Assembly (NCBI GenBank): GCA_902780495.1
Contig: CACZFM010000014.1
Coordinates: 1 to 54,888, forward strand
Direction of reading: 5' to 3'
Source of the DNA: an uncultured Bacteroidales bacterium
GTDB taxonomy: Bacteria > Bacteroidota > Bacteroidia > Bacteroidales > Paludibacteraceae
Length of the DNA stretch: 54,888 nt
In this document: positions 1-54,888 of the stretch, in pieces
Position numbering within the stretch: the stretch's first letter is position 1
Layout of the letters: the number at the start of each line of letters is the position of its first letter
Position numbers and translations under genes: made by a program
Notes under the pieces: model-generated
What the model was told of the DNA's origin: nothing
Database searches by the model: none
What the model saw: only the letters and a program-made list of their open reading frames with translations

Positions 1-324
1 AAAGACACCCATCTTACTGCCACTGCTATTGCGCAGCAGATGGCGAAACTGATGGCAGATAGCGATGTACAGAAGAAAAGCGGTATCTTTGCTTATATCT
101 TGGACGGTGACATTCATCATCTGGGCATCCGTGCTTTTGATGCCAACACCCGACGCGAAGTGTATGAGCGTCAGGGCGGCAGATGCGCCATCTGCGGCAA
201 ACCTTTTGACATCGAAATGATGGAAGCCGATCACATCACGCCTTGGGTGGAAGGCGGTCGTACCGTTGCAAGCAACTGCCAGATGCTTTGCCGCGATTGT
301 AATCGGAGAAAAAGCAGCAAATAA
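1..324 (+). CDS. HNH endonuclease domain protein, C-terminal part only
   Basis: The reading frame is open from the first base, so the N-terminus lies outside the window; an internal Met at 40 is not a convincing start. The visible ~107 residues hold a classic HNH nuclease module: a CAIC...CDRC-like zinc pair (CAICGKPF and CRDCNRRK) around the metal-binding core EADHITPW. The stretch KREVYE-like (RREVYERQGG) before the first CxxC is typical of the HNH tail of DUF262/GmrSD-type proteins of Bacteroidetes, which act in restriction or phage defence. The HNH fold is seen directly; the DUF262 assignment is inference because the N-terminal domain is not visible. The gene is followed by a 365-base gap with repeats, not by a co-transcribed partner. 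Confidence 0.75.
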   Translation, partial: KDTHLTATAIAQQMAKLMADSDVQKKSGIFAYILDGDIHHLGIRAFDANTRREVYERQGGRCAICGKPFDIEMMEADHITPWVEGGRTVASNCQMLCRDCNRRKSSK

Positions 325-345
325 ATATTGCCTCTGTTTGTCTGC

Positions 346-405
346 TATTTTGAGGCTACCTGCCTTACCACTCCGTTACCACTCTTTACTGTCACAGATG
401 TATTT
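346..405 (+). repeat. Dispersed intergenic repeat, copy 1
   Basis: About 52 of 60 bases match 13481-13540 without any gap. The most conserved part is a 22-base run made of two 11-base units, TTACCACTCCG and TTACCACTCTT (365-386), followed by a shared GTCACAG. It lies just after the HNH gene and is not inside a believable gene; the 73-codon frame over it has no family resemblance. Both copies sit in gene 3' flanks. Confidence 0.75.
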
Positions 406-429
406 GTGGGGTATTGGTGTTTGATAATC

Positions 430-476
430 ATTGCATTACAAAGAAAATGCAATAAAAATGCAAAAAAGTTGCATTT
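430..476. other. Two adjacent inverted repeats sharing a TGCATT core
   Basis: Within the 325-689 gene-free stretch, ATTGCATT (430-437) is mirrored by AATGCAAT (446-453) with an 8-base spacer, and AAATGCAA (456-463) by TTGCATTT (469-476) with a 5-base loop. Another TGCATT follows at 479-484. The second arm pair could form an AU-rich hairpin and end the HNH transcript; alternatively the repeated core is a binding site. Further on (538-561) the gap holds a 7-base period TTAAACC/TTAAACT run. Confidence 0.45.
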
Positions 477-584
477 CATGCATTATATATGGAGGGGTAT
501 ATGTAAAACATACCCTAATTTCGCCTTCTTTTGTGTCCTTAAACCTTAAACTTTAAACTTTCAATCAAAAATATCTGATTTTTC

Positions 585-615
585 TTGCACATATCAACAA
601 AAAGCAGTACCTTTG
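585..615 (+). promoter_or_regulatory. Bacteroidetes-type promoter for the 690-2810 operon
   Basis: TTG at 585-587 and TACCTTTG at 608-615 are 20 bases apart, matching the -33/-7 arrangement used by the Bacteroidetes primary sigma factor. The sequence before the -7 box is A-rich and ends GCAG, as in three other promoters here. Transcription should begin near 622, which excludes an earlier start codon at 585 for the next gene. Confidence 0.8.
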
Positions 616-689
616 CAGCCGAAACTACTACGGAGGATGCCGAAAAGCCGATAAAAGTGAGTAGGCAAACACAAAAAAATCATTCTTTT

Positions 690-1484
690 ATGAGAAAAAC
701 AATTTTACTTTTGGCCGCACTAATGACCGTTAGTGTTGCTTTCGCTGATCTTTCTACCGGTGAGCCTCATTCTGCTGTTGTTCCCCGCACAGGTAACCGC
801 CCACAACAAGGCGATTTCGGTATGTATCTCGGTGCTTCCGTGACGCAAGTGATTGATATTGTGAAGTTGAACAAGAACGACAAGTTTGGTAAGAACGCTT
901 TCTGGGCACTTCCTGCTATCAACCTGAAATACTATGCAAGAGACAATTGGGAGATTCGTTTGGGATTCCAATTTGCTGCCAAAGGTGAATCGGACATTGT
1001 AAAATTGGAAGAGTACACCTACAGCCGCAATCAGGAAATCAACTACACACGTTTCTATCCCGGATTTGCGTATCACTTCAACACGAAGAACATCCTTGAC
1101 GTATATATTGGTGCCAAAATGCCTATTGGTTTCAACTTGGAAAACACCAAAACTGTTACCGGTAAAGAAAGTTGGACCAAGAATCAGAACAACAAATTCG
1201 TAATCGGTGGTGGTGTATTCCTTGGTTTGCAAGTGTTCATCGCTGACCTTCCGTTCGCTATTGGTATTGAGACTGGTTATTCGGGCGTAGCGAGCATCGG
1301 TACCGGCGATCGCACCGTGGAGAAGACCAAGGGTAATGATGCTCAATACACCGTCAATATAAGCGGTGCAGGTGAGGGTGGTAAGGACTTGAGCCTTGGC
1401 ACCGACAAGGGACCCAACGCTCATTTAGATGGTGTATGGGGCGCAGATGCTGCTTTGACGTTCACCTACTATTTCCGCAAGTAA
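690..1484 (+). CDS. Outer-membrane beta-barrel protein
   Basis: 264 residues. The start at 690 is chosen because it follows the predicted transcription start (~622) and opens a normal signal peptide (MRKTILLLAALMTVSVAFA, cleavage near residue 19); an upstream in-frame ATG at 585 overlaps the promoter. After a linker, the protein alternates short strands rich in aromatic residues and Gly (GMYLGASVTQ, IRLGFQFAAKG, LDVYIGAKMPIGF, FVIGGGVFLGLQVF) and ends with a C-terminal aromatic strand, FTYYFRK, as in integral outer-membrane barrels of OmpA/opacity size. No enzymatic motif is seen. First gene of a three-gene operon with two lipoproteins. Function unknown. Confidence 0.8.
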   Translation: MRKTILLLAALMTVSVAFADLSTGEPHSAVVPRTGNRPQQGDFGMYLGASVTQVIDIVKLNKNDKFGKNAFWALPAINLKYYARDNWEIRLGFQFAAKGESDIVKLEEYTYSRNQEINYTRFYPGFAYHFNTKNILDVYIGAKMPIGFNLENTKTVTGKESWTKNQNNKFVIGGGVFLGLQVFIADLPFAIGIETGYSGVASIGTGDRTVEKTKGNDAQYTVNISGAGEGGKDLSLGTDKGPNAHLDGVWGADAALTFTYYFRK

Positions 1485-1508
1485 TAAAACGCCTAAACGA
1501 ACGAGATT

Positions 1509-1958
1509 ATGAAACGTATATTATTACCTATCCTGCTCTTTGTGGCAGTGTTGGGCACGTCATGCGTCAGCCAACACGGTGTGGACAAGAACTACGCTGC
1601 GTTCCGTCCTGACGTAGTGCGCCTAAATATGACGATGGATGATTATCAGTATCTTGGCGATGTGACCATAGAAGCGGAATACAAGACCTATCTGGGTATA
1701 TTCCGTCAGATACTGACCATCAACGGAGAGCCTTACACCACTCGCACCTACCGCAAAACGCAAATCGCGTTCAATAGACCGGTACGTCTGGGTGTGTTGG
1801 AGAAAGCCCTCTACAAAGTGGTGGATACCTATCCTGAAGCCAATTATCTGCTTCCCACATCCTCAACCGATGTGGTGGAACACATGACTGCCGGACGCAT
1901 CCACAAATGCCGTATGACCGTCAAGGTATATGCCGTCAAAAACGGTTTGAAACACTAA
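1509..1958 (+). CDS. Hypothetical lipoprotein
   Basis: 149 residues beginning MKRILLPILLFVAVLGTSC, a lipoprotein signal peptide with the lipobox Cys at residue 19. The mature part contains YLGDVTIEAEYKTYLGIF and a C-terminal basic/hydrophobic beta stretch (CRMTVKVYAVKNG); I recognise it only as a Bacteroidales-style small lipoprotein of unknown role. It lies 24 bases after the beta-barrel gene and 6 bases before the next lipoprotein, so the three are probably one transcript and may act together at the outer membrane. Confidence 0.75.
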   Translation: MKRILLPILLFVAVLGTSCVSQHGVDKNYAAFRPDVVRLNMTMDDYQYLGDVTIEAEYKTYLGIFRQILTINGEPYTTRTYRKTQIAFNRPVRLGVLEKALYKVVDTYPEANYLLPTSSTDVVEHMTAGRIHKCRMTVKVYAVKNGLKH

Positions 1959-1964
1959 TAGTAC

Positions 1965-2810
1965 ATGAAAAAAGCCCTTCTCATCCTGACTTCAATGTTG
2001 CTTCTGCTCTCTTGCGAGAATCATAAGCAATCGGAGTTAGTGACGCTGATGGATATTACGAATGTAGACTGGCGCACCTGGCATACCCAATATATGGAGT
2101 CAGGTACCAGTCTGCAACTGAATGTATATTCCGAATCGCAGTCATCGTCGGTGCAGCGTATTATTATCGAATCGAATGATGTGGAGTACAGGTCGAAAAT
2201 ACTGTTGGACAGTACGCTGGCAGTACCGGGAAGAAAGGTGAGTGTGGACTATTATTACACCCTTCCGATTTACTCCGAGAAAACAGAAGTGACCTTGAAA
2301 GCCACATCATATGATATGGTAGGACGCTCGATGGCTTATTCCCTTGTGTTGTACGTGAAAGCCGGTTCGCAAGCTTTGCGCAGTATTGACAATGTGACGC
2401 TTTACTCGGCTGCATCGGAAGGCAAATCGGCCTTCTCGCTTAAGACATTGCAACCGGAATATATCGGGACAGATTCTACGGCGGTGGCATTTTATGACCT
2501 GCTTTCGGAAGCAAGCAAACAAGCGGAGACGTTGTCAAAGATGTGGCAATCGAAGTCCGGAATATTGTTTGCACGTGCCGAGAATTTCAATTTCTCCGAA
2601 GCGGATGTGCAAAGCATCGAAAGCATTTGGCCCTATCTGCAGAAAAGTGCGACTATCAAGGAGCTGAAAGCAGATGATGTACTGCTATTTGGAAACACGG
2701 AGCATTCTCTCGGTGTTATCAAGATATTGTACATCGCCGATGAACCCGGAACGCTTAACGATCGTTACCTCTTCTCTATGAAGGTCAATCAAAACTATTT
2801 GGACAAGTAA
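1965..2810 (+). CDS. Hypothetical lipoprotein
   Basis: 281 residues. The N-terminus MKKALLILTSMLLLLSC is a lipoprotein signal with Cys at 17. The mature domain looks beta-rich (alternating hydrophobic strands such as VQRIIIESNDVEY and MAYSLVLYVKAG, residues ~65-135) and may be an Ig-like or jelly-roll fold, but no family is recognised. Last gene of the 690-2810 operon. Its last codons and stop lie within one arm of the convergent terminator at 2795-2835. Confidence 0.75.
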   Translation: MKKALLILTSMLLLLSCENHKQSELVTLMDITNVDWRTWHTQYMESGTSLQLNVYSESQSSSVQRIIIESNDVEYRSKILLDSTLAVPGRKVSVDYYYTLPIYSEKTEVTLKATSYDMVGRSMAYSLVLYVKAGSQALRSIDNVTLYSAASEGKSAFSLKTLQPEYIGTDSTAVAFYDLLSEASKQAETLSKMWQSKSGILFARAENFNFSEADVQSIESIWPYLQKSATIKELKADDVLLFGNTEHSLGVIKILYIADEPGTLNDRYLFSMKVNQNYLDK

Positions 2811-2835
2811 AACAATTCAAAACCTGTCCAAATAG
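2795..2835. terminator. Bidirectional terminator between convergent genes
   Basis: A perfect 11-base inverted repeat: CTATTTGGACA at 2795-2805 and TGTCCAAATAG at 2825-2835, with a 19-base loop. The left arm codes for the last residues of the plus-strand lipoprotein and the loop contains its stop codon. It sits between converging operons (stop at 2810 on plus, proA stop at 2850 on minus), so it could serve both. Confidence 0.6.
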
Positions 2836-2849
2836 GTTATTATCAATGA

Positions 2850-4028
2850 TTACGGGCGCAGTTGTCCGTCTCCTTCGATAATCCATTTATAGGTGGTGAT
2901 TTCCTCCAACGCCATAGGACCACGCGGCCCCAGTTTTTGTGTGGAAATTCCTATTTCTGCCCCCAAGCCGAATTGTGCGCCATCGGTGAACGATGTCGGT
3001 ACATTCCAATACACACAGGCTGCATCTACTTCCTGTTGGAAACGTTTGGCGGCTTTCGGATTTTCGGTAATGATACACTCGGAGTGCCCACTGCTGTATT
3101 GTTGGATATGCTCAATAGCCTCATCAATCGACTCCACCACTTTGACAGACAAGTCATACGACATCCATTCGCGCCCGAAATCCTCGTTGAAATGGACCGT
3201 TACCTTGTCTCGCATAGGAGCAAGCAACTGCTCAAGATCTTTTTCTCGGTCTTTATGCACTAACAGGCAATCAAGAGCATTGCAAACACTCACACGGCGC
3301 ATCTTGGCATTGGCGATAATGGCCTTTCCTTTCTCCAGATCGCCATCTTTGTCAAAATAGGTATGTACAACCCCTGCACCCGTTTCTATGACGGGAATAC
3401 GGGCATTGTCACGGACAAAATCAATCAGTCTTCTGCCGCCACGGGGAATGCACAAATCAATTTCTCCCACGGCGTTCAGTATCTGTTGGGTGGCTTCATG
3501 GGTGGCCGGCATCAACGTGATAGCACCTTTATCCACTCGTGACTCCTTCAACACCTTTTGGATGATTTCCACAGCACACTTGTTGCTTTCTTCGGCATCC
3601 TTACCTCCTTTTAGCACACATGCATTTCCACTGCGGAAACACAAGGAGAAAACATCGTACGTTACATTGGGACGTGCCTCATAAATAATACCTATCACTC
3701 CGAAGGGCACACTCACACGGTGCAGTTTAATTCCATTGGGCAACTTGCGTGCAGAAGTAATCCTGCCGAGCGGAGATGGCAAATCGGCTACATGTTCCAT
3801 GTCTGCAGCAATATCCAACAAACGCTGATGGGTCAGTTGCAAACGGTCGTACAAGGGATTGTTCTTATCCATACGTGCCAAATCCTTACGGTTGGCCAAT
3901 AGAATATCTCCCTCGTTTTCAACGATACTTTTCGCCACTCTACGCAGTACCTCGCTGCGTTTGGAATCGCTCATTTTCGCCAGATTACGGGATGCAATCT
4001 TGGCGGCACTAAATAAGGTGGTTCTCAT
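2850..4028 (-). CDS. proA: Glutamate-5-semialdehyde dehydrogenase (gamma-glutamyl phosphate reductase)
   Basis: 392 residues, slightly shorter than the ~415 of E. coli ProA. It reduces gamma-glutamyl phosphate to glutamate semialdehyde with NADPH, the second step of proline synthesis. The aldehyde dehydrogenase fold is seen in GIIYEARPNVT (~113-123) and SGNACVLKGGKDA (~133-145); the catalytic Cys is in RRVSVCNALD (Cys ~249); the C-terminal GPRGPMALEEITTYKW motif is typical of ProA. The start ATG shares one base with the proB stop (TAATG), implying translational coupling. Third gene of proC-proB-proA. Confidence 0.97.
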   Translation of the reverse strand: MRTTLFSAAKIASRNLAKMSDSKRSEVLRRVAKSIVENEGDILLANRKDLARMDKNNPLYDRLQLTHQRLLDIAADMEHVADLPSPLGRITSARKLPNGIKLHRVSVPFGVIGIIYEARPNVTYDVFSLCFRSGNACVLKGGKDAEESNKCAVEIIQKVLKESRVDKGAITLMPATHEATQQILNAVGEIDLCIPRGGRRLIDFVRDNARIPVIETGAGVVHTYFDKDGDLEKGKAIIANAKMRRVSVCNALDCLLVHKDREKDLEQLLAPMRDKVTVHFNEDFGREWMSYDLSVKVVESIDEAIEHIQQYSSGHSECIITENPKAAKRFQQEVDAACVYWNVPTSFTDGAQFGLGAEIGISTQKLGPRGPMALEEITTYKWIIEGDGQLRP

Positions 4029-4795
4029 TACTTGATAACAAATTCTGTGTAGAGCGCATCTTTACGCTCGGATAGTATATCTTTCAGTATATTTTCACGC
4101 TTTCCGTTGGCAATAATCACACGGATGCCACTCTCGGCTACTACACAAGCCGTATGGTATTTCGATTCCATACCGCCACGTCCCATGCTGCTCTTCTTCG
4201 TTTGGATGTATTGTGATAGATTGTCTTCGGGAAGTACACGGCGTATAAGTCGGGATTCGGGATTTTTGGGATCCCCCGTATAGATCCCATCTATATTGCT
4301 CAAGAGTACCAGGCTCTCAGCACCTATCATCTGCGCTACAAGTCCGGAAAGTTCATCGTTATCGGTAAACATCAGCTCTGTCACACAAACCGTGTCGTTT
4401 TCATTCACCACAGGAATAACACCATTTTCCAACATCACTTCCATACAGGCAGACATATTCTGGTATTGTTCACCCACTTCGAAATTCTCTTTCATCGCCA
4501 ACACCTGCCCTATACGGAGATCATATTCGCGGAAGAATTGGTAATATAGATTGATGAGTTTTACTTGTCCTATGGCGCTATACAACTGGCGTTGCTCAAC
4601 GGAATCCAACTCATTGTTTACAGTCATTAGACTTCGTCCGCATGCCACGGCACCACTGGTCACAAGAATAACCTGATACCCATGCTGACGAAGCCATGCT
4701 ATCTGATCCACCAAGGCGGACATTCTGGTTACATCCAGTTTACCGCTATCGGTCGTCAGTACATTGGATCCTACTTTAATAACTATCCTTTTCAT
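4028..4795 (-). CDS. proB: Glutamate 5-kinase, short form without PUA domain
   Basis: 255 residues of amino-acid kinase fold: IVIKVGSNVLT at the N-terminus (phosphate binding), ILVTSGAVACG, VVNENDTV (glutamate site) and the nucleotide segment MGRGGMESK. It makes gamma-glutamyl phosphate from glutamate and ATP. E. coli ProB is ~367 residues with a C-terminal PUA domain; that domain is absent here and the next gene starts immediately, so this is a natural short form. Proline feedback residues cannot be judged by eye. Lies 34 bases after proC. Confidence 0.96.
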   Translation of the reverse strand: MKRIVIKVGSNVLTTDSGKLDVTRMSALVDQIAWLRQHGYQVILVTSGAVACGRSLMTVNNELDSVEQRQLYSAIGQVKLINLYYQFFREYDLRIGQVLAMKENFEVGEQYQNMSACMEVMLENGVIPVVNENDTVCVTELMFTDNDELSGLVAQMIGAESLVLLSNIDGIYTGDPKNPESRLIRRVLPEDNLSQYIQTKKSSMGRGGMESKYHTACVVAESGIRVIIANGKRENILKDILSERKDALYTEFVIK

Positions 4796-4829
4796 CGGAA
4801 TAATTCTACACTGATGTTATATATATTCG

Positions 4830-5609
4830 CTATTTCAACCCCGCGCGCAAACACCGGATGACAGCGGCATTAAACCCTGCCATATCCAGTTCGTTTAGTC
4901 CTTTGATGGTCACACCGCCGGGGGTGGTTACTTTGTCTATTGCCATTTCCGGATGCAGGCCGGATTGCCGCAAGAGCGTTACAGCACCCAGCATGGTTTG
5001 TTCGGCTATGTTCTGTGCGTCTTGTGGATAGAAGCCCATCTCTACTCCTCCTTCCATCATAGCGCGCACCATACGCATAACGTACGCTATTCCACAACTT
5101 GCCATCATCATTCCTGCGGCAACTTGCTGTTCGGAAACCAACATGGTTTCTCCGCATAAGGCGTATAACGCAAGAACCTTCTGCGTGTTTTCTTCCGATG
5201 AATACAGGGATTTCGCAATAAAACTCATGCTCACGCCATATTCTGCACCGATATTGGGAATGACATAAAAATACTGTCCGGATTTACCAAAATCGGTTTC
5301 CAGTTTTTCGGTGGTATAGTTGGCGGCATCGGATATGATAATCTGCCTTTCTACATCTACATCGTCGCGAATCTCTGCGATAACGTCTGGCATTAACCAC
5401 GGCTTAACCACCAGCACAATGATTTCTGCTCCACGGATCGCCTCTCGGTTCTCGGTTGTAACTTTTACTTCGGGACATTCTTCGCGAAGCTTACGTAACA
5501 ACGGCTCATTTCTATCTGCTACAGTCAGCGAAACTTGCTTGCTTTTGCTCCAGCCGCGGGCAAGTGCTCCACCCATATTTCCGGCTCCTATTAGCGCAAC
5601 ATTTATCAT
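4830..5609 (-). CDS. proC: Pyrroline-5-carboxylate reductase
   Basis: 259 residues. The dinucleotide-binding motif is at the N-terminus (INVALIGAGNMGGALA), followed by the adenine-ribose region (LTVADRN) and the C-terminal substrate/dimer segment TTPGGVTIKGLNELD. It catalyses the last step of proline synthesis. The start at 5609 is chosen over an in-frame ATG at 5651 because the promoter's -7 box (5629-5636) lies between them and because ProC proteins begin right at the Rossmann strand. The leader is then only about 13 bases. First gene of proCBA. Confidence 0.95.
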   Translation of the reverse strand: MINVALIGAGNMGGALARGWSKSKQVSLTVADRNEPLLRKLREECPEVKVTTENREAIRGAEIIVLVVKPWLMPDVIAEIRDDVDVERQIIISDAANYTTEKLETDFGKSGQYFYVIPNIGAEYGVSMSFIAKSLYSSEENTQKVLALYALCGETMLVSEQQVAAGMMMASCGIAYVMRMVRAMMEGGVEMGFYPQDAQNIAEQTMLGAVTLLRQSGLHPEMAIDKVTTPGGVTIKGLNELDMAGFNAAVIRCLRAGLK

Positions 5610-5628
5610 AATAAATCGAATTAGGCTG

Positions 5629-5659
5629 CAAAAGTACTGCTTTTTTTCCATTTATGCAA
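5629..5659 (-). promoter_or_regulatory. Promoter of the proCBA operon
   Basis: On the minus strand TTG (5657-5659) and TACTTTTG (5629-5636) are separated by 20 bases. The spacer is A-rich and ends GCAG, as in other promoters here. It points away from the cca promoter, whose -33 element begins only 29 bases away. Confidence 0.78.
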
Positions 5660-5687
5660 ATAAAAATGGCCTGATATGCTTTTTTAT

Positions 5688-5718
5688 TTGGAGAATTCAA
5701 AAAAAAAAAGTACCTTTG
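5688..5718 (+). promoter_or_regulatory. Promoter of the cca-cysS-yraN-mnmG run
   Basis: TTG at 5688-5690, a 20-base spacer with an eleven-base A tract, then TACCTTTG at 5711-5718. The start site would be near 5724, leaving a leader of about 43 bases before the ATG at 5767. Confidence 0.8.
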
Positions 5719-5766
5719 CCGCTTATTTGGGGAAATGCCCCCTTAAAAAAGAGCAAAATATAATAT

Positions 5767-7275
5767 ATGGAGAAACATCTATCTATATATGATGGGAGAT
5801 CATTTGCAGAGGATGCAAGACTGAACACACCCATCTTGCGACTTGTTGGTCAAGAGGCTGACAAATTGGGATTGGAGTGTTATGTCATCGGCGGATGGGT
5901 GCGAGACCTCATTCTCCATAGAGAAAGTAAAGATATTGATATTGTGGCCGTTGGAAGCCATCCTGCAGATGAACCGCATGGAGAAGTGAAAATAGGAATC
6001 CAACTGGCAGAAGCCGTTGCCCGACAATTGGGACATGGGGCGCACCTCAGCGTGTTCAAGAACTTCGGAACAGCCCAAGTGAAGAAACATGACCTGGAGT
6101 TGGAATTTGTCGGGGCACGCAAAGAGAGTTATCAACGAGACAGTCGCAACCCCATTGTGGAAGATGGTACTTTGGAGGAGGATCAGCAACGCAGAGATTT
6201 CACCATCAATGCAATGGCTATATGTTTGAATGCCAACCGATTCGGAGAATTGTTAGACCCGTTTGACGGACAATATGATTTGGAACAATGCACCATCCGA
6301 ACGCCATTAGACCCGGATATAACATTTTCCGACGACCCTCTCCGTATGCTACGGGCCATTCGCTTTGCAACACAATTAGGGTTTTATCTGGACCACGAGA
6401 CGTTTGATGCTATTGCCCGCAACAAAGGTCGTATAGAGATTATCACAAAAGAACGCATTGTTGATGAACTGAACAAAATCATGCTAAGTCGACGTCCTTC
6501 CGTAGGATGGTTGCTGTTGGATAAAACCGGCCTCCTCTCGCTTATTTTTCCGGAGTTAGAGGCTTTGAAGGGAGTAGAAACAAAAGAAGGAAAAGGACAC
6601 AAGGATGTTTTTCTGCACACCCTGCAGGTTTTGGACAATCTATCTATTACATCAGACAACCTTTGGCTGCGCTGGGCGGCATTGCTGCACGATATCGGGA
6701 AACCTCGGTCAAAAGCATGGGATGCGCAAAACGGATGGACATTCCGCAATCATAATTATCTCGGCGCAAAGATGATACCCAAAATCTTCCGCAAGATGAA
6801 GATGCCACAAAATGAAAAAATGGACTATATCATCAAATTGGTGGATCTGCACATGCGCCCTATCAATTTAATAGAAGATACAGTAACCGATTCTGCAGTA
6901 AGACGACTTCTTTTTGAAGCCGGCGATGATATTGAGGATCTTATGCTACTCTGTGATGCAGACATCACTTCGCGCAATGCAGAGAAAGTGGAACGATTTC
7001 ATCGGAACTACAAACTAGTGCGTCAAAAAATGGTGGAATTGGAAGAACGAGATCGTATTCGTAATTTCCAACCTCCGGTAAAAGGAGAGGAGATAATGCA
7101 AATTCTACATTTAGAGCCCTGTAGAGAAGTCGGATTGTTGAAGAGTGCCATAAAAGATGCTATCTTGGACGGAGTTATTCCCAATGAATATGAACCGGCC
7201 AAGGCATTCATGTTGCAGAAAGCCGGTGAGATGGGTCTCCTTGCAGAAACAAAACAAATAAACATCCATTCGTAA
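5767..7275 (+). CDS. cca: CCA tRNA nucleotidyltransferase with HD domain
   Basis: 502 residues. Class II nucleotidyltransferase head: GGWVRD (42-47) and the metal-binding DID pair (Asp56, Asp58), then the RRDFTINAM flexible-loop motif (~142-150) and the neck helix with DPLRMLRAIRF (~190-200). The C-terminal half contains an HD phosphohydrolase signature, LLHDIGKP (His308-Asp309). It adds or repairs the 3' CCA of tRNAs; a poly(A) polymerase of the same family cannot be separated by eye, but the sole copy in a tRNA-related cluster (next is cysS, then mnmG) favours CCA addition. The HD domain suggests a 2',3'-phosphate processing activity. Confidence 0.93.
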   Translation: MEKHLSIYDGRSFAEDARLNTPILRLVGQEADKLGLECYVIGGWVRDLILHRESKDIDIVAVGSHPADEPHGEVKIGIQLAEAVARQLGHGAHLSVFKNFGTAQVKKHDLELEFVGARKESYQRDSRNPIVEDGTLEEDQQRRDFTINAMAICLNANRFGELLDPFDGQYDLEQCTIRTPLDPDITFSDDPLRMLRAIRFATQLGFYLDHETFDAIARNKGRIEIITKERIVDELNKIMLSRRPSVGWLLLDKTGLLSLIFPELEALKGVETKEGKGHKDVFLHTLQVLDNLSITSDNLWLRWAALLHDIGKPRSKAWDAQNGWTFRNHNYLGAKMIPKIFRKMKMPQNEKMDYIIKLVDLHMRPINLIEDTVTDSAVRRLLFEAGDDIEDLMLLCDADITSRNAEKVERFHRNYKLVRQKMVELEERDRIRNFQPPVKGEEIMQILHLEPCREVGLLKSAIKDAILDGVIPNEYEPAKAFMLQKAGEMGLLAETKQINIHS

Positions 7276-7315
7276 AAACAACCACACTATAATATAGAAA
7301 CAAAAAAACATCAAT

Positions 7316-8782
7316 ATGTTACAGATTTACAACACCTTATCAAGACAGAAAGAGTATTTCCGCCCTATTCACAAAGGGCACGTAGGAATGTATGTGTGCG
7401 GACCAACTGTTTATGGGGATGCCCATTTGGGACATGCCCGTCCTGCCATTACATTTGACCTGCTTTTTCGCTATTTGCAATTCCTCGGATATAAAGTACG
7501 CTATGTACGCAACATCACAGATGTGGGGCATCTGGAGCACGATGCGGATGAAGGAGAAGACAAGATTGAAAAGAAAGCCCGCTTGGAACAATTGGAGCCA
7601 ATGGAAGTGGTACAATATTACACCAACCGCTATCACCGCGACATGGAAGCACTAAATGTACTTCCCCCATCCATCGAACCTCACGCAAGCGGACATATCA
7701 TTGAGCAAATTGCTTTTGTACAGAAAATTCTGGACAGAGGTTATGCTTATGTCAGCAACGGCAGTGTTTATATGGATGTGGAAAAATACGCCAAAGACTA
7801 CCACTATGGGAAACTCAGTGGACGGAATTTACAGGATATTGTTACCGAAACACGCGAATTGGACGGACAGGCAGAGAAAAAGCACAGTTATGATTTTGCT
7901 TTATGGAAAAAGGCTTCGCCGGAACATATTATGCATTGGCCGAGTCCGTGGTCAGAAGGTTTCCCCGGATGGCACATGGAGTGTTCAACAATGGGTACCA
8001 AATACCTCGGAGAAGAATTTGATATCCATGGAGGTGGCATGGACTTGATGTTTCCGCACCACGAAGCAGAAATTGCCCAATCCTGCGCAGCGTTAGGGCA
8101 CGATAGCGTGCATTACTGGATGCACAACAACATGATTACCATTGCTGGTAAGAAGATGGGAAAATCATACAATAATTTCATTACGCTTGAACAATTCTTC
8201 AATGGGGAGCATGAACTGTTGACAAAACCGTTCTCCCCAATGACCATCCGTTTCTTCATCCTGATGGCTCACTATCGTTCAACCGTTGACTTCTCTTCCG
8301 AAGCACTGGAAGCTGCAGAAAAGGGATTGGGACGTTTGCAAGAAACATATACCCGCCTTATGAAACTGCAGGCCTCAAAGGATTCTTCTGTTGAAATCGG
8401 TAATTTGCGGGAATTATGTACAGAGGCAATGGATGATGATTTGAATAGCCCGATCGTCATCTCCCATCTTTTTGATTCCGCACGTGCCATCAATACGGTA
8501 TACGATGGAAATGGCACCATTTCATCGGAAGATTTAGAGGAATTAAGAAGCGTATGGAAGACTTTCGCCATTGATATTTTAGGGTTACGTTTAGAGGATA
8601 GTGATTCATCCGGTAATAGCAATCAAAATGCCTACAAGGGTGCTGTTGACCTTCTTTTGGAAATGCGTCTAAAGGCTAAACAGGCGAAAGATTGGACGAC
8701 CAGTGACTATATTCGTAATCAAATGACAGCCTTGGGTTTCAATATCAAAGATACAAAAGACAGTTTTGAATGGACCTTGTGA
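7316..8782 (+). CDS. cysS: Cysteine-tRNA ligase
   Basis: 488 residues, a normal length. Class I signature motifs are HLGH (37-40, within [14 protein letters not shown]) and KMGKS (280-284). Zinc ligands are present: the Cys before GPTVY (28), the Cys in GWHMECS (~223) and the HHE at ~248-250. The substrate loop [14 protein letters not shown] is intact. It charges tRNA-Cys in the cytoplasm. Separated from cca by 40 bases with no promoter seen, so probably the same transcript. Confidence 0.97.
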
Positions 8783-8826
8783 GTTGACACCAAATATTCT
8801 TGAATTCATCGAAAGAATACGCATAG

Positions 8827-9282
8827 ATGGCACTACACAACGAAATAGGAAAGTTTGGTGAAGATTTGGCAACCAATCTTCTTATTCAAAAGGGGTACAA
8901 AATCCTTGAACGGAACTGGACAATAGGAAGATTGGAAGTGGATATTATAGCTGCCAATGACGATACTGTGGCTTTTGTGGAAGTAAAAACCCGCACTACC
9001 CATTTCGGAGGAAAAGAACCGGAAGAATATGTTACAGCCGACAAGAAATGGAATGTCTGCCATGCAGCAGGAGCGTATGTAAAGTTCAAACACATTGAAC
9101 AAGATATCCGATTTGACACCATTGCCGTTGTTCTCAATCCCACTACTCAAGAAGTTATAGAATTGCGACACACAGAAAATGCTTTCTATCCGCCCCTGCG
9201 TTCCATTAATGCTCGTTCTTATCGTCCCGAAAACCGCTGGCATAGCAAAGCTGGATGGAAACGAAGAAGAAACAGATTATGA
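8827..9282 (+). CDS. YraN (UPF0102) family nuclease-like protein
   Basis: 151 residues. The N-terminal ~115 residues match UPF0102: GKFGEDLATNLLIQKGYKIL, RNWTIGRLEVDIIA and VAFVEVKTR, giving the restriction-nuclease-like D...EVK core (Asp and Glu-x-Lys). The family is Holliday-junction-resolvase-like; its cellular role is not settled. The C-terminus is longer than usual by ~25 basic residues (RPENRWHSKAGWKRRRNRL) and its stop overlaps the mnmG start in an ATGA, implying translational coupling. The basic tail may bind nucleic acid. Confidence 0.88.
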   Translation: MALHNEIGKFGEDLATNLLIQKGYKILERNWTIGRLEVDIIAANDDTVAFVEVKTRTTHFGGKEPEEYVTADKKWNVCHAAGAYVKFKHIEQDIRFDTIAVVLNPTTQEVIELRHTENAFYPPLRSINARSYRPENRWHSKAGWKRRRNRL

Positions 9283-11144
9283 GTTTTGAATATGACATAA
9301 TCGTTGTCGGTGCCGGTCATGCGGGATGCGAAGCGGCCAGTGCAGCTGCCCGAATGGGCAGCAAAACGCTGCTTATCACTATGGATATGAACAAGATTGC
9401 ACAAATGAGTTGCAATCCTGCAGTCGGCGGCATAGCCAAGGGACAGATTGTGAGGGAAATTGATGCGTTAGGCGGGCAGATGGGTATTATTACGGATCGT
9501 ACTGCCATTCAGTTCCGGATGCTCAATCAAGGGAAGGGTCCTGCAATGTGGAGCCCACGCAGCCAAAGCGACCGAAAGCAGTTTATCGAAGAATGGGTGA
9601 ATGTATTGTCGCACACGGACAATCTGTATATTTGGCAGGATGTTGTGACAAGTTTGATTGTAAAAGAAAACAAGGTGTGCGGGGTAAAGACAATGTTAGG
9701 TATTGAAATGCAGGCACAATCCGTTATTCTGACTAACGGAACGTTTTTGAACGGGCTGATGCACTGCGGCAAGGCAAAGATGGCAGGAGGACGCACATCC
9801 GAACCTGCATCCCACGGGCTTACAGAGCAATTGACAGCATTGGGTTTTACGGCAAACAGAATGAAAACCGGTACGCCGGCACGCATAGACAAACGAAGCA
9901 TTGATTTCTCAAAACTGACAGAACAAAAAGGGGATAACACATGGCATCATTTCTCCTATCTTCCTTCCGTGAAAAGAGTGTTGCCGCAAGAGAGTTGTTG
10001 GATTACCTATACCAATCCTGCCACGCACGAGGTGTTACATAAAGGATTGCCGGATTCTCCCCTTTTCAACGGACAAATACAGAGTATCGGTCCCCGCTAT
10101 TGTCCAAGTATAGAAACCAAGATTGTGACCTTTGCAGATAAAGATGCTCATCAACTATTCTTGGAACCGGAAGGTGTGAATAGCACCGAATACTATGTGA
10201 ATGGTTTTTCCAGCAGTCTGCCATGGCAAATACAATTGGAGGCCATGAAAACCGTAAAGGGATTGGAGAATGTAATAATGTATCGTCCGGGATATGCCAT
10301 AGAATATGACTTCTTTGACCCGACACAGTTGCACCATACTCTTGAGACCAAGTTGATCAAAAATCTGTTTTTTGCAGGACAAATAAATGGCACAACAGGC
10401 TATGAGGAGGCCGCAGGGCAAGGGTTGGTAGCAGGTGTGAATGCGCATATCAATGTGCATGGCGGAAAACCGTTTACCATGGGACGAGACGAGAGTTATA
10501 TCGGCGTACTGATAGACGATTTGGTTACCAAAGGTGTGGATGAACCCTACCGGATGTTCACCTCGCGAGCTGAGTACCGCATTTTATTACGCCAGGACAA
10601 CGCAGACGAACGGTTAACACAGCGCAGTTATAAAATAGGATTGGCAAATAGAGAACGCTACGATTTGTTGTGTAAAAAACAAGCAAAATGTGCTGATTTC
10701 ATCGGATATATACAACAAACCATTGTTCATAAAAACGAGGTTAATAACTGGTTGGAACAAGTAGGCAGTACACCTTTACGCGAAAACTGTAAAATAAGTG
10801 ACTTGGTACTACGCCCGCAAGTAAATATTACAACTCTGGCTGAAGTACTCCCCGAACTAAAGGCAAGAACAGAGGATTTATCCGATGAATACATAGAAAG
10901 TTGTGAAATACAGATTAAGTATGCCGGCTATATCAAACGCGAAAAAGCGGATGCTGCAAAATTACAGCGGTTGGAACAAATACGCATACCCGACACGTTT
11001 GATTTTGATAGGATACAGAGCCTGAGCACCGAAGCGCGGCAGAAACTGAGCAGAATCCGACCAAAGTCCATCGGGGAGGCTCAACGCATACCCGGTGTAA
11101 GTCCAAATGACATTAGTGTTTTGTTGGTTTTAATGGGTAGATAG
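9279..11144 (+). CDS. mnmG: tRNA uridine-5-carboxymethylaminomethyl modification enzyme MnmG (GidA)
   Basis: 621 residues, a normal length. The FAD Rossmann motif IIVVGAGHAGCEAA is right at the N-terminus. The start at 9279 (ATGA overlap with the yraN stop) is preferred over 9255, which would add eight residues. Other family marks: MSCNPAVGGIAKG, GPRYCPSIETKI, INGTTGYEEAAGQG and FTSRAEYRILLRQDNAD. With MnmE it installs the cmnm5 group at the wobble uridine of several tRNAs. The gene often lies near the replication origin in bacteria, which fits the parS site directly downstream. Confidence 0.97.
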   Translation: MSFEYDIIVVGAGHAGCEAASAAARMGSKTLLITMDMNKIAQMSCNPAVGGIAKGQIVREIDALGGQMGIITDRTAIQFRMLNQGKGPAMWSPRSQSDRKQFIEEWVNVLSHTDNLYIWQDVVTSLIVKENKVCGVKTMLGIEMQAQSVILTNGTFLNGLMHCGKAKMAGGRTSEPASHGLTEQLTALGFTANRMKTGTPARIDKRSIDFSKLTEQKGDNTWHHFSYLPSVKRVLPQESCWITYTNPATHEVLHKGLPDSPLFNGQIQSIGPRYCPSIETKIVTFADKDAHQLFLEPEGVNSTEYYVNGFSSSLPWQIQLEAMKTVKGLENVIMYRPGYAIEYDFFDPTQLHHTLETKLIKNLFFAGQINGTTGYEEAAGQGLVAGVNAHINVHGGKPFTMGRDESYIGVLIDDLVTKGVDEPYRMFTSRAEYRILLRQDNADERLTQRSYKIGLANRERYDLLCKKQAKCADFIGYIQQTIVHKNEVNNWLEQVGSTPLRENCKISDLVLRPQVNITTLAEVLPELKARTEDLSDEYIESCEIQIKYAGYIKREKADAAKLQRLEQIRIPDTFDFDRIQSLSTEARQKLSRIRPKSIGEAQRIPGVSPNDISVLLVLMGR

Positions 11145-11150
11145 TAAAAT

Positions 11151-11169
11151 TTAGTTTGATACAAACTAA
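11151..11169. terminator. Perfect short hairpin after mnmG
   Basis: TTAGTTTG (11151-11158) is mirrored exactly by CAAACTAA (11162-11169) around a 3-base loop, six bases after the mnmG stop, followed by an AT-only run. It could be a weak terminator. It lies only 7 bases upstream of the parS site, so a structural or protein-binding role there is the alternative. Confidence 0.5.
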
Positions 11170-11176
11170 TTATATA

Positions 11177-11192
11177 TGTTCCACGTGAAACA
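11177..11192. other. parS centromere-like site
   Basis: The 16 bases TGTTCCACGTGAAACA match the bacterial parS consensus (TGTTnCACGTGAAACA) exactly. ParB nucleates here and spreads and ParA segregates the complex; parA and parB are in this window at 48443-50028. The site falls in the mnmG-apt gap, or inside apt if apt starts at 11176. CACGTG occurs elsewhere (for example in the 41540 region) without the flanking arms, so this is the only convincing site here. Confidence 0.9.
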
Positions 11193-11205
11193 ATTAGAAA
11201 AACAT

Positions 11206-11745
11206 ATGACAGCAGAAGAAGTTAAAAAAGCTATTCGTAACGTGCCCGACTTTCCAATAAAGGGCATACAATTCAAGGACATTACTACAGCCCTATCCAA
11301 ATCAGAGTATCTGTGTTGGATGCGGGATGAGATTGTGAATCGCTACAGAGATTTGGGCATTACACAAGTGGTGGGTATTGAGTCTCGTGGGTTTATATTG
11401 GCTCCCGCCGTAGCTATGGAGCTTGGTGCGGGCTTCGTACCTATCCGCAAACCGGGCAAGTTGCCGGCAGAGATTGTGGAGGTAAGTTATGCCAAAGAGT
11501 ATGGCATAGATGTTATACAGATGCACAAGGATGCGCTGAATGAAAATGATATTGTTCTGATTCATGACGATATATTAGCCACCGGAGGTTCGATGGCTGC
11601 TGCGATTGAGTTGGTAAAGAAATTGGGGGTAAAGAAGATATACGTCAATTGTGTCATTGAGTTAGAGGGTATGAATGGTAGGAAATATCTGGAGGGAAGA
11701 GCCGAGAATGTGGATTGCTTGTTCGGAATAGAAGTGCAGGAATAA
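11206..11745 (+). CDS. apt: Adenine phosphoribosyltransferase
   Basis: 179 residues from the ATG at 11206. It makes AMP from adenine and PRPP (purine salvage, cytoplasm). The PRPP-binding loop is VLIHDDILATGGS; RKPGKLPAE and VVGIESRGFI are also typical. An in-frame ATG at 11176 would add ten residues (MFHVKQLEKH), but those are simply parS read as codons, and family members begin near the AIRNVPDFPIKGI helix, so 11206 is preferred. About 60 bases after mnmG; no own promoter recognised. Confidence 0.94.
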   Translation: MTAEEVKKAIRNVPDFPIKGIQFKDITTALSKSEYLCWMRDEIVNRYRDLGITQVVGIESRGFILAPAVAMELGAGFVPIRKPGKLPAEIVEVSYAKEYGIDVIQMHKDALNENDIVLIHDDILATGGSMAAAIELVKKLGVKKIYVNCVIELEGMNGRKYLEGRAENVDCLFGIEVQE

Positions 11746-12061
11746 TGCACATTCCCTATCAAATCATCGCAAATGTTAAACAATAAAATATATCGCCTAT
11801 GATACACCAAGCGCAATAAGGTTGCGCACCATACATACATGAAGCATTTGCTTTATTAGGGATTCTTTCATTCTTCCACAAGCTGAAACCTTATTCCTCA
11901 ATACGGCGAATGTTCACACAACGAGTGTGGACTTTCTGCGTATATTGGATAAGGTGGGAGTGGAAGCCCGAAAGAACCAATATAATAAAAGCGAGAGTTC
12001 ACACTTTTGCATAAAAAGTAATTAAACACATCAATTATTAACCAATAAAACTAACAAACAC
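11746..12061 (+). other. Gene-free stretch, possible decayed coding remnant
   Basis: 316 bases without a believable gene. In the last part (about 11890-12023) one plus frame reads without a stop for about 45 codons (for example VHTTSVDFLRILDKVGVEARKN split over several words) and ends in a TAA. It has no plausible start and no family I recognise. It may be a remnant or chance. No clear promoter of the TTG/TAnnTTTG type was found for the gene at 12062. Confidence 0.3.
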
Positions 12062-13384
12062 ATGAAGAAAAGGCTTATTATTCCGTGCGTATTGTTCAGT
12101 ACAATGCTGGCAGCACAAGTAAACGACAATCCTCAAACTATAACCGGTCAAGACGATGGGTTCTGGTCACTTACCGTTATTCCCAAGGAATTTTCGTACA
12201 ACAATGACAATCGTATGTGCCTCAAATTGGCCGATGACAAGGTGGCTATCTATAACAACGAATTCCAACGCACTAAATTACTAACCATACCCGCCAAATA
12301 TGGTGAGATAAAGTATGTAAGCGAGGAGCGAAAGTCTTTGGGAAGAGTGGCAAAGATCACCTATTCTGCCGAATACCCGATTGCCTTGCCCGAAGGGTTT
12401 GTCAAGGGGCAAGTGATTGAGTATCTATCTTCCGAATATGGGTTTAACGTATCTTCCATGAATACAGAAAGTGGTGTAACCGTCTATTTGTCAGATAATC
12501 AAGAATACTATTACCAATATTCTACGTACGGAACGCAGTATCCCACCTACTATTTTGTCTTTAAAGACGATGGCTTGTATAGCAGAAACCAATCGTATGA
12601 GGAAAAAGATACATATTCTGACGAATGGACTGTTGTGGACATGGTGGAATATGAAGAAGATTTTTACGGCACGCTCATTACTGATTATAATGCATCCAAT
12701 TCCAACTACGACAATACAGTATTGCTCACTCAAACATTATTCAATGAGGATGAGTCGTACGAGTATTTGAATTTTACATATTCTCTTAATTCTGAAGCAA
12801 GGGAGGAATACTGTCAAGAGACAACGATTATCTATGATTCAAATGAGGGTCAATATGTAAACGATTGCATCAGACGGCAAAAAGTATATGGTTCTACCTG
12901 CACGGGCTTTGAGATAAAACAAGACAATGGAAATGTGATTCAAAGTATTCGTTTTCCGAACGGATTCTCAATGAACGGTTACAAGAAAGATGTTTTTGCA
13001 TCCATCGTACATATCGGTGACTATTACTACTTGCTAATGACAGGTTCAATAGATGATGAAAGTGCTATTCTGGTATATCGAATTAATCGAAGCAATGGTT
13101 CGGGAGTAGAACAAGTGAGTGAGCCGGTAAAAATCGGGGCATATCCAAATCCTGCCAACCGTAACCAAACGATTACGATACAATTAATCGGCGAAAAAGC
13201 AGGAACAGCCCCTACGGAACTGCAAATAACCAATCTGCAAGGACAAGTGGTTGGTCGACGCATCGTTCCCGCAGGAGAAGAGAAAACAACGATTTCAGCG
13301 GAAAAATTCGCGCCGGGAATGAATGTAATCAACGTGCTACAAAACGGGAAAAGTGTCGGCAAAGAAAAAGTCATCATCAAATAA
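12062..13384 (+). CDS. Secreted protein with type IX secretion sorting domain
   Basis: 440 residues. A signal peptide (MKKRLIIPCVLFSTMLAAQ) leads into a Tyr/Asp/Ser-rich beta body with no recognised enzymatic motif. The last ~80 residues form a type A T9SS C-terminal domain: AYPNPANRNQTITIQL, then ELQITNLQGQVVG, MNVINVLQNGK and the terminal KVIIK. Such proteins cross the outer membrane by the type IX machinery and are usually attached to the surface. Monocistronic: preceded by a gap and followed by a strong hairpin at 13420. Adhesin, structural protein or enzyme cannot be told apart. Confidence 0.87.
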   Translation: MKKRLIIPCVLFSTMLAAQVNDNPQTITGQDDGFWSLTVIPKEFSYNNDNRMCLKLADDKVAIYNNEFQRTKLLTIPAKYGEIKYVSEERKSLGRVAKITYSAEYPIALPEGFVKGQVIEYLSSEYGFNVSSMNTESGVTVYLSDNQEYYYQYSTYGTQYPTYYFVFKDDGLYSRNQSYEEKDTYSDEWTVVDMVEYEEDFYGTLITDYNASNSNYDNTVLLTQTLFNEDESYEYLNFTYSLNSEAREEYCQETTIIYDSNEGQYVNDCIRRQKVYGSTCTGFEIKQDNGNVIQSIRFPNGFSMNGYKKDVFASIVHIGDYYYLLMTGSIDDESAILVYRINRSNGSGVEQVSEPVKIGAYPNPANRNQTITIQLIGEKAGTAPTELQITNLQGQVVGRRIVPAGEEKTTISAEKFAPGMNVINVLQNGKSVGKEKVIIK

Positions 13385-13419
13385 GCGACACATCCTATAT
13401 CCGTAGCGACGGACGTATT

Positions 13420-13448
13420 GAAAGCGGTGGTGAGAAACTACCGCTTTC
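13420..13448 (+). terminator. Terminator of the T9SS cargo gene
   Basis: GAAAGCGGTGGT (13420-13431) pairs with ACTACCGCTTTC (13437-13448) around a 5-base loop; 11 Watson-Crick pairs and one G-T. It is 36 bases after the stop. A long U tract is lacking, so termination efficiency is uncertain. Confidence 0.65.
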
Positions 13449-13480
13449 TTGAATTCCCTAGTTTTCGTGATATTATTCGG

Positions 13481-13540
13481 TATTTTGAGGGAGCCTCCCT
13501 TACCACTCCGTTACCACTCTTTGCCGTCACAGTTCTATTT
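13481..13540 (+). repeat. Dispersed intergenic repeat, copy 2
   Basis: Colinear match to 346-405, about 52 of 60 identical, including the doubled 11-mer TTACCACTCCG/TTACCACTCTT. Again placed directly after a gene and its terminator. It starts a 370-base stretch of mixed repeats leading to uvrC. Confidence 0.75.
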
Positions 13541-13562
13541 AAAGGGATTTATAGGTCCGTTC

Positions 13563-13606
13563 TATCGTCAGCTTATCGTCAGCTCATCCGCAGGTAAATC
13601 GCAAGT
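13563..13606 (+). repeat. 11-bp period array, degenerate
   Basis: Two identical units TATCGTCAGCT (13563-13573, 13574-13584) are followed by CATCCGCAGGT and the weaker AAATCGCAAGT. It lies between the dispersed repeat and the uvrC promoter. Confidence 0.6.
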
Positions 13607-13639
13607 AAGGTGATAAATCCACTTTCTGAAAGCAAAAAT

Positions 13640-13670
13640 TTGGATATATCAAAAAAATGTTGTATCTTTG
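13640..13670 (+). promoter_or_regulatory. Promoter of the uvrC operon
   Basis: TTG at 13640-13642, 20-base spacer, TATCTTTG at 13663-13670. Predicted start near 13677, giving an unusually long leader of about 180 bases that contains two 11-bp arrays before the uvrC start codon. Confidence 0.75.
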
Positions 13671-13695
13671 CGGCGAATTTTGCAAAAGTCCGCCG
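13671..13695. other. Inverted repeat at the predicted uvrC transcription start
   Basis: CGGCG (13671-13675) mirrors CGCCG (13691-13695), and inside it TTTT-GC-AAAA (13678-13687) is itself palindromic. It abuts the -7 box, so it could be an operator or a 5' hairpin in the mRNA. No regulator is identified. Confidence 0.4.
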
Positions 13696-13748
13696 AAGAC
13701 CTATAAAGAGGGTGTTATTCTTCCGCTGAAATCAGGGTGAGGTTGGCT

Positions 13749-13814
13749 TGAGCATACGATGAGCATACGATGAGCATACGATGAGCATACATTGAGCATA
13801 CATTGAGCATACAT
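13749..13814 (+). repeat. Six-unit 11-bp tandem array in the uvrC leader
   Basis: Three copies of TGAGCATACGA followed by three of TGAGCATACAT, 66 bases with no interruption. Units are identical within each half. Each unit contains TGA, so over the array's three-frame cycle no frame stays open; it is not coding. Confidence 0.92.
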
Positions 13815-13818
13815 TGAA

Positions 13819-13851
13819 AACAGCAGGCTAACAGCAGGCAAACCGCAGGCT
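13819..13851 (+). repeat. Three-unit 11-bp array just before the uvrC start
   Basis: AACAGCAGGCT, AACAGCAGGCA and AACCGCAGGCT run to within 4 bases of the GTG start at 13856. The unit differs from the array immediately upstream but the period is the same. Its G/C-rich core covers the ribosome-binding region. Confidence 0.85.
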
Positions 13852-13855
13852 AGAA

Positions 13856-15676
13856 GTGAAAAAACAAGATAATCATATTGCCCTATTACTGAAACGCATA
13901 CCGGAAAATCCGGGTGTGTATCAGTATTTTGACAAAGAAGGTCAGATTATCTACGTCGGTAAAGCGAAAAACCTGCATAGACGTGTTAATAGTTATTTCA
14001 ACAAAGATTATCAGTCGAGCAAGACAAGACAACTGGTGGCACATATAGCAGACATACGCTATGTGGTGGTGGACAGCGAGCAAGACGCTTTTCTGCTGGA
14101 AAACAACCTAATCAAACAATACCAACCCAAGTATAATATCCTGCTGAAAGACGGGAAGTCGTACCCAAGTATCTGCATCACACGCGAACCCTATCCGCGG
14201 ATATTCAAGACACGAACCATCAATAAAAAGATAGGCGAATACTACGGTCCGTATAGTTTTGGTAATACCGTGGAGACGGTGCTTGAACTGATACACAAAC
14301 TCTACCCTATCCGTACGTGTAACATACCACTTACGCCTGATTCCATCGGAAAAAAAAAGGTAAAGGTATGCCTAAAATATCACCTGAAGAACTGTTGCGG
14401 TATCTGCGAGAACCGACCGGGGAGCGAGCATTACCCCGAATGGATAGACCAAGCACGCAAACTGATTAAGGGTGATGCCCACGAGATAGGGCGACAACTG
14501 GAGGCAGAGATGCTGCAAAAAGCGGCAGAGACCAAGTATGAAGAAGCTGCATCCATCAAACGCAAAATTGAGCTATTGGAGCAGTTCAAGAGCAAGACAA
14601 TAATCACGAATTCATCGGCAAAAGACGCGGATGTGTTTGGTTATGACGAACAAAACGACCGAGTGTACATAAGTATGCTACACGTACACAACGGTTGTAT
14701 CGTGCGAGGTCAGACAATAGAATACCGCCGCAAGATGGAAGAGGAAAAAGAAGAGTTGCTGGCACTGGGTATGATGGAGCTGAGAGCGCGTTTAGAAAGT
14801 GACACAAAAGACGTGATTGTTCCGTTCATTCCAGAGGTTTTTGACGATACCCTGCATGTACACATTGCGTTAAGCGGAGACAAGAAGAAACTATTGGATC
14901 TGGCTATGCACAATGTGCAACAATACAAATTGGACCGATTGAAACAGGAAGACAAACTTAATCCGGAACAACGGAACGTTCGGATACTGACAGAACTGCA
15001 GCAATTGGTAGGATTGCCTACTCTCCCCCGATGGATAGACTGTTTCGACAACTCGAATATACAAGGCACCAACGCCGTGGCAGGATGCGTGGTGTACCGC
15101 ATGGGCAAGCCCAGCAAGAGCGACTACAAGAAATTTGAGATAAAGACCGTTGAAGGTGCAGATGACTACTCCAGTATGCGCGAAGTGGTACGGCGGCGGT
15201 ATCAGCACCTGATAGAAGAAGGCAAACCGATGCCCGACCTGATAATCGCAGACGGAGGCATCGGACAAATGCACGCCATCCGTGAGGCTGTGGAAGACCA
15301 ATTGGGTTTACATATCCCGATAGCCGGATTGAAGAAAAACGACAAACACAGGACACAGACTCTGCTATACGGATTCCCTCCGATGGAAATCAGTATGCCC
15401 GTGACGAGTGAAGTGTTCCGACTACTCGTTCAAATACAAGATGAAGTACACCGATTTGCCATCTCTTACCATAAAAAGCGTAGGAGTAAGAGCCTAAAAA
15501 GTAGTGAACTAGATGATATTCAGGGAGTTGGTGAGGTTGGAAAGCGTAAAATACTACAAGCCTTTCACTCTGTGGAACGTGTTAAACGCGCCGAATTGAT
15601 GGAACTACAAGAAAAGGTTGGAAAGCATTTAGGATCAGTTGTTTATGAGTATTTTCGGGGTAAAATATCGCGTTGA
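13856..15676 (+). CDS. uvrC: UvrABC excinuclease subunit C
   Basis: 606 residues, normal length. GIY-YIG nuclease domain at the N-terminus (GVYQYFDKEGQIIYVGKAKN), UVR domain around residues 200-240 (KYEEAASIKRKIELLEQF), RNase H-like endonuclease core with DCFDNSNIQGT and LIIADGGIGQ, and a C-terminal helix-hairpin-helix (LDDIQGVGEVGKRKIL). It makes both incisions in nucleotide-excision repair with UvrB. The GTG start is used because no ATG exists upstream in frame and the family begins with this helix (LKRIPENPGVYQ). First of an eight-gene run. Confidence 0.96.
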   Translation: MKKQDNHIALLLKRIPENPGVYQYFDKEGQIIYVGKAKNLHRRVNSYFNKDYQSSKTRQLVAHIADIRYVVVDSEQDAFLLENNLIKQYQPKYNILLKDGKSYPSICITREPYPRIFKTRTINKKIGEYYGPYSFGNTVETVLELIHKLYPIRTCNIPLTPDSIGKKKVKVCLKYHLKNCCGICENRPGSEHYPEWIDQARKLIKGDAHEIGRQLEAEMLQKAAETKYEEAASIKRKIELLEQFKSKTIITNSSAKDADVFGYDEQNDRVYISMLHVHNGCIVRGQTIEYRRKMEEEKEELLALGMMELRARLESDTKDVIVPFIPEVFDDTLHVHIALSGDKKKLLDLAMHNVQQYKLDRLKQEDKLNPEQRNVRILTELQQLVGLPTLPRWIDCFDNSNIQGTNAVAGCVVYRMGKPSKSDYKKFEIKTVEGADDYSSMREVVRRRYQHLIEEGKPMPDLIIADGGIGQMHAIREAVEDQLGLHIPIAGLKKNDKHRTQTLLYGFPPMEISMPVTSEVFRLLVQIQDEVHRFAISYHKKRRSKSLKSSELDDIQGVGEVGKRKILQAFHSVERVKRAELMELQEKVGKHLGSVVYEYFRGKISR

Positions 15677-15698
15677 GAATTGAATATTTTTGATAACG

Positions 15699-16148
15699 AT
15701 GGATAGATACACAATAAAACAAGACGAAAAAAACGGCATTCTTGTGCTAAACGACAAGGGTGAGTGTGTTTCCCCGAAAACAATCGTGGAACAAGTTGCG
15801 CCTCGCCGTGTGTTTGCCTTCGATGGCAGGATGGGTGCCGGTAAGACCACCTTCATCAAAAAACTCTGTGAAGACTTGGGAACGACAGACGTGGTGAACA
15901 GTCCGACATTTGCAATTGTGAATGTTTATGAGGTAGATGGTACGAAAGACGAAATCTATCATTTCGACTGCTATCGCTTAAAGGACCTGCGTGAGGCGGA
16001 AGACTTCGGGGCAGAGGACTATTTGTATTCCGGCAATATATGTTTCATCGAATGGCCGGATATCATCTCCCCTCTGCTGCCGGAAGATACGGTGCGGGTA
16101 AAAATACGGGTATTGGAAAACGGCGACAGAGAATTGACCATAGAATAA
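15699..16148 (+). CDS. tsaE: tRNA threonylcarbamoyladenosine biosynthesis ATPase TsaE
   Basis: 149 residues from the ATG at 15699; a TTG at 15690 would add three residues. The P-loop DGRMGAGKTTFIKKL (~45-60), the NSPTFAIVNVYE switch region and the HFDCYRLKD and FIEWPD motifs identify TsaE (YjeE). It drives the t6A37 tRNA modification with TsaB/TsaD. The ~40 residues before the P-loop are longer than in E. coli. 22 bases after uvrC. Confidence 0.93.
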   Translation: MDRYTIKQDEKNGILVLNDKGECVSPKTIVEQVAPRRVFAFDGRMGAGKTTFIKKLCEDLGTTDVVNSPTFAIVNVYEVDGTKDEIYHFDCYRLKDLREAEDFGAEDYLYSGNICFIEWPDIISPLLPEDTVRVKIRVLENGDRELTIE

Positions 16149-16174
16149 GAATGTAAGGCAAGGGAAAACAGATA

Positions 16175-16999
16175 GTGAAGCGACTGCGCGACATATTGAT
16201 TCTAACGATTATAGCGATGAACCTTTCCGCCATAGAGCACGAAGATATACTGAATCTCCGTTATGGCGGTGTGTGGCTGCAAGACCAATATCTCAGTCCC
16301 CTACTCTACACGGGAATGCAAGTCGGGATAGGTAACGAGTGGTGGCAAGTCTATAGTAAGCATCCCGGTTGGGCACATGTAGGGCGTGTGGATGCCAATT
16401 TCGGGTGGACGCACAATGCTCCGAAAAGCAATGTGATTTATGCTCTTGGGCTACAAGGCGGATGGGGTTCATATTATGCATGGGTGTTCGCGTTAGCCGG
16501 TAACGAAAGGACACCCAAACACAGTATAGAACTGCAGTTAGGGCCATACCTTGAGGCAGACTACATGGGCCGACTGATAGCCGGCTATATCAACAAGCCT
16601 TACTCTATGGATATGAGTATCCAAGTGGAGGCAATGGCAGGCATGAGTTACGCTTTCTCCGCCAAGAAAACGAGTTACCGGCTGCGGTACCTGGTACGCA
16701 CCAATATGATAGGCGTTGACTTTGTTCCCGACTACTGGCAATCCTACTATGAGTTACAAGAGAACGGGATAAACGGCACCGTACGTTGTGCAGGGCTGTG
16801 GAATCACCGCTATCTAAACCATGAACTGACGTTTGATATGCAATTCCCCCACTCCACATGGCGGGTGGGTATCCGGCATGAATACCTGGAATACGGGAAG
16901 GGTGACCTATGGTTCTCACGCGAACAAGTATCTGCCGTAGTGGGTACGTGCTTCCGTTACCGAGTAGACGGCAAAAGAAATCTATTGACAGAGCGATGA
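16175..16999 (+). CDS. DUF3316-like outer-membrane protein
   Basis: 274 residues. A GTG start opens a weak signal peptide (VKRLRDILILTIIAMNLSAI read as Met first). The body has many aromatic Gly-rich strands (YALGLQGGWGSYYAW, IELQLGPYLEADYMG, FRYRVDGK) as in a beta-barrel. LRYGGVWLQDQYLSPLLYTG resembles the opening of DUF3316 proteins of Bacteroidetes; that assignment is from memory of the pattern. The ATGA at 16996-16999 couples it to the S41 peptidase. Confidence 0.65.
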   Translation: MKRLRDILILTIIAMNLSAIEHEDILNLRYGGVWLQDQYLSPLLYTGMQVGIGNEWWQVYSKHPGWAHVGRVDANFGWTHNAPKSNVIYALGLQGGWGSYYAWVFALAGNERTPKHSIELQLGPYLEADYMGRLIAGYINKPYSMDMSIQVEAMAGMSYAFSAKKTSYRLRYLVRTNMIGVDFVPDYWQSYYELQENGINGTVRCAGLWNHRYLNHELTFDMQFPHSTWRVGIRHEYLEYGKGDLWFSREQVSAVVGTCFRYRVDGKRNLLTER

Positions 17000-18003
17000 A
17001 ACACTGGATACTTGCCATATTGACCCTCTGCGTTACAACAGGATGCACCCATCCTTTCGGAAACGTGTATGACAACACTCCTGCGGGAAACATGGAGGCG
17101 CTGTGGAGCATTATTGACGAGAAATACTGCTTTCTGGACGAGAAAGATGTAGATTGGGAAGCACTAAAACAACCGTATATCGATAGTGCCAAACTGTTAG
17201 CGCCCGGTGACAAACTCGCCTTGTTTGACTTAATGGAACGGATGATTAACCGCTTGGAAGACGGACATGTGAATCTATATACCAGTTTCGACCGTTCACA
17301 GTGCGTGTCTTGGTACAAAGGCTATCCGGAAAACTACGACGAACGCCTAATTAACGAACTATATATCAACAACAGCCGATATGCCGGCGGCATGTACTAC
17401 CAGCGCATTGCGGATGATGCAATAGGGTATATCTACTGCGGGTCATTTGAGATTGGTGCAAGTTCCGCCAATATGTATTACATTTTGACCGCGTTCCGCG
17501 ATTGCAAAGGCATTGTGCTGGATGTGCGTAACAATGGTGGTGGCAGTTTAGAGTATGCCTATACGCTGGCATCCACATTCTTTGACCATGACACTACTAT
17601 CGGTTACTGGCAGCATAAGACCGGTAAACGGCACAGCGATTTCTCCGAACTCAAGCCCATAAAGATAAAGAAAGATGACATGCCCAGCAAGTGGTTGCGC
17701 CCCGTGATTGTCCTTCAGAACAGACATACCTACTCTGCCGCCAACTCGTTTGTCAATGCCATGCGATATGGCAGGAACGTACTGCTGTTAGGAGGTATGA
17801 GCGGTGGCGGAGGTGGCATGCCGTTAAGTTATGAACTGCCCAACGGATGGCTCATCCGCTTTTCCAGTATCCGAATGTATGATGCCGACCACAAGTCCAT
17901 AGAGGGCGGTATTGCCCCTCATGTATATGAAACTTTGCGCAGCACAGACAAGGATGACCTGATAGAACATGCCGTGCAACTAATCAACAAAGCCTATGAA
18001 TAA
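16996..18003 (+). CDS. S41 family peptidase lipoprotein
   Basis: 335 residues from the ATG at 16996, chosen because it overlaps the preceding stop and opens a lipoprotein signal (MKHWILAILTLCVTTGC, Cys 17). C-terminal-processing-protease core: IGYIYCGSF, LDVRNNGGGSLEYA (oxyanion/substrate strand) and TYSAANSFVNAM containing the candidate nucleophile Ser, followed by GGMSGGGGGMP. No PDZ domain is evident between signal and core. Probably acts in the periplasm on envelope proteins. Overlaps lolD by 8 bases. Confidence 0.85.
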   Translation: MKHWILAILTLCVTTGCTHPFGNVYDNTPAGNMEALWSIIDEKYCFLDEKDVDWEALKQPYIDSAKLLAPGDKLALFDLMERMINRLEDGHVNLYTSFDRSQCVSWYKGYPENYDERLINELYINNSRYAGGMYYQRIADDAIGYIYCGSFEIGASSANMYYILTAFRDCKGIVLDVRNNGGGSLEYAYTLASTFFDHDTTIGYWQHKTGKRHSDFSELKPIKIKKDDMPSKWLRPVIVLQNRHTYSAANSFVNAMRYGRNVLLLGGMSGGGGGMPLSYELPNGWLIRFSSIRMYDADHKSIEGGIAPHVYETLRSTDKDDLIEHAVQLINKAYE

Positions 18004-18661
18004 CATTAGTATAGAAGTACGTGATATCCACAAACGCTTCGGCACATTGGAAGTGCTGAAAGGAGTAAATCTGGAGGTTAGAAAAGGTGAGATTCTGGCA
18101 TTAGTGGGGAAAAGCGGTGCCGGCAAGACCACATTACTCCAAATAATCGGGACTTTGGACCGTCCTGACCAAGGGAGTGTGCTGATAGACGGTGAGGATG
18201 TGTTTGCTTTCAATGACAAACAGATGGCGGCATTCCGCAACCAGAAAATCGGTTTTATTTTCCAATTCCACCAATTGCTTCCTGAATTTACTGCGATAGA
18301 GAATGTGATGATGCCGGCATTGATAGCAGGATGGAGCAAAGACAAGGCTGCTGCCCGTGCGAAAGACTTGCTGGAAAGTCTGGCGATGGGAACCCATCTG
18401 GAACACAAACCCATGCAAATGAGTGGGGGAGAGCAACAACGCGTGGCAGCTGCGCGTGCCCTAATGATGTCTCCCAAGGTGATTCTTGCCGATGAACCGA
18501 GTGGGAGTCTGGACGAAGCGAACAAGAAAGAGTTACATAAACTGCTGCTTCAATTGCGGGATACGTATGGTCAAACCATCATTATCGTAACACATGACAA
18601 AGAATTGGCCGAAATATCCGACCGAGTGGTGGAAATAAAGGACGGCAAAATCGTGGAGTAA
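17996..18661 (+). CDS. lolD: Lipoprotein-releasing-type ABC transporter ATP-binding protein
   Basis: 221 residues. Walker A GKSGAGKT (38-45), Q-loop FQFHQLLPEF, signature MSGGEQQR, Walker B VILADEPSG and H-loop VTHD are all intact. The Q-loop sequence and overall size are those of LolD/MacB-class ATPases that drive lipoprotein release from the inner membrane. No LolC/E permease is next to it, so the partner is elsewhere. It starts inside the peptidase gene and is followed by the lipoprotein GldB. Confidence 0.88.
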   Translation: MNNISIEVRDIHKRFGTLEVLKGVNLEVRKGEILALVGKSGAGKTTLLQIIGTLDRPDQGSVLIDGEDVFAFNDKQMAAFRNQKIGFIFQFHQLLPEFTAIENVMMPALIAGWSKDKAAARAKDLLESLAMGTHLEHKPMQMSGGEQQRVAAARALMMSPKVILADEPSGSLDEANKKELHKLLLQLRDTYGQTIIIVTHDKELAEISDRVVEIKDGKIVE

Positions 18662-18682
18662 ACCTAATATATCCGGAAAGCC

Positions 18683-19684
18683 ATGAAAAAGACTTCTATT
18701 TTATTTCTTGCTATAGCACTTTGGGGTTGCCAATCCTCCCGCACCTTTTTTCCCCGCCATCTGCCGGAAGAAGAGGTGAAAATTGTCCGCTTCGACAATG
18801 CAATCATCGGAGTCAGGAGCGATTCGGTGATGGCTGATATCCGTTCGTTATATCGTGATTTTCCCGACTTTATGCCCTATTTTGTGGAAAACATACTGGG
18901 CATCCCGTCCGCAGATACCGCTTATCTTGCAGAAGCACTGCCTAAGTTTCTGAATGACACTATCTACGGCTTCAAGTCCACCAATATGCGCGAACAGGAA
19001 TTGCTGAAAGATGTCAGTTCCATCGAAAAAGACTTGTCCGGCGCCTTTGCCCGTGCTAAATACCTATATCCGGAATGGGAGATTCCACAAGTAACCCTTT
19101 TCGTATCCGGTTTTAATGCTTCGGTACTGTTTGTGGGCAACGATTTTGCCGTAGGCGGAGACATGTATCTTGGTAGCGATTACGAATACTACAACCGAGT
19201 GGTGAACGACTATCAGAAAACGACTATGCGCCCCGAATGTATCGCGGAGGATGTGGTCAGCGCGTGGCTGTTCCGCAACATTCCCTATACGAGCAGCAAG
19301 AACCGGTTGCTGGAGAATATGCTTTACCGCGGCAAAATCATGTACCTGCTTTCCCAATTGTTCCCCGACACCGCCCCATGGGAAACAATGGGGTACACTA
19401 AAGCCCAATGGGACTGGTGCGTGCAATACGAAAAGGCTATATGGAACAGGATGATGGATCAAAAAGACCTATTCAAAGCCGAACAGCGTGTGATGAATTC
19501 GTATTTGAATGACGGTCCGTTTACTTCGGAAATCTCTCAAGATTCGCCCGGTAGACTCGGCACGTGGGTAGGGTGGAGGATTGTAGAAAGTTATATGAAC
19601 CACCATGAAGAAGTAAGTTTGCAGGCACTAATGGAAAACGGTGATGCCCAGCGGATTTTGGAAGAAAGTTACTACAGACCATAG
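18683..19684 (+). CDS. gldB: Gliding-motility lipoprotein GldB homologue
   Basis: 333 residues. Lipoprotein signal MKKTSILFLAIALWGC (Cys 16). The mature part has the features of GldB: RFDNAIIGVRSDSVMADIRSL near the start, a long helical middle, FNASVLFVGNDFAVGGDMYLG and GRLGTWVGWRIVESYM near the end, reminiscent of zinc-peptidase-like DUF2268 proteins. In Flavobacterium GldB is needed for gliding; in non-gliding Bacteroidales its role is unclear but may relate to envelope or type IX function. 21 bases after lolD. Confidence 0.82.
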   Translation: MKKTSILFLAIALWGCQSSRTFFPRHLPEEEVKIVRFDNAIIGVRSDSVMADIRSLYRDFPDFMPYFVENILGIPSADTAYLAEALPKFLNDTIYGFKSTNMREQELLKDVSSIEKDLSGAFARAKYLYPEWEIPQVTLFVSGFNASVLFVGNDFAVGGDMYLGSDYEYYNRVVNDYQKTTMRPECIAEDVVSAWLFRNIPYTSSKNRLLENMLYRGKIMYLLSQLFPDTAPWETMGYTKAQWDWCVQYEKAIWNRMMDQKDLFKAEQRVMNSYLNDGPFTSEISQDSPGRLGTWVGWRIVESYMNHHEEVSLQALMENGDAQRILEESYYRP

Positions 19685-19697
19685 AAAGCACAATGAT

Positions 19698-20912
19698 ATG
19701 AACAGAACAGATTTTCCCATACTAAACGAAACTATTTACGGGAAACCCCTTGTCTATCTGGACAATGCCGCTACTACACAGAAACCGCAACAGGTGCTGG
19801 ATACGATGGTGGAGGCATATAGTCGCTACAACGCCAATATCCATCGCGGCGTACATCATTTAAGTCAAGTCGCAACAGAACGGCACGAAGCTGCCAGACA
19901 GCGTGTGGCAGACTTTATCGGAGCACGTTCCGCCAAGGAGATTATCTTCACGAAAGGAACCACGGACAGCTTAAATATGCTGGCGTTTTCGTTCGGCGAA
20001 GCATTTATCCACGAAGGAGATGAGATAATAGTCAGCCAGTTAGAGCATCATTCCAATATCGTTCCCTGGCAGATGCTGTGCGCACGCAAGAAAGCCGTGC
20101 TAAAGGTTATTCCTCTGAAAGAAGACCTGTCGATAGACACAGCAGTTTACGAAAGTCTGCTTACCGAAAAGACAAAGTTAGTATCTATTGCGCATGTAAG
20201 CAATGTACTGGGTATTATCAATCCCGTCAAGGAAATGATACGAATAGCCCATGCAAAAGGTATTATGGTCGCCATTGACGGTGCCCAATCGGTGCCACAT
20301 ATCGAAACGGATGTGCAAGACTTGGATTGCGATTTCCTTGTGTTCTCGGCACACAAGATGTACGGTCCCACCGGTCTGGGTGTGTTGTACGGAAAAGAAG
20401 AACTGCTGAACCAAATACCACCGGCAGAGGGAGGTGGCGAAATGATAGAGCATGTGCGTTGGGAAAAGACCACATACAATGTTCTTCCCTATAAGTTTGA
20501 AGCAGGGACACCAGACTTTATTGGTAGTTACACATTCAAATCGGCATTGGATTACATCACAGCTGCAGGGCGCAAGGAGATAGAGAGAAACGAACAGGCA
20601 CTGACTACCTATGCGGAAGAACAACTGCAGTCTATATCAGGCGTAAAAGTATATGCTTCCGGACTAACGAAAGCCGGTGCCGTATCTTTTAACTGCTATG
20701 CCGGAGAGAAACTCATCCATCCTTTCGATATAGGGACACTGCTTGATAAACAGGGTGTGGCCGTGCGGACCGGACATCATTGCGCTGAACCGCTGATTGA
20801 TTTTCTGGGCGTTCCAGGAACTGTACGGGTGTCGTTCGCCATGTATAACACCCAAGAAGAGGTGGACCGCTTCATCAAGGCTCTACGCACAGCCATTGCT
20901 ATGTTATCATGA
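19698..20912 (+). CDS. sufS: SufS-type cysteine desulfurase
   Basis: 404 residues from the ATG at 19698; an in-frame ATG at 19641 lies within gldB. PLP lysine in FSAHKMYGPTG (~223), active-site Cys in RTGHHCAEPL (~358), and the group II pattern NIHRGVHHLSQ. It removes sulfur from cysteine for Fe-S cluster assembly. sufBCD and sufE are not in the window, so this copy is detached from the usual operon. It could supply sulfur for the Fe-S-rich Rnf complex. Confidence 0.95.
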   Translation: MNRTDFPILNETIYGKPLVYLDNAATTQKPQQVLDTMVEAYSRYNANIHRGVHHLSQVATERHEAARQRVADFIGARSAKEIIFTKGTTDSLNMLAFSFGEAFIHEGDEIIVSQLEHHSNIVPWQMLCARKKAVLKVIPLKEDLSIDTAVYESLLTEKTKLVSIAHVSNVLGIINPVKEMIRIAHAKGIMVAIDGAQSVPHIETDVQDLDCDFLVFSAHKMYGPTGLGVLYGKEELLNQIPPAEGGGEMIEHVRWEKTTYNVLPYKFEAGTPDFIGSYTFKSALDYITAAGRKEIERNEQALTTYAEEQLQSISGVKVYASGLTKAGAVSFNCYAGEKLIHPFDIGTLLDKQGVAVRTGHHCAEPLIDFLGVPGTVRVSFAMYNTQEEVDRFIKALRTAIAMLS

Positions 20913-21850
20913 AACGATTGAGAGTGCTTTTGCTTGCCGTTCTGTCGGTGTTGCCATTGGTTGCACAGGCGGAAACGTCCTTGTTCCGCGTAATCAGTTA
21001 TAACGTAGAGAACTTTTTTGACCCTGCACGCGATTCCCTTAAGCGAGACCAAGATTTTACTCCTGAAGGGAAATTCCATTGGACTATTTCCCACATGCAC
21101 CGCAAAGCCGAACAGATTGCCAAGGTGATTGCCTGTGCGGGCGGATGGGGCACTCCGGCATTGGTGGGACTATGCGAAGTGGAGAACAGGCATTGTATGA
21201 ACGTGCTGTGCGAGAAACTAAAGTCATATCCTTACCATATTTTGCATTTTGAAAGCCCAGACGAACGTGGTATAGACGTGGCGCTACTGTATGATCCTTA
21301 TCAGTTTAAGCTAATAGATTCCGCTGCTATCTCTGTTCCTTTAGGCGAAGACAAGACACGTGACATCCTATATGCGCAAGGTGTGACGCGAACGAAAGAT
21401 ACACTGCATGTGTTTATGGTTCATCTGCCGTCCATGGCAGGAGGTGCCAAAACCTCAGAATGGAAACGTCAGGCAGGAAAAGACCGGATACGACACAAAA
21501 CCGACAGTATTCTTGCGCGCCACCCACAAGCGCAAATTATCGTCATGGGGGACATGAATTGTTCCGCGCAGGATGATATAGCAGGCTTGCATAATAAGAT
21601 GCTTAAAATGGAGAAAAAGGGGCTTGGAACTGAGAAATATCATGGGGTGTGGGCTTGTTTGGATCAAATTTACCTTTCAGATGCCTTAAATGAGGTGAGC
21701 GAAGTGCAGATTTTTGCCCCTTTGTGGCTTCAAGAACGAGATGAGCGGTATGCGGGACTCAAACCTAAACGGACATATATCGGGTACAAATACCAGCGGA
21801 ACGGGTACAGCGACCATTTGCCCGTGGTATTGGATATTCGGCACAATTGA
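20909..21850 (+). CDS. Secreted endonuclease/exonuclease/phosphatase family protein
   Basis: 313 residues. Signal peptide MKRLRVLLLAVLSVLPLVAQA. EEP-fold motifs: ISYNVENFFDP (Asn), VGLCEVEN (metal Glu), VHLPS, VMGDMNCSAQD (Asp-x-Asn) and YSDHLPVVLD (Asp-His). All catalytic positions look present, so it should be an active phosphodiesterase or nuclease in the periplasm or outside. Substrate unknown (DNA, lipid or phosphate ester). Start overlaps the sufS stop by 4 bases; last gene of the uvrC run. Confidence 0.88.
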   Translation: MKRLRVLLLAVLSVLPLVAQAETSLFRVISYNVENFFDPARDSLKRDQDFTPEGKFHWTISHMHRKAEQIAKVIACAGGWGTPALVGLCEVENRHCMNVLCEKLKSYPYHILHFESPDERGIDVALLYDPYQFKLIDSAAISVPLGEDKTRDILYAQGVTRTKDTLHVFMVHLPSMAGGAKTSEWKRQAGKDRIRHKTDSILARHPQAQIIVMGDMNCSAQDDIAGLHNKMLKMEKKGLGTEKYHGVWACLDQIYLSDALNEVSEVQIFAPLWLQERDERYAGLKPKRTYIGYKYQRNGYSDHLPVVLDIRHN

Positions 21851-21864
21851 CCGATAAAGGTCGC

Positions 21865-22007
21865 TATATCTATCGTATATCTATCGTATATCTAACGTAT
21901 ATCTATCGTATATCTATCGTATATCTATCGTATATCTAACGTATATCTATCGTGTATCTATCGTGTATCTATCGTGTATCTATCGTATATCTATCGTATA
22001 TCTATCG
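21865..22007 (+). repeat. Thirteen-unit 11-bp tandem array
   Basis: 143 bases of exactly 13 units: TATATCTATCG (A), TATATCTAACG (B) and TGTATCTATCG (C), in the order A A B A A A B A C C C A A. It fills the space between the convergent EEP gene and the minus-strand gene ending at 22053. The reverse complement of the same three unit types makes up the array at 54473. Confidence 0.96.
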
Positions 22008-22052
22008 TGTTTAACCCGAGAATTGTCCGAGAAAAGCAGGTATATAATTCCC

Positions 22053-22775
22053 CTAAAAAGCGAGTGCCAAGCCTAATTGATTGGGTGCAATAGACCAACG
22101 CAACTGTACGGCTGCCTTGTCAAATCGGGAATTATAAAGATCAATCGCCTTATTGTATTTTGCGGGTGCGCACAAAACCATCCCCAGCCCCACTCCAGCA
22201 GAGACCAGTGCCCCACATGCCAACCCAACACCCGCATCCCGGGTTCCTGTGACCATAGCAACACTCCCTCCTGTGGCCAAGCCTGCACCTATTATAACGA
22301 ACACAGAACCACCTACCACCAGGCTTTTCCCTTTTTGCCATTGTGCATAGGCGATAGAATCCTCGCGCTGAAGAATCCTCTCCACCTCTTTGGAAGATAT
22401 ATAGGTTTCATCACACAGATAGTGTCCGTTGTCCCGATAAATACGCCCCCGTAAAGCCATTGGCGCAGGTTTAGCATTCTCCACCGGCGTCACAGGCAAA
22501 GCAACCGGTGTAGTGTCCGACTTTACGGTCACAGAAGATTGATTGTAGAGTACGACTTTCCCATTGGAATAGATGACTGAACTAATCTCCGAAGTGGCCA
22601 TCACGAAGAGAGGCCCTTCCAAATTGTCCCATTCTTTGTACTTGATTTCCGCCTTTGACACTTCCATAATTTTCGCTTCAATCTTTTGCGCGTCAGAAGT
22701 AATAATAATGTCCTGCGCGAAAGTCAGCAATGCCATCATCGTCGTGCAGATACAGCAAAAAAGTCTCTGTTTCAT
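22053..22775 (-). CDS. Envelope protein with N-terminal beta domain and Gly-rich transmembrane hairpin
   Basis: 240 residues from the ATG at 22775; ATGs at 22787 and 22808 are less likely because the promoter's -7 box covers 22806-22813. Signal peptide MKQRLFCCICTTMMALLTFA, then a ~60-residue domain (DIIITSDAQKIEAKIMEV, IKYKEWDNLEGP, ISSVIYSNGKV) that occurs in many Bacteroidetes secreted proteins. After a helical linker come two Gly/Ala-rich hydrophobic segments (SLVVGGSVFVIIGAGLATGG and a similar one after it). No function recognised. Confidence 0.7.
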   Translation of the reverse strand: MKQRLFCCICTTMMALLTFAQDIIITSDAQKIEAKIMEVSKAEIKYKEWDNLEGPLFVMATSEISSVIYSNGKVVLYNQSSVTVKSDTTPVALPVTPVENAKPAPMALRGRIYRDNGHYLCDETYISSKEVERILQREDSIAYAQWQKGKSLVVGGSVFVIIGAGLATGGSVAMVTGTRDAGVGLACGALVSAGVGLGMVLCAPAKYNKAIDLYNSRFDKAAVQLRWSIAPNQLGLALAF

Positions 22776-22805
22776 ATTCTTATCCATTATGTCGGTTTGC
22801 GAGCA

Positions 22806-22836
22806 CAAAGATACAGCTTTCGGCGATAGTAGCCAA
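22806..22836 (-). promoter_or_regulatory. Promoter of the 22053-22775 gene
   Basis: Minus-strand TTG (22834-22836), 20-base spacer, TATCTTTG (22806-22813). This separates the gene from the operon upstream of it and places transcription start near 22799. Confidence 0.75.
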
Positions 22837-22875
22837 AAGTTCGATTTCGATTATCGAAGTTATCGAAAAATGTTA

Positions 22876-23520
22876 TTACAAAATGCGCTCTATTTCTGCC
22901 AAGGCGGCAGTTATTTTGCTTTTCGTCTTGCTGGGTATTGCCTCATTGAACTGACTTGATGAGGGTACGTTTTTGCCGGTTGTGCGTTCTACCCACATTC
23001 TCAGCGCATGTTTGTCGTTCAATTTGATTTTTCCTTTCTGCTCCAATGCCGTGAGGTATTGCGAGACCAATGCAAGATTGATGGCTTCCGGTTTATTGCC
23101 GTTTGGCGGAAGATTGCGCAGAAGCGTTATGATTTGTGCTTCTTGTTCAGGCAAAAGGTTGCATAAAGGGGAATAATCCGATAGAACAGAAAAAGGTTGT
23201 GGTTTAGCGGTCTTTTGCTGTAGTATAAAGTTTACTTTCCGTTCGAAATCCTCCTCTTCTTCGCTTTTAACAAACGGCGCCAAAACAATGCGACCTATCA
23301 CACAGATACATGCCAATCCCCCCAAGCTCCACCAAAGGTACTTGTAGACAATAAGAACAATGCTCCATGCCGGTGAATCAAAATGTATGCCACACTTAAC
23401 CAACAAGACCTTTATACCTGCTAACGTAGCCAGAACAATTCCGGTAACGACTAATCCGTTCAGGAATTTGCCTGCGGTCCGATCAATGCGATATAATAAT
23501 TGTTGTGTGCCGATATTCAT
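22876..23520 (-). CDS. Hypothetical inner-membrane protein with cytoplasmic C-terminal domain
   Basis: 214 residues. Two hydrophobic segments (about residues 20-40 and 52-78, LVVTGIVLATLAGIKVLLV and WWSLGGLACICVIGRIVLA) are followed by an acidic patch (SEEEEDFE) and a ~110-residue soluble helical domain with LLPEQEAQIITLLRNLP and a Ser/Lys-rich tail. No family recognised. 22 bases downstream of the dipeptidase gene, so probably last in the yhcH-glgB-nagB-ddpX operon. Confidence 0.7.
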   Translation of the reverse strand: MNIGTQQLLYRIDRTAGKFLNGLVVTGIVLATLAGIKVLLVKCGIHFDSPAWSIVLIVYKYLWWSLGGLACICVIGRIVLAPFVKSEEEEDFERKVNFILQQKTAKPQPFSVLSDYSPLCNLLPEQEAQIITLLRNLPPNGNKPEAINLALVSQYLTALEQKGKIKLNDKHALRMWVERTTGKNVPSSSQFNEAIPSKTKSKITAALAEIERIL

Positions 23521-23542
23521 ATAACGCCCCTGTAAGACTTGT

Positions 23543-24283
23543 TTACAGCCTCTTTACGGGGAATGTGAAGTAGGTGTCTGGGAAAGGTTCGTTGGCAAGG
23601 GTGAAGTGCCACCACTCGCTGTCAATAGGCAGGAAGCCGTGACGTAACATCACTTCGCGCAGCAACATACGATTTCGGAACTGCTCCTCTGTCAATGCAC
23701 CGCCCGTATATTCGCCTGTATCGGGATTGCCGCAGAAGTCAGGATGACTCTCTTCGCCGAACCAATCGAACACTCCGCCCATATCCACTTCCTTGCCTGT
23801 GGCTTCATCAAAAAGGGTCAGGTCGACTGTTGAGCCGCGCGTATGTCCCGAACGGGAAAGGATATAGTTCTGCTCGAAGAGAACGGGCTTTTCGAGCATG
23901 GGGTAGAAATAACGCTTTGTGAGGGTGTCGGAAGGGTTCTGCGCCCAACGAACGAAATGGTCCACCGCACATTGCGGACGGTAGGCGTCATAAATCTTAA
24001 GGCGATAACCCTTTGCTTTCATCTCATCACTGACAACCTTCAGCGAATCCGCCGATTGTCTGGTCATCAATGCTGTCGGCTCCAGATAGCCATCTACTCG
24101 AGTGCCCACGAAATTAAAGGTGGAGTGATACCGAATCTCCAGAATGGCATCAGGAATGACATCTGTTATGACAACGAAGTTCTCGGAACCGTCAGAAGTT
24201 TTCTTAGTGTTATTGTATAGCAGCAGTCCGGTGCAGACAATGACACAGATAGCAATGGAGATGATAAGTTTGGCACGTTTCAT
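23543..24283 (-). CDS. ddpX: D-alanyl-D-alanine dipeptidase (VanX/DdpX type)
   Basis: 246 residues, M15D metallopeptidase. An N-terminal membrane anchor or signal (residues 5-23) is followed by YDAYRP (Arg102, transition-state Arg), SGHTRGSTVD with zinc ligands His147 and Asp154, and DSEWWHF with catalytic Glu223 and zinc ligand His226. It splits D-Ala-D-Ala, here most likely in the periplasm for peptidoglycan turnover rather than vancomycin resistance, since no VanA/VanH/VanS/VanR genes are near. It is 15 bases after nagB, a fellow peptidoglycan/amino-sugar recycling enzyme. Confidence 0.92.
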   Translation of the reverse strand: MKRAKLIISIAICVIVCTGLLLYNNTKKTSDGSENFVVITDVIPDAILEIRYHSTFNFVGTRVDGYLEPTALMTRQSADSLKVVSDEMKAKGYRLKIYDAYRPQCAVDHFVRWAQNPSDTLTKRYFYPMLEKPVLFEQNYILSRSGHTRGSTVDLTLFDEATGKEVDMGGVFDWFGEESHPDFCGNPDTGEYTGGALTEEQFRNRMLLREVMLRHGFLPIDSEWWHFTLANEPFPDTYFTFPVKRL

Positions 24284-24298
24284 ATGGCGAGTAACTGA

Positions 24299-25099
24299 TT
24301 AGTCCACGGCAAGATGGTCACGCTCGATATCCAAGAAATATTTATACGTTCCGACCTTGAGTTCATCGCAGGCGCTTTCGTCACAAACGATGATACCATG
24401 CTGGTGCATCTGCAGAGCAGAGACGGTCCACATGTGCGAGATAGGTCTTTCGATGGCATGTAGCAAGGCGCGGGCTTTGTTGTGGCCATTGACGAGCACC
24501 ATGACTTCTTTGGCATCCATGACCGTTCCGACACCGACGGTAAGGGCAGTCTTCGGCACTTTGGTAATATCGTTGTCGAAGAAACGCGAGTTGGCAATGA
24601 TGGTATCGGTGGTCAGCTCTTTCATGCGGGTGCGAGAGGTGAGAGACGAACCCGGTTCATTGAATGCGATATGTCCGTCGGGACCTATGCCGCCGATGAA
24701 GAGATGAATACCGCCATATTGCTTAATTTTCGCCTCATAGCGTGCGCATTCCGCTTTCAGGTCGGTGGCATTTCCGTTGAGGATATTCACGTTCTGCTGC
24801 GGGATATCGATATGGGAGAAGAAGTTTTTCCACATGAACGAATGATAGCTTTCGGGGTGGTCTTCTGGAATACCGACATACTCATCCATATTGAACGTGA
24901 CGACATTACGGAAACTGACCTTTCCTTCCTGATAGAGACGGATGAGGTTTCTATACATTCCGATGGGCGAAGAGCCTGTGGGCAGGCCCAAGACAAAGGG
25001 ATTACTCTCTTTGGGCGCAAACTCGTTGATACGTTCCATCACATAGTTAGCCGCCCAACGGCTCATGAGGTCATAGTCTTTTTCGATGATTACACGCAT
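24299..25099 (-). CDS. nagB: Glucosamine-6-phosphate deaminase
   Basis: 266 residues, typical for NagB. Motifs: [16 protein letters not shown] (phosphate site), TFNMDEYVG (catalytic Asp), [18 protein letters not shown] (His and Glu of the active site) and the lid region. It converts glucosamine-6-phosphate to fructose-6-phosphate and ammonia, feeding amino sugars into glycolysis. Between glgB (20 bases) and ddpX (15 bases). Confidence 0.97.
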
Positions 25100-25119
25100 A
25101 GTTGAGAGGGTTTAAAGGG

Positions 25120-27153
25120 TTAGTTGATTTGCTCCAGTACTACGGCACTGCGGGCAGGCAGATAGAGTTTCATCCAGCCTTTGTGTTCAGGCTGATATAG
25201 TCTATCGGGCAACGTGAAATGGGGTAGGGAGTCATCGGTCAAACCGAAACCTCCGAACTCCGGCGAGTCAGTATTGAGACGCACTTGGTATTTGCCTTCT
25301 TTTAGAAGTATTCCGTAGTCGGTGAAAGACTGCTCACGATGCCAGTTGAAGACAAAGACCCACCGTCCACGACGGAACGCCATCACTTGGTCGCCTTCTT
25401 TGTCCCAGACTTGTTCGATATTATCGTTGTATTCTTCATCTTCCGAGGCTTTCTCAAGCAGATGAACCATCGCTTTGTCAAAGCGGTTGAGGTCGGAGTA
25501 GAAATAATTGGGATTATCCACCAGCGACCATTGACGGCGGGCATACTGGTAACTCCAGTTGTTGCCCTGACGCGGGAAATCAATCCATTCCGGATGTCCG
25601 AACTCGTTACCCATGAAGTTGAGATAGCCGCCTTGAGCCGTTGCTGCTGTGATGAGACGTATCATCTTATGCAAGGCAATGCCGCGGTCAACCATATAGG
25701 TGGAGTGTCCGTGCTCGAAGTGCCAGTACATATCGCTGTCCACCAGGCGGAAGATGATGGTCTTGTCGCCCACCAGTGCCTGGTCGTGACTTTCCGCGTA
25801 GGAGATGGTTTTCTCACCGGCGCGGCGGTTGGTCATCTCATAGAAGATATGTCCACCTTTCCAGTCCTCGTCTTTTACTTCTTTGATATACTTAATCCAG
25901 AAATCGGGAATACCCATTGCCAGGCGATAGTTGAATCCCATACCACCTTTCTTGATGGGTGCTGCCAGCCCCGGCATACCCGACATATCCTCCGCGATGG
26001 TGATAGCATGGCGGTTGGACTGATGAATCATCTTATTGGCAAGGGTCAGATAGCAGATAGCATCGCCATCTTCGTTGCCGTTGTAGTAGGATGAGTAATC
26101 ACTGAAGTTCTCACCCAATCCATGACTAAGATACATCATAGATGTAACGCCATCGAAACGGAAGCCGTCGATGCCATATACATCCATCCAGAACTTGCAG
26201 TTGGAAAGCAGGAAATGGATTACTTCGGGTTTTCCGTAGTCGAAGCAAAGGCTGTCCCATGCCGGATGTTCGCGCCGTGCACCGGCGTGGAAATACTGAT
26301 AGGGCGTTCCGTCGAACAGACTGAGTCCCTCGCGCTCGTTCTTCACGCAATGGGAATGCACCAAGTCCATTATCACTGCAATACCGCGTACATGCGCATC
26401 GTTGATGAGGGCTTGCAGTTCATCGGGCGTTCCGAAACGGGAAGAGGCGGCAAAGAAATTGCTGACATGATAGCCGAAGGAACCATAATACGGGTGTTCC
26501 TGAATGGCCATAATCTGTATGCAGTTATAGCCCAAATCGGCAATACGGGGCAACACCTGCTTACGGAACTCATCGTAGGTGCCGACACGCTGCTCCTCGG
26601 TAGCCATACCGATATGGCATTCGTAGATAAACAGCTCCTTTGCCATCTCATTGGCTTTCAACCGTTTGGCATTACGTTTTGTGCAGGCACAAGTGACGGG
26701 GGTGGACTTGTCTTTTTTGTCCAGCAGCACCACTTGGGCGGAGAAAAGCATCGTTTCGGGGTCTTGCACTACGCGGAAAGCATAACTCGGTATGCGTTCA
26801 CCCCAACCGCCTTGCCATTCGACCAGCAGTTTGTAGAACTGTCCCAGTTGTATTTTTTCTTTCGGCCATGAACCTTCCCACACACCGTTATCCAGCGGAC
26901 GGAGGCGCCATTCTTCACTCTTTTCCCAATTGTTCATGTCGCCTTTCAGGTAGATGGCGGTAGCATTGGGTGCCCATTCGCGGAAATACCAGGTGTCGCC
27001 ATCACAGTGGAGACCGAAATAGAGGTAACCGTTGGCCCATTCCTGGAGGTTTTTACCCTGTGCCAATTCTTCTTCACGGCGCGCCACGTAATCCATTCTG
27101 CCTTTGATGGCAGCACGATAGGGCTTCAGATACGGATCTTTCGCGTAAAACAT
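25120..27153 (-). CDS. glgB: 1,4-alpha-glucan branching enzyme, eukaryote-like (GH13_8)
   Basis: 677 residues. An N-terminal CBM48-like domain (YFREWAPNATAIYLKGDMNNW, ~55-75) precedes the GH13 barrel with DLVHSH, the nucleophile in GFRFDGVTSM, acid/base Glu in TIAEDMSG and AESHDQALVGDKT, then a C-terminal beta domain. The motif layout and length are those of the eukaryotic GBE1-type branch common in Bacteroidetes rather than of E. coli GlgB. It forms alpha-1,6 branches in glycogen. glgA and glgC are not in the window. Three bases after the YhcH-family gene. Confidence 0.95.
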   Translation of the reverse strand: MFYAKDPYLKPYRAAIKGRMDYVARREEELAQGKNLQEWANGYLYFGLHCDGDTWYFREWAPNATAIYLKGDMNNWEKSEEWRLRPLDNGVWEGSWPKEKIQLGQFYKLLVEWQGGWGERIPSYAFRVVQDPETMLFSAQVVLLDKKDKSTPVTCACTKRNAKRLKANEMAKELFIYECHIGMATEEQRVGTYDEFRKQVLPRIADLGYNCIQIMAIQEHPYYGSFGYHVSNFFAASSRFGTPDELQALINDAHVRGIAVIMDLVHSHCVKNEREGLSLFDGTPYQYFHAGARREHPAWDSLCFDYGKPEVIHFLLSNCKFWMDVYGIDGFRFDGVTSMMYLSHGLGENFSDYSSYYNGNEDGDAICYLTLANKMIHQSNRHAITIAEDMSGMPGLAAPIKKGGMGFNYRLAMGIPDFWIKYIKEVKDEDWKGGHIFYEMTNRRAGEKTISYAESHDQALVGDKTIIFRLVDSDMYWHFEHGHSTYMVDRGIALHKMIRLITAATAQGGYLNFMGNEFGHPEWIDFPRQGNNWSYQYARRQWSLVDNPNYFYSDLNRFDKAMVHLLEKASEDEEYNDNIEQVWDKEGDQVMAFRRGRWVFVFNWHREQSFTDYGILLKEGKYQVRLNTDSPEFGGFGLTDDSLPHFTLPDRLYQPEHKGWMKLYLPARSAVVLEQIN

Positions 27154-27156
27154 GAC

Positions 27157-27612
27157 TTAGGGCTGAACTTTCGATTTGACAATCAGTTTTCTATGTGTTG
27201 AAACGCCGATGATACCGGGCTGATGGGCATCACTGGGGAAGAAGACCACGAAATAGCCTTGCGGCACTTCGAAAGTGCATAGTGCGCGGTCGCCATACAG
27301 TTCCATATCTTTCCCTTCGTCATATTCGCGGGTGATATCCAGGCAGTCTTCCTGGGGTTTCCACCCCATCTTTTCAGGGCCAGTCAAGGGCACTTGAATG
27401 TCAATGTAATCCCGATGCGCTTCCAGTGGGATGTCCTGCTCTTTGCGTTGTTTGATTTCGTTGATGTTGATGAACAGGTCATCGCCGTTCAGTTTGATGC
27501 GGCAGTTAGGGAATTCCTCCAAGTCGTTGTCGGAATAAAAGCGGATAAATTGTTCCAAACCGGGGACGCTGTCATAGTACAGGTCCGCATTTTCTATTTT
27601 GTCAAGTATCAT
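27157..27612 (-). CDS. YhcH/YjgK/YiaL family protein (possible sugar anomerase)
   Basis: 151 residues. Family marks: AHRDYIDIQVPLTGPEKMGW, the metal-site His (HRDYID) and Glu, FVVFFPSDAHQPGI and RKLIVKSK. The beta-sandwich family includes YhcH, linked to sialic-acid use, and related proteins suggested to act on sugar anomers; exact substrate unknown. It opens the operon that continues with glgB and nagB, consistent with sugar handling. Confidence 0.88.
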   Translation of the reverse strand: MILDKIENADLYYDSVPGLEQFIRFYSDNDLEEFPNCRIKLNGDDLFININEIKQRKEQDIPLEAHRDYIDIQVPLTGPEKMGWKPQEDCLDITREYDEGKDMELYGDRALCTFEVPQGYFVVFFPSDAHQPGIIGVSTHRKLIVKSKVQP

Positions 27613-27643
27613 AGATATACTCTGTATTTAGTAAAATCGGCGG

Positions 27644-27674
27644 CAAAGGTACTGCTTTTTTTTGAATTGTGCAA
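27644..27674 (-). promoter_or_regulatory. Promoter of the yhcH-glgB-nagB-ddpX operon
   Basis: Minus-strand TTG (27672-27674), 20-base A-rich spacer ending GCAG, TACCTTTG (27644-27651). Predicted start about 25 bases before the ATG at 27612. Confidence 0.8.
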
Positions 27675-27747
27675 ATATTTTGTACATAAATCTACATTTT
27701 TTATATGGATGTATTAGGTGGAAGTTTGCTTGACGTTGGCTGAATAT

Positions 27748-27802
27748 CCTAATAATAACCTAATAATAACCCAATAATCACCCAATAAAGTCCTATTATT
27801 CA
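27748..27802 (+). repeat. Five-unit 11-bp array
   Basis: CCTAATAATAA twice, then CCCAATAATCA, CCCAATAAAGT and CCTATTATTCA. Located upstream of the yhcH promoter and downstream of lolA, in a 318-base gene-free gap (27613-27930) that is otherwise only promoter and the next array. Confidence 0.8.
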
Positions 27803-27827
27803 TTCGAGAATAAGAGAGAGAGGGAAA

Positions 27828-27893
27828 GGGAATAGAAAGGGTGAAAAAGGGGTATGGAATGGGTATACAATGGATATAGAAGGGAGATGGATT
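27828..27893 (+). repeat. Six-unit degenerate 11-bp array, GG-phased
   Basis: Every unit begins with GG: GGGAATAGAAA, GGGTGAAAAAG, GGGTATGGAAT, GGGTATACAAT, GGATATAGAAG and GGAGATGGATT. Sequence has drifted more than in the other arrays but the 11-base phase is kept. It ends 37 bases from the lolA stop. Confidence 0.7.
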
Positions 27894-27930
27894 GTAAATT
27901 GCAGATTAGGTGAGATATGGGTGGAGGTGA

Positions 27931-28485
27931 CTAACGCAAGTCGTTCAGATAAGCATCGGGATGAGAGAGGGAAAAACGAGACAAAGGAACGTCTTTCTCC
28001 AATCGCACCGGATTGGTGAAACGAAGCAAGGTGGTCTGTTTTTGTTCGCGCATCTCCAACGATACAGGCATCAAATCCTCCGTGCGCACACAGAGAGAAG
28101 CCGAACGGAACGGCACTTTCTCTCCGTCTTTCGGTGTGAACGTTATCAACGTTTCTTTTCCATCTTTCTGTTTTCGCTCCGCTGTATTGCACAGGGGCAA
28201 TATCTGCTGCACCATCCGAAACGGATTCACTTCATTCAGTTCGTTCGTTTCCGGCACGGAAAGCGTCAGTTCGTCCGTTTCAGCTTGATAAAGATAGAGC
28301 GTTTTGCCATCATACGCCGCTTCCATCGAAAGCATTTCCAAGCGGAAACGTTCCCCTTGCATCAATAGTGAACCCGAATATGTGACAGGTTGGCTCTGCG
28401 CCATCGAAAGAGTCATGGTGAAATCGGATTGCAGCGTATGCGACTGCACCATTGCCAGAAAGAGTGAAAGAGCGGATAACAACAT
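27931..28485 (-). CDS. lolA: LolA-like outer-membrane lipoprotein carrier
   Basis: 184 residues. Short signal peptide (MLLSALSLFLAMVQS), then a LolA-type half-barrel pattern: LQSDFTMTLSMAQSQPVTYSG, GSLLMQGERFRLEM and AAYDGKTLYLYQAETDELTLS. It would shuttle lipoproteins across the periplasm after release by LolCDE; a lolD is also in this window. Divergent C-terminus. 19 bases after ftsK, as often seen in Bacteroidetes. Confidence 0.85.
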   Translation of the reverse strand: MLLSALSLFLAMVQSHTLQSDFTMTLSMAQSQPVTYSGSLLMQGERFRLEMLSMEAAYDGKTLYLYQAETDELTLSVPETNELNEVNPFRMVQQILPLCNTAERKQKDGKETLITFTPKDGEKVPFRSASLCVRTEDLMPVSLEMREQKQTTLLRFTNPVRLEKDVPLSRFSLSHPDAYLNDLR

Positions 28486-28504
28486 AAGCGGAAAGATTTA
28501 ATCA

Positions 28505-31003
28505 TCAAACACCTAATGAACGCAGTAGTTCCTCCAACGCGCCAAGGTCTTGGATAAGCACATCGCGGCCTTTCGGTCCTTTGTTTGGTCCGACAACTCC
28601 AGCGGCCTCTAACTGGTCGGAGAGTTTGCCTGCGCGGTTGTAACCTATTTCAAACGCGCGTTGCAGACGCGAGGTAGAACCCTCTTGTTTGGTGACGACA
28701 TAACGCGCCACATCGGCAAACATGGGATCAAGGCGTTTCATATCCACCTGACCGGGTTGCAGTCCGCCATCGCTGTCACCACCGCCATCCGGCACGTATT
28801 CCGGCAACGGATAGGGCTGCGAGTAGCACTGTTGATGTGAGATATAATCCACGATGGCATCCACCTCCGGTGTATCCACAAAGGCACACTGTACGCGGGT
28901 AATGCTGGCATTACCGGCATAGAGCGAGTCTCCTCGGCCGATAAGTTGCTCCGCCCCTTTGGCATCAAGCACGGTGCGCGAATCGATGACTGACTGTGTG
29001 CGCAAAGCGATACGGGTCGGGATATTCGCTTTTATGACGCCCGTAACGATGTTGACAGACGGACGTTGGGTGGCAAGAATCATGTGCATACCAACGGCAC
29101 GTGCTTTCTGTGTGAGTCGGGCGATAGGCGTCTCCACCTGTTTGCCTGCCTGCATGATAAAGTCACCGTACTCATCTATAATAATAACGATATACGGCAA
29201 ATACTGATGGTGCAGACTATCAGCAATCAGCGTATTGGGGTTCAGATGGCGATGGATAAACTTGTCGTTATAATCTTCCAACGTACGCACGCCTGCATCC
29301 ATCAGCAGTTTGTAGCGATTTTCCATCTCAATGACCAGCGAATTGAGGGTGTTGATAACGCGGTCGCACTCAGTGATAACAATCTGCTCCGGATCCGTAT
29401 CGGGCATGGCAGCCAGATAGTGCTTGAGCAAAGGCTTATAGGGTGCGAACTCTACCATCTTAGGGTCAACCATCACCAGTTTGAGTTCGGACGGATGTTT
29501 CTTATAGAGCAGCGATGTGATAATGGCGTTGATGGCCACCGACTTACCAGTACCCGTTGCACCAGCGACAAGGAGATGCGGCGTTTTGGCAAGGTCGAAC
29601 ATAAAGACTTCGTTGGTGATGGTTCGTCCGTAAGCGACGGGCAGACGCATCTTCTGTTCTTCCTGGAAACGCTTGGAGGCAATCACGGAATGCATGGAGA
29701 TAATCTGCGGTTTCTCGTTTGGCACCTCAATACCGATGGTTCCTTTACCCGGCATCGGTGCGATGATACGGATACCCGTGGCGGAAAGCGACATCATGAT
29801 ATCGTTCTCCAACGCCTGAATCTTCGCCACGCGGATACCCGCTTTGGGGATAATCTCATAGAGGGTAACGGTCGGACCCACCGTGGCCTTGATGGAATCA
29901 ATCTCTATACCATAATTACGGAGCGTAGTCACAATGCGGTTGGCATTTGCCTGCTGCTCTTCCTGATTGATGACCGGTGCCGTTTCATTGTCATAGGTTT
30001 TGAGCAGGTCAAGCGGAGGCAAGGTGTAGGTAGATAGTTCCTTATGCGGGTCGTAATCTTCCTGTTGTTCTACGATTTCAACATCCTTCGTGGGATTGAT
30101 ATCCAACGGAGTGTCTTCATTCGGTTCCTCTTTTTTCTCTTCTTCGGGCTCTTCCGGCGTATCTTCGACCACCAGATTTGCTATATCTACCGTAATATCT
30201 TCGGTGGCCGGCTTTTCGGCAGGCGTTTCCGATGAACCCGGGTCAAGCACTAATTCAATAACCTGCTCATCATCTTTCGGAGCAGAAGGATCCTCTGTGT
30301 TTTCGGTATCAACGGGCATATCCTCGCCTTCCGGATCGGAACGCTTCACCATCTTTTCCCATAAACGAACCACAGCCGGTACAAACCATGGGGCTGTCAG
30401 TACGAGAAAGATAATAAGCGTAACAGTCAAAACAAGAATAGTGCCCAGCGGGTGAATATAATCGGTCAACGCGCCGGCAGACCACTCACCGAATGCACCA
30501 CCGAGACGGAAAAAGATATTCAGCCCTGCCATCAACTGAATGAAACCCAAGCAGAACGCGCCCCAGAAGAGCCAGAACACGCTCAAGAAAAAGAAACGCA
30601 AACCCGCCTTGGGCATCACTCCGAAACAGCGCAGGCCATAGCAGCAGGCAAGGACGATAAAAATGATACTGAAAATACCAAATGTCCCGTCAATCAGCCA
30701 ACAAGCATATACTGCCCCCGGTTTGCCCAGCCAGTGAGTGTAGCGCAACGACGCTCCGTCCGCCATTCCATCCAATTGGAGCAAGGAAGCATCTGCCCGC
30801 CCCGTAAAGAAAAAAGCAACAACGGAAATGAGCGTGACAAGCGCAAAAAACTCCAGCAAAACGCCGCACACAATAGGTGTGCGCGAGTCGGCAAAGAAAC
30901 TGCGAATACGGTCCATGAAAGGAATCTTCTCCACTTTCAGATTTATTGGAGCATAACCTTTGTCAGAGGTTGCGGAAACAGATGAATTGGATTTACGAGG
31001 CAT
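28505..31003 (-). CDS. ftsK: DNA translocase FtsK/SpoIIIE
   Basis: 832 residues. N-terminal membrane part with about four helices (residues ~43-67, 98-122, 135-160, 187-212), an acidic Glu/Pro-rich linker (~222-320), the alpha-beta motor with Walker A GATGTGKS (481-488) and Walker B IVIIIDEYGDF, and a C-terminal winged-helix gamma domain (LQRAFEIGYNRAGKLSDQLE) that reads polar sequence motifs. It clears chromosomes from the septum and activates XerCD at dif. Own promoter at 31071; cotranscribed with lolA. Confidence 0.96.
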   Translation of the reverse strand: MPRKSNSSVSATSDKGYAPINLKVEKIPFMDRIRSFFADSRTPIVCGVLLEFFALVTLISVVAFFFTGRADASLLQLDGMADGASLRYTHWLGKPGAVYACWLIDGTFGIFSIIFIVLACCYGLRCFGVMPKAGLRFFFLSVFWLFWGAFCLGFIQLMAGLNIFFRLGGAFGEWSAGALTDYIHPLGTILVLTVTLIIFLVLTAPWFVPAVVRLWEKMVKRSDPEGEDMPVDTENTEDPSAPKDDEQVIELVLDPGSSETPAEKPATEDITVDIANLVVEDTPEEPEEEKKEEPNEDTPLDINPTKDVEIVEQQEDYDPHKELSTYTLPPLDLLKTYDNETAPVINQEEQQANANRIVTTLRNYGIEIDSIKATVGPTVTLYEIIPKAGIRVAKIQALENDIMMSLSATGIRIIAPMPGKGTIGIEVPNEKPQIISMHSVIASKRFQEEQKMRLPVAYGRTITNEVFMFDLAKTPHLLVAGATGTGKSVAINAIITSLLYKKHPSELKLVMVDPKMVEFAPYKPLLKHYLAAMPDTDPEQIVITECDRVINTLNSLVIEMENRYKLLMDAGVRTLEDYNDKFIHRHLNPNTLIADSLHHQYLPYIVIIIDEYGDFIMQAGKQVETPIARLTQKARAVGMHMILATQRPSVNIVTGVIKANIPTRIALRTQSVIDSRTVLDAKGAEQLIGRGDSLYAGNASITRVQCAFVDTPEVDAIVDYISHQQCYSQPYPLPEYVPDGGGDSDGGLQPGQVDMKRLDPMFADVARYVVTKQEGSTSRLQRAFEIGYNRAGKLSDQLEAAGVVGPNKGPKGRDVLIQDLGALEELLRSLGV

Positions 31004-31070
31004 CTTGTTCTAAGGATATTCTTTTTAGGTTTCGGTAATTTAATATTTATGGTGATACAAAATCAGCCTG

Positions 31071-31100
31071 CAAAGTTACAAAATCTTTTTGATAAAACAA
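31071..31100 (-). promoter_or_regulatory. Promoter of ftsK-lolA
   Basis: Minus-strand TTG (31098-31100), 19-base spacer, TAACTTTG (31071-31078). Leader of about 60 bases to the ATG at 31003. Confidence 0.7.
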
Positions 31101-31169
31101 AATTAAAGAACCTGAAAATTGAAATTTTCGGGTAAATACACAAATTTTCATAGAAAAAGGAGGAAAAAT

Positions 31170-31200
31170 TTGTATATATGAAAAATATTTTGTAATTTTG
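31170..31200 (+). promoter_or_regulatory. Promoter of the rseC-rnf operon
   Basis: TTG at 31170-31172, 20-base spacer, TAATTTTG at 31193-31200. Predicted start near 31207, only ~14 bases before the GTG at 31221, which supports that start codon. It is the only recognisable promoter of this type on the plus strand until 54733. Confidence 0.75.
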
Positions 31201-31220
31201 CCCGCTATTTTGGTATTGTA

Positions 31221-31634
31221 GTGTCCGAATATATAGAACATAGCGGAAAAGTGCTTGTGCGCGAAGGTAGCCAAGTGCGTGTTCAAATCACTCAAACCAG
31301 TGCTTGTGCTGCCTGCCATGCCAAAGGGATGTGTACGGCGGCCGAAAGCAGGGAAAAAGTGATTGATGCCACAACAACAGACCTGACGCTGCAAACCGGT
31401 GATGCGGTGCGCGTGCTGGTGCAAGAGCATATGGGGTGGAAAGCTGTACTGCTGGCGTACTTTTTGCCGTTTGTGTTGCTGATAATCGCAGTTGTAATCG
31501 GCGGGCTATATACCAAGAATGAGGCATGGATAGGGTTAATCGGTATAGGCACCGTAATGCTCTATTACGCCGGCCTGTACGCTTTCCGCAAAAGAGTGAC
31601 CAAACAATTTGCGTTCACGGCCATAAAAGAGTAA
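31221..31634 (+). CDS. rseC: RseC/MucC-family protein, Rnf-associated
   Basis: 137 residues with a GTG start fixed by the promoter position. N-terminal soluble part has the family's Cys cluster (CAACHAKGMCTAAE, ~31-45), followed by two transmembrane helices (~74-96 and ~101-121). In gammaproteobacteria RseC modulates the envelope stress response and is tied to SoxR reduction by the Rsx/Rnf complex; in Bacteroidetes it regularly heads rnf operons. 77 bases before rnfB, the gap being an 11-bp array. Confidence 0.88.
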   Translation: MSEYIEHSGKVLVREGSQVRVQITQTSACAACHAKGMCTAAESREKVIDATTTDLTLQTGDAVRVLVQEHMGWKAVLLAYFLPFVLLIIAVVIGGLYTKNEAWIGLIGIGTVMLYYAGLYAFRKRVTKQFAFTAIKE

Positions 31635-31642
31635 CACGAGAG

Positions 31643-31675
31643 GATGACGGGACGGATACGGGACGATAACGAGAC
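31643..31675 (+). repeat. Three-unit 11-bp array inside the rnf operon
   Basis: GATGACGGGAC, GGATACGGGAC and GATAACGAGAC, fading into GATAAAAAATT. It starts 8 bases after the rseC stop and is transcribed with the operon. Confidence 0.7.
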
Positions 31676-31711
31676 GATAAAAAATTAACAAAATAAAAAA
31701 CATAAGAGTTT

Positions 31712-32593
31712 ATGAACCTGATTTTGATTTCTTTGCTTGTTCTGGGCATCACGGGTTTAGTGGCAGCTATTCTGCTCTACCTGATTGCGCAGAAATTCAA
31801 AGTGGAAGAAGACCCGCGAATCGACCAAGTGCAGGACGTACTCCCCGGAGCCAACTGCGGTGGTTGCGGATTTGCCGGGTGCAGAGCGCTGGCAGAGGCC
31901 TGCGTGAAAGCGGACACATTGGATGACCTTTTGTGCCCTGTAGGAGGTGCCCCAACAATGGAAAAAGTGGGTGCTATTCTTGGTTTGGCGGCAGTAGCCA
32001 GCGACCCGAAAGTGGCGGTTGTGCGCTGCAACGGCACATGTGAAGCCCGTCCGAGAACCAGCGAGTACAACGGAGCAAGAAGTTGCCAAATTATGAACAG
32101 TCTTTATGTGGGCGAAACCGCTTGCCCGTTCGGCTGTCTGGGATGCGGCGATTGCGTGGCTGCCTGCCAATTCGGTGCGTTGAGCATGGACGAAAAGACA
32201 GGACTTCCCGTAGTGGACGAGGAGAAATGCACCAGTTGCGGCAAATGCGTAAAGGCCTGCCCGAGAAACATCATCGAACTCAGAAAGAAAGGTCCGAAAG
32301 GCCGTCGTATGGTGGTGGAATGTGTCAACAAAGACAAAGGAGCTATCGCCCGCAAAGCCTGCCTGAACGCTTGTATCGGATGCGGCAAATGCCAGAAAGA
32401 ATGTGCATTTGAGGCCATTACAATCGAAAACAATGTGGCTTACATCGATTTCGAAAAATGCCGTCTTTGCCGTAAGTGCGAAACCGCTTGCCCGACCGGC
32501 GCTATCCATGCCGTGAACTTCCCGCCGAGGAAACCGGCCGAACCGAAAGCCACAACAGAAGAACAACCTAAAAAAGAGGAGGCACAAGCATGA
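31712..32593 (+). CDS. rnfB: Rnf complex ferredoxin subunit B
   Basis: 293 residues. N-terminal transmembrane anchor (residues 3-26), a [4Fe-4S] domain with CGGCGFAGC (~48-56), then four CxxCxxCxxxC ferredoxin motifs: CLGCGDCVAAC, CTSCGKCVKAC, CIGCGKCQKEC and CRLCRKCETAC, more than in the E. coli RsxB. Pro/Lys/Glu-rich tail. It takes electrons from ferredoxin into the Na+/H+-pumping Rnf complex. Overlaps rnfC by 4 bases. Confidence 0.96.
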   Translation: MNLILISLLVLGITGLVAAILLYLIAQKFKVEEDPRIDQVQDVLPGANCGGCGFAGCRALAEACVKADTLDDLLCPVGGAPTMEKVGAILGLAAVASDPKVAVVRCNGTCEARPRTSEYNGARSCQIMNSLYVGETACPFGCLGCGDCVAACQFGALSMDEKTGLPVVDEEKCTSCGKCVKACPRNIIELRKKGPKGRRMVVECVNKDKGAIARKACLNACIGCGKCQKECAFEAITIENNVAYIDFEKCRLCRKCETACPTGAIHAVNFPPRKPAEPKATTEEQPKKEEAQA

Positions 32594-33936
32594 ATACATT
32601 CCATATAGGCGGTGTACACCCCAATGATAACAAGCGCTATTCGGCTCACCAGCCAATCATCGAATGTCCGTTGCCGCAGAAAGCTATTGTTCCGCTGGCA
32701 CAGCACATCGGTGCGCCCGCACAACCCGTAGTAGAAAAGGGGCAGAAAGTGAAAGTGGGCGACCTGCTCGCTAAAGCCGGAGGTTTTGTGAGTGCCAACG
32801 TGCATTCTCCTGTAAGCGGTACCGTAACCAAGATTGACACCACCACCGATGCATGGGGTATGAAAATGCCGGCGGTGTTTATTGACGTGGAAGGTGACGA
32901 ATGGGCAGAAGGTATTGACCGCACACCGGAAATCATCCGCAGTTGTGAGATAGACCCGAAAGAGATTATCGACCGTATCGCTGCAGCGGGCGTTGTGGGA
33001 TTGGGCGGTGCATGTTTCCCCACACAAGTGAAACTGCTGCCTCCTCCCGGCAAAAAAGCTGAAGTGCTGATTGTGAACGGAGTAGAGTGTGAACCCTATC
33101 TGACCTGTGACCATCAGTTGATGCTGGAACATGGCGAGGAAATCATGATTGGTATCCAGTTGCTGATGCGCGCTTTGGGTATTCAAAGAGCCATTATCGG
33201 CATTGAGAAAAACAAGCCGGATGCCATCGCTCACATGCAAGAACTGGCAAGCCGAACACTGGGTGTAGAAGTGAAAGCTCTGAAAATGAAATACCCGCAA
33301 GGCGGAGAAAAACAACTGATAGATGCCTGCATCGGTCGTCAAGTGCCCAGTGGCGCACTGCCTATCGAAGTAGGTGCGGTTGTGGACAATGTGGCGACCA
33401 TCTATGCCGTGTATGAAGCGGTTCAAAAACACAAACCGCTTGTTTCGCGCGTGATGACCATAACCGGCAAAAGTGTGCAAAAGCCCGGAAACTACATGGT
33501 GCGTTTCGGAACTCCGTTAAGCGAGGTTGTTGAATTGGCCGGCGGTGTACCGGAAGATACCGGAAAAATCATCGGTGGCGGACCGATGATGGGTCGCGCA
33601 ATGAACAACATCGATATGCCTGCCCACAAACGCACAAGCGGTCTGCTATTCCTGCCGGAAGCCGAAAGTCGCCGTATCGAACCTGAAAACTGCATCCGTT
33701 GTGGCAAGTGCGTAAGTGCGTGCCCGATGGGACTGGAACCTTATTTGCTCTCCAAACAAGCCGAACTGCAGATGTGGGAAGATATGGAAAAACATGATGT
33801 GATGGATTGCATCGACTGTGGTTGCTGTCTCTTCACCTGCCCAAGCCATCGCCCGCTGTTGGATTATATCCGTATGGGAAAAGGCAAAGTAGGTGGCATC
33901 ATCCGTGCACGCCAAGCCGCAGCACAAAAGAAATAA
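32590..33936 (+). CDS. rnfC: Rnf complex subunit C
   Basis: 448 residues. Nqo1-like NADH/FMN region (GVVGLGGACFPTQVKL, LIVNGVECEPYL), a SLBB-type middle (KSVQKPGNYMVRFGTPLSEV) and two C-terminal [4Fe-4S] motifs, CIRCGKCVSACP and CIDCGCCLFTCP. It is the peripheral subunit exchanging electrons with NAD(H). Length near that of the core RnfC, without the long repeat-rich tail of E. coli RsxC. Confidence 0.97.
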   Translation: MNTFHIGGVHPNDNKRYSAHQPIIECPLPQKAIVPLAQHIGAPAQPVVEKGQKVKVGDLLAKAGGFVSANVHSPVSGTVTKIDTTTDAWGMKMPAVFIDVEGDEWAEGIDRTPEIIRSCEIDPKEIIDRIAAAGVVGLGGACFPTQVKLLPPPGKKAEVLIVNGVECEPYLTCDHQLMLEHGEEIMIGIQLLMRALGIQRAIIGIEKNKPDAIAHMQELASRTLGVEVKALKMKYPQGGEKQLIDACIGRQVPSGALPIEVGAVVDNVATIYAVYEAVQKHKPLVSRVMTITGKSVQKPGNYMVRFGTPLSEVVELAGGVPEDTGKIIGGGPMMGRAMNNIDMPAHKRTSGLLFLPEAESRRIEPENCIRCGKCVSACPMGLEPYLLSKQAELQMWEDMEKHDVMDCIDCGCCLFTCPSHRPLLDYIRMGKGKVGGIIRARQAAAQKK

Positions 33937-33965
33937 ATATAATTAGGAATAAAGAAATAAACGAT

Positions 33966-34949
33966 ATGAAAAACTTGATTGTAGCTCCGGCACCTCACGC
34001 GCATAGCGGAGACAGTGTTCGGAAAAACATGCTCCTTGTAATAGTTGCATTGCTACCTGCCTATTTGGTAAGTGTACTGATGTTCGGTTGGGGAGCACTG
34101 ATTACTGCCTTAATCAGTATCGTAGCATGTATGGGTGCGGAGTGGCTGATTGCCAAGTTCGTACTGAAAGAGCAACCCACAATTGGTGATTGTTCAGCAT
34201 TGCTGACAGGACTTCTGTTGGCATTCAATCTACCCAGCAATCTGCCTTGGTGGATTGTGGTAATCGGTGCCGTTGTAGCCATCGGCGTGGGAAAAATGAG
34301 TTTTGGCGGACTCGGACAAAATCCATTCAACCCCGCATTGGTAGGACGTGTGTTCTTGTTGATTTCGTTCCCTGTGCAAATGACCACTTGGCCTCGTCCG
34401 CTAGGTTTTAGCGGTGCGTATGTGGATGCCGAAACCGGCGCAACACCGTTGTATTACCTGAAACAAGTGACCAAACATAGCGATTTGGCCGCCATGGAAA
34501 AACTTCCGCAGCTGTGGGACGCTTTCATCGGCATGATGGGAGGCTCGCTTGGCGAAGTGTGTGCACTGGCCTTGCTTGTCGGAGGCTTGTTCCTGATTTG
34601 TGCGCGCGTCATAACATGGCATATCCCTGTTAGTATTCTAGCAACAATGGCAGTGTTTGCACTTCTTACCACGCCGGAAGGTGTGTGCCCTTGGAACTAT
34701 ACCGCACTGACACTTCTGACCGGTGGTGCAATGTTGGGTGCGTTCTTTATGGCAACTGATTATGTGACCAGTCCTATGGTCGGCTGGGGTAAAATCATAT
34801 TCGGTGTGGGTATCGGACTGATTGTGATGGTTATCCGCACATGGGGTGCTTATCCGGAAGGCATGTCATTCGCCATTCTGATTATGAATGCAACCGTACC
34901 TTTGTTGAACAAAATTCGTCCGAAACGTTTCGGCGAGAAAAAGAAATAA
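33966..34949 (+). CDS. rnfD: Rnf complex membrane subunit D
   Basis: 327 residues from the ATG at 33966; an earlier in-frame ATG (33807) lies inside rnfC. Multiple transmembrane helices; NqrB/RnfD motifs GGLGQNPFNPALVGR and the covalent FMN site TGAT with Thr160. Part of the inner-membrane electron path. 29 bases after rnfC. Confidence 0.96.
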   Translation: MKNLIVAPAPHAHSGDSVRKNMLLVIVALLPAYLVSVLMFGWGALITALISIVACMGAEWLIAKFVLKEQPTIGDCSALLTGLLLAFNLPSNLPWWIVVIGAVVAIGVGKMSFGGLGQNPFNPALVGRVFLLISFPVQMTTWPRPLGFSGAYVDAETGATPLYYLKQVTKHSDLAAMEKLPQLWDAFIGMMGGSLGEVCALALLVGGLFLICARVITWHIPVSILATMAVFALLTTPEGVCPWNYTALTLLTGGAMLGAFFMATDYVTSPMVGWGKIIFGVGIGLIVMVIRTWGAYPEGMSFAILIMNATVPLLNKIRPKRFGEKKK

Positions 34950-34962
34950 GGAGGACTGAACT

Positions 34963-35538
34963 ATGGCAAAACTTAAAAGTTCGTTAACCAACATGCTCCT
35001 TTCGCTGACCTGCATCACCTTGGTGGCAGCAGCAGCACTTGCCGGCGTATATATGCTGACAAAAGAGACCATCGATAAACAAAAATCCGATGCAGAAATA
35101 GCCGCTCAACAAGCCGTGCTTGCCGGTGATGAAAACGGAACACCCATCAAAGTAGAAGTGGACGGGTTCGGAGGCAAAATGATTGTAATGGTCGGTTTTG
35201 CGGAAGATGGTACGATTCTTGGATATAAAGTTTTGGAACACCAAGAAACTCCGGGACTTGGTGATAAGGCCGGACAATGGTTCCAAAATGCCGATAAACC
35301 GGGGCAGAACGTAGTCGGAAGAAAAGCAACAGGTAACTTTACCGTATCAAAAGACGGAGGCGATGTTGACGCCATTACCGCTGCAACCATTTCTTCTCGC
35401 GCTTTCCTGAAAGCGGTAAACGAGGCTTATACCAAATTTCAAGAGGCAAAAGGCGTAACTGTAGAGACATGGACAAGCGCTACACAACAAATTGAACCGG
35501 AAAATACGATCTGTGAAGAGAAAGGAGGCCAACAATGA
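34963..35538 (+). CDS. rnfG: Rnf complex FMN-binding subunit G
   Basis: 191 residues. One N-terminal transmembrane helix (~10-32), then the periplasmic FMN-binding domain: VLEHQETPGLGDK and DAITAATISSRAF with the FMN-attachment Thr at ~142. The usual S/T-G-A-T is TAAT here (Gly to Ala at 140), which I believe is tolerated. Flavinylated by ApbE, not in this window. Stop overlaps rnfE start by 4 bases. Confidence 0.95.
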   Translation: MAKLKSSLTNMLLSLTCITLVAAAALAGVYMLTKETIDKQKSDAEIAAQQAVLAGDENGTPIKVEVDGFGGKMIVMVGFAEDGTILGYKVLEHQETPGLGDKAGQWFQNADKPGQNVVGRKATGNFTVSKDGGDVDAITAATISSRAFLKAVNEAYTKFQEAKGVTVETWTSATQQIEPENTICEEKGGQQ

Positions 35539-36125
35539 ATAATGCAACAAAAACGTTAGTAAACGGTATCCTAAAAGAAAATCCGACCTTTGGGTTGGTG
35601 CTCGGCATGTGCCCGACATTGGCAACCACCACCAGTGCGATAAATGGTATGTCAATGGGATTGGCTACCATGTTTGTGCTGATTTGCTCCAATGTGGTGA
35701 TTTCCATGCTGAAAAATGTCATTCCCGACAAAGTGCGTATTCCGTCATTCATTGTGGTAATAGCTGCATTTGTAACCATCTTACAAATGGTAATGCAAGC
35801 TTACGTCCCCTCCATTTACGAAACACTCGGTCTGTTTATTCCGCTGATTGTAGTAAACTGCATTGTACTTGGCCGTGCGGAAGCGTTTGCAGCGAAAAAC
35901 AGTGTGGGACTGAGCGCATTGGACGGTATCGGAATGGGTGTCGGCTTTACGCTTGCTCTAACCATCATCGGTGCAATCCGTGAACTATTGGGCACAGGAT
36001 GCCTCTTTGGTTACAATCTCTATAGTGACCATTATGGTATGCTAATCTTTGTATTGGCTCCTGGAGCGTTCATTTGCCTGGGATATGTAATGGCATTAGT
36101 ACAGAAACTAATGAAGAAAGATTAA
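35535..36125 (+). CDS. rnfE: Rnf complex membrane subunit E
   Basis: 196 residues, six predicted transmembrane helices. NqrD/RnfE marks: NPTFGLVLGMCPTLA with the Cys used by the intramembrane [2Fe-2S] cluster, and VNCIVLGRAEAFA. Paired with RnfA in the membrane core. A hairpin-free 40-base gap follows. Confidence 0.95.
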   Translation: MNNATKTLVNGILKENPTFGLVLGMCPTLATTTSAINGMSMGLATMFVLICSNVVISMLKNVIPDKVRIPSFIVVIAAFVTILQMVMQAYVPSIYETLGLFIPLIVVNCIVLGRAEAFAAKNSVGLSALDGIGMGVGFTLALTIIGAIRELLGTGCLFGYNLYSDHYGMLIFVLAPGAFICLGYVMALVQKLMKKD

Positions 36126-36165
36126 AATAAACATCCTCTTTCGAGAGGTATAAAACAAGACGATT

Positions 36166-36759
36166 ATGTTATACTTTTTGATATTTGTTTCTGCGATATT
36201 TGTCAATAATATCGTATTGAGTCAGTTCTTGGGAATTTGTCCTTTCCTTGGTGTGTCTAAGAAAATTGATACAGCATTGGGCATGGGGGCCGCCGTTACG
36301 TTCGTATTGACCTTGGCCACTATTGTAACCTATTTGTTGCAACTGTTGCTCGTAAAATGGGGAATTGAATTTCTGCAGACAATCCTGTTTATTCTGGTGA
36401 TTGCCGCAATGGTTCAAATGATTGAGATCGTGCTCAAAAAGATTTCACCGTCGTTGTATCAGGCTTTGGGTGTATTCCTCCCACTGATCACCACCAACTG
36501 TTGCCTTCTGGGTGTTGCCATTTTGGTTGCCAACGGAACGAACAAACTCCCCGGAGAATTGGATCATAATCTTTTGACAGGTACCATTTTTGCCTTTGCC
36601 ACCGCATTAGGTTTTACACTGGCACTCATCTTGTTTGCCGGTATGCGTGAACAATTGGCAATGAACAAGGTGCCCAAAGCTATGCAGGGAACTCCGATTG
36701 CTCTTTTAACAGCCGGTTTGTTAGCAATGGCATTTATGGGTTTCTCGGGCGTCGTTTAG
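36166..36759 (+). CDS. rnfA: Rnf complex membrane subunit A
   Basis: 197 residues, six transmembrane helices. NqrE/RnfA marks: FVNNIVLSQFLGICPFLGVSK and LITTNCCLLGVA, each holding a Cys of the shared Fe-S site. Last of the rnfBCDGEA order. 52 bases without a visible terminator or promoter separate it from the TolC gene, so read-through is likely. Confidence 0.95.
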   Translation: MLYFLIFVSAIFVNNIVLSQFLGICPFLGVSKKIDTALGMGAAVTFVLTLATIVTYLLQLLLVKWGIEFLQTILFILVIAAMVQMIEIVLKKISPSLYQALGVFLPLITTNCCLLGVAILVANGTNKLPGELDHNLLTGTIFAFATALGFTLALILFAGMREQLAMNKVPKAMQGTPIALLTAGLLAMAFMGFSGVV

Positions 36760-36811
36760 TGGATGTTTCATCGCTCTGTATTACACGAAAAAATAGCAAA
36801 TGTATTAAAAA

Positions 36812-38239
36812 ATGAAACGACTACCAATCGCAATCATAGGTTTAGTGCTGGGTTGTTCCACCATGTTGGCGGAACCGACTCTTCTAACTTTGGCAGCATG
36901 CAGAGATATGGCGGCTCGGGATAATACGCAAATCCGTATTGACCAAGAAAACGCCAAAAGTGCCATGTATCTGCGAAAATCAGTGATGGCACGCTTCTTC
37001 CCTCAGATTAGTGCTAATGGTGCTTATGCTTTCAATTCCAGACATATACATGTCGTTCCTGACGAGATGGAACTCAGTTTCGGAACTTGGGGACTAAATG
37101 GAATGAGTTTTAACAATCCTACCATTCAAGCCTATCAGACATTATTGCCTCAAGGTACAGAAGCGCTTAATTCACTCACCGGAAGTATCTACCGCGAGTT
37201 ATACAACCAGTTGGATTTCAATGTTACTCATGTGCTGGTTGGACAAGTGGGTATCATACAGCCTATCTGGGTCGGTGGGCGAATCACTCAAGCCTATAAA
37301 ATTACGAAAGCGGTGGAAAATCTGGCAAAAATCCGCGCAGCAAAAAACATGGCGGAATTAACCGTCAATGTGGATGAAGCCTATTGGCGCGTCATTTCTG
37401 TCAGTCAGAAAAAGAAAGTGGCAATGAAATACCACCAGTTGCTGACTAAGTTGATGGAAGATATAGAAGAGGCCAAAGAAGAAGGAGTTGCCACCCAAGC
37501 CGATGTTTTGAACGTACGTGTCAAATTGAGTGAAGCGGAAACAATGTTGGCGCAGGCCACGGATGGCTTAGAACTCAGCGAAATGGCTCTGTGTCAAATC
37601 ATCGGATTGCCGTTATATACGGAAATAAAATTGGATGATAGTCACTTGAACGATGTTGTTCTCGCGGATAGTACTCTCAATATACAAGAAGTGTTATCTC
37701 GCAGAGACGAGTTGAAGATGTTGGAAGAAATGCAGAAACTGGCAAAAGCAGGCGTCGGAATGGCTGCTGCCGGTTTACAACCCAACATTGTGGCCTCCGC
37801 GAATTACATCGTTAGTAATCCTAACGTAGCTAATGGTTTTCAAAACAACTTTGCTGGCTTCTTTTCCGCAGGTGTTGTTGTGAATGTTCCGATAGCCCAC
37901 GCCAGTGATATCTTGGCTGTCAAAGCTGCTAAACACAAGCAAAAAACCGTGGAGTTACAGATGCAAGAGGCGCGTGAGAAAATAGAATTACAGGCGACTC
38001 AATCTGCTCAAAAAGTGATTGAGGCCAACAAAGCCCTCATACGCGCGACCAACAGCATACGACACGCGGAGGAAAACCTGCAATACGCACAGGATTCCTA
38101 CGCAGAGGGAGTTATCACCTCCAGTCAATTGATGATGGCTCAAACTGCATGGCAAAAAGCCGAGTCGGAAAAAATAGATGCCGCCATTGCATTGAGGATG
38201 GCAGAAATAACCCATAAAAAGAATATAGGACAACTTTAA
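36812..38239 (+). CDS. TolC-family outer-membrane efflux protein
   Basis: 475 residues. Signal peptide MKRLPIAIIGLVLGCSTMLA, then two long helical hairpins with heptad-like stretches (residues ~150-260 and ~360-470; SAETMLAQATDGLELSEMAL-like and KIELQATQSAQKVIEANKAL) typical of the outer-membrane factor tunnel. It should trimerise and dock on the HlyD-family protein encoded next. Substrate unknown. Confidence 0.92.
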   Translation: MKRLPIAIIGLVLGCSTMLAEPTLLTLAACRDMAARDNTQIRIDQENAKSAMYLRKSVMARFFPQISANGAYAFNSRHIHVVPDEMELSFGTWGLNGMSFNNPTIQAYQTLLPQGTEALNSLTGSIYRELYNQLDFNVTHVLVGQVGIIQPIWVGGRITQAYKITKAVENLAKIRAAKNMAELTVNVDEAYWRVISVSQKKKVAMKYHQLLTKLMEDIEEAKEEGVATQADVLNVRVKLSEAETMLAQATDGLELSEMALCQIIGLPLYTEIKLDDSHLNDVVLADSTLNIQEVLSRRDELKMLEEMQKLAKAGVGMAAAGLQPNIVASANYIVSNPNVANGFQNNFAGFFSAGVVVNVPIAHASDILAVKAAKHKQKTVELQMQEAREKIELQATQSAQKVIEANKALIRATNSIRHAEENLQYAQDSYAEGVITSSQLMMAQTAWQKAESEKIDAAIALRMAEITHKKNIGQL

Positions 38240-38266
38240 TAAAACGCATATAGCAAATACGTAATC

Positions 38267-39301
38267 ATGGAAGAAGATTTTTTGAAACAAAATGCAGAGA
38301 TTGAAGCAGCCAAGCAAAATATGAATGCCAAAGGCGATATTTTCTTGGGCTTGGTAGTATTGTTTTCAGTTCTGATAGTGGTAGCACTAATCGGTTTGTT
38401 GGCTGTTCGTCCGGACAAAGTGCAAATTGTAGGTGAAGCTGAAGCTAGTGAATATCGCGTATCCGGAAAAGTTCCTGGACGTATTGAAATGTATTTGGCA
38501 CAAGAAGGTGATCGCGTTAAAAAAGGCGATACGCTGGTTATTATTAACTCACCCGAAGTGGAAGCAAAAATGGCACAAGCAAAAGCCGCGCGTGCGGCTG
38601 CGGAAGCACAAAACCAAAAAGCTATTCATGGTGCACGGGAAGAACTAATTCGAGGCGCGTATGAACTTTATCAAAAAGCATTGGCCGGAGAAGAGGTGTA
38701 TCGCAAAAGTTTCGAACGCGTAGATAGACTCTATCAAAAAGGTGTTGTTTCTGCGCAAAAGCACGATGAGGTTGAAGCTCGATACAAAGTGGCACAAGCC
38801 GATGTTAAAGCTGCAAAATCACAATATGATATGGCTTTACGTGGTGCGCAAGAAGAAGATAAAGCTGCTGCTGCGGCCTTGGTGGCACGTGTAGACGGTG
38901 TGATTCAGGAAGTGGAAATAGCAAAGGCAGAACGTTACTTGACTTCGCCTGTTGACGGAGAAGTAAGTGAATGTTTCCCCAAACCGGGCGAATTGGTAGG
39001 CCAGGGTTCACCTGTAATGTCCATCGTGGATATGACGGATGTATGGTTTCATTTTGCAATTCGAGAAGATAAATTGAAAGATATCACGCTGGGAAGTACA
39101 TTGGAGATCAAAATTCCTGCTTTGGGTGAAGAAACTCATCTGGTAAAGGTAACCTTCATTAAAGTAATGGCCAGTTATGCAACTTGGCGTAGTACCCAAA
39201 CAACCGGGGGGTATGATGTAAAGACTTTTGATGTAAAAGCCCGTCCAATAAACGAAATACCGAACTTACGTCCAGGAATGACAGCCATTGTGGTTGAATA
39301 A
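38267..39301 (+). CDS. HlyD/EmrA-family membrane fusion protein
   Basis: 344 residues. Short cytoplasmic N-terminus, one transmembrane helix (~24-46), lipoyl half-motif (GKVPGRIEMYLAQEGDRVKKGDTLV), coiled-coil Ala/Glu/Lys-rich hairpin (~100-205), second lipoyl half (LTSPVDGEVSECFPKPGELV) and beta-barrel. Bridges the inner-membrane exporter to TolC. 27 bases after the TolC gene, 2 bases before the first permease. Confidence 0.92.
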   Translation: MEEDFLKQNAEIEAAKQNMNAKGDIFLGLVVLFSVLIVVALIGLLAVRPDKVQIVGEAEASEYRVSGKVPGRIEMYLAQEGDRVKKGDTLVIINSPEVEAKMAQAKAARAAAEAQNQKAIHGAREELIRGAYELYQKALAGEEVYRKSFERVDRLYQKGVVSAQKHDEVEARYKVAQADVKAAKSQYDMALRGAQEEDKAAAAALVARVDGVIQEVEIAKAERYLTSPVDGEVSECFPKPGELVGQGSPVMSIVDMTDVWFHFAIREDKLKDITLGSTLEIKIPALGEETHLVKVTFIKVMASYATWRSTQTTGGYDVKTFDVKARPINEIPNLRPGMTAIVVE

Positions 39302-39303
39302 AC

Positions 39304-40485
39304 ATGACGATATTTGAATTTTATACTAAAGTCATGCGTGTGGCTCGATATGAACTCAATCGAGCCATCACGAGGCCTGTCTATATTTTCTCCACTATTG
39401 TTGTTATGCTTTTCTCGTGTATTTTTTTCCTCACCCTTTTCAAAACCGGTGCTCCGGAAAAAATGCCGATAGCCATTGTGGATCTTGATCAATCCAGTAT
39501 TTCAAGGAGAGTCGCACACGAACTAAATGCCACTCAATCCGTAACGATAACAAATGTTTATAGTAGTTATCAAGAGGCTCGGATTGCTATGCAACAAGGA
39601 AAAATATATGCTTTTCTACTAATACCCAGTCATTTCTATTCGGATTTGGCTGCATTCAAACGTCCGACTCTCACATTTTATGTTAATAACGCCTATACAG
39701 TTGGTGCATCTACCAGTTATAAGCAACTACTCATGGTTATGAATCTTGCCAGTGGCGCCTTTCAACGTGAGGTTTTACGCAAGAAAGGATTGCCGGAGCA
39801 TCTTTTGATGAAAAGAATACAACCGGTAGCCATTGATGCCCACTTGATTGGCAATCCGATGTCCAACTACTCGGTATATCTACTAGGGGTTATCTTACCC
39901 GGAATGTTAGGTGTGATAGTGCTAATGATAACTATCTATAGCATCGGAGGAGAACTCAAATGGAAAACTTCACATGAGTGGCTTAAACAAGCGGAGGGTA
40001 ACTATGTCGTTGCCATGATAGGAAAAATGTTACCACATACAGCATTGTATTGTATGATGGGTATTACGGTCAACATCATCATGTTCCGCATCTTGGAATT
40101 CCCGGTAAATGGCAGTTTTCTTTATTTGAATCTGGGACTGATTACATACATTTTTGCTATTCAATCCATTGCAGTAACTTTCATAGGTCTTGTTCCCGTT
40201 TTGCGTGATGCTTTGTCCATCGGTGCTTTATATGGAATGTTATCATTTTCTTTGAGCGGTTTTACATTCCCTTACATGGGAATGCTTACTTGGATGAAAC
40301 CGCTTTGCTATCTTTTCCCGTTGCGACATTACTATTTGATTTATGTCAACGAGGCGTTGTTGGGTGGTCCAATTATCCAATCTGCTCCATTCGTGGGGAT
40401 GTTATTATCTTTCTGTGTGTTACAATTTCTTGTGGGGCATCGGTTACATAATGCCCTTATATACCAAAACTATCCCAGAGACTAA
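39304..40485 (+). CDS. ABC-2 type transporter permease, first of a pair
   Basis: 393 residues. One transmembrane helix near residues 25-46, a ~130-residue external domain (MPIAIVDLDQSS, ARIAMQQGKIYAFLLIP), then five C-terminal helices with the ABC-2 membrane signature. Same layout as YhhJ/YbhR permeases. Makes a pair with the next gene. No ATP-binding protein is encoded nearby. Confidence 0.9.
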   Translation: MTIFEFYTKVMRVARYELNRAITRPVYIFSTIVVMLFSCIFFLTLFKTGAPEKMPIAIVDLDQSSISRRVAHELNATQSVTITNVYSSYQEARIAMQQGKIYAFLLIPSHFYSDLAAFKRPTLTFYVNNAYTVGASTSYKQLLMVMNLASGAFQREVLRKKGLPEHLLMKRIQPVAIDAHLIGNPMSNYSVYLLGVILPGMLGVIVLMITIYSIGGELKWKTSHEWLKQAEGNYVVAMIGKMLPHTALYCMMGITVNIIMFRILEFPVNGSFLYLNLGLITYIFAIQSIAVTFIGLVPVLRDALSIGALYGMLSFSLSGFTFPYMGMLTWMKPLCYLFPLRHYYLIYVNEALLGGPIIQSAPFVGMLLSFCVLQFLVGHRLHNALIYQNYPRD

Positions 40486-40490
40486 GAATC

Positions 40491-41837
40491 ATGAAACGTA
40501 AACGATTAGCCGCCTATATACGAACACGCTTGGCAGACACTTGGAAAGTGTTTGTGTTAGAGATTCGTCGTGTCTTGCGCGATTCCGGAGTCTTCTTGAT
40601 TTTCTTCGTCGCCGGTTTAGGTTATCCGATTTTATATAATCTTATCTACCTGAATAATACTATTAAGGAGGTTCCTGTTGCCGTAGTCGATATGTCATGC
40701 TCTTCGGAAAGCCGTGAATTCATTTATCGTTGGGATGCAAGTCAGGAAGTAGAAGTTCGGTATAGTTGTACTTCCATGGAAGAGGCAGAGCAATTACTGA
40801 AGAAACAGTTGATTCATGGCATATTATATATCCCGTCGGACTATGCCGCTATCCTTAATACAGGGTTGGAAACTGCACATTTGTCCCTATACTGTGATAT
40901 GTCTTCGTTTCTTTATATGAAGAATGTATACATGTCCGCCAATATGGTCATGTTGGATAAAATGAATAATATTCAAGTAGATAGATATGAGAAAATGAAT
41001 GTCAATCATGAAATGAGTTGGGCTCTTGTGCAAAGCGTTCCTTATGAGGCAGTTGCACTTTATAACCCGACAGGTGGATATGGCACATTTTTAATACCTG
41101 GCATATTAATGTTGATTCTTCATCAAACGCTTTTCTTGGGGATTGCTATGCTATGCGGTACTGCCCGTGAAGAAAATAAAGAAATTTTCATTCTACCTGG
41201 TCGTCGCCGGCGCTATTCTATTTTTCGTCTTTTAATAGGTCGTGCGTTGGCGTATTTCACATTCTATTTTGCAATCGCAGCCTTTGATTTAATTTTGATT
41301 CCACGCCTCTTCGATTTGCCACATGTCGGTAGAAATGTGGATATACTGGTTTTCGTTGTCCCATTCTTGTTAAGTACCATTTTTTTCTCGTTGTTATGTG
41401 GATCTTTCCAAAAAGAACGAGAGACAGGTATGGTCACGGGATTATTCTCTTCGCTGATCTTTATGTTTATCTCTGGACTGAGTTGGCCAAGAGAGAATAT
41501 GTCTTTTATTTGGCAAATACTAGGAGATTTACTTCCATCCACGTGGGGAATACATGGCTATATACACATAAACACGATGGGAGCAACTTTGTTAACGACC
41601 ATAAAAGAATACAATATGCTTTGGTTGCTGACTGGTTTTTATTTCGTTCTTTGTGTAATTGTATATACCATACGTGCCCGAAAGTATGATACAGAAGTAC
41701 AAGAACAAGATGCGCGTCTGATTGCATATTTTCTCAGCAAACGTGATCATCTCCGTCAAATTAGTCACGAATTGATTGAGAAGGAAAAACAGCGCATTCG
41801 AAACTATAGGGAAAAACATCGGGTTTTACATCCATAA
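40491..41837 (+). CDS. ABC-2 type transporter permease, second of a pair
   Basis: 448 residues. Same architecture as its neighbour: N-terminal helix (~32-55), external domain (EVPVAVVDMSCSS, LLKKQLIHGILYIPSDY) and five to six C-terminal helices, with a charged C-terminal cytoplasmic tail (KRDHLRQISHELIEKEKQRI). The basic tail is unusual. Five bases after the first permease and five before nrnA. Confidence 0.9.
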   Translation: MKRKRLAAYIRTRLADTWKVFVLEIRRVLRDSGVFLIFFVAGLGYPILYNLIYLNNTIKEVPVAVVDMSCSSESREFIYRWDASQEVEVRYSCTSMEEAEQLLKKQLIHGILYIPSDYAAILNTGLETAHLSLYCDMSSFLYMKNVYMSANMVMLDKMNNIQVDRYEKMNVNHEMSWALVQSVPYEAVALYNPTGGYGTFLIPGILMLILHQTLFLGIAMLCGTAREENKEIFILPGRRRRYSIFRLLIGRALAYFTFYFAIAAFDLILIPRLFDLPHVGRNVDILVFVVPFLLSTIFFSLLCGSFQKERETGMVTGLFSSLIFMFISGLSWPRENMSFIWQILGDLLPSTWGIHGYIHINTMGATLLTTIKEYNMLWLLTGFYFVLCVIVYTIRARKYDTEVQEQDARLIAYFLSKRDHLRQISHELIEKEKQRIRNYREKHRVLHP

Positions 41838-41842
41838 AAAAT

Positions 41843-42904
41843 ATGTTGACTGAAATCTTGGATAATAAGAAGGTCGTTGAAGCATCTCGTTATATAGGAC
41901 AGGCTAAAAGAATCGTTATTCTCACTCACATGGCACCGGATGGGGATGCGATGGGGTCGTCTTTGGCCATGTACCATTATCTGCGACAGAATGGAAAAGA
42001 AGCACACGTGATTGTACCAACTGCTTTTCCTGATTTTCTTCGATGGATGCCGGGGGCTGCAGAAATAATCATTTACGAGAAAATGGCAGAAAATGCCCTT
42101 GAAAAAATGGATGCAGCGGATTTGATTGTCTGCACCGATTTCAATGAACCCAAACGAATTGGGGTGTTGGGTGATAAGTTACTAGCACTTAAAAAAGAAA
42201 AAACTTCGCTTCGAGTGATTATGATTGATCACCACCTTTCCCCTTCTGATATAGCTGACGTGGTCCTATCTTATCCTCAAACCCCATCTGCCTCTGAATT
42301 GGTTTACCGCCTTTTAACGCAACTTGGCGAAATAGGAATAGATTCTGCTACATGTATCTATACCGGAATGATGACTGATACGGGTAATTTTTCATTTAAT
42401 TCAAATTACTGTGATATGTATCAGATTGTCCACGATCTGGTGAAGATGGGGGTGGATAAAGATGCAGTGTATGATCAAGTTATGAATTCCCACACCGCGG
42501 ATAGAATGCGTCTCGTAGGATATTGCCTTTATCAAAAAATGCGCATTTTCCCCCAAGAACATACTGCACTTATTTACTTGAATAGAAAAGAATTATATCG
42601 CTTTAATTTCCGATCTGGTGATGCAGAAGGATTAGTAAATATACCCATGCAAATCAAAGATATTTATTATTCTTGTTTTATGCGTGAAGATAAAGTCAAT
42701 GCCAGTGAAGAAATGCTAGCCGGAGGAAGTAAAACAAAAATTAAAATCTCTATGCGCAGTAAGGGAGATCGTCCTGTCAACACTTTCTGTCATGATGTCT
42801 TTGGCGGTGGAGGCCATAAAAATGCCTCTGGGGGTGAATATTATGGTCCTCTGGAAAATGCTGTTCAATTGTTTCTTGATAACTATAAAAAGTACAATAC
42901 GTAA
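41843..42904 (+). CDS. nrnA: DHH/DHHA1 phosphoesterase, NrnA-type oligoribonuclease/pAp phosphatase
   Basis: 353 residues. DHH domain motifs HMAPDGDAMGSSLA (~30-43), CTDFNEP, MIDHHLSP and MTDTGNFSFNS bind two metals; the DHHA1 domain ends with FGGGGHKNASGG. It degrades very short RNAs and/or 3'-phosphoadenosine 5'-phosphate. Cytoplasmic housekeeping enzyme inserted between exporter and envelope genes. Confidence 0.93.
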   Translation: MLTEILDNKKVVEASRYIGQAKRIVILTHMAPDGDAMGSSLAMYHYLRQNGKEAHVIVPTAFPDFLRWMPGAAEIIIYEKMAENALEKMDAADLIVCTDFNEPKRIGVLGDKLLALKKEKTSLRVIMIDHHLSPSDIADVVLSYPQTPSASELVYRLLTQLGEIGIDSATCIYTGMMTDTGNFSFNSNYCDMYQIVHDLVKMGVDKDAVYDQVMNSHTADRMRLVGYCLYQKMRIFPQEHTALIYLNRKELYRFNFRSGDAEGLVNIPMQIKDIYYSCFMREDKVNASEEMLAGGSKTKIKISMRSKGDRPVNTFCHDVFGGGGHKNASGGEYYGPLENAVQLFLDNYKKYNT

Positions 42905-42922
42905 ATAATAACTTAAAATACC

Positions 42923-44686
42923 ATGAAGAAGATTCTTATTTTTACTATGCTCTTTGCGACCATGTGGTCAACCCAAACAGTGGTGGCACAAACATCCTCG
43001 GATCATCGTACTTTGATGACCATTAATGGTAAACCTGTTTATGTAGATGAATTTCTGTACGTATTTCAAAAAAGCAACCAAAGTTCATCCATTGAAAAAG
43101 AAACCATGGATCAATACTTGGAGCGTTATATCAACTTTCGCCTTAAGGTGGAAGAAGCGATCAGCCGTGGTATGGACACAACAGAGGCTTTTCGTAAAGA
43201 ACTGAAAGGTTATCGAGCCCAAGCGACGCCTAAATATCTTCGCGACAATGCTGCTATTGATAGTTTGGTTCGTCTAAGTTACCAACGAATGAGGAATTTG
43301 CGTAGAGCTGCTCACATTGTTATTGAATGTAAGGAAGATGCTAGCGACTCTGCACAACAAGTGGCTTTACACAAAATAGAGTATATTCGGGAACTGGCTA
43401 TGAAAAACAAAAGCCAGTTTGGAGAATTGGCTCAAACATATTCTTCAGATCCTAACGCAAAAGAAAATTCTGGAGAATTAGGATGGATCACTCCTTTTAG
43501 ATACGTATATTGTTTCGAAAATGCTGTGTATAATACGCCGGTTGGAGAAATAACGGAAGTTTTCCGCAGTCCCTATGGTTACCATATTGCTCTTGTGGAA
43601 GAGGAGGATCAAATGGCACAAGAGGTACACGCAGCACATATTATGAAAATGGTCCAACGAGGTAATGAAGAACAAGTTGCAAAAGCCAAAGATGTGATTG
43701 ATAGCATCTATGCCAGATTGCAAGCAGGTGACGATTTTGCTGAGACGGCACGCAATTTTTCAGACGACAAAGGTTCTGCTATCCGCGGAGGTGATTTGAA
43801 TTGGTTTGGTAAAGGCATGATGGTTAAGCCTTTCGAAGATGCCGCATTCGCTATGCAAACAGGGACTGTGTCTGAGCCATTCCAATCACAATTCGGTTGG
43901 CATATTATTAAACTGTATGAGAAACGGGATATTCTGCCTTTGGATAGTCTTTATGATCAAGTGTTGAGAAATGTACAACACGATGAGCGAATGAAAGAAG
44001 AAGAAAAATCTTTCCTTCGCAAAACACGTCAAGAATACAATTTGCCCGATACTATGACTGATGAAGAGGTAATGGATTATGCTGACCAACACTTAGAGGA
44101 TAAATATCCAGATTTCAAAAACTTGGTACAGGAATATCATGATGGCATACTCCTTTTTGGTATCAGTATGGAAGAAGTTTGGGATAAAGCAGGAAAAGAT
44201 TCTACAGGTCTGGAGCATTATTTCCAAGAGCACAAAACAAATTATCATTGGGATGAGCCTCGCTATAAAGGATATATGGTATATGCGCACGATAAAAAAT
44301 CGATGCAGCGAGCTGAACTGATTGTGAAAAATTCTAATCCTGATAGCATAAAGAGTTTTATCGACCAGCGCCTCAATAATGATTCGGTTAAATTGGCAAA
44401 AGTGGTGTATGGAATCTGGAAAAAGGGAAAGAAACCGGAAGTGGACAAGTATATTTTCCGACAAAAGAATGATTATACACCTACTGAAAATTTCCCATTC
44501 GTCAAAGGGGTTCGTGGTAAAATAATGAAAAAACCGGAACATTATACAGATGTTCTGAATCAAGTTGCCAATGATTATCAAGATATGCTTGATACCCAAT
44601 GGGTAGAAATCTTGAGACAAAAATACAATGTGCAAGTGAATGATACTTTGTTCCAAGAAATCAAAAAAACCTATTCCGATAATTGA
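42923..44686 (+). CDS. Periplasmic peptidyl-prolyl isomerase with two parvulin domains
   Basis: 587 residues. Signal peptide MKKILIFTMLFATMWSTQTVVAQ; SurA-N-like helical region (EFLYVFQKSNQ, YINFRLKVEEAISRGMDT); two parvulin domains at ~128-225 (AAHIVIECKED ... GYHIALVEEED) and ~233-335 (AAHIMKMVQRG ... GWHIIKLYEKRD), each with ELGWI/DLNWFG and the final GxHI motif; then a ~250-residue C-terminal part. SurA/PpiD-like chaperone for outer-membrane proteins. Its TGA stop overlaps the next TTG start. Confidence 0.9.
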   Translation: MKKILIFTMLFATMWSTQTVVAQTSSDHRTLMTINGKPVYVDEFLYVFQKSNQSSSIEKETMDQYLERYINFRLKVEEAISRGMDTTEAFRKELKGYRAQATPKYLRDNAAIDSLVRLSYQRMRNLRRAAHIVIECKEDASDSAQQVALHKIEYIRELAMKNKSQFGELAQTYSSDPNAKENSGELGWITPFRYVYCFENAVYNTPVGEITEVFRSPYGYHIALVEEEDQMAQEVHAAHIMKMVQRGNEEQVAKAKDVIDSIYARLQAGDDFAETARNFSDDKGSAIRGGDLNWFGKGMMVKPFEDAAFAMQTGTVSEPFQSQFGWHIIKLYEKRDILPLDSLYDQVLRNVQHDERMKEEEKSFLRKTRQEYNLPDTMTDEEVMDYADQHLEDKYPDFKNLVQEYHDGILLFGISMEEVWDKAGKDSTGLEHYFQEHKTNYHWDEPRYKGYMVYAHDKKSMQRAELIVKNSNPDSIKSFIDQRLNNDSVKLAKVVYGIWKKGKKPEVDKYIFRQKNDYTPTENFPFVKGVRGKIMKKPEHYTDVLNQVANDYQDMLDTQWVEILRQKYNVQVNDTLFQEIKKTYSDN

Positions 44687-46323
44687 AACCTATTACCCTC
44701 ATAGGAATTTGGTTAGCTATTATTGTCGCTAATATTTCGCTGCACCGAATTGTGTGGCGATGGGATCTTACCGGTGACCATCGATATACAATAGCCGTTG
44801 AAACGAAACGAGAATTACAGCAACTTGACGATAGTTTGGATGTAATATTATGTCTAAATGGTACTCTCAATTCAGGGTTTCATAAGTTACAAAACGCTGC
44901 GTTGGATTTGTTGCATGAGTTCCGAACCATTTCACCATTCGTACATGTGGAATTGTGTGAAGAAGAACAGATGTGTGATATGCAAAAACAATTGGGGCAA
45001 GCCGGACTGGAACCTGTTGTTGTGTACGAACATTCAAAAAATGGGCGCACGTCGCAAACAATGTTATTTCCTTATGCCATACTTCGCTACCATAATAAGC
45101 AGACCATAGTAAATCTGTTACAACAGAATCGCACAAAATCAGGTGAAGAAAATTTGAATCATTCTATTGAGGGACTGGAATATTCATTTGTGGCAGCAAT
45201 ACACACTTTACAGAAAAACGAAACAGATCGTATCGCTTTCTTGGAGGGACACGGAGAATTGACAGAAGAAGATGTCTATGACTGGTCTTCGTCACTTAGT
45301 CGTTTCTATCAAGTGGATCGGGGAGTGTTGAAAGATGATGCAGATGTATTGAATGGTTATAAGGCGATTATTATAGCAGATCCTCAGCTCATTTTTTCAG
45401 ATACAGACAAGTATATTATTGACCAATACTTGATGCAGGGAGGGAAAATTATGTGGCTTGTTAATGGTATCAAGTTCTCAGAGAATATGTTGAGTGATAG
45501 CGGTATAACTCCTGTTATTCCTCAAGATTTGCATCTGACCGACCTTTTATTCCGTTATGGTGTACGAATACAGCCTTTGCTGGTACAAGATTTGCAATGT
45601 CTACGTATTCCGGTGGATGTATCACGCGATCCTGGAAATCCGCAATATCAACCGATTCCCTGGACCTACGCTCCTCTATTACTGACCTCTGGCGAATCGC
45701 CTGTTTCTCACAATGTGATGCAAGTTAGCACCTTGTTTGCTTCCTGTTTGGAAGCCGTTGGTGGAGATGATGGCATTCAAAAACAAGTGCTTTTGACCAC
45801 CTCATCGGCATCTCGCGTCACTGGGGCACCGGCTGAAGTAAATCTCAGCGATCTGACTGTTCAGAAAGAAGCGTTCCATCTGCAATATCTGCCCGTCGCT
45901 GCCAGTTTAGAAGGGCAGTTTACATCATTATTTGCACATCGTCAGAAACCGGAGGGATTATTGTCTGCGAATGCTTCGCCTATTAAACACAGTGTTCCTA
46001 CTCGCCAAATCGTTGTGGCATCTGGTAATATTGCAAGAAATGAATGGCAACAAGGTCAACCGCTTCCTGTTGGATACGACCGTTATAGTCGTATTCAATT
46101 TGGGAATCGTGATTTTCTCACCAATGCCGTACTTTGGCTAACGGATAACAGCGGCCTCATTAACCTCCGACAAAAGAATATCGCTTTACGCCTTATCAAT
46201 AATGAGCGGGTGCAATCATATAGTAAAACAATACAAATCACCAGCGTACTCATTCCGCTTATCCTGCTTTTCTTGACAGGAACTGTAGTGCTCTGGAGAC
46301 GAAAAAACATATACGCACAATGA
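44683..46323 (+). CDS. gldG: Gliding-associated ABC transporter auxiliary protein GldG
   Basis: 546 residues with a TTG start in a TTGA overlap. One N-terminal helix (~3-22), the ABC_transp_aux region (SLDVILCLNGTL, IEGLEYSFVAAIHTLQ, RIAFLEGHGELTEEDVYD, KAIIIADPQ, DQYLMQGGKIMWLVNG), and a C-terminal transmembrane helix (~518-539) with a short basic tail. In Flavobacterium GldG works with GldA (ATPase) and GldF (permease), neither of which is nearby. Part of the envelope run after the parvulin gene. Confidence 0.9.
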   Translation: MKPITLIGIWLAIIVANISLHRIVWRWDLTGDHRYTIAVETKRELQQLDDSLDVILCLNGTLNSGFHKLQNAALDLLHEFRTISPFVHVELCEEEQMCDMQKQLGQAGLEPVVVYEHSKNGRTSQTMLFPYAILRYHNKQTIVNLLQQNRTKSGEENLNHSIEGLEYSFVAAIHTLQKNETDRIAFLEGHGELTEEDVYDWSSSLSRFYQVDRGVLKDDADVLNGYKAIIIADPQLIFSDTDKYIIDQYLMQGGKIMWLVNGIKFSENMLSDSGITPVIPQDLHLTDLLFRYGVRIQPLLVQDLQCLRIPVDVSRDPGNPQYQPIPWTYAPLLLTSGESPVSHNVMQVSTLFASCLEAVGGDDGIQKQVLLTTSSASRVTGAPAEVNLSDLTVQKEAFHLQYLPVAASLEGQFTSLFAHRQKPEGLLSANASPIKHSVPTRQIVVASGNIARNEWQQGQPLPVGYDRYSRIQFGNRDFLTNAVLWLTDNSGLINLRQKNIALRLINNERVQSYSKTIQITSVLIPLILLFLTGTVVLWRRKNIYAQ

Positions 46324-47744
46324 AAAAGATTTTAATGATTATTTCGTTGTTGATAGGTGTCAATGTCCTTTCTTTTGGCCAAGATACCATCCTGCCTTAT
46401 CCGATTGATACAATCAACGGGACTGCAGTCTATCGCTATACTCCGGAAAAAAGTATCGGCCTTTATCGTATAAGTGTCAATTTCGGCCTTCCGATGGGAG
46501 AAATTGTGCAATGGAATCCTCAATTGGAAAAACGTGGACCTCAATTGACAGATGTCTTGTTAATTCCGGTTAAACAAACAATTGCTCGCAAAATTGAATC
46601 AACTCCTGTTGAGGAATCTCATCCCGCTGCCATTGTGTCCGAACAACCTGTTCTCCCCCAAACAGAACCTGTCGCGCCAACCCTACTTGATACTTCGTCA
46701 ATTGTAACGTTACAGGCTGGAAAAGTCATCCGTTTGGCAGTGGTTCTTCCTTTCAATGCGAAAGCAATTACTCGTGAAGCAGCGGATGACCGCTTCTACG
46801 ACTTCTATGCGGGTGTATTGTTGGCAATACGTCAGGCAGAAATGCTGGGACAGCAATTTGAAATACACACGTATGATCTCAGTCGGACGGACAATCGGCT
46901 TCTTTCTTTAGCGCAAGATACGTTCATCCATAAAGCTGACGCTGTTATCGGTCCTGTTTATACCCCGCAGATTGAAGCATTGGTGGAGTTGACGAAAGAT
47001 GATCCGACACTTATATTAGCACCTTTCTCTTCGTCAATACCTTCTATAAATAAGACCAATCGACTGCTGCAATTTAATCCGACTTCCAAGATGGAAGCGG
47101 AAGTGATGGTCGAATATCTAAACCTGCACAAAGACAGCCTTCAGTGTCTTGTAATTAGAGGCACTCAAGAGGATATGAGCACTTCTGTAAGGGATATTTA
47201 TGACGAACTTAATCGGTGGAATATTCCATTGGTGGAAATACCATTACAGGCTATTCTAAACGATTCCCTCACTTTTTACACAGATGCCAATAAGACAAAT
47301 CTGTTTATCTTCCATTCCGATCGATATAGCCATTTGAATGTCTTAATGCCGCATCTTCACAAAGCGGCGGAAACAGGTAACCTTGTATTACTTTCGCATT
47401 ACTCCTGGGATAACGAGCCCATCCGTATGCCCAAACTGCTTACTTCTGTGTTTCATCCGATACAAGAAGATTCTTTAGCGGTTGAGTGGGAACTCTATCA
47501 GCAGAATTATAGCCGCTATTTCGGTCATACGCTTGCCTCCACGCATCCTCGGTTCGATTTGCTTGGCTTTGACCTCACCCGTCATCTTATTTTAATCTTA
47601 CAAGAATTACAGGATATTGCCGATCCTGTCTATCGTGAACACATTTTGACACAGCCCTACTCGGGTATTCAAGAAAATATTATCTACCAGCATCAGCAGG
47701 AGGGTGGTTATATCAACCGTTCCATCTCCGTCGTTCATCAATGA
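46320..47744 (+). CDS. LysM plus type 1 periplasmic-binding domain protein
   Basis: 474 residues. Signal peptide (MKKILMIISLLIGVNVLSFG), a LysM-like module (~37-82: YRYTPEKSIGLYRISVNFG, MGEIVQWNPQL, TDVLLIPVK), a Pro/Glu-rich linker (~85-130), then a type 1 periplasmic-binding fold (~135-470: RLAVVLPFNA, FYAGVLLAIRQAEMLGQQFE, ADAVIGPVYTPQIEALVEL). Anchoring of a binding-protein fold to peptidoglycan recalls LpoA, the penicillin-binding-protein activator, but that is inference. Overlaps both neighbours (ATGA). Confidence 0.85.
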   Translation: MKKILMIISLLIGVNVLSFGQDTILPYPIDTINGTAVYRYTPEKSIGLYRISVNFGLPMGEIVQWNPQLEKRGPQLTDVLLIPVKQTIARKIESTPVEESHPAAIVSEQPVLPQTEPVAPTLLDTSSIVTLQAGKVIRLAVVLPFNAKAITREAADDRFYDFYAGVLLAIRQAEMLGQQFEIHTYDLSRTDNRLLSLAQDTFIHKADAVIGPVYTPQIEALVELTKDDPTLILAPFSSSIPSINKTNRLLQFNPTSKMEAEVMVEYLNLHKDSLQCLVIRGTQEDMSTSVRDIYDELNRWNIPLVEIPLQAILNDSLTFYTDANKTNLFIFHSDRYSHLNVLMPHLHKAAETGNLVLLSHYSWDNEPIRMPKLLTSVFHPIQEDSLAVEWELYQQNYSRYFGHTLASTHPRFDLLGFDLTRHLILILQELQDIADPVYREHILTQPYSGIQENIIYQHQQEGGYINRSISVVHQ

Positions 47745-48427
47745 GATTAAAAGGCTATCATATTGCTCTTCTTCTTGCCTGGTTCTGTGTACTGACAGCT
47801 ACCGCCCAGCCGCGTCTTCGTCAACCGGAGATGTATATAGGGGTGCATGGAGGTGTGTTGGCCTCTATGATGATGTGGCTACCTGAAGTGGAGGGAACCA
47901 GCCGCATTGAACAAACTGTCATGTTAAGCGGAAATGGAGGATTCGTCTTCCGTTATGCTCATCATAAGTATTGCGGTCTGCAAGTGGAATTGAACTACAT
48001 GCAGCGCGGATGGAGAGAAAAGGTTCCTGCTACGGAAACGCAGCAAGGGGGCTATTACAAGCGTTGCTTGAACTACTTGGAACTGCCGTTTTTGATGCAT
48101 ATCTATTTTGGCAAAAATGCAGGGCGCGGATTTGTTAATATCGGCCCACAAATCGGCTATTGCTTTAAAGAATCGTGGTCGGGAGCAAAGAACACCAAAG
48201 AGGAAAATCCGGCACAATATAAGAAATTGGATCGTCCTTTCGACTGGGGTATTGCCGGTGGAATAGGAGGATACTATCGTAGTGAAAAAGCGGGTGTTTT
48301 CCAAATTGAAGCACGCTTTAACTATAGTCTCGGTGATTCATTCGCCAATGGTAAAGCCGACTATTTTGATATGTCACATGCTATGAATCTTAGTCTTAAC
48401 CTTGCCTATTTATGGCAAATAAAATAG
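47741..48427 (+). CDS. PorT-like outer-membrane beta-barrel
   Basis: 228 residues. Signal peptide (MRLKGYHIALLLAWFCVLTATA), then eight or so barrel strands: MYIGVHGGVLASMMMW, CGLQVELNYMQRGWRE, YLELPFLMHIYFGK, GFVNIGPQIGYCF, WGIAGGIGGYYR and the terminal NLSLNLAYLW. YLELPFLM and GPQIGY are typical of PorT-family proteins, some of which serve type IX secretion. Start overlaps the previous stop; 15 bases before parA. Confidence 0.82.
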   Translation: MRLKGYHIALLLAWFCVLTATAQPRLRQPEMYIGVHGGVLASMMMWLPEVEGTSRIEQTVMLSGNGGFVFRYAHHKYCGLQVELNYMQRGWREKVPATETQQGGYYKRCLNYLELPFLMHIYFGKNAGRGFVNIGPQIGYCFKESWSGAKNTKEENPAQYKKLDRPFDWGIAGGIGGYYRSEKAGVFQIEARFNYSLGDSFANGKADYFDMSHAMNLSLNLAYLWQIK

Positions 48428-48442
48428 TAAAACCTCAACTAT

Positions 48443-49201
48443 ATGTCAAAAATTATTTCACTTGCTAATCAAAAAGGTGGTGTGGGAAAAACCACCACAG
48501 CGATTAATCTTTCAGCGGCTCTCTCGCAGGAGGGGAAACGTGTGCTGTTGGTCGATGCTGACCCGCAGGCCAATGCTTCGTCGGGTTTGGGTATTGATAT
48601 TAGAACCCTCAATAACACCATCTATGAGTGTCTCATTAACGGCATTGATCCCCACACGGCTATTCATCATACCGCATTTGCCACCTTGGATGTTATTCCA
48701 AGTCATATCGACCTTGTCGGTGCTGAAATCGAAATGCTTAATCTGCCAGATAGGGAGTTGCTGCTGAAAAAGACCCTCTTACCTCTGATGAAGGAATACG
48801 ATTATATTCTCATCGACTGCTCTCCTTCATTGGGTCTGATTACACTCAATGCTTTGACGGCCAGCAATAGTGTCATCATCCCCGTACAGTGTGAGTTTTT
48901 CGCTCTTGAAGGGATTGCAAAATTGCTCAATACGATCAAGATTATCAAATCCAAACTTAATCCATCTCTTCAGATTGAAGGTTTCTTACTCACAATGTAC
49001 GATAGCCGTTTGCGCTTGAGTAATCAGGTATATGCGGAAGTAAAACGCCATTTTGGTAATCTTGTTTTTGATACGGTTATCGCACGCAATGTGCGTCTTA
49101 GTGAAGCCCCCAGTCATGGCCAATCCGTATTGGAATACGATACTTCTTCAAAGGGGGCACAAAATTATATACAACTCGCCAAAGAACTTATTACACGATG
49201 A
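48443..49201 (+). CDS. parA: Chromosome-partitioning ATPase ParA (Soj)
   Basis: 252 residues. Deviant Walker A NQKGGVGKTTTAINL (~8-22), LLVDADPQANAS, IDCSPSLGLITLNAL and a C-terminal SHGQSVLEYD motif. MinD/ParA-class ATPase that moves ParB-parS complexes. Its stop overlaps the parB start (ATGA). Short N-terminus without HTH, as in chromosomal ParA. Confidence 0.97.
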   Translation: MSKIISLANQKGGVGKTTTAINLSAALSQEGKRVLLVDADPQANASSGLGIDIRTLNNTIYECLINGIDPHTAIHHTAFATLDVIPSHIDLVGAEIEMLNLPDRELLLKKTLLPLMKEYDYILIDCSPSLGLITLNALTASNSVIIPVQCEFFALEGIAKLLNTIKIIKSKLNPSLQIEGFLLTMYDSRLRLSNQVYAEVKRHFGNLVFDTVIARNVRLSEAPSHGQSVLEYDTSSKGAQNYIQLAKELITR

Positions 49202-50028
49202 AAAGGACAACAGGACTTGGGCGCGGTCTGGATGCGCTGATTGATACACATGTTATTACCGATGGTTCATCTTCTATCAACGAGGTGGACATTACGCAAA
49301 TTTATGCCAACCCTGACCAACCGCGTCATTCTTTTGACGAGGAGGCTTTGCAGGAACTGAGCGATTCCATTCGTGAACACGGTGTTATTTCTCCTATCAC
49401 GTTGCGCAAAAACGAGGATGGAACCTATATGATTATTGCCGGTGAACGTCGTTTCCGCGCTTCCAAAATGGCGGGACTCACTTCCATTCCCGCATACATC
49501 CGAACGGCTAAAGACGAGGAAGTGCGCGAGTGGGCTCTCATTGAAAACATACAACGCGAAGATTTGGATGCCATCGAAATAGCTCTTGCGTACCAACGTT
49601 TGATGGAGGACTATGAAATGACGCAGGAAAAGATGGCGGAGCGCGTGGGTAAAAAGCGTACCACCGTGGCCAACTATCTGCGCCTGCTCAAACTGCCTGC
49701 CGAAATTCAGATGGGCATTAAGGAGAAAAAGATTGACATGGGTCATGCTCGTGCTATTCTTGGTAGTCCTTCCACCGAACAGCAACTCGCGCTCTACAAA
49801 CGTATCTTGTCCGATGGTCTTAGTGTGCGTCGGGTGGAACAATTGGTGGCAGACAATAATCTGGATAAGAAACGCCAGAAAAGTTCCGCAGATGCAGGAA
49901 CCTACCGCGACAAAGAGACCGCAGTGGCCGCTTGTCTTAATACAAAGGTTAAGATTACAGGCAATCGCTTGATTATCTCCTTCACCTCTCTTGAACAATT
50001 GGATCAAATAGTATCTCACATCCATTGA
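49198..50028 (+). CDS. parB: Chromosome-partitioning protein ParB (Spo0J)
   Basis: 276 residues. N-terminal CTP-binding/ParB-N domain with INPDQPRHSF-like IYANPDQPRHSF and the box II GERRFRASKMAG, helix-turn-helix MTQEKMAERVGKKRTTVANYL (~142-162) that reads parS, and a C-terminal dimerisation part with ITGNRLIISF. Binds the parS site found at 11177. Stop overlaps the DUF5683 start (TTGA). Confidence 0.97.
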   Translation: MKRTTGLGRGLDALIDTHVITDGSSSINEVDITQIYANPDQPRHSFDEEALQELSDSIREHGVISPITLRKNEDGTYMIIAGERRFRASKMAGLTSIPAYIRTAKDEEVREWALIENIQREDLDAIEIALAYQRLMEDYEMTQEKMAERVGKKRTTVANYLRLLKLPAEIQMGIKEKKIDMGHARAILGSPSTEQQLALYKRILSDGLSVRRVEQLVADNNLDKKRQKSSADAGTYRDKETAVAACLNTKVKITGNRLIISFTSLEQLDQIVSHIH

Positions 50029-50720
50029 GAAAAATCATCCTGATATTATCCCTGTTCGCAGTGCTTGCTTTGCAGGCACAAGAGCTGCTTCACTCCACAC
50101 CCGCCGATTCCATCGCGCCGGATACCATCACCATCCTCTCTGGTGTAAATGATATCTATGCCTTGGGAGACACGGTACAACGGCCGTCTGATAGCCTGCT
50201 GCGGCTGCAACCGTGGCGACCTGATCCTATTCGGGCTACGTGGCTGGCGGTTATAGTACCCGGATTGGGGCAAATCTACAACCGGAGTTATTGGAAACTG
50301 CCCCTTGTTTATGGGGCATTCATGGGGTGTATCTATGCCATCACTTGGAACAATTCCCAGTATCAGGATTATCGTCAGGCCTATCGGGATATATTGGTGG
50401 CAGATGAGTTGTCCGCCGATCCGTCTGTCTCCTATAACGCCATTCTGCCGAAAGGATATACTATTGAAACAATGGGTGGACGTGAGCAATATACTGCTAC
50501 TCTGAATAGCAAACAGAACCTCTATCGGCGTTATAGGGATATATCCATTGCTGCCACGGCAATTGTGTATATACTCTCCATCATCGATGCGTATGTAGAT
50601 GCTCAGTTGTTCGACTTTGATATATCCACTGACCTTTCGCTCAATGTCAGCCCCGAGATTTATTATGACCCGCGGTTGCAGCAACGGAACGCGGGGGTTC
50701 ATTTGGCATTCACTTTCTAA
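50025..50720 (+). CDS. DUF5683 membrane protein
   Basis: 231 residues with a TTG start overlapping the parB stop. Signal/TM at the N-terminus (MRKIILILSLFAVLALQA). The DUF5683 core is RATWLAVIVPGLGQIYNRSYWKLPLVYGAFMG (split here by words only for length: ATWLAVIVPGLGQ then IYNRSYWKLP), then AYRDILVAD and a transmembrane segment near residue 175-190. Function unknown; conserved neighbour of parAB in Bacteroidetes. Confidence 0.9.
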   Translation: MRKIILILSLFAVLALQAQELLHSTPADSIAPDTITILSGVNDIYALGDTVQRPSDSLLRLQPWRPDPIRATWLAVIVPGLGQIYNRSYWKLPLVYGAFMGCIYAITWNNSQYQDYRQAYRDILVADELSADPSVSYNAILPKGYTIETMGGREQYTATLNSKQNLYRRYRDISIAATAIVYILSIIDAYVDAQLFDFDISTDLSLNVSPEIYYDPRLQQRNAGVHLAFTF

Positions 50721-50735
50721 TCTTGTTTATATACC

Positions 50736-52019
50736 ATGCTTTTCCTGCTTTGTCTATTAAATCTTGTTTTTCAACCTGTCGAACCACAGCCCGCAGACAC
50801 CATGCATATTGATTTCCCGATGGTGAAAGTGGACTCTATCATCGCCAATGAAAACGACCCGATTGACACTCTCGCACAGGCTTTGCAGGATTCTCTGGCG
50901 CAGGATCTCTTTTTCGACCAACAACTGGCGTGGGTGGACAGCAGTAGTTGTACGTCCGACACCATCATTCTCTCTTTCCCTGACTCTGTTTACAAGGCGC
51001 GGTTACAGGCGCTTCCTTTTGTGATAGAAGTGCCTTACAATCCCATCGTAGGAGGGTATATCAACCGTTATATTCAGCATTCTGCCCGTGTGGCAGGATT
51101 GGCGCGGAAGTCCGAGTACTATTTCCCACTCTTTGAGGATGCACTGGCACGCTACGATCTTCCGTATGAACTCTGCTACCTTGCTGTTATTGAATCAGCG
51201 CTCAATCCGTCTGTCCGCTCACATGCAGGGGCTGCCGGCTTATGGCAGTTCATGCCTTCCACTGGCAAATTGTATGGACTGGAAATCAATTCATTGGTGG
51301 ATGAGCGGTTGGATCCCATACGGGCTACGGATGCTGCCTGTCGTTTCTTGAAGGCGCTTTATAACACCTTCGGTGATTGGAACCTCGCTATTGCGGCGTA
51401 TAACTGTGGACCCGGCAATATCAACAAGGCGATCCACCGTTCCGGTAAGCGCGATTTCTGGAGCATTTATCCCTATCTTCCGCGGGAAACGCGGTCTTAC
51501 CTGCCTCTCTTCATCGCGGCTTCCTATGTGCTCAATTATGCCGATACACACGGTATATGTCCTGCAGAAGTGGATCGGACTATGCGTAGCGACACCATCC
51601 TTACGCACCGCCGCTTGCACCTCAAGCAAGTCAGCGACATGTTGGGAGTGCCTTTGGATGAACTGCGAAGGCTGAATCCGCAATATACGCGGGACATCAT
51701 CCCTGGTGGAGAAAAAGAATACGCGCTCTGCCTGCCAATCGAACTGTCGGGACAGTATATCGATCGGGAAGAATCCATCCTTGTTTATCAGGCGGATTCG
51801 CTTATCAACAACCGTCGTGCCGAGATTGAATTGCTTCACAAGTCCGGCCTCAATGGCTCTTACACGCATGGAGGGGTCACCTACTACCAGATTAAGAGTG
51901 GTGACAGTCTCAGTGCCATCGCCAAGCGTTTCCATGTCTCTGTCAAACAATTACGCAAGTGGAACAATCTCAAAAACGACAATATCAGGGCAGGCAAGAA
52001 ACTGCGCATAGGAGGCTGA
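50736..52019 (+). CDS. LysM lytic transglycosylase (MltD-like)
   Basis: 427 residues. Short signal (MLLFLLCLLNLVFQ-like start), an acidic linker, then the SLT domain: catalytic Glu153 in VIESALNP, GAAGLWQFMPSTGKLYGL and AIAAYNCGPGNINKAI. One degenerate LysM-like stretch (~285-340, VSDMLGVPLDELRRLNPQY) and one good C-terminal LysM (IKSGDSLSAIAKRFHVSVKQ). It cleaves peptidoglycan glycan strands to anhydro-muropeptides. 15 bases after DUF5683, 4 bases before the MerR gene. Confidence 0.93.
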   Translation: MLFLLCLLNLVFQPVEPQPADTMHIDFPMVKVDSIIANENDPIDTLAQALQDSLAQDLFFDQQLAWVDSSSCTSDTIILSFPDSVYKARLQALPFVIEVPYNPIVGGYINRYIQHSARVAGLARKSEYYFPLFEDALARYDLPYELCYLAVIESALNPSVRSHAGAAGLWQFMPSTGKLYGLEINSLVDERLDPIRATDAACRFLKALYNTFGDWNLAIAAYNCGPGNINKAIHRSGKRDFWSIYPYLPRETRSYLPLFIAASYVLNYADTHGICPAEVDRTMRSDTILTHRRLHLKQVSDMLGVPLDELRRLNPQYTRDIIPGGEKEYALCLPIELSGQYIDREESILVYQADSLINNRRAEIELLHKSGLNGSYTHGGVTYYQIKSGDSLSAIAKRFHVSVKQLRKWNNLKNDNIRAGKKLRIGG

Positions 52020-52023
52020 CACG

Positions 52024-52350
52024 ATGGAGGAGGTGAAAAAAGTATATTATTCCATGAAGGAGGTATCGGCCGACACTGGTCTGCCCGCTTCCACGTTGCG
52101 CTTTTGGGAAAAACAGTTCAGCGACTTGTCGCCGCGGAAAGATGCACATGGAAATCGATACTATTCGGAACAGGACATTGCTCTCCTTAAACGCATTCAA
52201 TATATCCGTGATGAACTGAAAATCACGCGGATAGAAGCCATAAAAGCCGCTTTGGAAAATCGTGTGGACGACACGGATTGCCGCCCGCGTGTTTATGAAA
52301 TCTTGCAGCGTGTCCGCCAAACCTTGGTGGATATACGCGCCTACTTGTAA
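52024..52350 (+). CDS. MerR-family transcriptional regulator
   Basis: 108 residues. Winged-helix MerR DNA-binding part: YYSMKEVSADTGLPASTLRFWEKQF (read as YSMKEVSADTGLP and STLRFWEKQF) and GNRYYSEQDIALLKRIQYI; the C-terminal ~35 residues form a short dimerisation helix without a recognised sensor domain or Cys cluster. Target unknown; a common neighbour of this transglycosylase in Bacteroidetes. Ten bases before the TonB receptor. Confidence 0.9.
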   Translation: MEEVKKVYYSMKEVSADTGLPASTLRFWEKQFSDLSPRKDAHGNRYYSEQDIALLKRIQYIRDELKITRIEAIKAALENRVDDTDCRPRVYEILQRVRQTLVDIRAYL

Positions 52351-52360
52351 ATGGGAATCT

Positions 52361-54388
52361 ATGAATCGCTCTTTTTTACATCAACCCACCTTGCGTTTCC
52401 GCCGCTTCACCCGAAAGGCTTACGCGGCCTTCTGTTCCATCCATCGGCATGTCACTATTGGACGCGTCTCGCGTGCCATCTGCGACCGCGAACTGCTGAA
52501 GTCGGGTGGGGCACTCGTTTGCTGCCTGTTGATGGGCGCAGGAGGCATTGCTTTGGCGGATGATACATCGGATGTCTTGACCGGTAATGCACTGCCGGAT
52601 TCCCTCTCCCTGACGCTTCAGGAAGTACAAGTTGTTTCGCAGCAGACCGAGGTGCACCGGCAGGCCTGTCGGCTGGTCTCGCGTTTTTCCATCAAAGATA
52701 TGCAGGCTGTGCCTGCGCTTACGGTTTCCGACTACCTTGCGTATGTGCCGGGGCTGGATGTGCGCTCACGCGGTGCCAACGGTTCCCAGACAGATATCTC
52801 CATGCGGGGAGGTACGTTCGACCAAGTGCAACTCCTCATCAATGGCATCAGCCTCAGCGATGCACAGACAGGTCACTACCAGTTCAATCTTCCTCTCTCT
52901 TCCGGTCTTATCGAACGTATTGAGCTTTTGCAAGGCGGCAGTGTGGGCTTGAGCGGAGCGTTCTCCGGCGCGGTGAATATCATCACCCGCCAAACTGACT
53001 CTATGCAGCACACAATCCGTTTCACGGCTGGCTATAACCAACTCCTTTCGCCCGAATGGGCAGGGATGTGGCGGACAGGTGACTGGCGCTTGGCGGCTTC
53101 GGCTTCTTACACGCGCAGCGAAGGGTATTACGCACCCGCTCCTTCCGACAAAGAGAAAACGGCACTTGACAACAGCGGGCATCAGTCCGCCAATCTCTAT
53201 TTCCATGCCGCTTACCGTGGATTGGAACTGCAGGCGGGTGCGCAGTATAAGGATGCCGGACTGGGCATGGGCTACGGATTTGGCTCACAGGACCAGTTCG
53301 ATGCCACCCGCACGGGCTTTCTCTCTGCCACTTACCGACACACCTGGAACCGCTTCTCGATGGATGCCAAGGCGGCTCTGCGGGTCAATCACGACCGCTA
53401 CGAGTGGCATCGGGGCACGGTCAGCAACCGCCATCTCACCCATAACGCCACTTTGGCGGCGGCGGGGCATTATATCTCATCCCTCGGAACAACCACACTG
53501 GGAATCGAATGCCGCAACGAAAATCTGCGTTCCACCAATCTACGGGACACGAATCGAATCAATATCCATTACTATGCAGAGCAGACTTTCCACCGCGCCG
53601 GATGGTCGCTTTCGCTGGGACTGGCGGGCAATTACAACACCTTCTTTGGGCATAACATATCCGGCAACGCCGATATCCGTTATCGCTTCCGCCGCGGAGG
53701 AGCCCTCTTCGTACATGCCGACCGTGCGGTGCGAATGCCCACATTTACAGATCTTTACTACAATGCCGGTAATCAGCTCGGCAATCCTGACCTGAAGGCA
53801 GAAAAGGCGTGGACCCTCTCTCTTGGCGGTGATTATCGGCATTCGTGGCAGCAGGCGGGCACGCTGTCGCTCATGGCAGATACATGGTTCAGATGGGGAA
53901 AGGATATCATCGACTGGGTCTATGTCCCTGATGACACCAAACGACCGTACCATGCGGCCAATCAGCAGAGAGTCAATTCATTAGGGTTCGAGTTCAACGC
54001 CACGTACTCTCTCAATCGGTGGCTGCGGACGATACGGGTGGACTATGGCTTTACGCATCTCTTCCTCAATTTGCAAGAGGCGCAGTCGCGATACCTTGAC
54101 TATCTCAGCCACAAACTGATTGTACGGCTGGAGCATGGCATCTACCGCGGTCTCGGAGCCTCTTGGATTGTGCGTTACGAGCAGCGCGAGGGGCAGTATA
54201 ACGATGCAGACGGGCAAGTCTGCAACTATCGCCCTGTCGTCTTGTTGGATGGCGAAATCTATTGGCAGTTCTCACTTGTTCGGCTCGCACTCGCAGCCTC
54301 TAATCTCACCAATACCCGTTATTACTCCTACGGCGGCACCCTGCAACCCGGCATTTGGCCGCGTTGCTCCATCCAAGTCACATTCTAG
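52361..54388 (+). CDS. TonB-dependent receptor with extended signal sequence
   Basis: 675 residues from the ATG at 52361 (an in-frame ATG at 52262 lies inside the MerR gene). A ~48-residue basic leader (RRFTRKAYAAFCSIHRHVTI and RVSRAICDRELLKSGG) precedes the hydrophobic signal core (ALVCCLLMGAGGIALA, ~51-66). Plug domain with SDYLAYVPGLDVRSRG, DISMRGGTFDQVQLLING and ERIELLQGGS; barrel ends in a typical C-terminal Phe strand (CSIQVTF). Short for a TonB receptor, nearest in size to BtuB/siderophore types. Substrate unknown. Confidence 0.92.
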   Translation: MNRSFLHQPTLRFRRFTRKAYAAFCSIHRHVTIGRVSRAICDRELLKSGGALVCCLLMGAGGIALADDTSDVLTGNALPDSLSLTLQEVQVVSQQTEVHRQACRLVSRFSIKDMQAVPALTVSDYLAYVPGLDVRSRGANGSQTDISMRGGTFDQVQLLINGISLSDAQTGHYQFNLPLSSGLIERIELLQGGSVGLSGAFSGAVNIITRQTDSMQHTIRFTAGYNQLLSPEWAGMWRTGDWRLAASASYTRSEGYYAPAPSDKEKTALDNSGHQSANLYFHAAYRGLELQAGAQYKDAGLGMGYGFGSQDQFDATRTGFLSATYRHTWNRFSMDAKAALRVNHDRYEWHRGTVSNRHLTHNATLAAAGHYISSLGTTTLGIECRNENLRSTNLRDTNRINIHYYAEQTFHRAGWSLSLGLAGNYNTFFGHNISGNADIRYRFRRGGALFVHADRAVRMPTFTDLYYNAGNQLGNPDLKAEKAWTLSLGGDYRHSWQQAGTLSLMADTWFRWGKDIIDWVYVPDDTKRPYHAANQQRVNSLGFEFNATYSLNRWLRTIRVDYGFTHLFLNLQEAQSRYLDYLSHKLIVRLEHGIYRGLGASWIVRYEQREGQYNDADGQVCNYRPVVLLDGEIYWQFSLVRLALAASNLTNTRYYSYGGTLQPGIWPRCSIQVTF

Positions 54389-54472
54389 TATCATCCGACT
54401 TGCGTTCGGACTCCTTTGGGATGTTTTTCTTTTAGATATCCCTTCATTTCCAGTCAATTCTCAGGTTAAACA

Positions 54473-54571
54473 CGATAGATACACGATAGATACACGATAG
54501 ATACACGATAGATATACGATAGATACACGATAGATATACGTTAGATATACGATAGATATACGTTAGATAAT
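54473..54571 (-). repeat. Nine-unit 11-bp array, inverted relative of 21865-22007
   Basis: Units CGATAGATACA, CGATAGATATA and CGTTAGATATA are the exact reverse complements of types C, A and B at 21865. In plus-strand order: C C C A C A B A B, the last unit ending in AAT instead of ATA. Confidence 0.95.
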
Positions 54572-54605
54572 AGGGACGCTATCGGGCCGTTACCGGGTCG
54601 CAAGG
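54572..54605 (+). repeat. Drifted 11-bp run with GGG phase
   Basis: GGG triplets at 54573, 54584 and 54595 are spaced exactly 11 bases in a CG-richer context, directly continuing the phase of the array before it. Shorter and less certain than the main arrays. Confidence 0.45.
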
Positions 54606-54732
54606 CAAGAAAAATATAATCTTTCCTCGTTCGACCTATTCAGACCGACTCAGACCCAGTCTACCTAGAACACTAGTCTTACTATCCGAACTATAAATCT
54701 CCACAAAAAGTCAGATTTTTTGCCCCAAACAT

Positions 54733-54763
54733 TTGGTTATGTCAAAAAAAAGCAGTACCTTTG
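54733..54763 (+). promoter_or_regulatory. Promoter of the restriction-modification gene
   Basis: TTG at 54733-54735, 20-base spacer ending GCAG, TACCTTTG at 54756-54763. Predicted start near 54770. Confidence 0.8.
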
Positions 54764-54806
54764 CCCCCTAAAAATTTTAACCCCGAATGTTGTAATTTTT
54801 CACACT

Positions 54807-54888
54807 ATGAACATAAAAGAATATATCACCACCGTCAATCAAAAGTACCGTGCAGGGAATGCAACGGAACATACCTATAGGGGTGCAT
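54807..54888 (+). CDS. Probable type IIG restriction-modification methyltransferase, N-terminus only
   Basis: 27 residues before the window ends. MNIKEYITTVNQKYRAGNAT followed by EHTYRGA resembles the opening of Eco57I/type ISP-like N6-adenine methyltransferase-nuclease fusions, where a Y(x)TGNATEH-like stretch begins the protein. The assignment rests only on this short start and is inference. It has its own promoter and would be the first gene after the arrays. Confidence 0.55.
   Translation, partial: MNIKEYITTVNQKYRAGNATEHTYRGA

What the first reader, a model, noticed from the sequence alone, without database searches (positions are those of the whole stretch)
13563..54605. Intergenic tandem arrays of unrelated sequence but one shared period of 11 bp
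At least eight separate loci (13563, 13749, 13819, 21865, 27748, 27828, 31643, 54473; also the doubled 11-mers at 365 and 13500 and the GGG-phased run at 54573) are built from units of exactly 11 bases. Unit sequences differ between most loci (TGAGCATACGA, AACAGCAGGCT, TATATCTATCG, CCTAATAATAA, GATAACGAGAC and others), and copy numbers range from 2 to 13. All lie between genes; none interrupts a gene. Eleven bases is near one helical turn, so protein sites would face the same side of the DNA. Either a lineage-specific mechanism makes 11-base duplications, or the phase is selected for nucleoid/terminator function. I know of no named element with a fixed period and free sequence.
Basis: partly seen in the sequence, partly recalled or inferred. 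Interest (0 to 1): 0.85.

Follow-up and report, generated by a model that had tools for sequence, protein, structure and literature searches.

The report
Free-sequence repeats locked at eleven bases
In a genus of mostly ruminant-gut bacteria the DNA between genes carries many short tandem repeats whose sequences mostly differ from place to place but whose unit is 11 bases, about one turn of the double helix, likely because a duplication process in this lineage works in 11-base steps.

Summary
In 989 kb of the window's own genome (a 2.03 Mb draft, 29 contigs), 87 of 151 intergenic tandem repeats have period 11, against 5 of 71 in genes; in the less biased set B, 27 of 55 and 1 of 24. Shuffled gaps give 0.16. 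Period-11 arrays per 100 kb of intergenic DNA: 71-81 here, 88 in a sister genome, 35 in the genus, 14 in other genera of the family, 7 in other families. Correction: the two longest window arrays are one family, TATCTATCGTR, on opposite strands, with at least 20 copies in this genome, almost confined to the genus. 94 TRF rows fall into 27 unit clusters; six hold 68. Apart from TATCTATCGTR, congener units resemble ours no more than chance. New: dispersed families are strand-polar to flanking genes (36 of 36 rows in five families). Curvature, a universal motif, gap-type preference and promoter phasing were tested and not supported. Best reading: duplication in 11-base steps, purged from genes by frameshift, some units copied around in one direction. 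Chief rival: docking arrays for a head-to-tail DNA-binding protein; a CarH-like candidate is encoded in the window.

The parts
21865..22008 (+). family F1 array, TATCTATCGTR x13, between the convergent genes 20924-21850 (+) and 22053-22739 (-); flanked in register by ACCGATAAAGG (left) and CCGAGAATTGT (right)
   Evidence: TRF; family, flanks and strand; copies in the genome
54470..54569 (-). family F1 array, same unit on the minus strand, x9, 82 bp after the TonB-dependent receptor gene
   Evidence: TRF; family; distance
54570..54607 (-). degenerate end units of the F1 element (phased GGG run), same 11-base register
   Evidence: sequence; register read by eye from the flanks
27743..27788 (-). 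family F2 array, gene-sense unit YTATTATTRGG x4, upstream of a predicted promoter (27644-27674, minus) of the YhcH/YjgK/YiaL-type gene
   Evidence: TRF; family; promoter; Pfam
27824..27881 (-). degenerate 11-bp array, consensus GAATGGGTATA on the + strand
   Evidence: TRF (70% matches)
13495..13519 (+). F5-like doublet CTCCCTTACCA / CTCCGTTACCA, part of a dispersed piece also present at 360-392
360..392 (+). second copy of that dispersed piece
   Evidence: sequence, by eye
13563..13588 (+). family F3 array, gene-sense unit RGCTTATCGTC, x2.4
13749..13812 (+). TGAGCATACGA x6, in the predicted uvrC leader
   Evidence: TRF; promoter at 13640-13670
13819..13852 (+). AACAGCAGGCT x3, ending 3 bp before the uvrC GTG start
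   Evidence: TRF; ORF; uvrC
31636..31680 (+). imperfect ACGAGACGATA array in the 77 bp between an RseC-type gene and an rnfB-type gene
   Evidence: TRF (11% indels); Pfam; NCBIfam
439..467 (+). A-rich 11-bp array CAAAAAAAATG; a dispersed family of 8 TRF rows in the sample
   Evidence: TRF; cluster
52024..52350 (+). 108-aa MerR-family protein, the only PF13411 match at E 0.001 or better in the genome, DNA-binding domain nearest that of CarH; speculative candidate binder

Best explanation
These are intergenic tandem arrays with a fixed 11-base unit and mostly free sequence, likely seeded by a lineage-specific duplication process (replication slippage) that works in 11-base steps whatever the local sequence. 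Shown: the period, the free sequence, the near absence from genes, the concentration in one genus, and length differences between two sister genomes of whole 11-base units in four of the five arrays that differ. Inferred: that the step is mutational; that frameshift selection clears arrays from genes (11 is not a multiple of 3); and that a few units (F1, F2, F5 and others) were then copied between gaps as strand-polar pieces, perhaps together with promoter-side DNA, which would give their constant direction relative to genes. The enzyme that sets the step of 11 is unknown.
For: Sharp period peak in gaps only: 87 of 151 intergenic and 5 of 71 coding repeats in 51 stretches of the own genome; 27 of 55 and 1 of 24 in set B. 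94 TRF rows fall in 27 unit clusters, 17 of them singletons. Of 38 clusters in congeners 4 (F1 among them) resemble one of ours, 2.95 expected from shuffled letters, so outside F1 the sequence is not kept while the period is. Sister genome G077: 7 intergenic arrays of G000 lie in aligned blocks, all 7 have a counterpart, 5 differ in length, 4 of these by exactly 11, 11, 22 or 33 bases; 7 of the 8 intergenic indels over 10 bases are multiples of 11, and 0 of 17 coding indels are. No motif common to the units at large, no excess curvature, no preference for gap type: arrays in 6 of 25 convergent, 45 of 245 tandem and 10 of 59 divergent gaps. Isolated exact two-copy duplications in own gaps peak weakly at 11 (5, against 2 at 9, 1 each at 10 and 12, 0 at 13). 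Published precedent with 7 bases: polymerase contact length was proposed as the cause of heptamer predominance (PMC4679880 introduction).
Against: Strand polarity of the dispersed families (36 of 36 rows in five families, F3 4 of 5) does not follow from slippage and needs a second step. In 8 other congener pairs, 0 of 40 intergenic indels outside arrays were 11 bases (3,304 bp), so a bias in unique DNA is not shown; in G000 against G077 two of the five 11-base indels lay, by eye, outside arrays. Whole-unit length change is expected of any tandem array. Arrays are better conserved between G000 and G077 (492 of 516 sites) than other intergenic DNA (7,640 of 8,473), as selection or homogenisation would give. 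F1 keeps one unit in 12 of 24 congeners examined. Several isolated doublets belong to recurring units.
Confidence: 0.42

Rival explanations
1. The arrays are docking sites for a DNA-binding protein that assembles head to tail, one protomer per helical turn, and acts directionally near promoters, as CarH and BldC do.
For: CarH binds tandem 11-bp direct repeats nnnnTnnACAn (PMC9304148, passages); BldC coats direct repeats of varying number (PMC5859096, passages). The only PF13411 match found in the genome is a 108-aa protein in this window; its best solved-structure hits are 3whp (named only a probable transcriptional regulator) and 5c8d, CarH (E about 1e-7). F1, F3, F4 and the end units of F1 share T-N3-C-G, by eye, F4 on the other strand; AT-N3-CG is in 6 of 27 own unit clusters against 2.0 expected (p 0.02). 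Strand polarity; a co-oriented promoter match within 400 bp downstream of 15 of 19 F1 arrays here, one of them judged chance, and within 300 bp of 32 of 81 in congeners, against 5 co-oriented upstream, 12 anti-oriented upstream and 3 anti-oriented downstream; lag-11 autocorrelation strongest 90 to 400 bp upstream of promoters, weaker in leaders; better conservation than other gap DNA.
Against: Unit sequences too diverse for one protein: T-N3-C-G is in 10 of 27 clusters against 6.5 expected (p 0.07) and 9 of 40 against 7.7 in congeners (p 0.34); AT-N3-CG is 5 of 40 against 3.1 in congeners (p 0.19); the CarH core T-N2-ACA is 0 of 27, and 7 of 40 against 4.4 in congeners (p 0.13). Array-to-promoter phase seen in 29 own arrays (p about 0.002 at 11, eight periods and three sets tried; F1 and F2 alone not significant at 11) did not replicate in 27 F1 arrays of congeners (p 0.31). 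Convergent gaps carry arrays as often as others. Neighbouring genes look mixed by eye, not a regulon. The protein scores far below the NCBIfam CarH cut-off (38.8 against 400 bits) and has 737 relatives at E 0.001 or better, many only 56-60% identical.
Confidence: 0.3
2. F1 and the other families are mobile minisatellite elements (MITE-like) that insert in gaps, and the period is a by-product of one ancestral 11-base array.
For: At least 20 F1 copies. Most of the 16 printed have similar end units of about 17-20 bp with mostly unique DNA beyond; end units look alike within a species and different between species (by eye).
Against: No terminal inverted repeat or target duplication was noticed on reading the flanks (not searched for systematically). 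No empty site found: all 7 aligned G000 arrays have a counterpart in the sister genome; the one site followed up had different neighbouring genes. Does not explain 17 singleton units.
Confidence: 0.12
3. Transcription boundary: the arrays give spaced YC sites for Rho, ending read-through or antisense transcripts.
For: F5 is C-rich in sense and starts within 14 bp of the upstream stop codon in four of six cases; F1 and F2 have about one or more YC per unit on the antisense strand and almost none in sense.
Against: C/G skew does not follow distance from the stop codon (Spearman -0.19, p 0.15; 12 arrays near a stop against 48 others, p 0.44). Arrays are also found in divergent gaps. Flexible RNA would not need exactly 11.
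Confidence: 0.08
4. Intrinsic curvature: any 11-base repeat bends supercoiled DNA in one plane, and bent DNA near promoters is selected.
For: A sequence period close to 11 bp concentrated in intergenic DNA is reported for E. coli (PMC516772, title and abstract start only).
Against: Units are not more curved than their own shuffles: mean percentile 0.48 and 0.51 over 27 clusters; F1, F2 and F5 lie at or below 0.24 in both models (model parameters recalled).
Confidence: 0.04

Closest known systems
Heptanucleotide tandem repeats of bacteria: STRR of cyanobacteria (what they are is recalled; the term was only seen in a search listing) and LSSR as summarised in PMC4679880 (introduction read)
   Same: one preferred unit length across many sequences, scattered in phylogeny; polymerase-contact slippage proposed
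   Different: 7 bases, not 11; here the dispersed families are also strand-polar to genes. This genome also has weaker 7/14/21 classes.
TAACTGA direct repeats of Beggiatoaceae, some Cyanobacteria and Bacteroidetes (PMC4679880, abstract and passages read)
   Same: 169 mostly intergenic sets, mostly one orientation to the downstream start codon, indels mostly in 7-nt steps between two strains
   Different: one heptamer sequence, most just before start codons; here unit 11, many sequences, mostly upstream of promoters
CarH operators (PMC9304148, passages read)
   Same: tandem 11-bp direct repeats at promoters
   Different: three or four repeats with a fixed core at carotenoid genes; here up to 16 copies, dozens of loci, no common core
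BldC-family sites (PMC5859096, passages read)
   Same: head-to-tail binding to direct repeats of variable number
   Different: consensus AATTnnnn(C); no protein shown to bind here
About 11-bp sequence periodicity of bacteria (PMC516772, PMC4132750; search listing and abstract starts only)
   Same: period near 11, in E. coli concentrated in intergenic DNA
   Different: a dinucleotide bias there, tandem copies here; units not curved
BrickBuilt minisatellite/MITE of Porphyromonas gingivalis (PMC4596501, search listing only; the name and its 23-bp unit are recalled)
   Same: tandem array within a dispersed element in a Bacteroidales genome
   Different: a single element family; here many units

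Membership tests
Lineage-specific fixed-length tandem repeats (STRR/LSSR kind) | one unit length dominates over neighbouring lengths | tested here: met
   11: 87, 10: 5, 12: 3 intergenic
Lineage-specific fixed-length tandem repeats (STRR/LSSR kind) | many unrelated unit sequences | tested here: met
   27 clusters here, 38 in congeners, 4 shared against 2.95 expected; but six clusters hold 68 of 94 rows
Lineage-specific fixed-length tandem repeats (STRR/LSSR kind) | unit of 7 bases (STRR) | tested here: not met
   main peak at 11; 7 is a minor class
Lineage-specific fixed-length tandem repeats (STRR/LSSR kind) | copy number changes by whole units between relatives | tested here: met
   4 of 5 length differences are 11, 11, 22, 33; one measured as 20
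CarH-type operator | 11-bp spacing of direct repeats | tested here: met
CarH-type operator | core TnnACA in each repeat | tested here: not met
   0 of 27 own unit clusters; 7 of 40 in congeners against 4.4 expected
CarH-type operator | bound by a MerR-family protein | not testable with these tools
   a CarH-like DNA-binding domain is encoded; binding unknown
MITE / mobile minisatellite | terminal inverted repeats and target duplications | not tested
   flanks were read but not searched systematically; no empty site found in 7 aligned arrays
Curved-DNA element | units more curved than shuffles | tested here: not met
   mean percentile 0.48 and 0.51 over 27 clusters

The most novel reading that the evidence does not exclude
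A bacterial genus has an 11-base duplication clock: intergenic DNA grows and shrinks by one helical turn at a time regardless of sequence, and arrays so born are adopted as directional docking rails for a CarH-like protein beside genes.
Probability: 0.2. Interest if true: 0.85.

Novelty: new variant of a known kind. Interest (0 to 1): 0.6.

Why it matters
A fixed repeat length with free sequence points to a physical ruler: either a replication or repair enzyme that slips by one helical turn, or a protein that reads spacing rather than bases. Here the ruler is concentrated in one genus and can be tested by comparing its polymerases and small DNA-binding proteins with those of neighbouring genera that have few such arrays. 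The arrays also lie near contig ends in this draft genome, so they may be places where short-read assemblies of these bacteria break.

Tried and rejected
Replication polarity: F1 occurs in both orientations on C9, C12 and C14, the contigs on which more than one F1 array was found, so direction follows local genes rather than a replichore. Orthologous uvrC gap: not comparable; in 29 of 29 congener loci no period-11 or -22 TRF array lies in the 480 bp upstream, and in the five printed uvrC closely follows other coding-looking sequence, by eye. Curvature, Rho skew, promoter phase and a universal motif: see rivals. The promoter-like match inside 20924-21850 (minus strand) lacks the A-run of this genome's promoters and is taken as chance. 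Rfam and tRNA: nothing in the window. Masked autocorrelation: after removal of TRF arrays of score 30 or more the lag-11 signal is weak (0.286 against 0.279 and 0.280 at lags 10 and 12), so there is little hidden periodicity beyond the arrays. In one search the column meant to leave out F1, F3 and F4 did not (still 27 clusters), so it is not used. Clusters were built in different order and differ slightly in membership.
Full report
OBSERVATION. All ten window arrays with a score of 40 or more are intergenic. The sequence in rows of 11 and the flanks show that 21865-22008 and 54470-54569 have the same unit, TATCTATCGTR, on opposite strands.

GENOME-WIDE PERIOD. The window is contig 14 of a 2.03 Mb, 29-contig genome, 97% complete. 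In set B (20 stretches, 380 kb, three of them placed to hold F1 arrays on C20, C24 and C25) period 11 makes up 27 of 55 intergenic and 1 of 24 coding repeats. In all 51 stretches (989 kb, including set A, chosen mostly around F1 arrays, partly chosen from hits) it is 87 of 151 and 5 of 71. The sister genome G077 (20 stretches) gives 19 of 27 and 3 of 11, twenty other congeners (one stretch each) 14 of 52 and 1 of 40, twenty genomes of other genera of the family 7 of 28 and 0 of 27, and 19 stretches from 16 genomes of other families of the order 2 of 18 and 1 of 20. Per 100 kb of intergenic DNA that is 71 (set B) to 81 (all), 88, 35, 14 and 7. Dinucleotide shuffles of 120 set B gaps give 0.16 rows of period 11 on average, at most 1, against 22 real rows. 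Autocorrelation in gaps has local peaks at lags 11, 22 and 33, with nothing at 11 or 22 in genes and only a faint rise at 33, a multiple of three. A second, weaker class at 7, 14 and 21 is also visible.

FAMILIES. 94 intergenic TRF rows (a few overlap) fall into 27 clusters at two mismatches or fewer; six clusters hold 68. F1 (TATCTATCGTR) has at least 20 arrays in the genome (my count, which scored 40 of 161 candidates). Most of the 16 F1 arrays printed have end units in the same 11-base register (about YCCGANAATKG on both sides), alike within a species and different between species by eye. F1 with up to 3 mismatches over 31 bases is in 12 of 24 congeners besides G000 and in 0 of 16 genomes of other families. 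In a family-wide draw of 120 genomes, 5 match at 2 mismatches or fewer: G000, two of seven other congeners, and two of 112 genomes of other genera with one or two two-mismatch hits each; the reversed-pattern control rings in one genome. F2 is YTATTATTRGG, F3 RGCTTATCGTC, F4 GGACCGATGAT, F5 ASCATACCCTT, written in gene-sense direction. Outside F1, congeners have other units: 4 of 38 congener clusters (F1 is one) lie within two mismatches of one of ours, 2.95 expected from shuffled letters.

POLARITY. In tandem gaps the dispersed families point one way relative to the genes: F1 10 of 10, F2 11 of 11, F5 6 of 6, the A-rich family 6 of 6 (two of these rows overlap), F4 3 of 3, F3 4 of 5; the TGAGCATACGA cluster is 2 and 2. 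With a free choice of direction for each of the first five families, 36 of 36 is far from chance if the loci are independent, which copying would weaken. In 80 of the 106 species-collection loci (some of them from G077), 81 F1 arrays show 40 tandem in the same sense, 11 opposite, 14 divergent, 4 convergent, 1 inside a gene call and 11 at locus edges. A promoter match (TTG-N18-23-TAnnTTTG) in the same direction lies within 400 bp downstream of 15 of 19 F1 arrays here, one of them judged chance, and within 300 bp of 32 of those 81, against 5 co-oriented upstream, 12 anti-oriented upstream and 3 anti-oriented downstream. Both orientations occur on one contig, so this is not replication polarity. 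Arrays are not concentrated in one gap type: 6 of 25 convergent, 45 of 245 tandem, 10 of 59 divergent gaps of 60 bp or more.

EVOLUTION. Between G000 and G077 (aligned: 8,989 intergenic and 114,553 coding bp), 8 of 65 intergenic indels are longer than 10 bases and 7 of these are 11, 22 or 33; 0 of 17 coding indels are multiples of 11. Seven intergenic G000 arrays lie in aligned blocks; all have a G077 counterpart, five differ in length, four by whole units and one by 20 bases as aligned; G000 is the longer in all five, so collapse in the G077 assembly is possible. One short G077 doublet has no G000 array call. Array sites are 95.3% identical, other intergenic sites 90.2%. In eight other congener pairs (3,304 intergenic bp) 2 of 7 indels in arrays and 0 of 40 outside were 11 bases. 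One G077 contig joins the left flank of one F1 array with the right flank of another 22 kb away in G000, and another joins flanks from two G000 contigs near an array: recombination between arrays, or assembly error. Four of the 20 F1 arrays lie within about 400 bp of a contig end (places; contig lengths and the window), so copy numbers are provisional.

MECHANISM. Tests for a reason to select the period were mostly negative: no excess curvature (parameters recalled), no motif common to the units at large (AT-N3-CG is in excess in own clusters, p 0.02, not in congeners), no promoter phase in congeners (own-genome p of about 0.002, with several periods and sets tried), no Rho-like skew trend. 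What remains is a sequence-blind 11-base step, with frameshift selection emptying genes, and later copying of some units in one direction. This is inference; the enzyme is unknown and a bias outside arrays is not shown. The chief rival is a head-to-tail DNA-binding protein. CarH binds 11-bp direct repeats (PMC9304148, passages), BldC coats repeats of varying number (PMC5859096, passages), and the genome's only PF13411 match, a 108-aa protein at 52024-52350, has CarH (5c8d) and 3whp as its best solved-structure hits. Against it, it scores far below the NCBIfam CarH cut-off, its relatives number 737 at E 0.001 or better, and own units lack the CarH core. PF12728 gave one match below its cut-off elsewhere. 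The draft genome may also miss other MerR genes.

NOVELTY. Fixed-length repeats with many sequences are known for 7 bases (PMC4679880, introduction). I found no paper on an 11-base class or on these arrays in Paludibacteraceae in the listings, which cover open-licence papers only and show 8 to 15 papers each. I therefore rate it a new variant of a known kind.

Noticed in passing
window 52024-52350: The only PF13411 (MerR_1) match found in the genome is this 108-aa protein with a CarH-like DNA-binding domain, one gene away from an F1 array; chance closeness cannot be excluded.
   Followed up: partly
own genome sample, 179 promoter matches and 310 gaps: Promoters share a long consensus, AAATATTTGCATATTTCAAAAAAAAGTAGTACCTTTGCAGCC, and 170 of 310 gaps form one BLAST-linked group: gap DNA looks like a mosaic of dispersed modules.
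   Followed up: partly
L121 against L040 and L041; L143 against L035 and L038: F1 arrays sit at junctions where the sister genome joins flanks that are apart in G000; rearrangement or misassembly.
   Followed up: partly
own gaps, set B: A weaker second class of periods 7, 14 and 21 in the same gaps.
   Followed up: no
window 13385-13855: uvrC has its own predicted promoter and leader here; in the five congener loci printed it closely follows other coding-looking sequence, so an operon may have been broken in this lineage.
   Followed up: partly
upstream of F2 arrays, e.g. L047, L175 and L039: A dispersed hairpin-like module CGCTCGCGAACGCGAG beside CAATAAACCGCG-type repeats, possibly terminators.
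   Followed up: no
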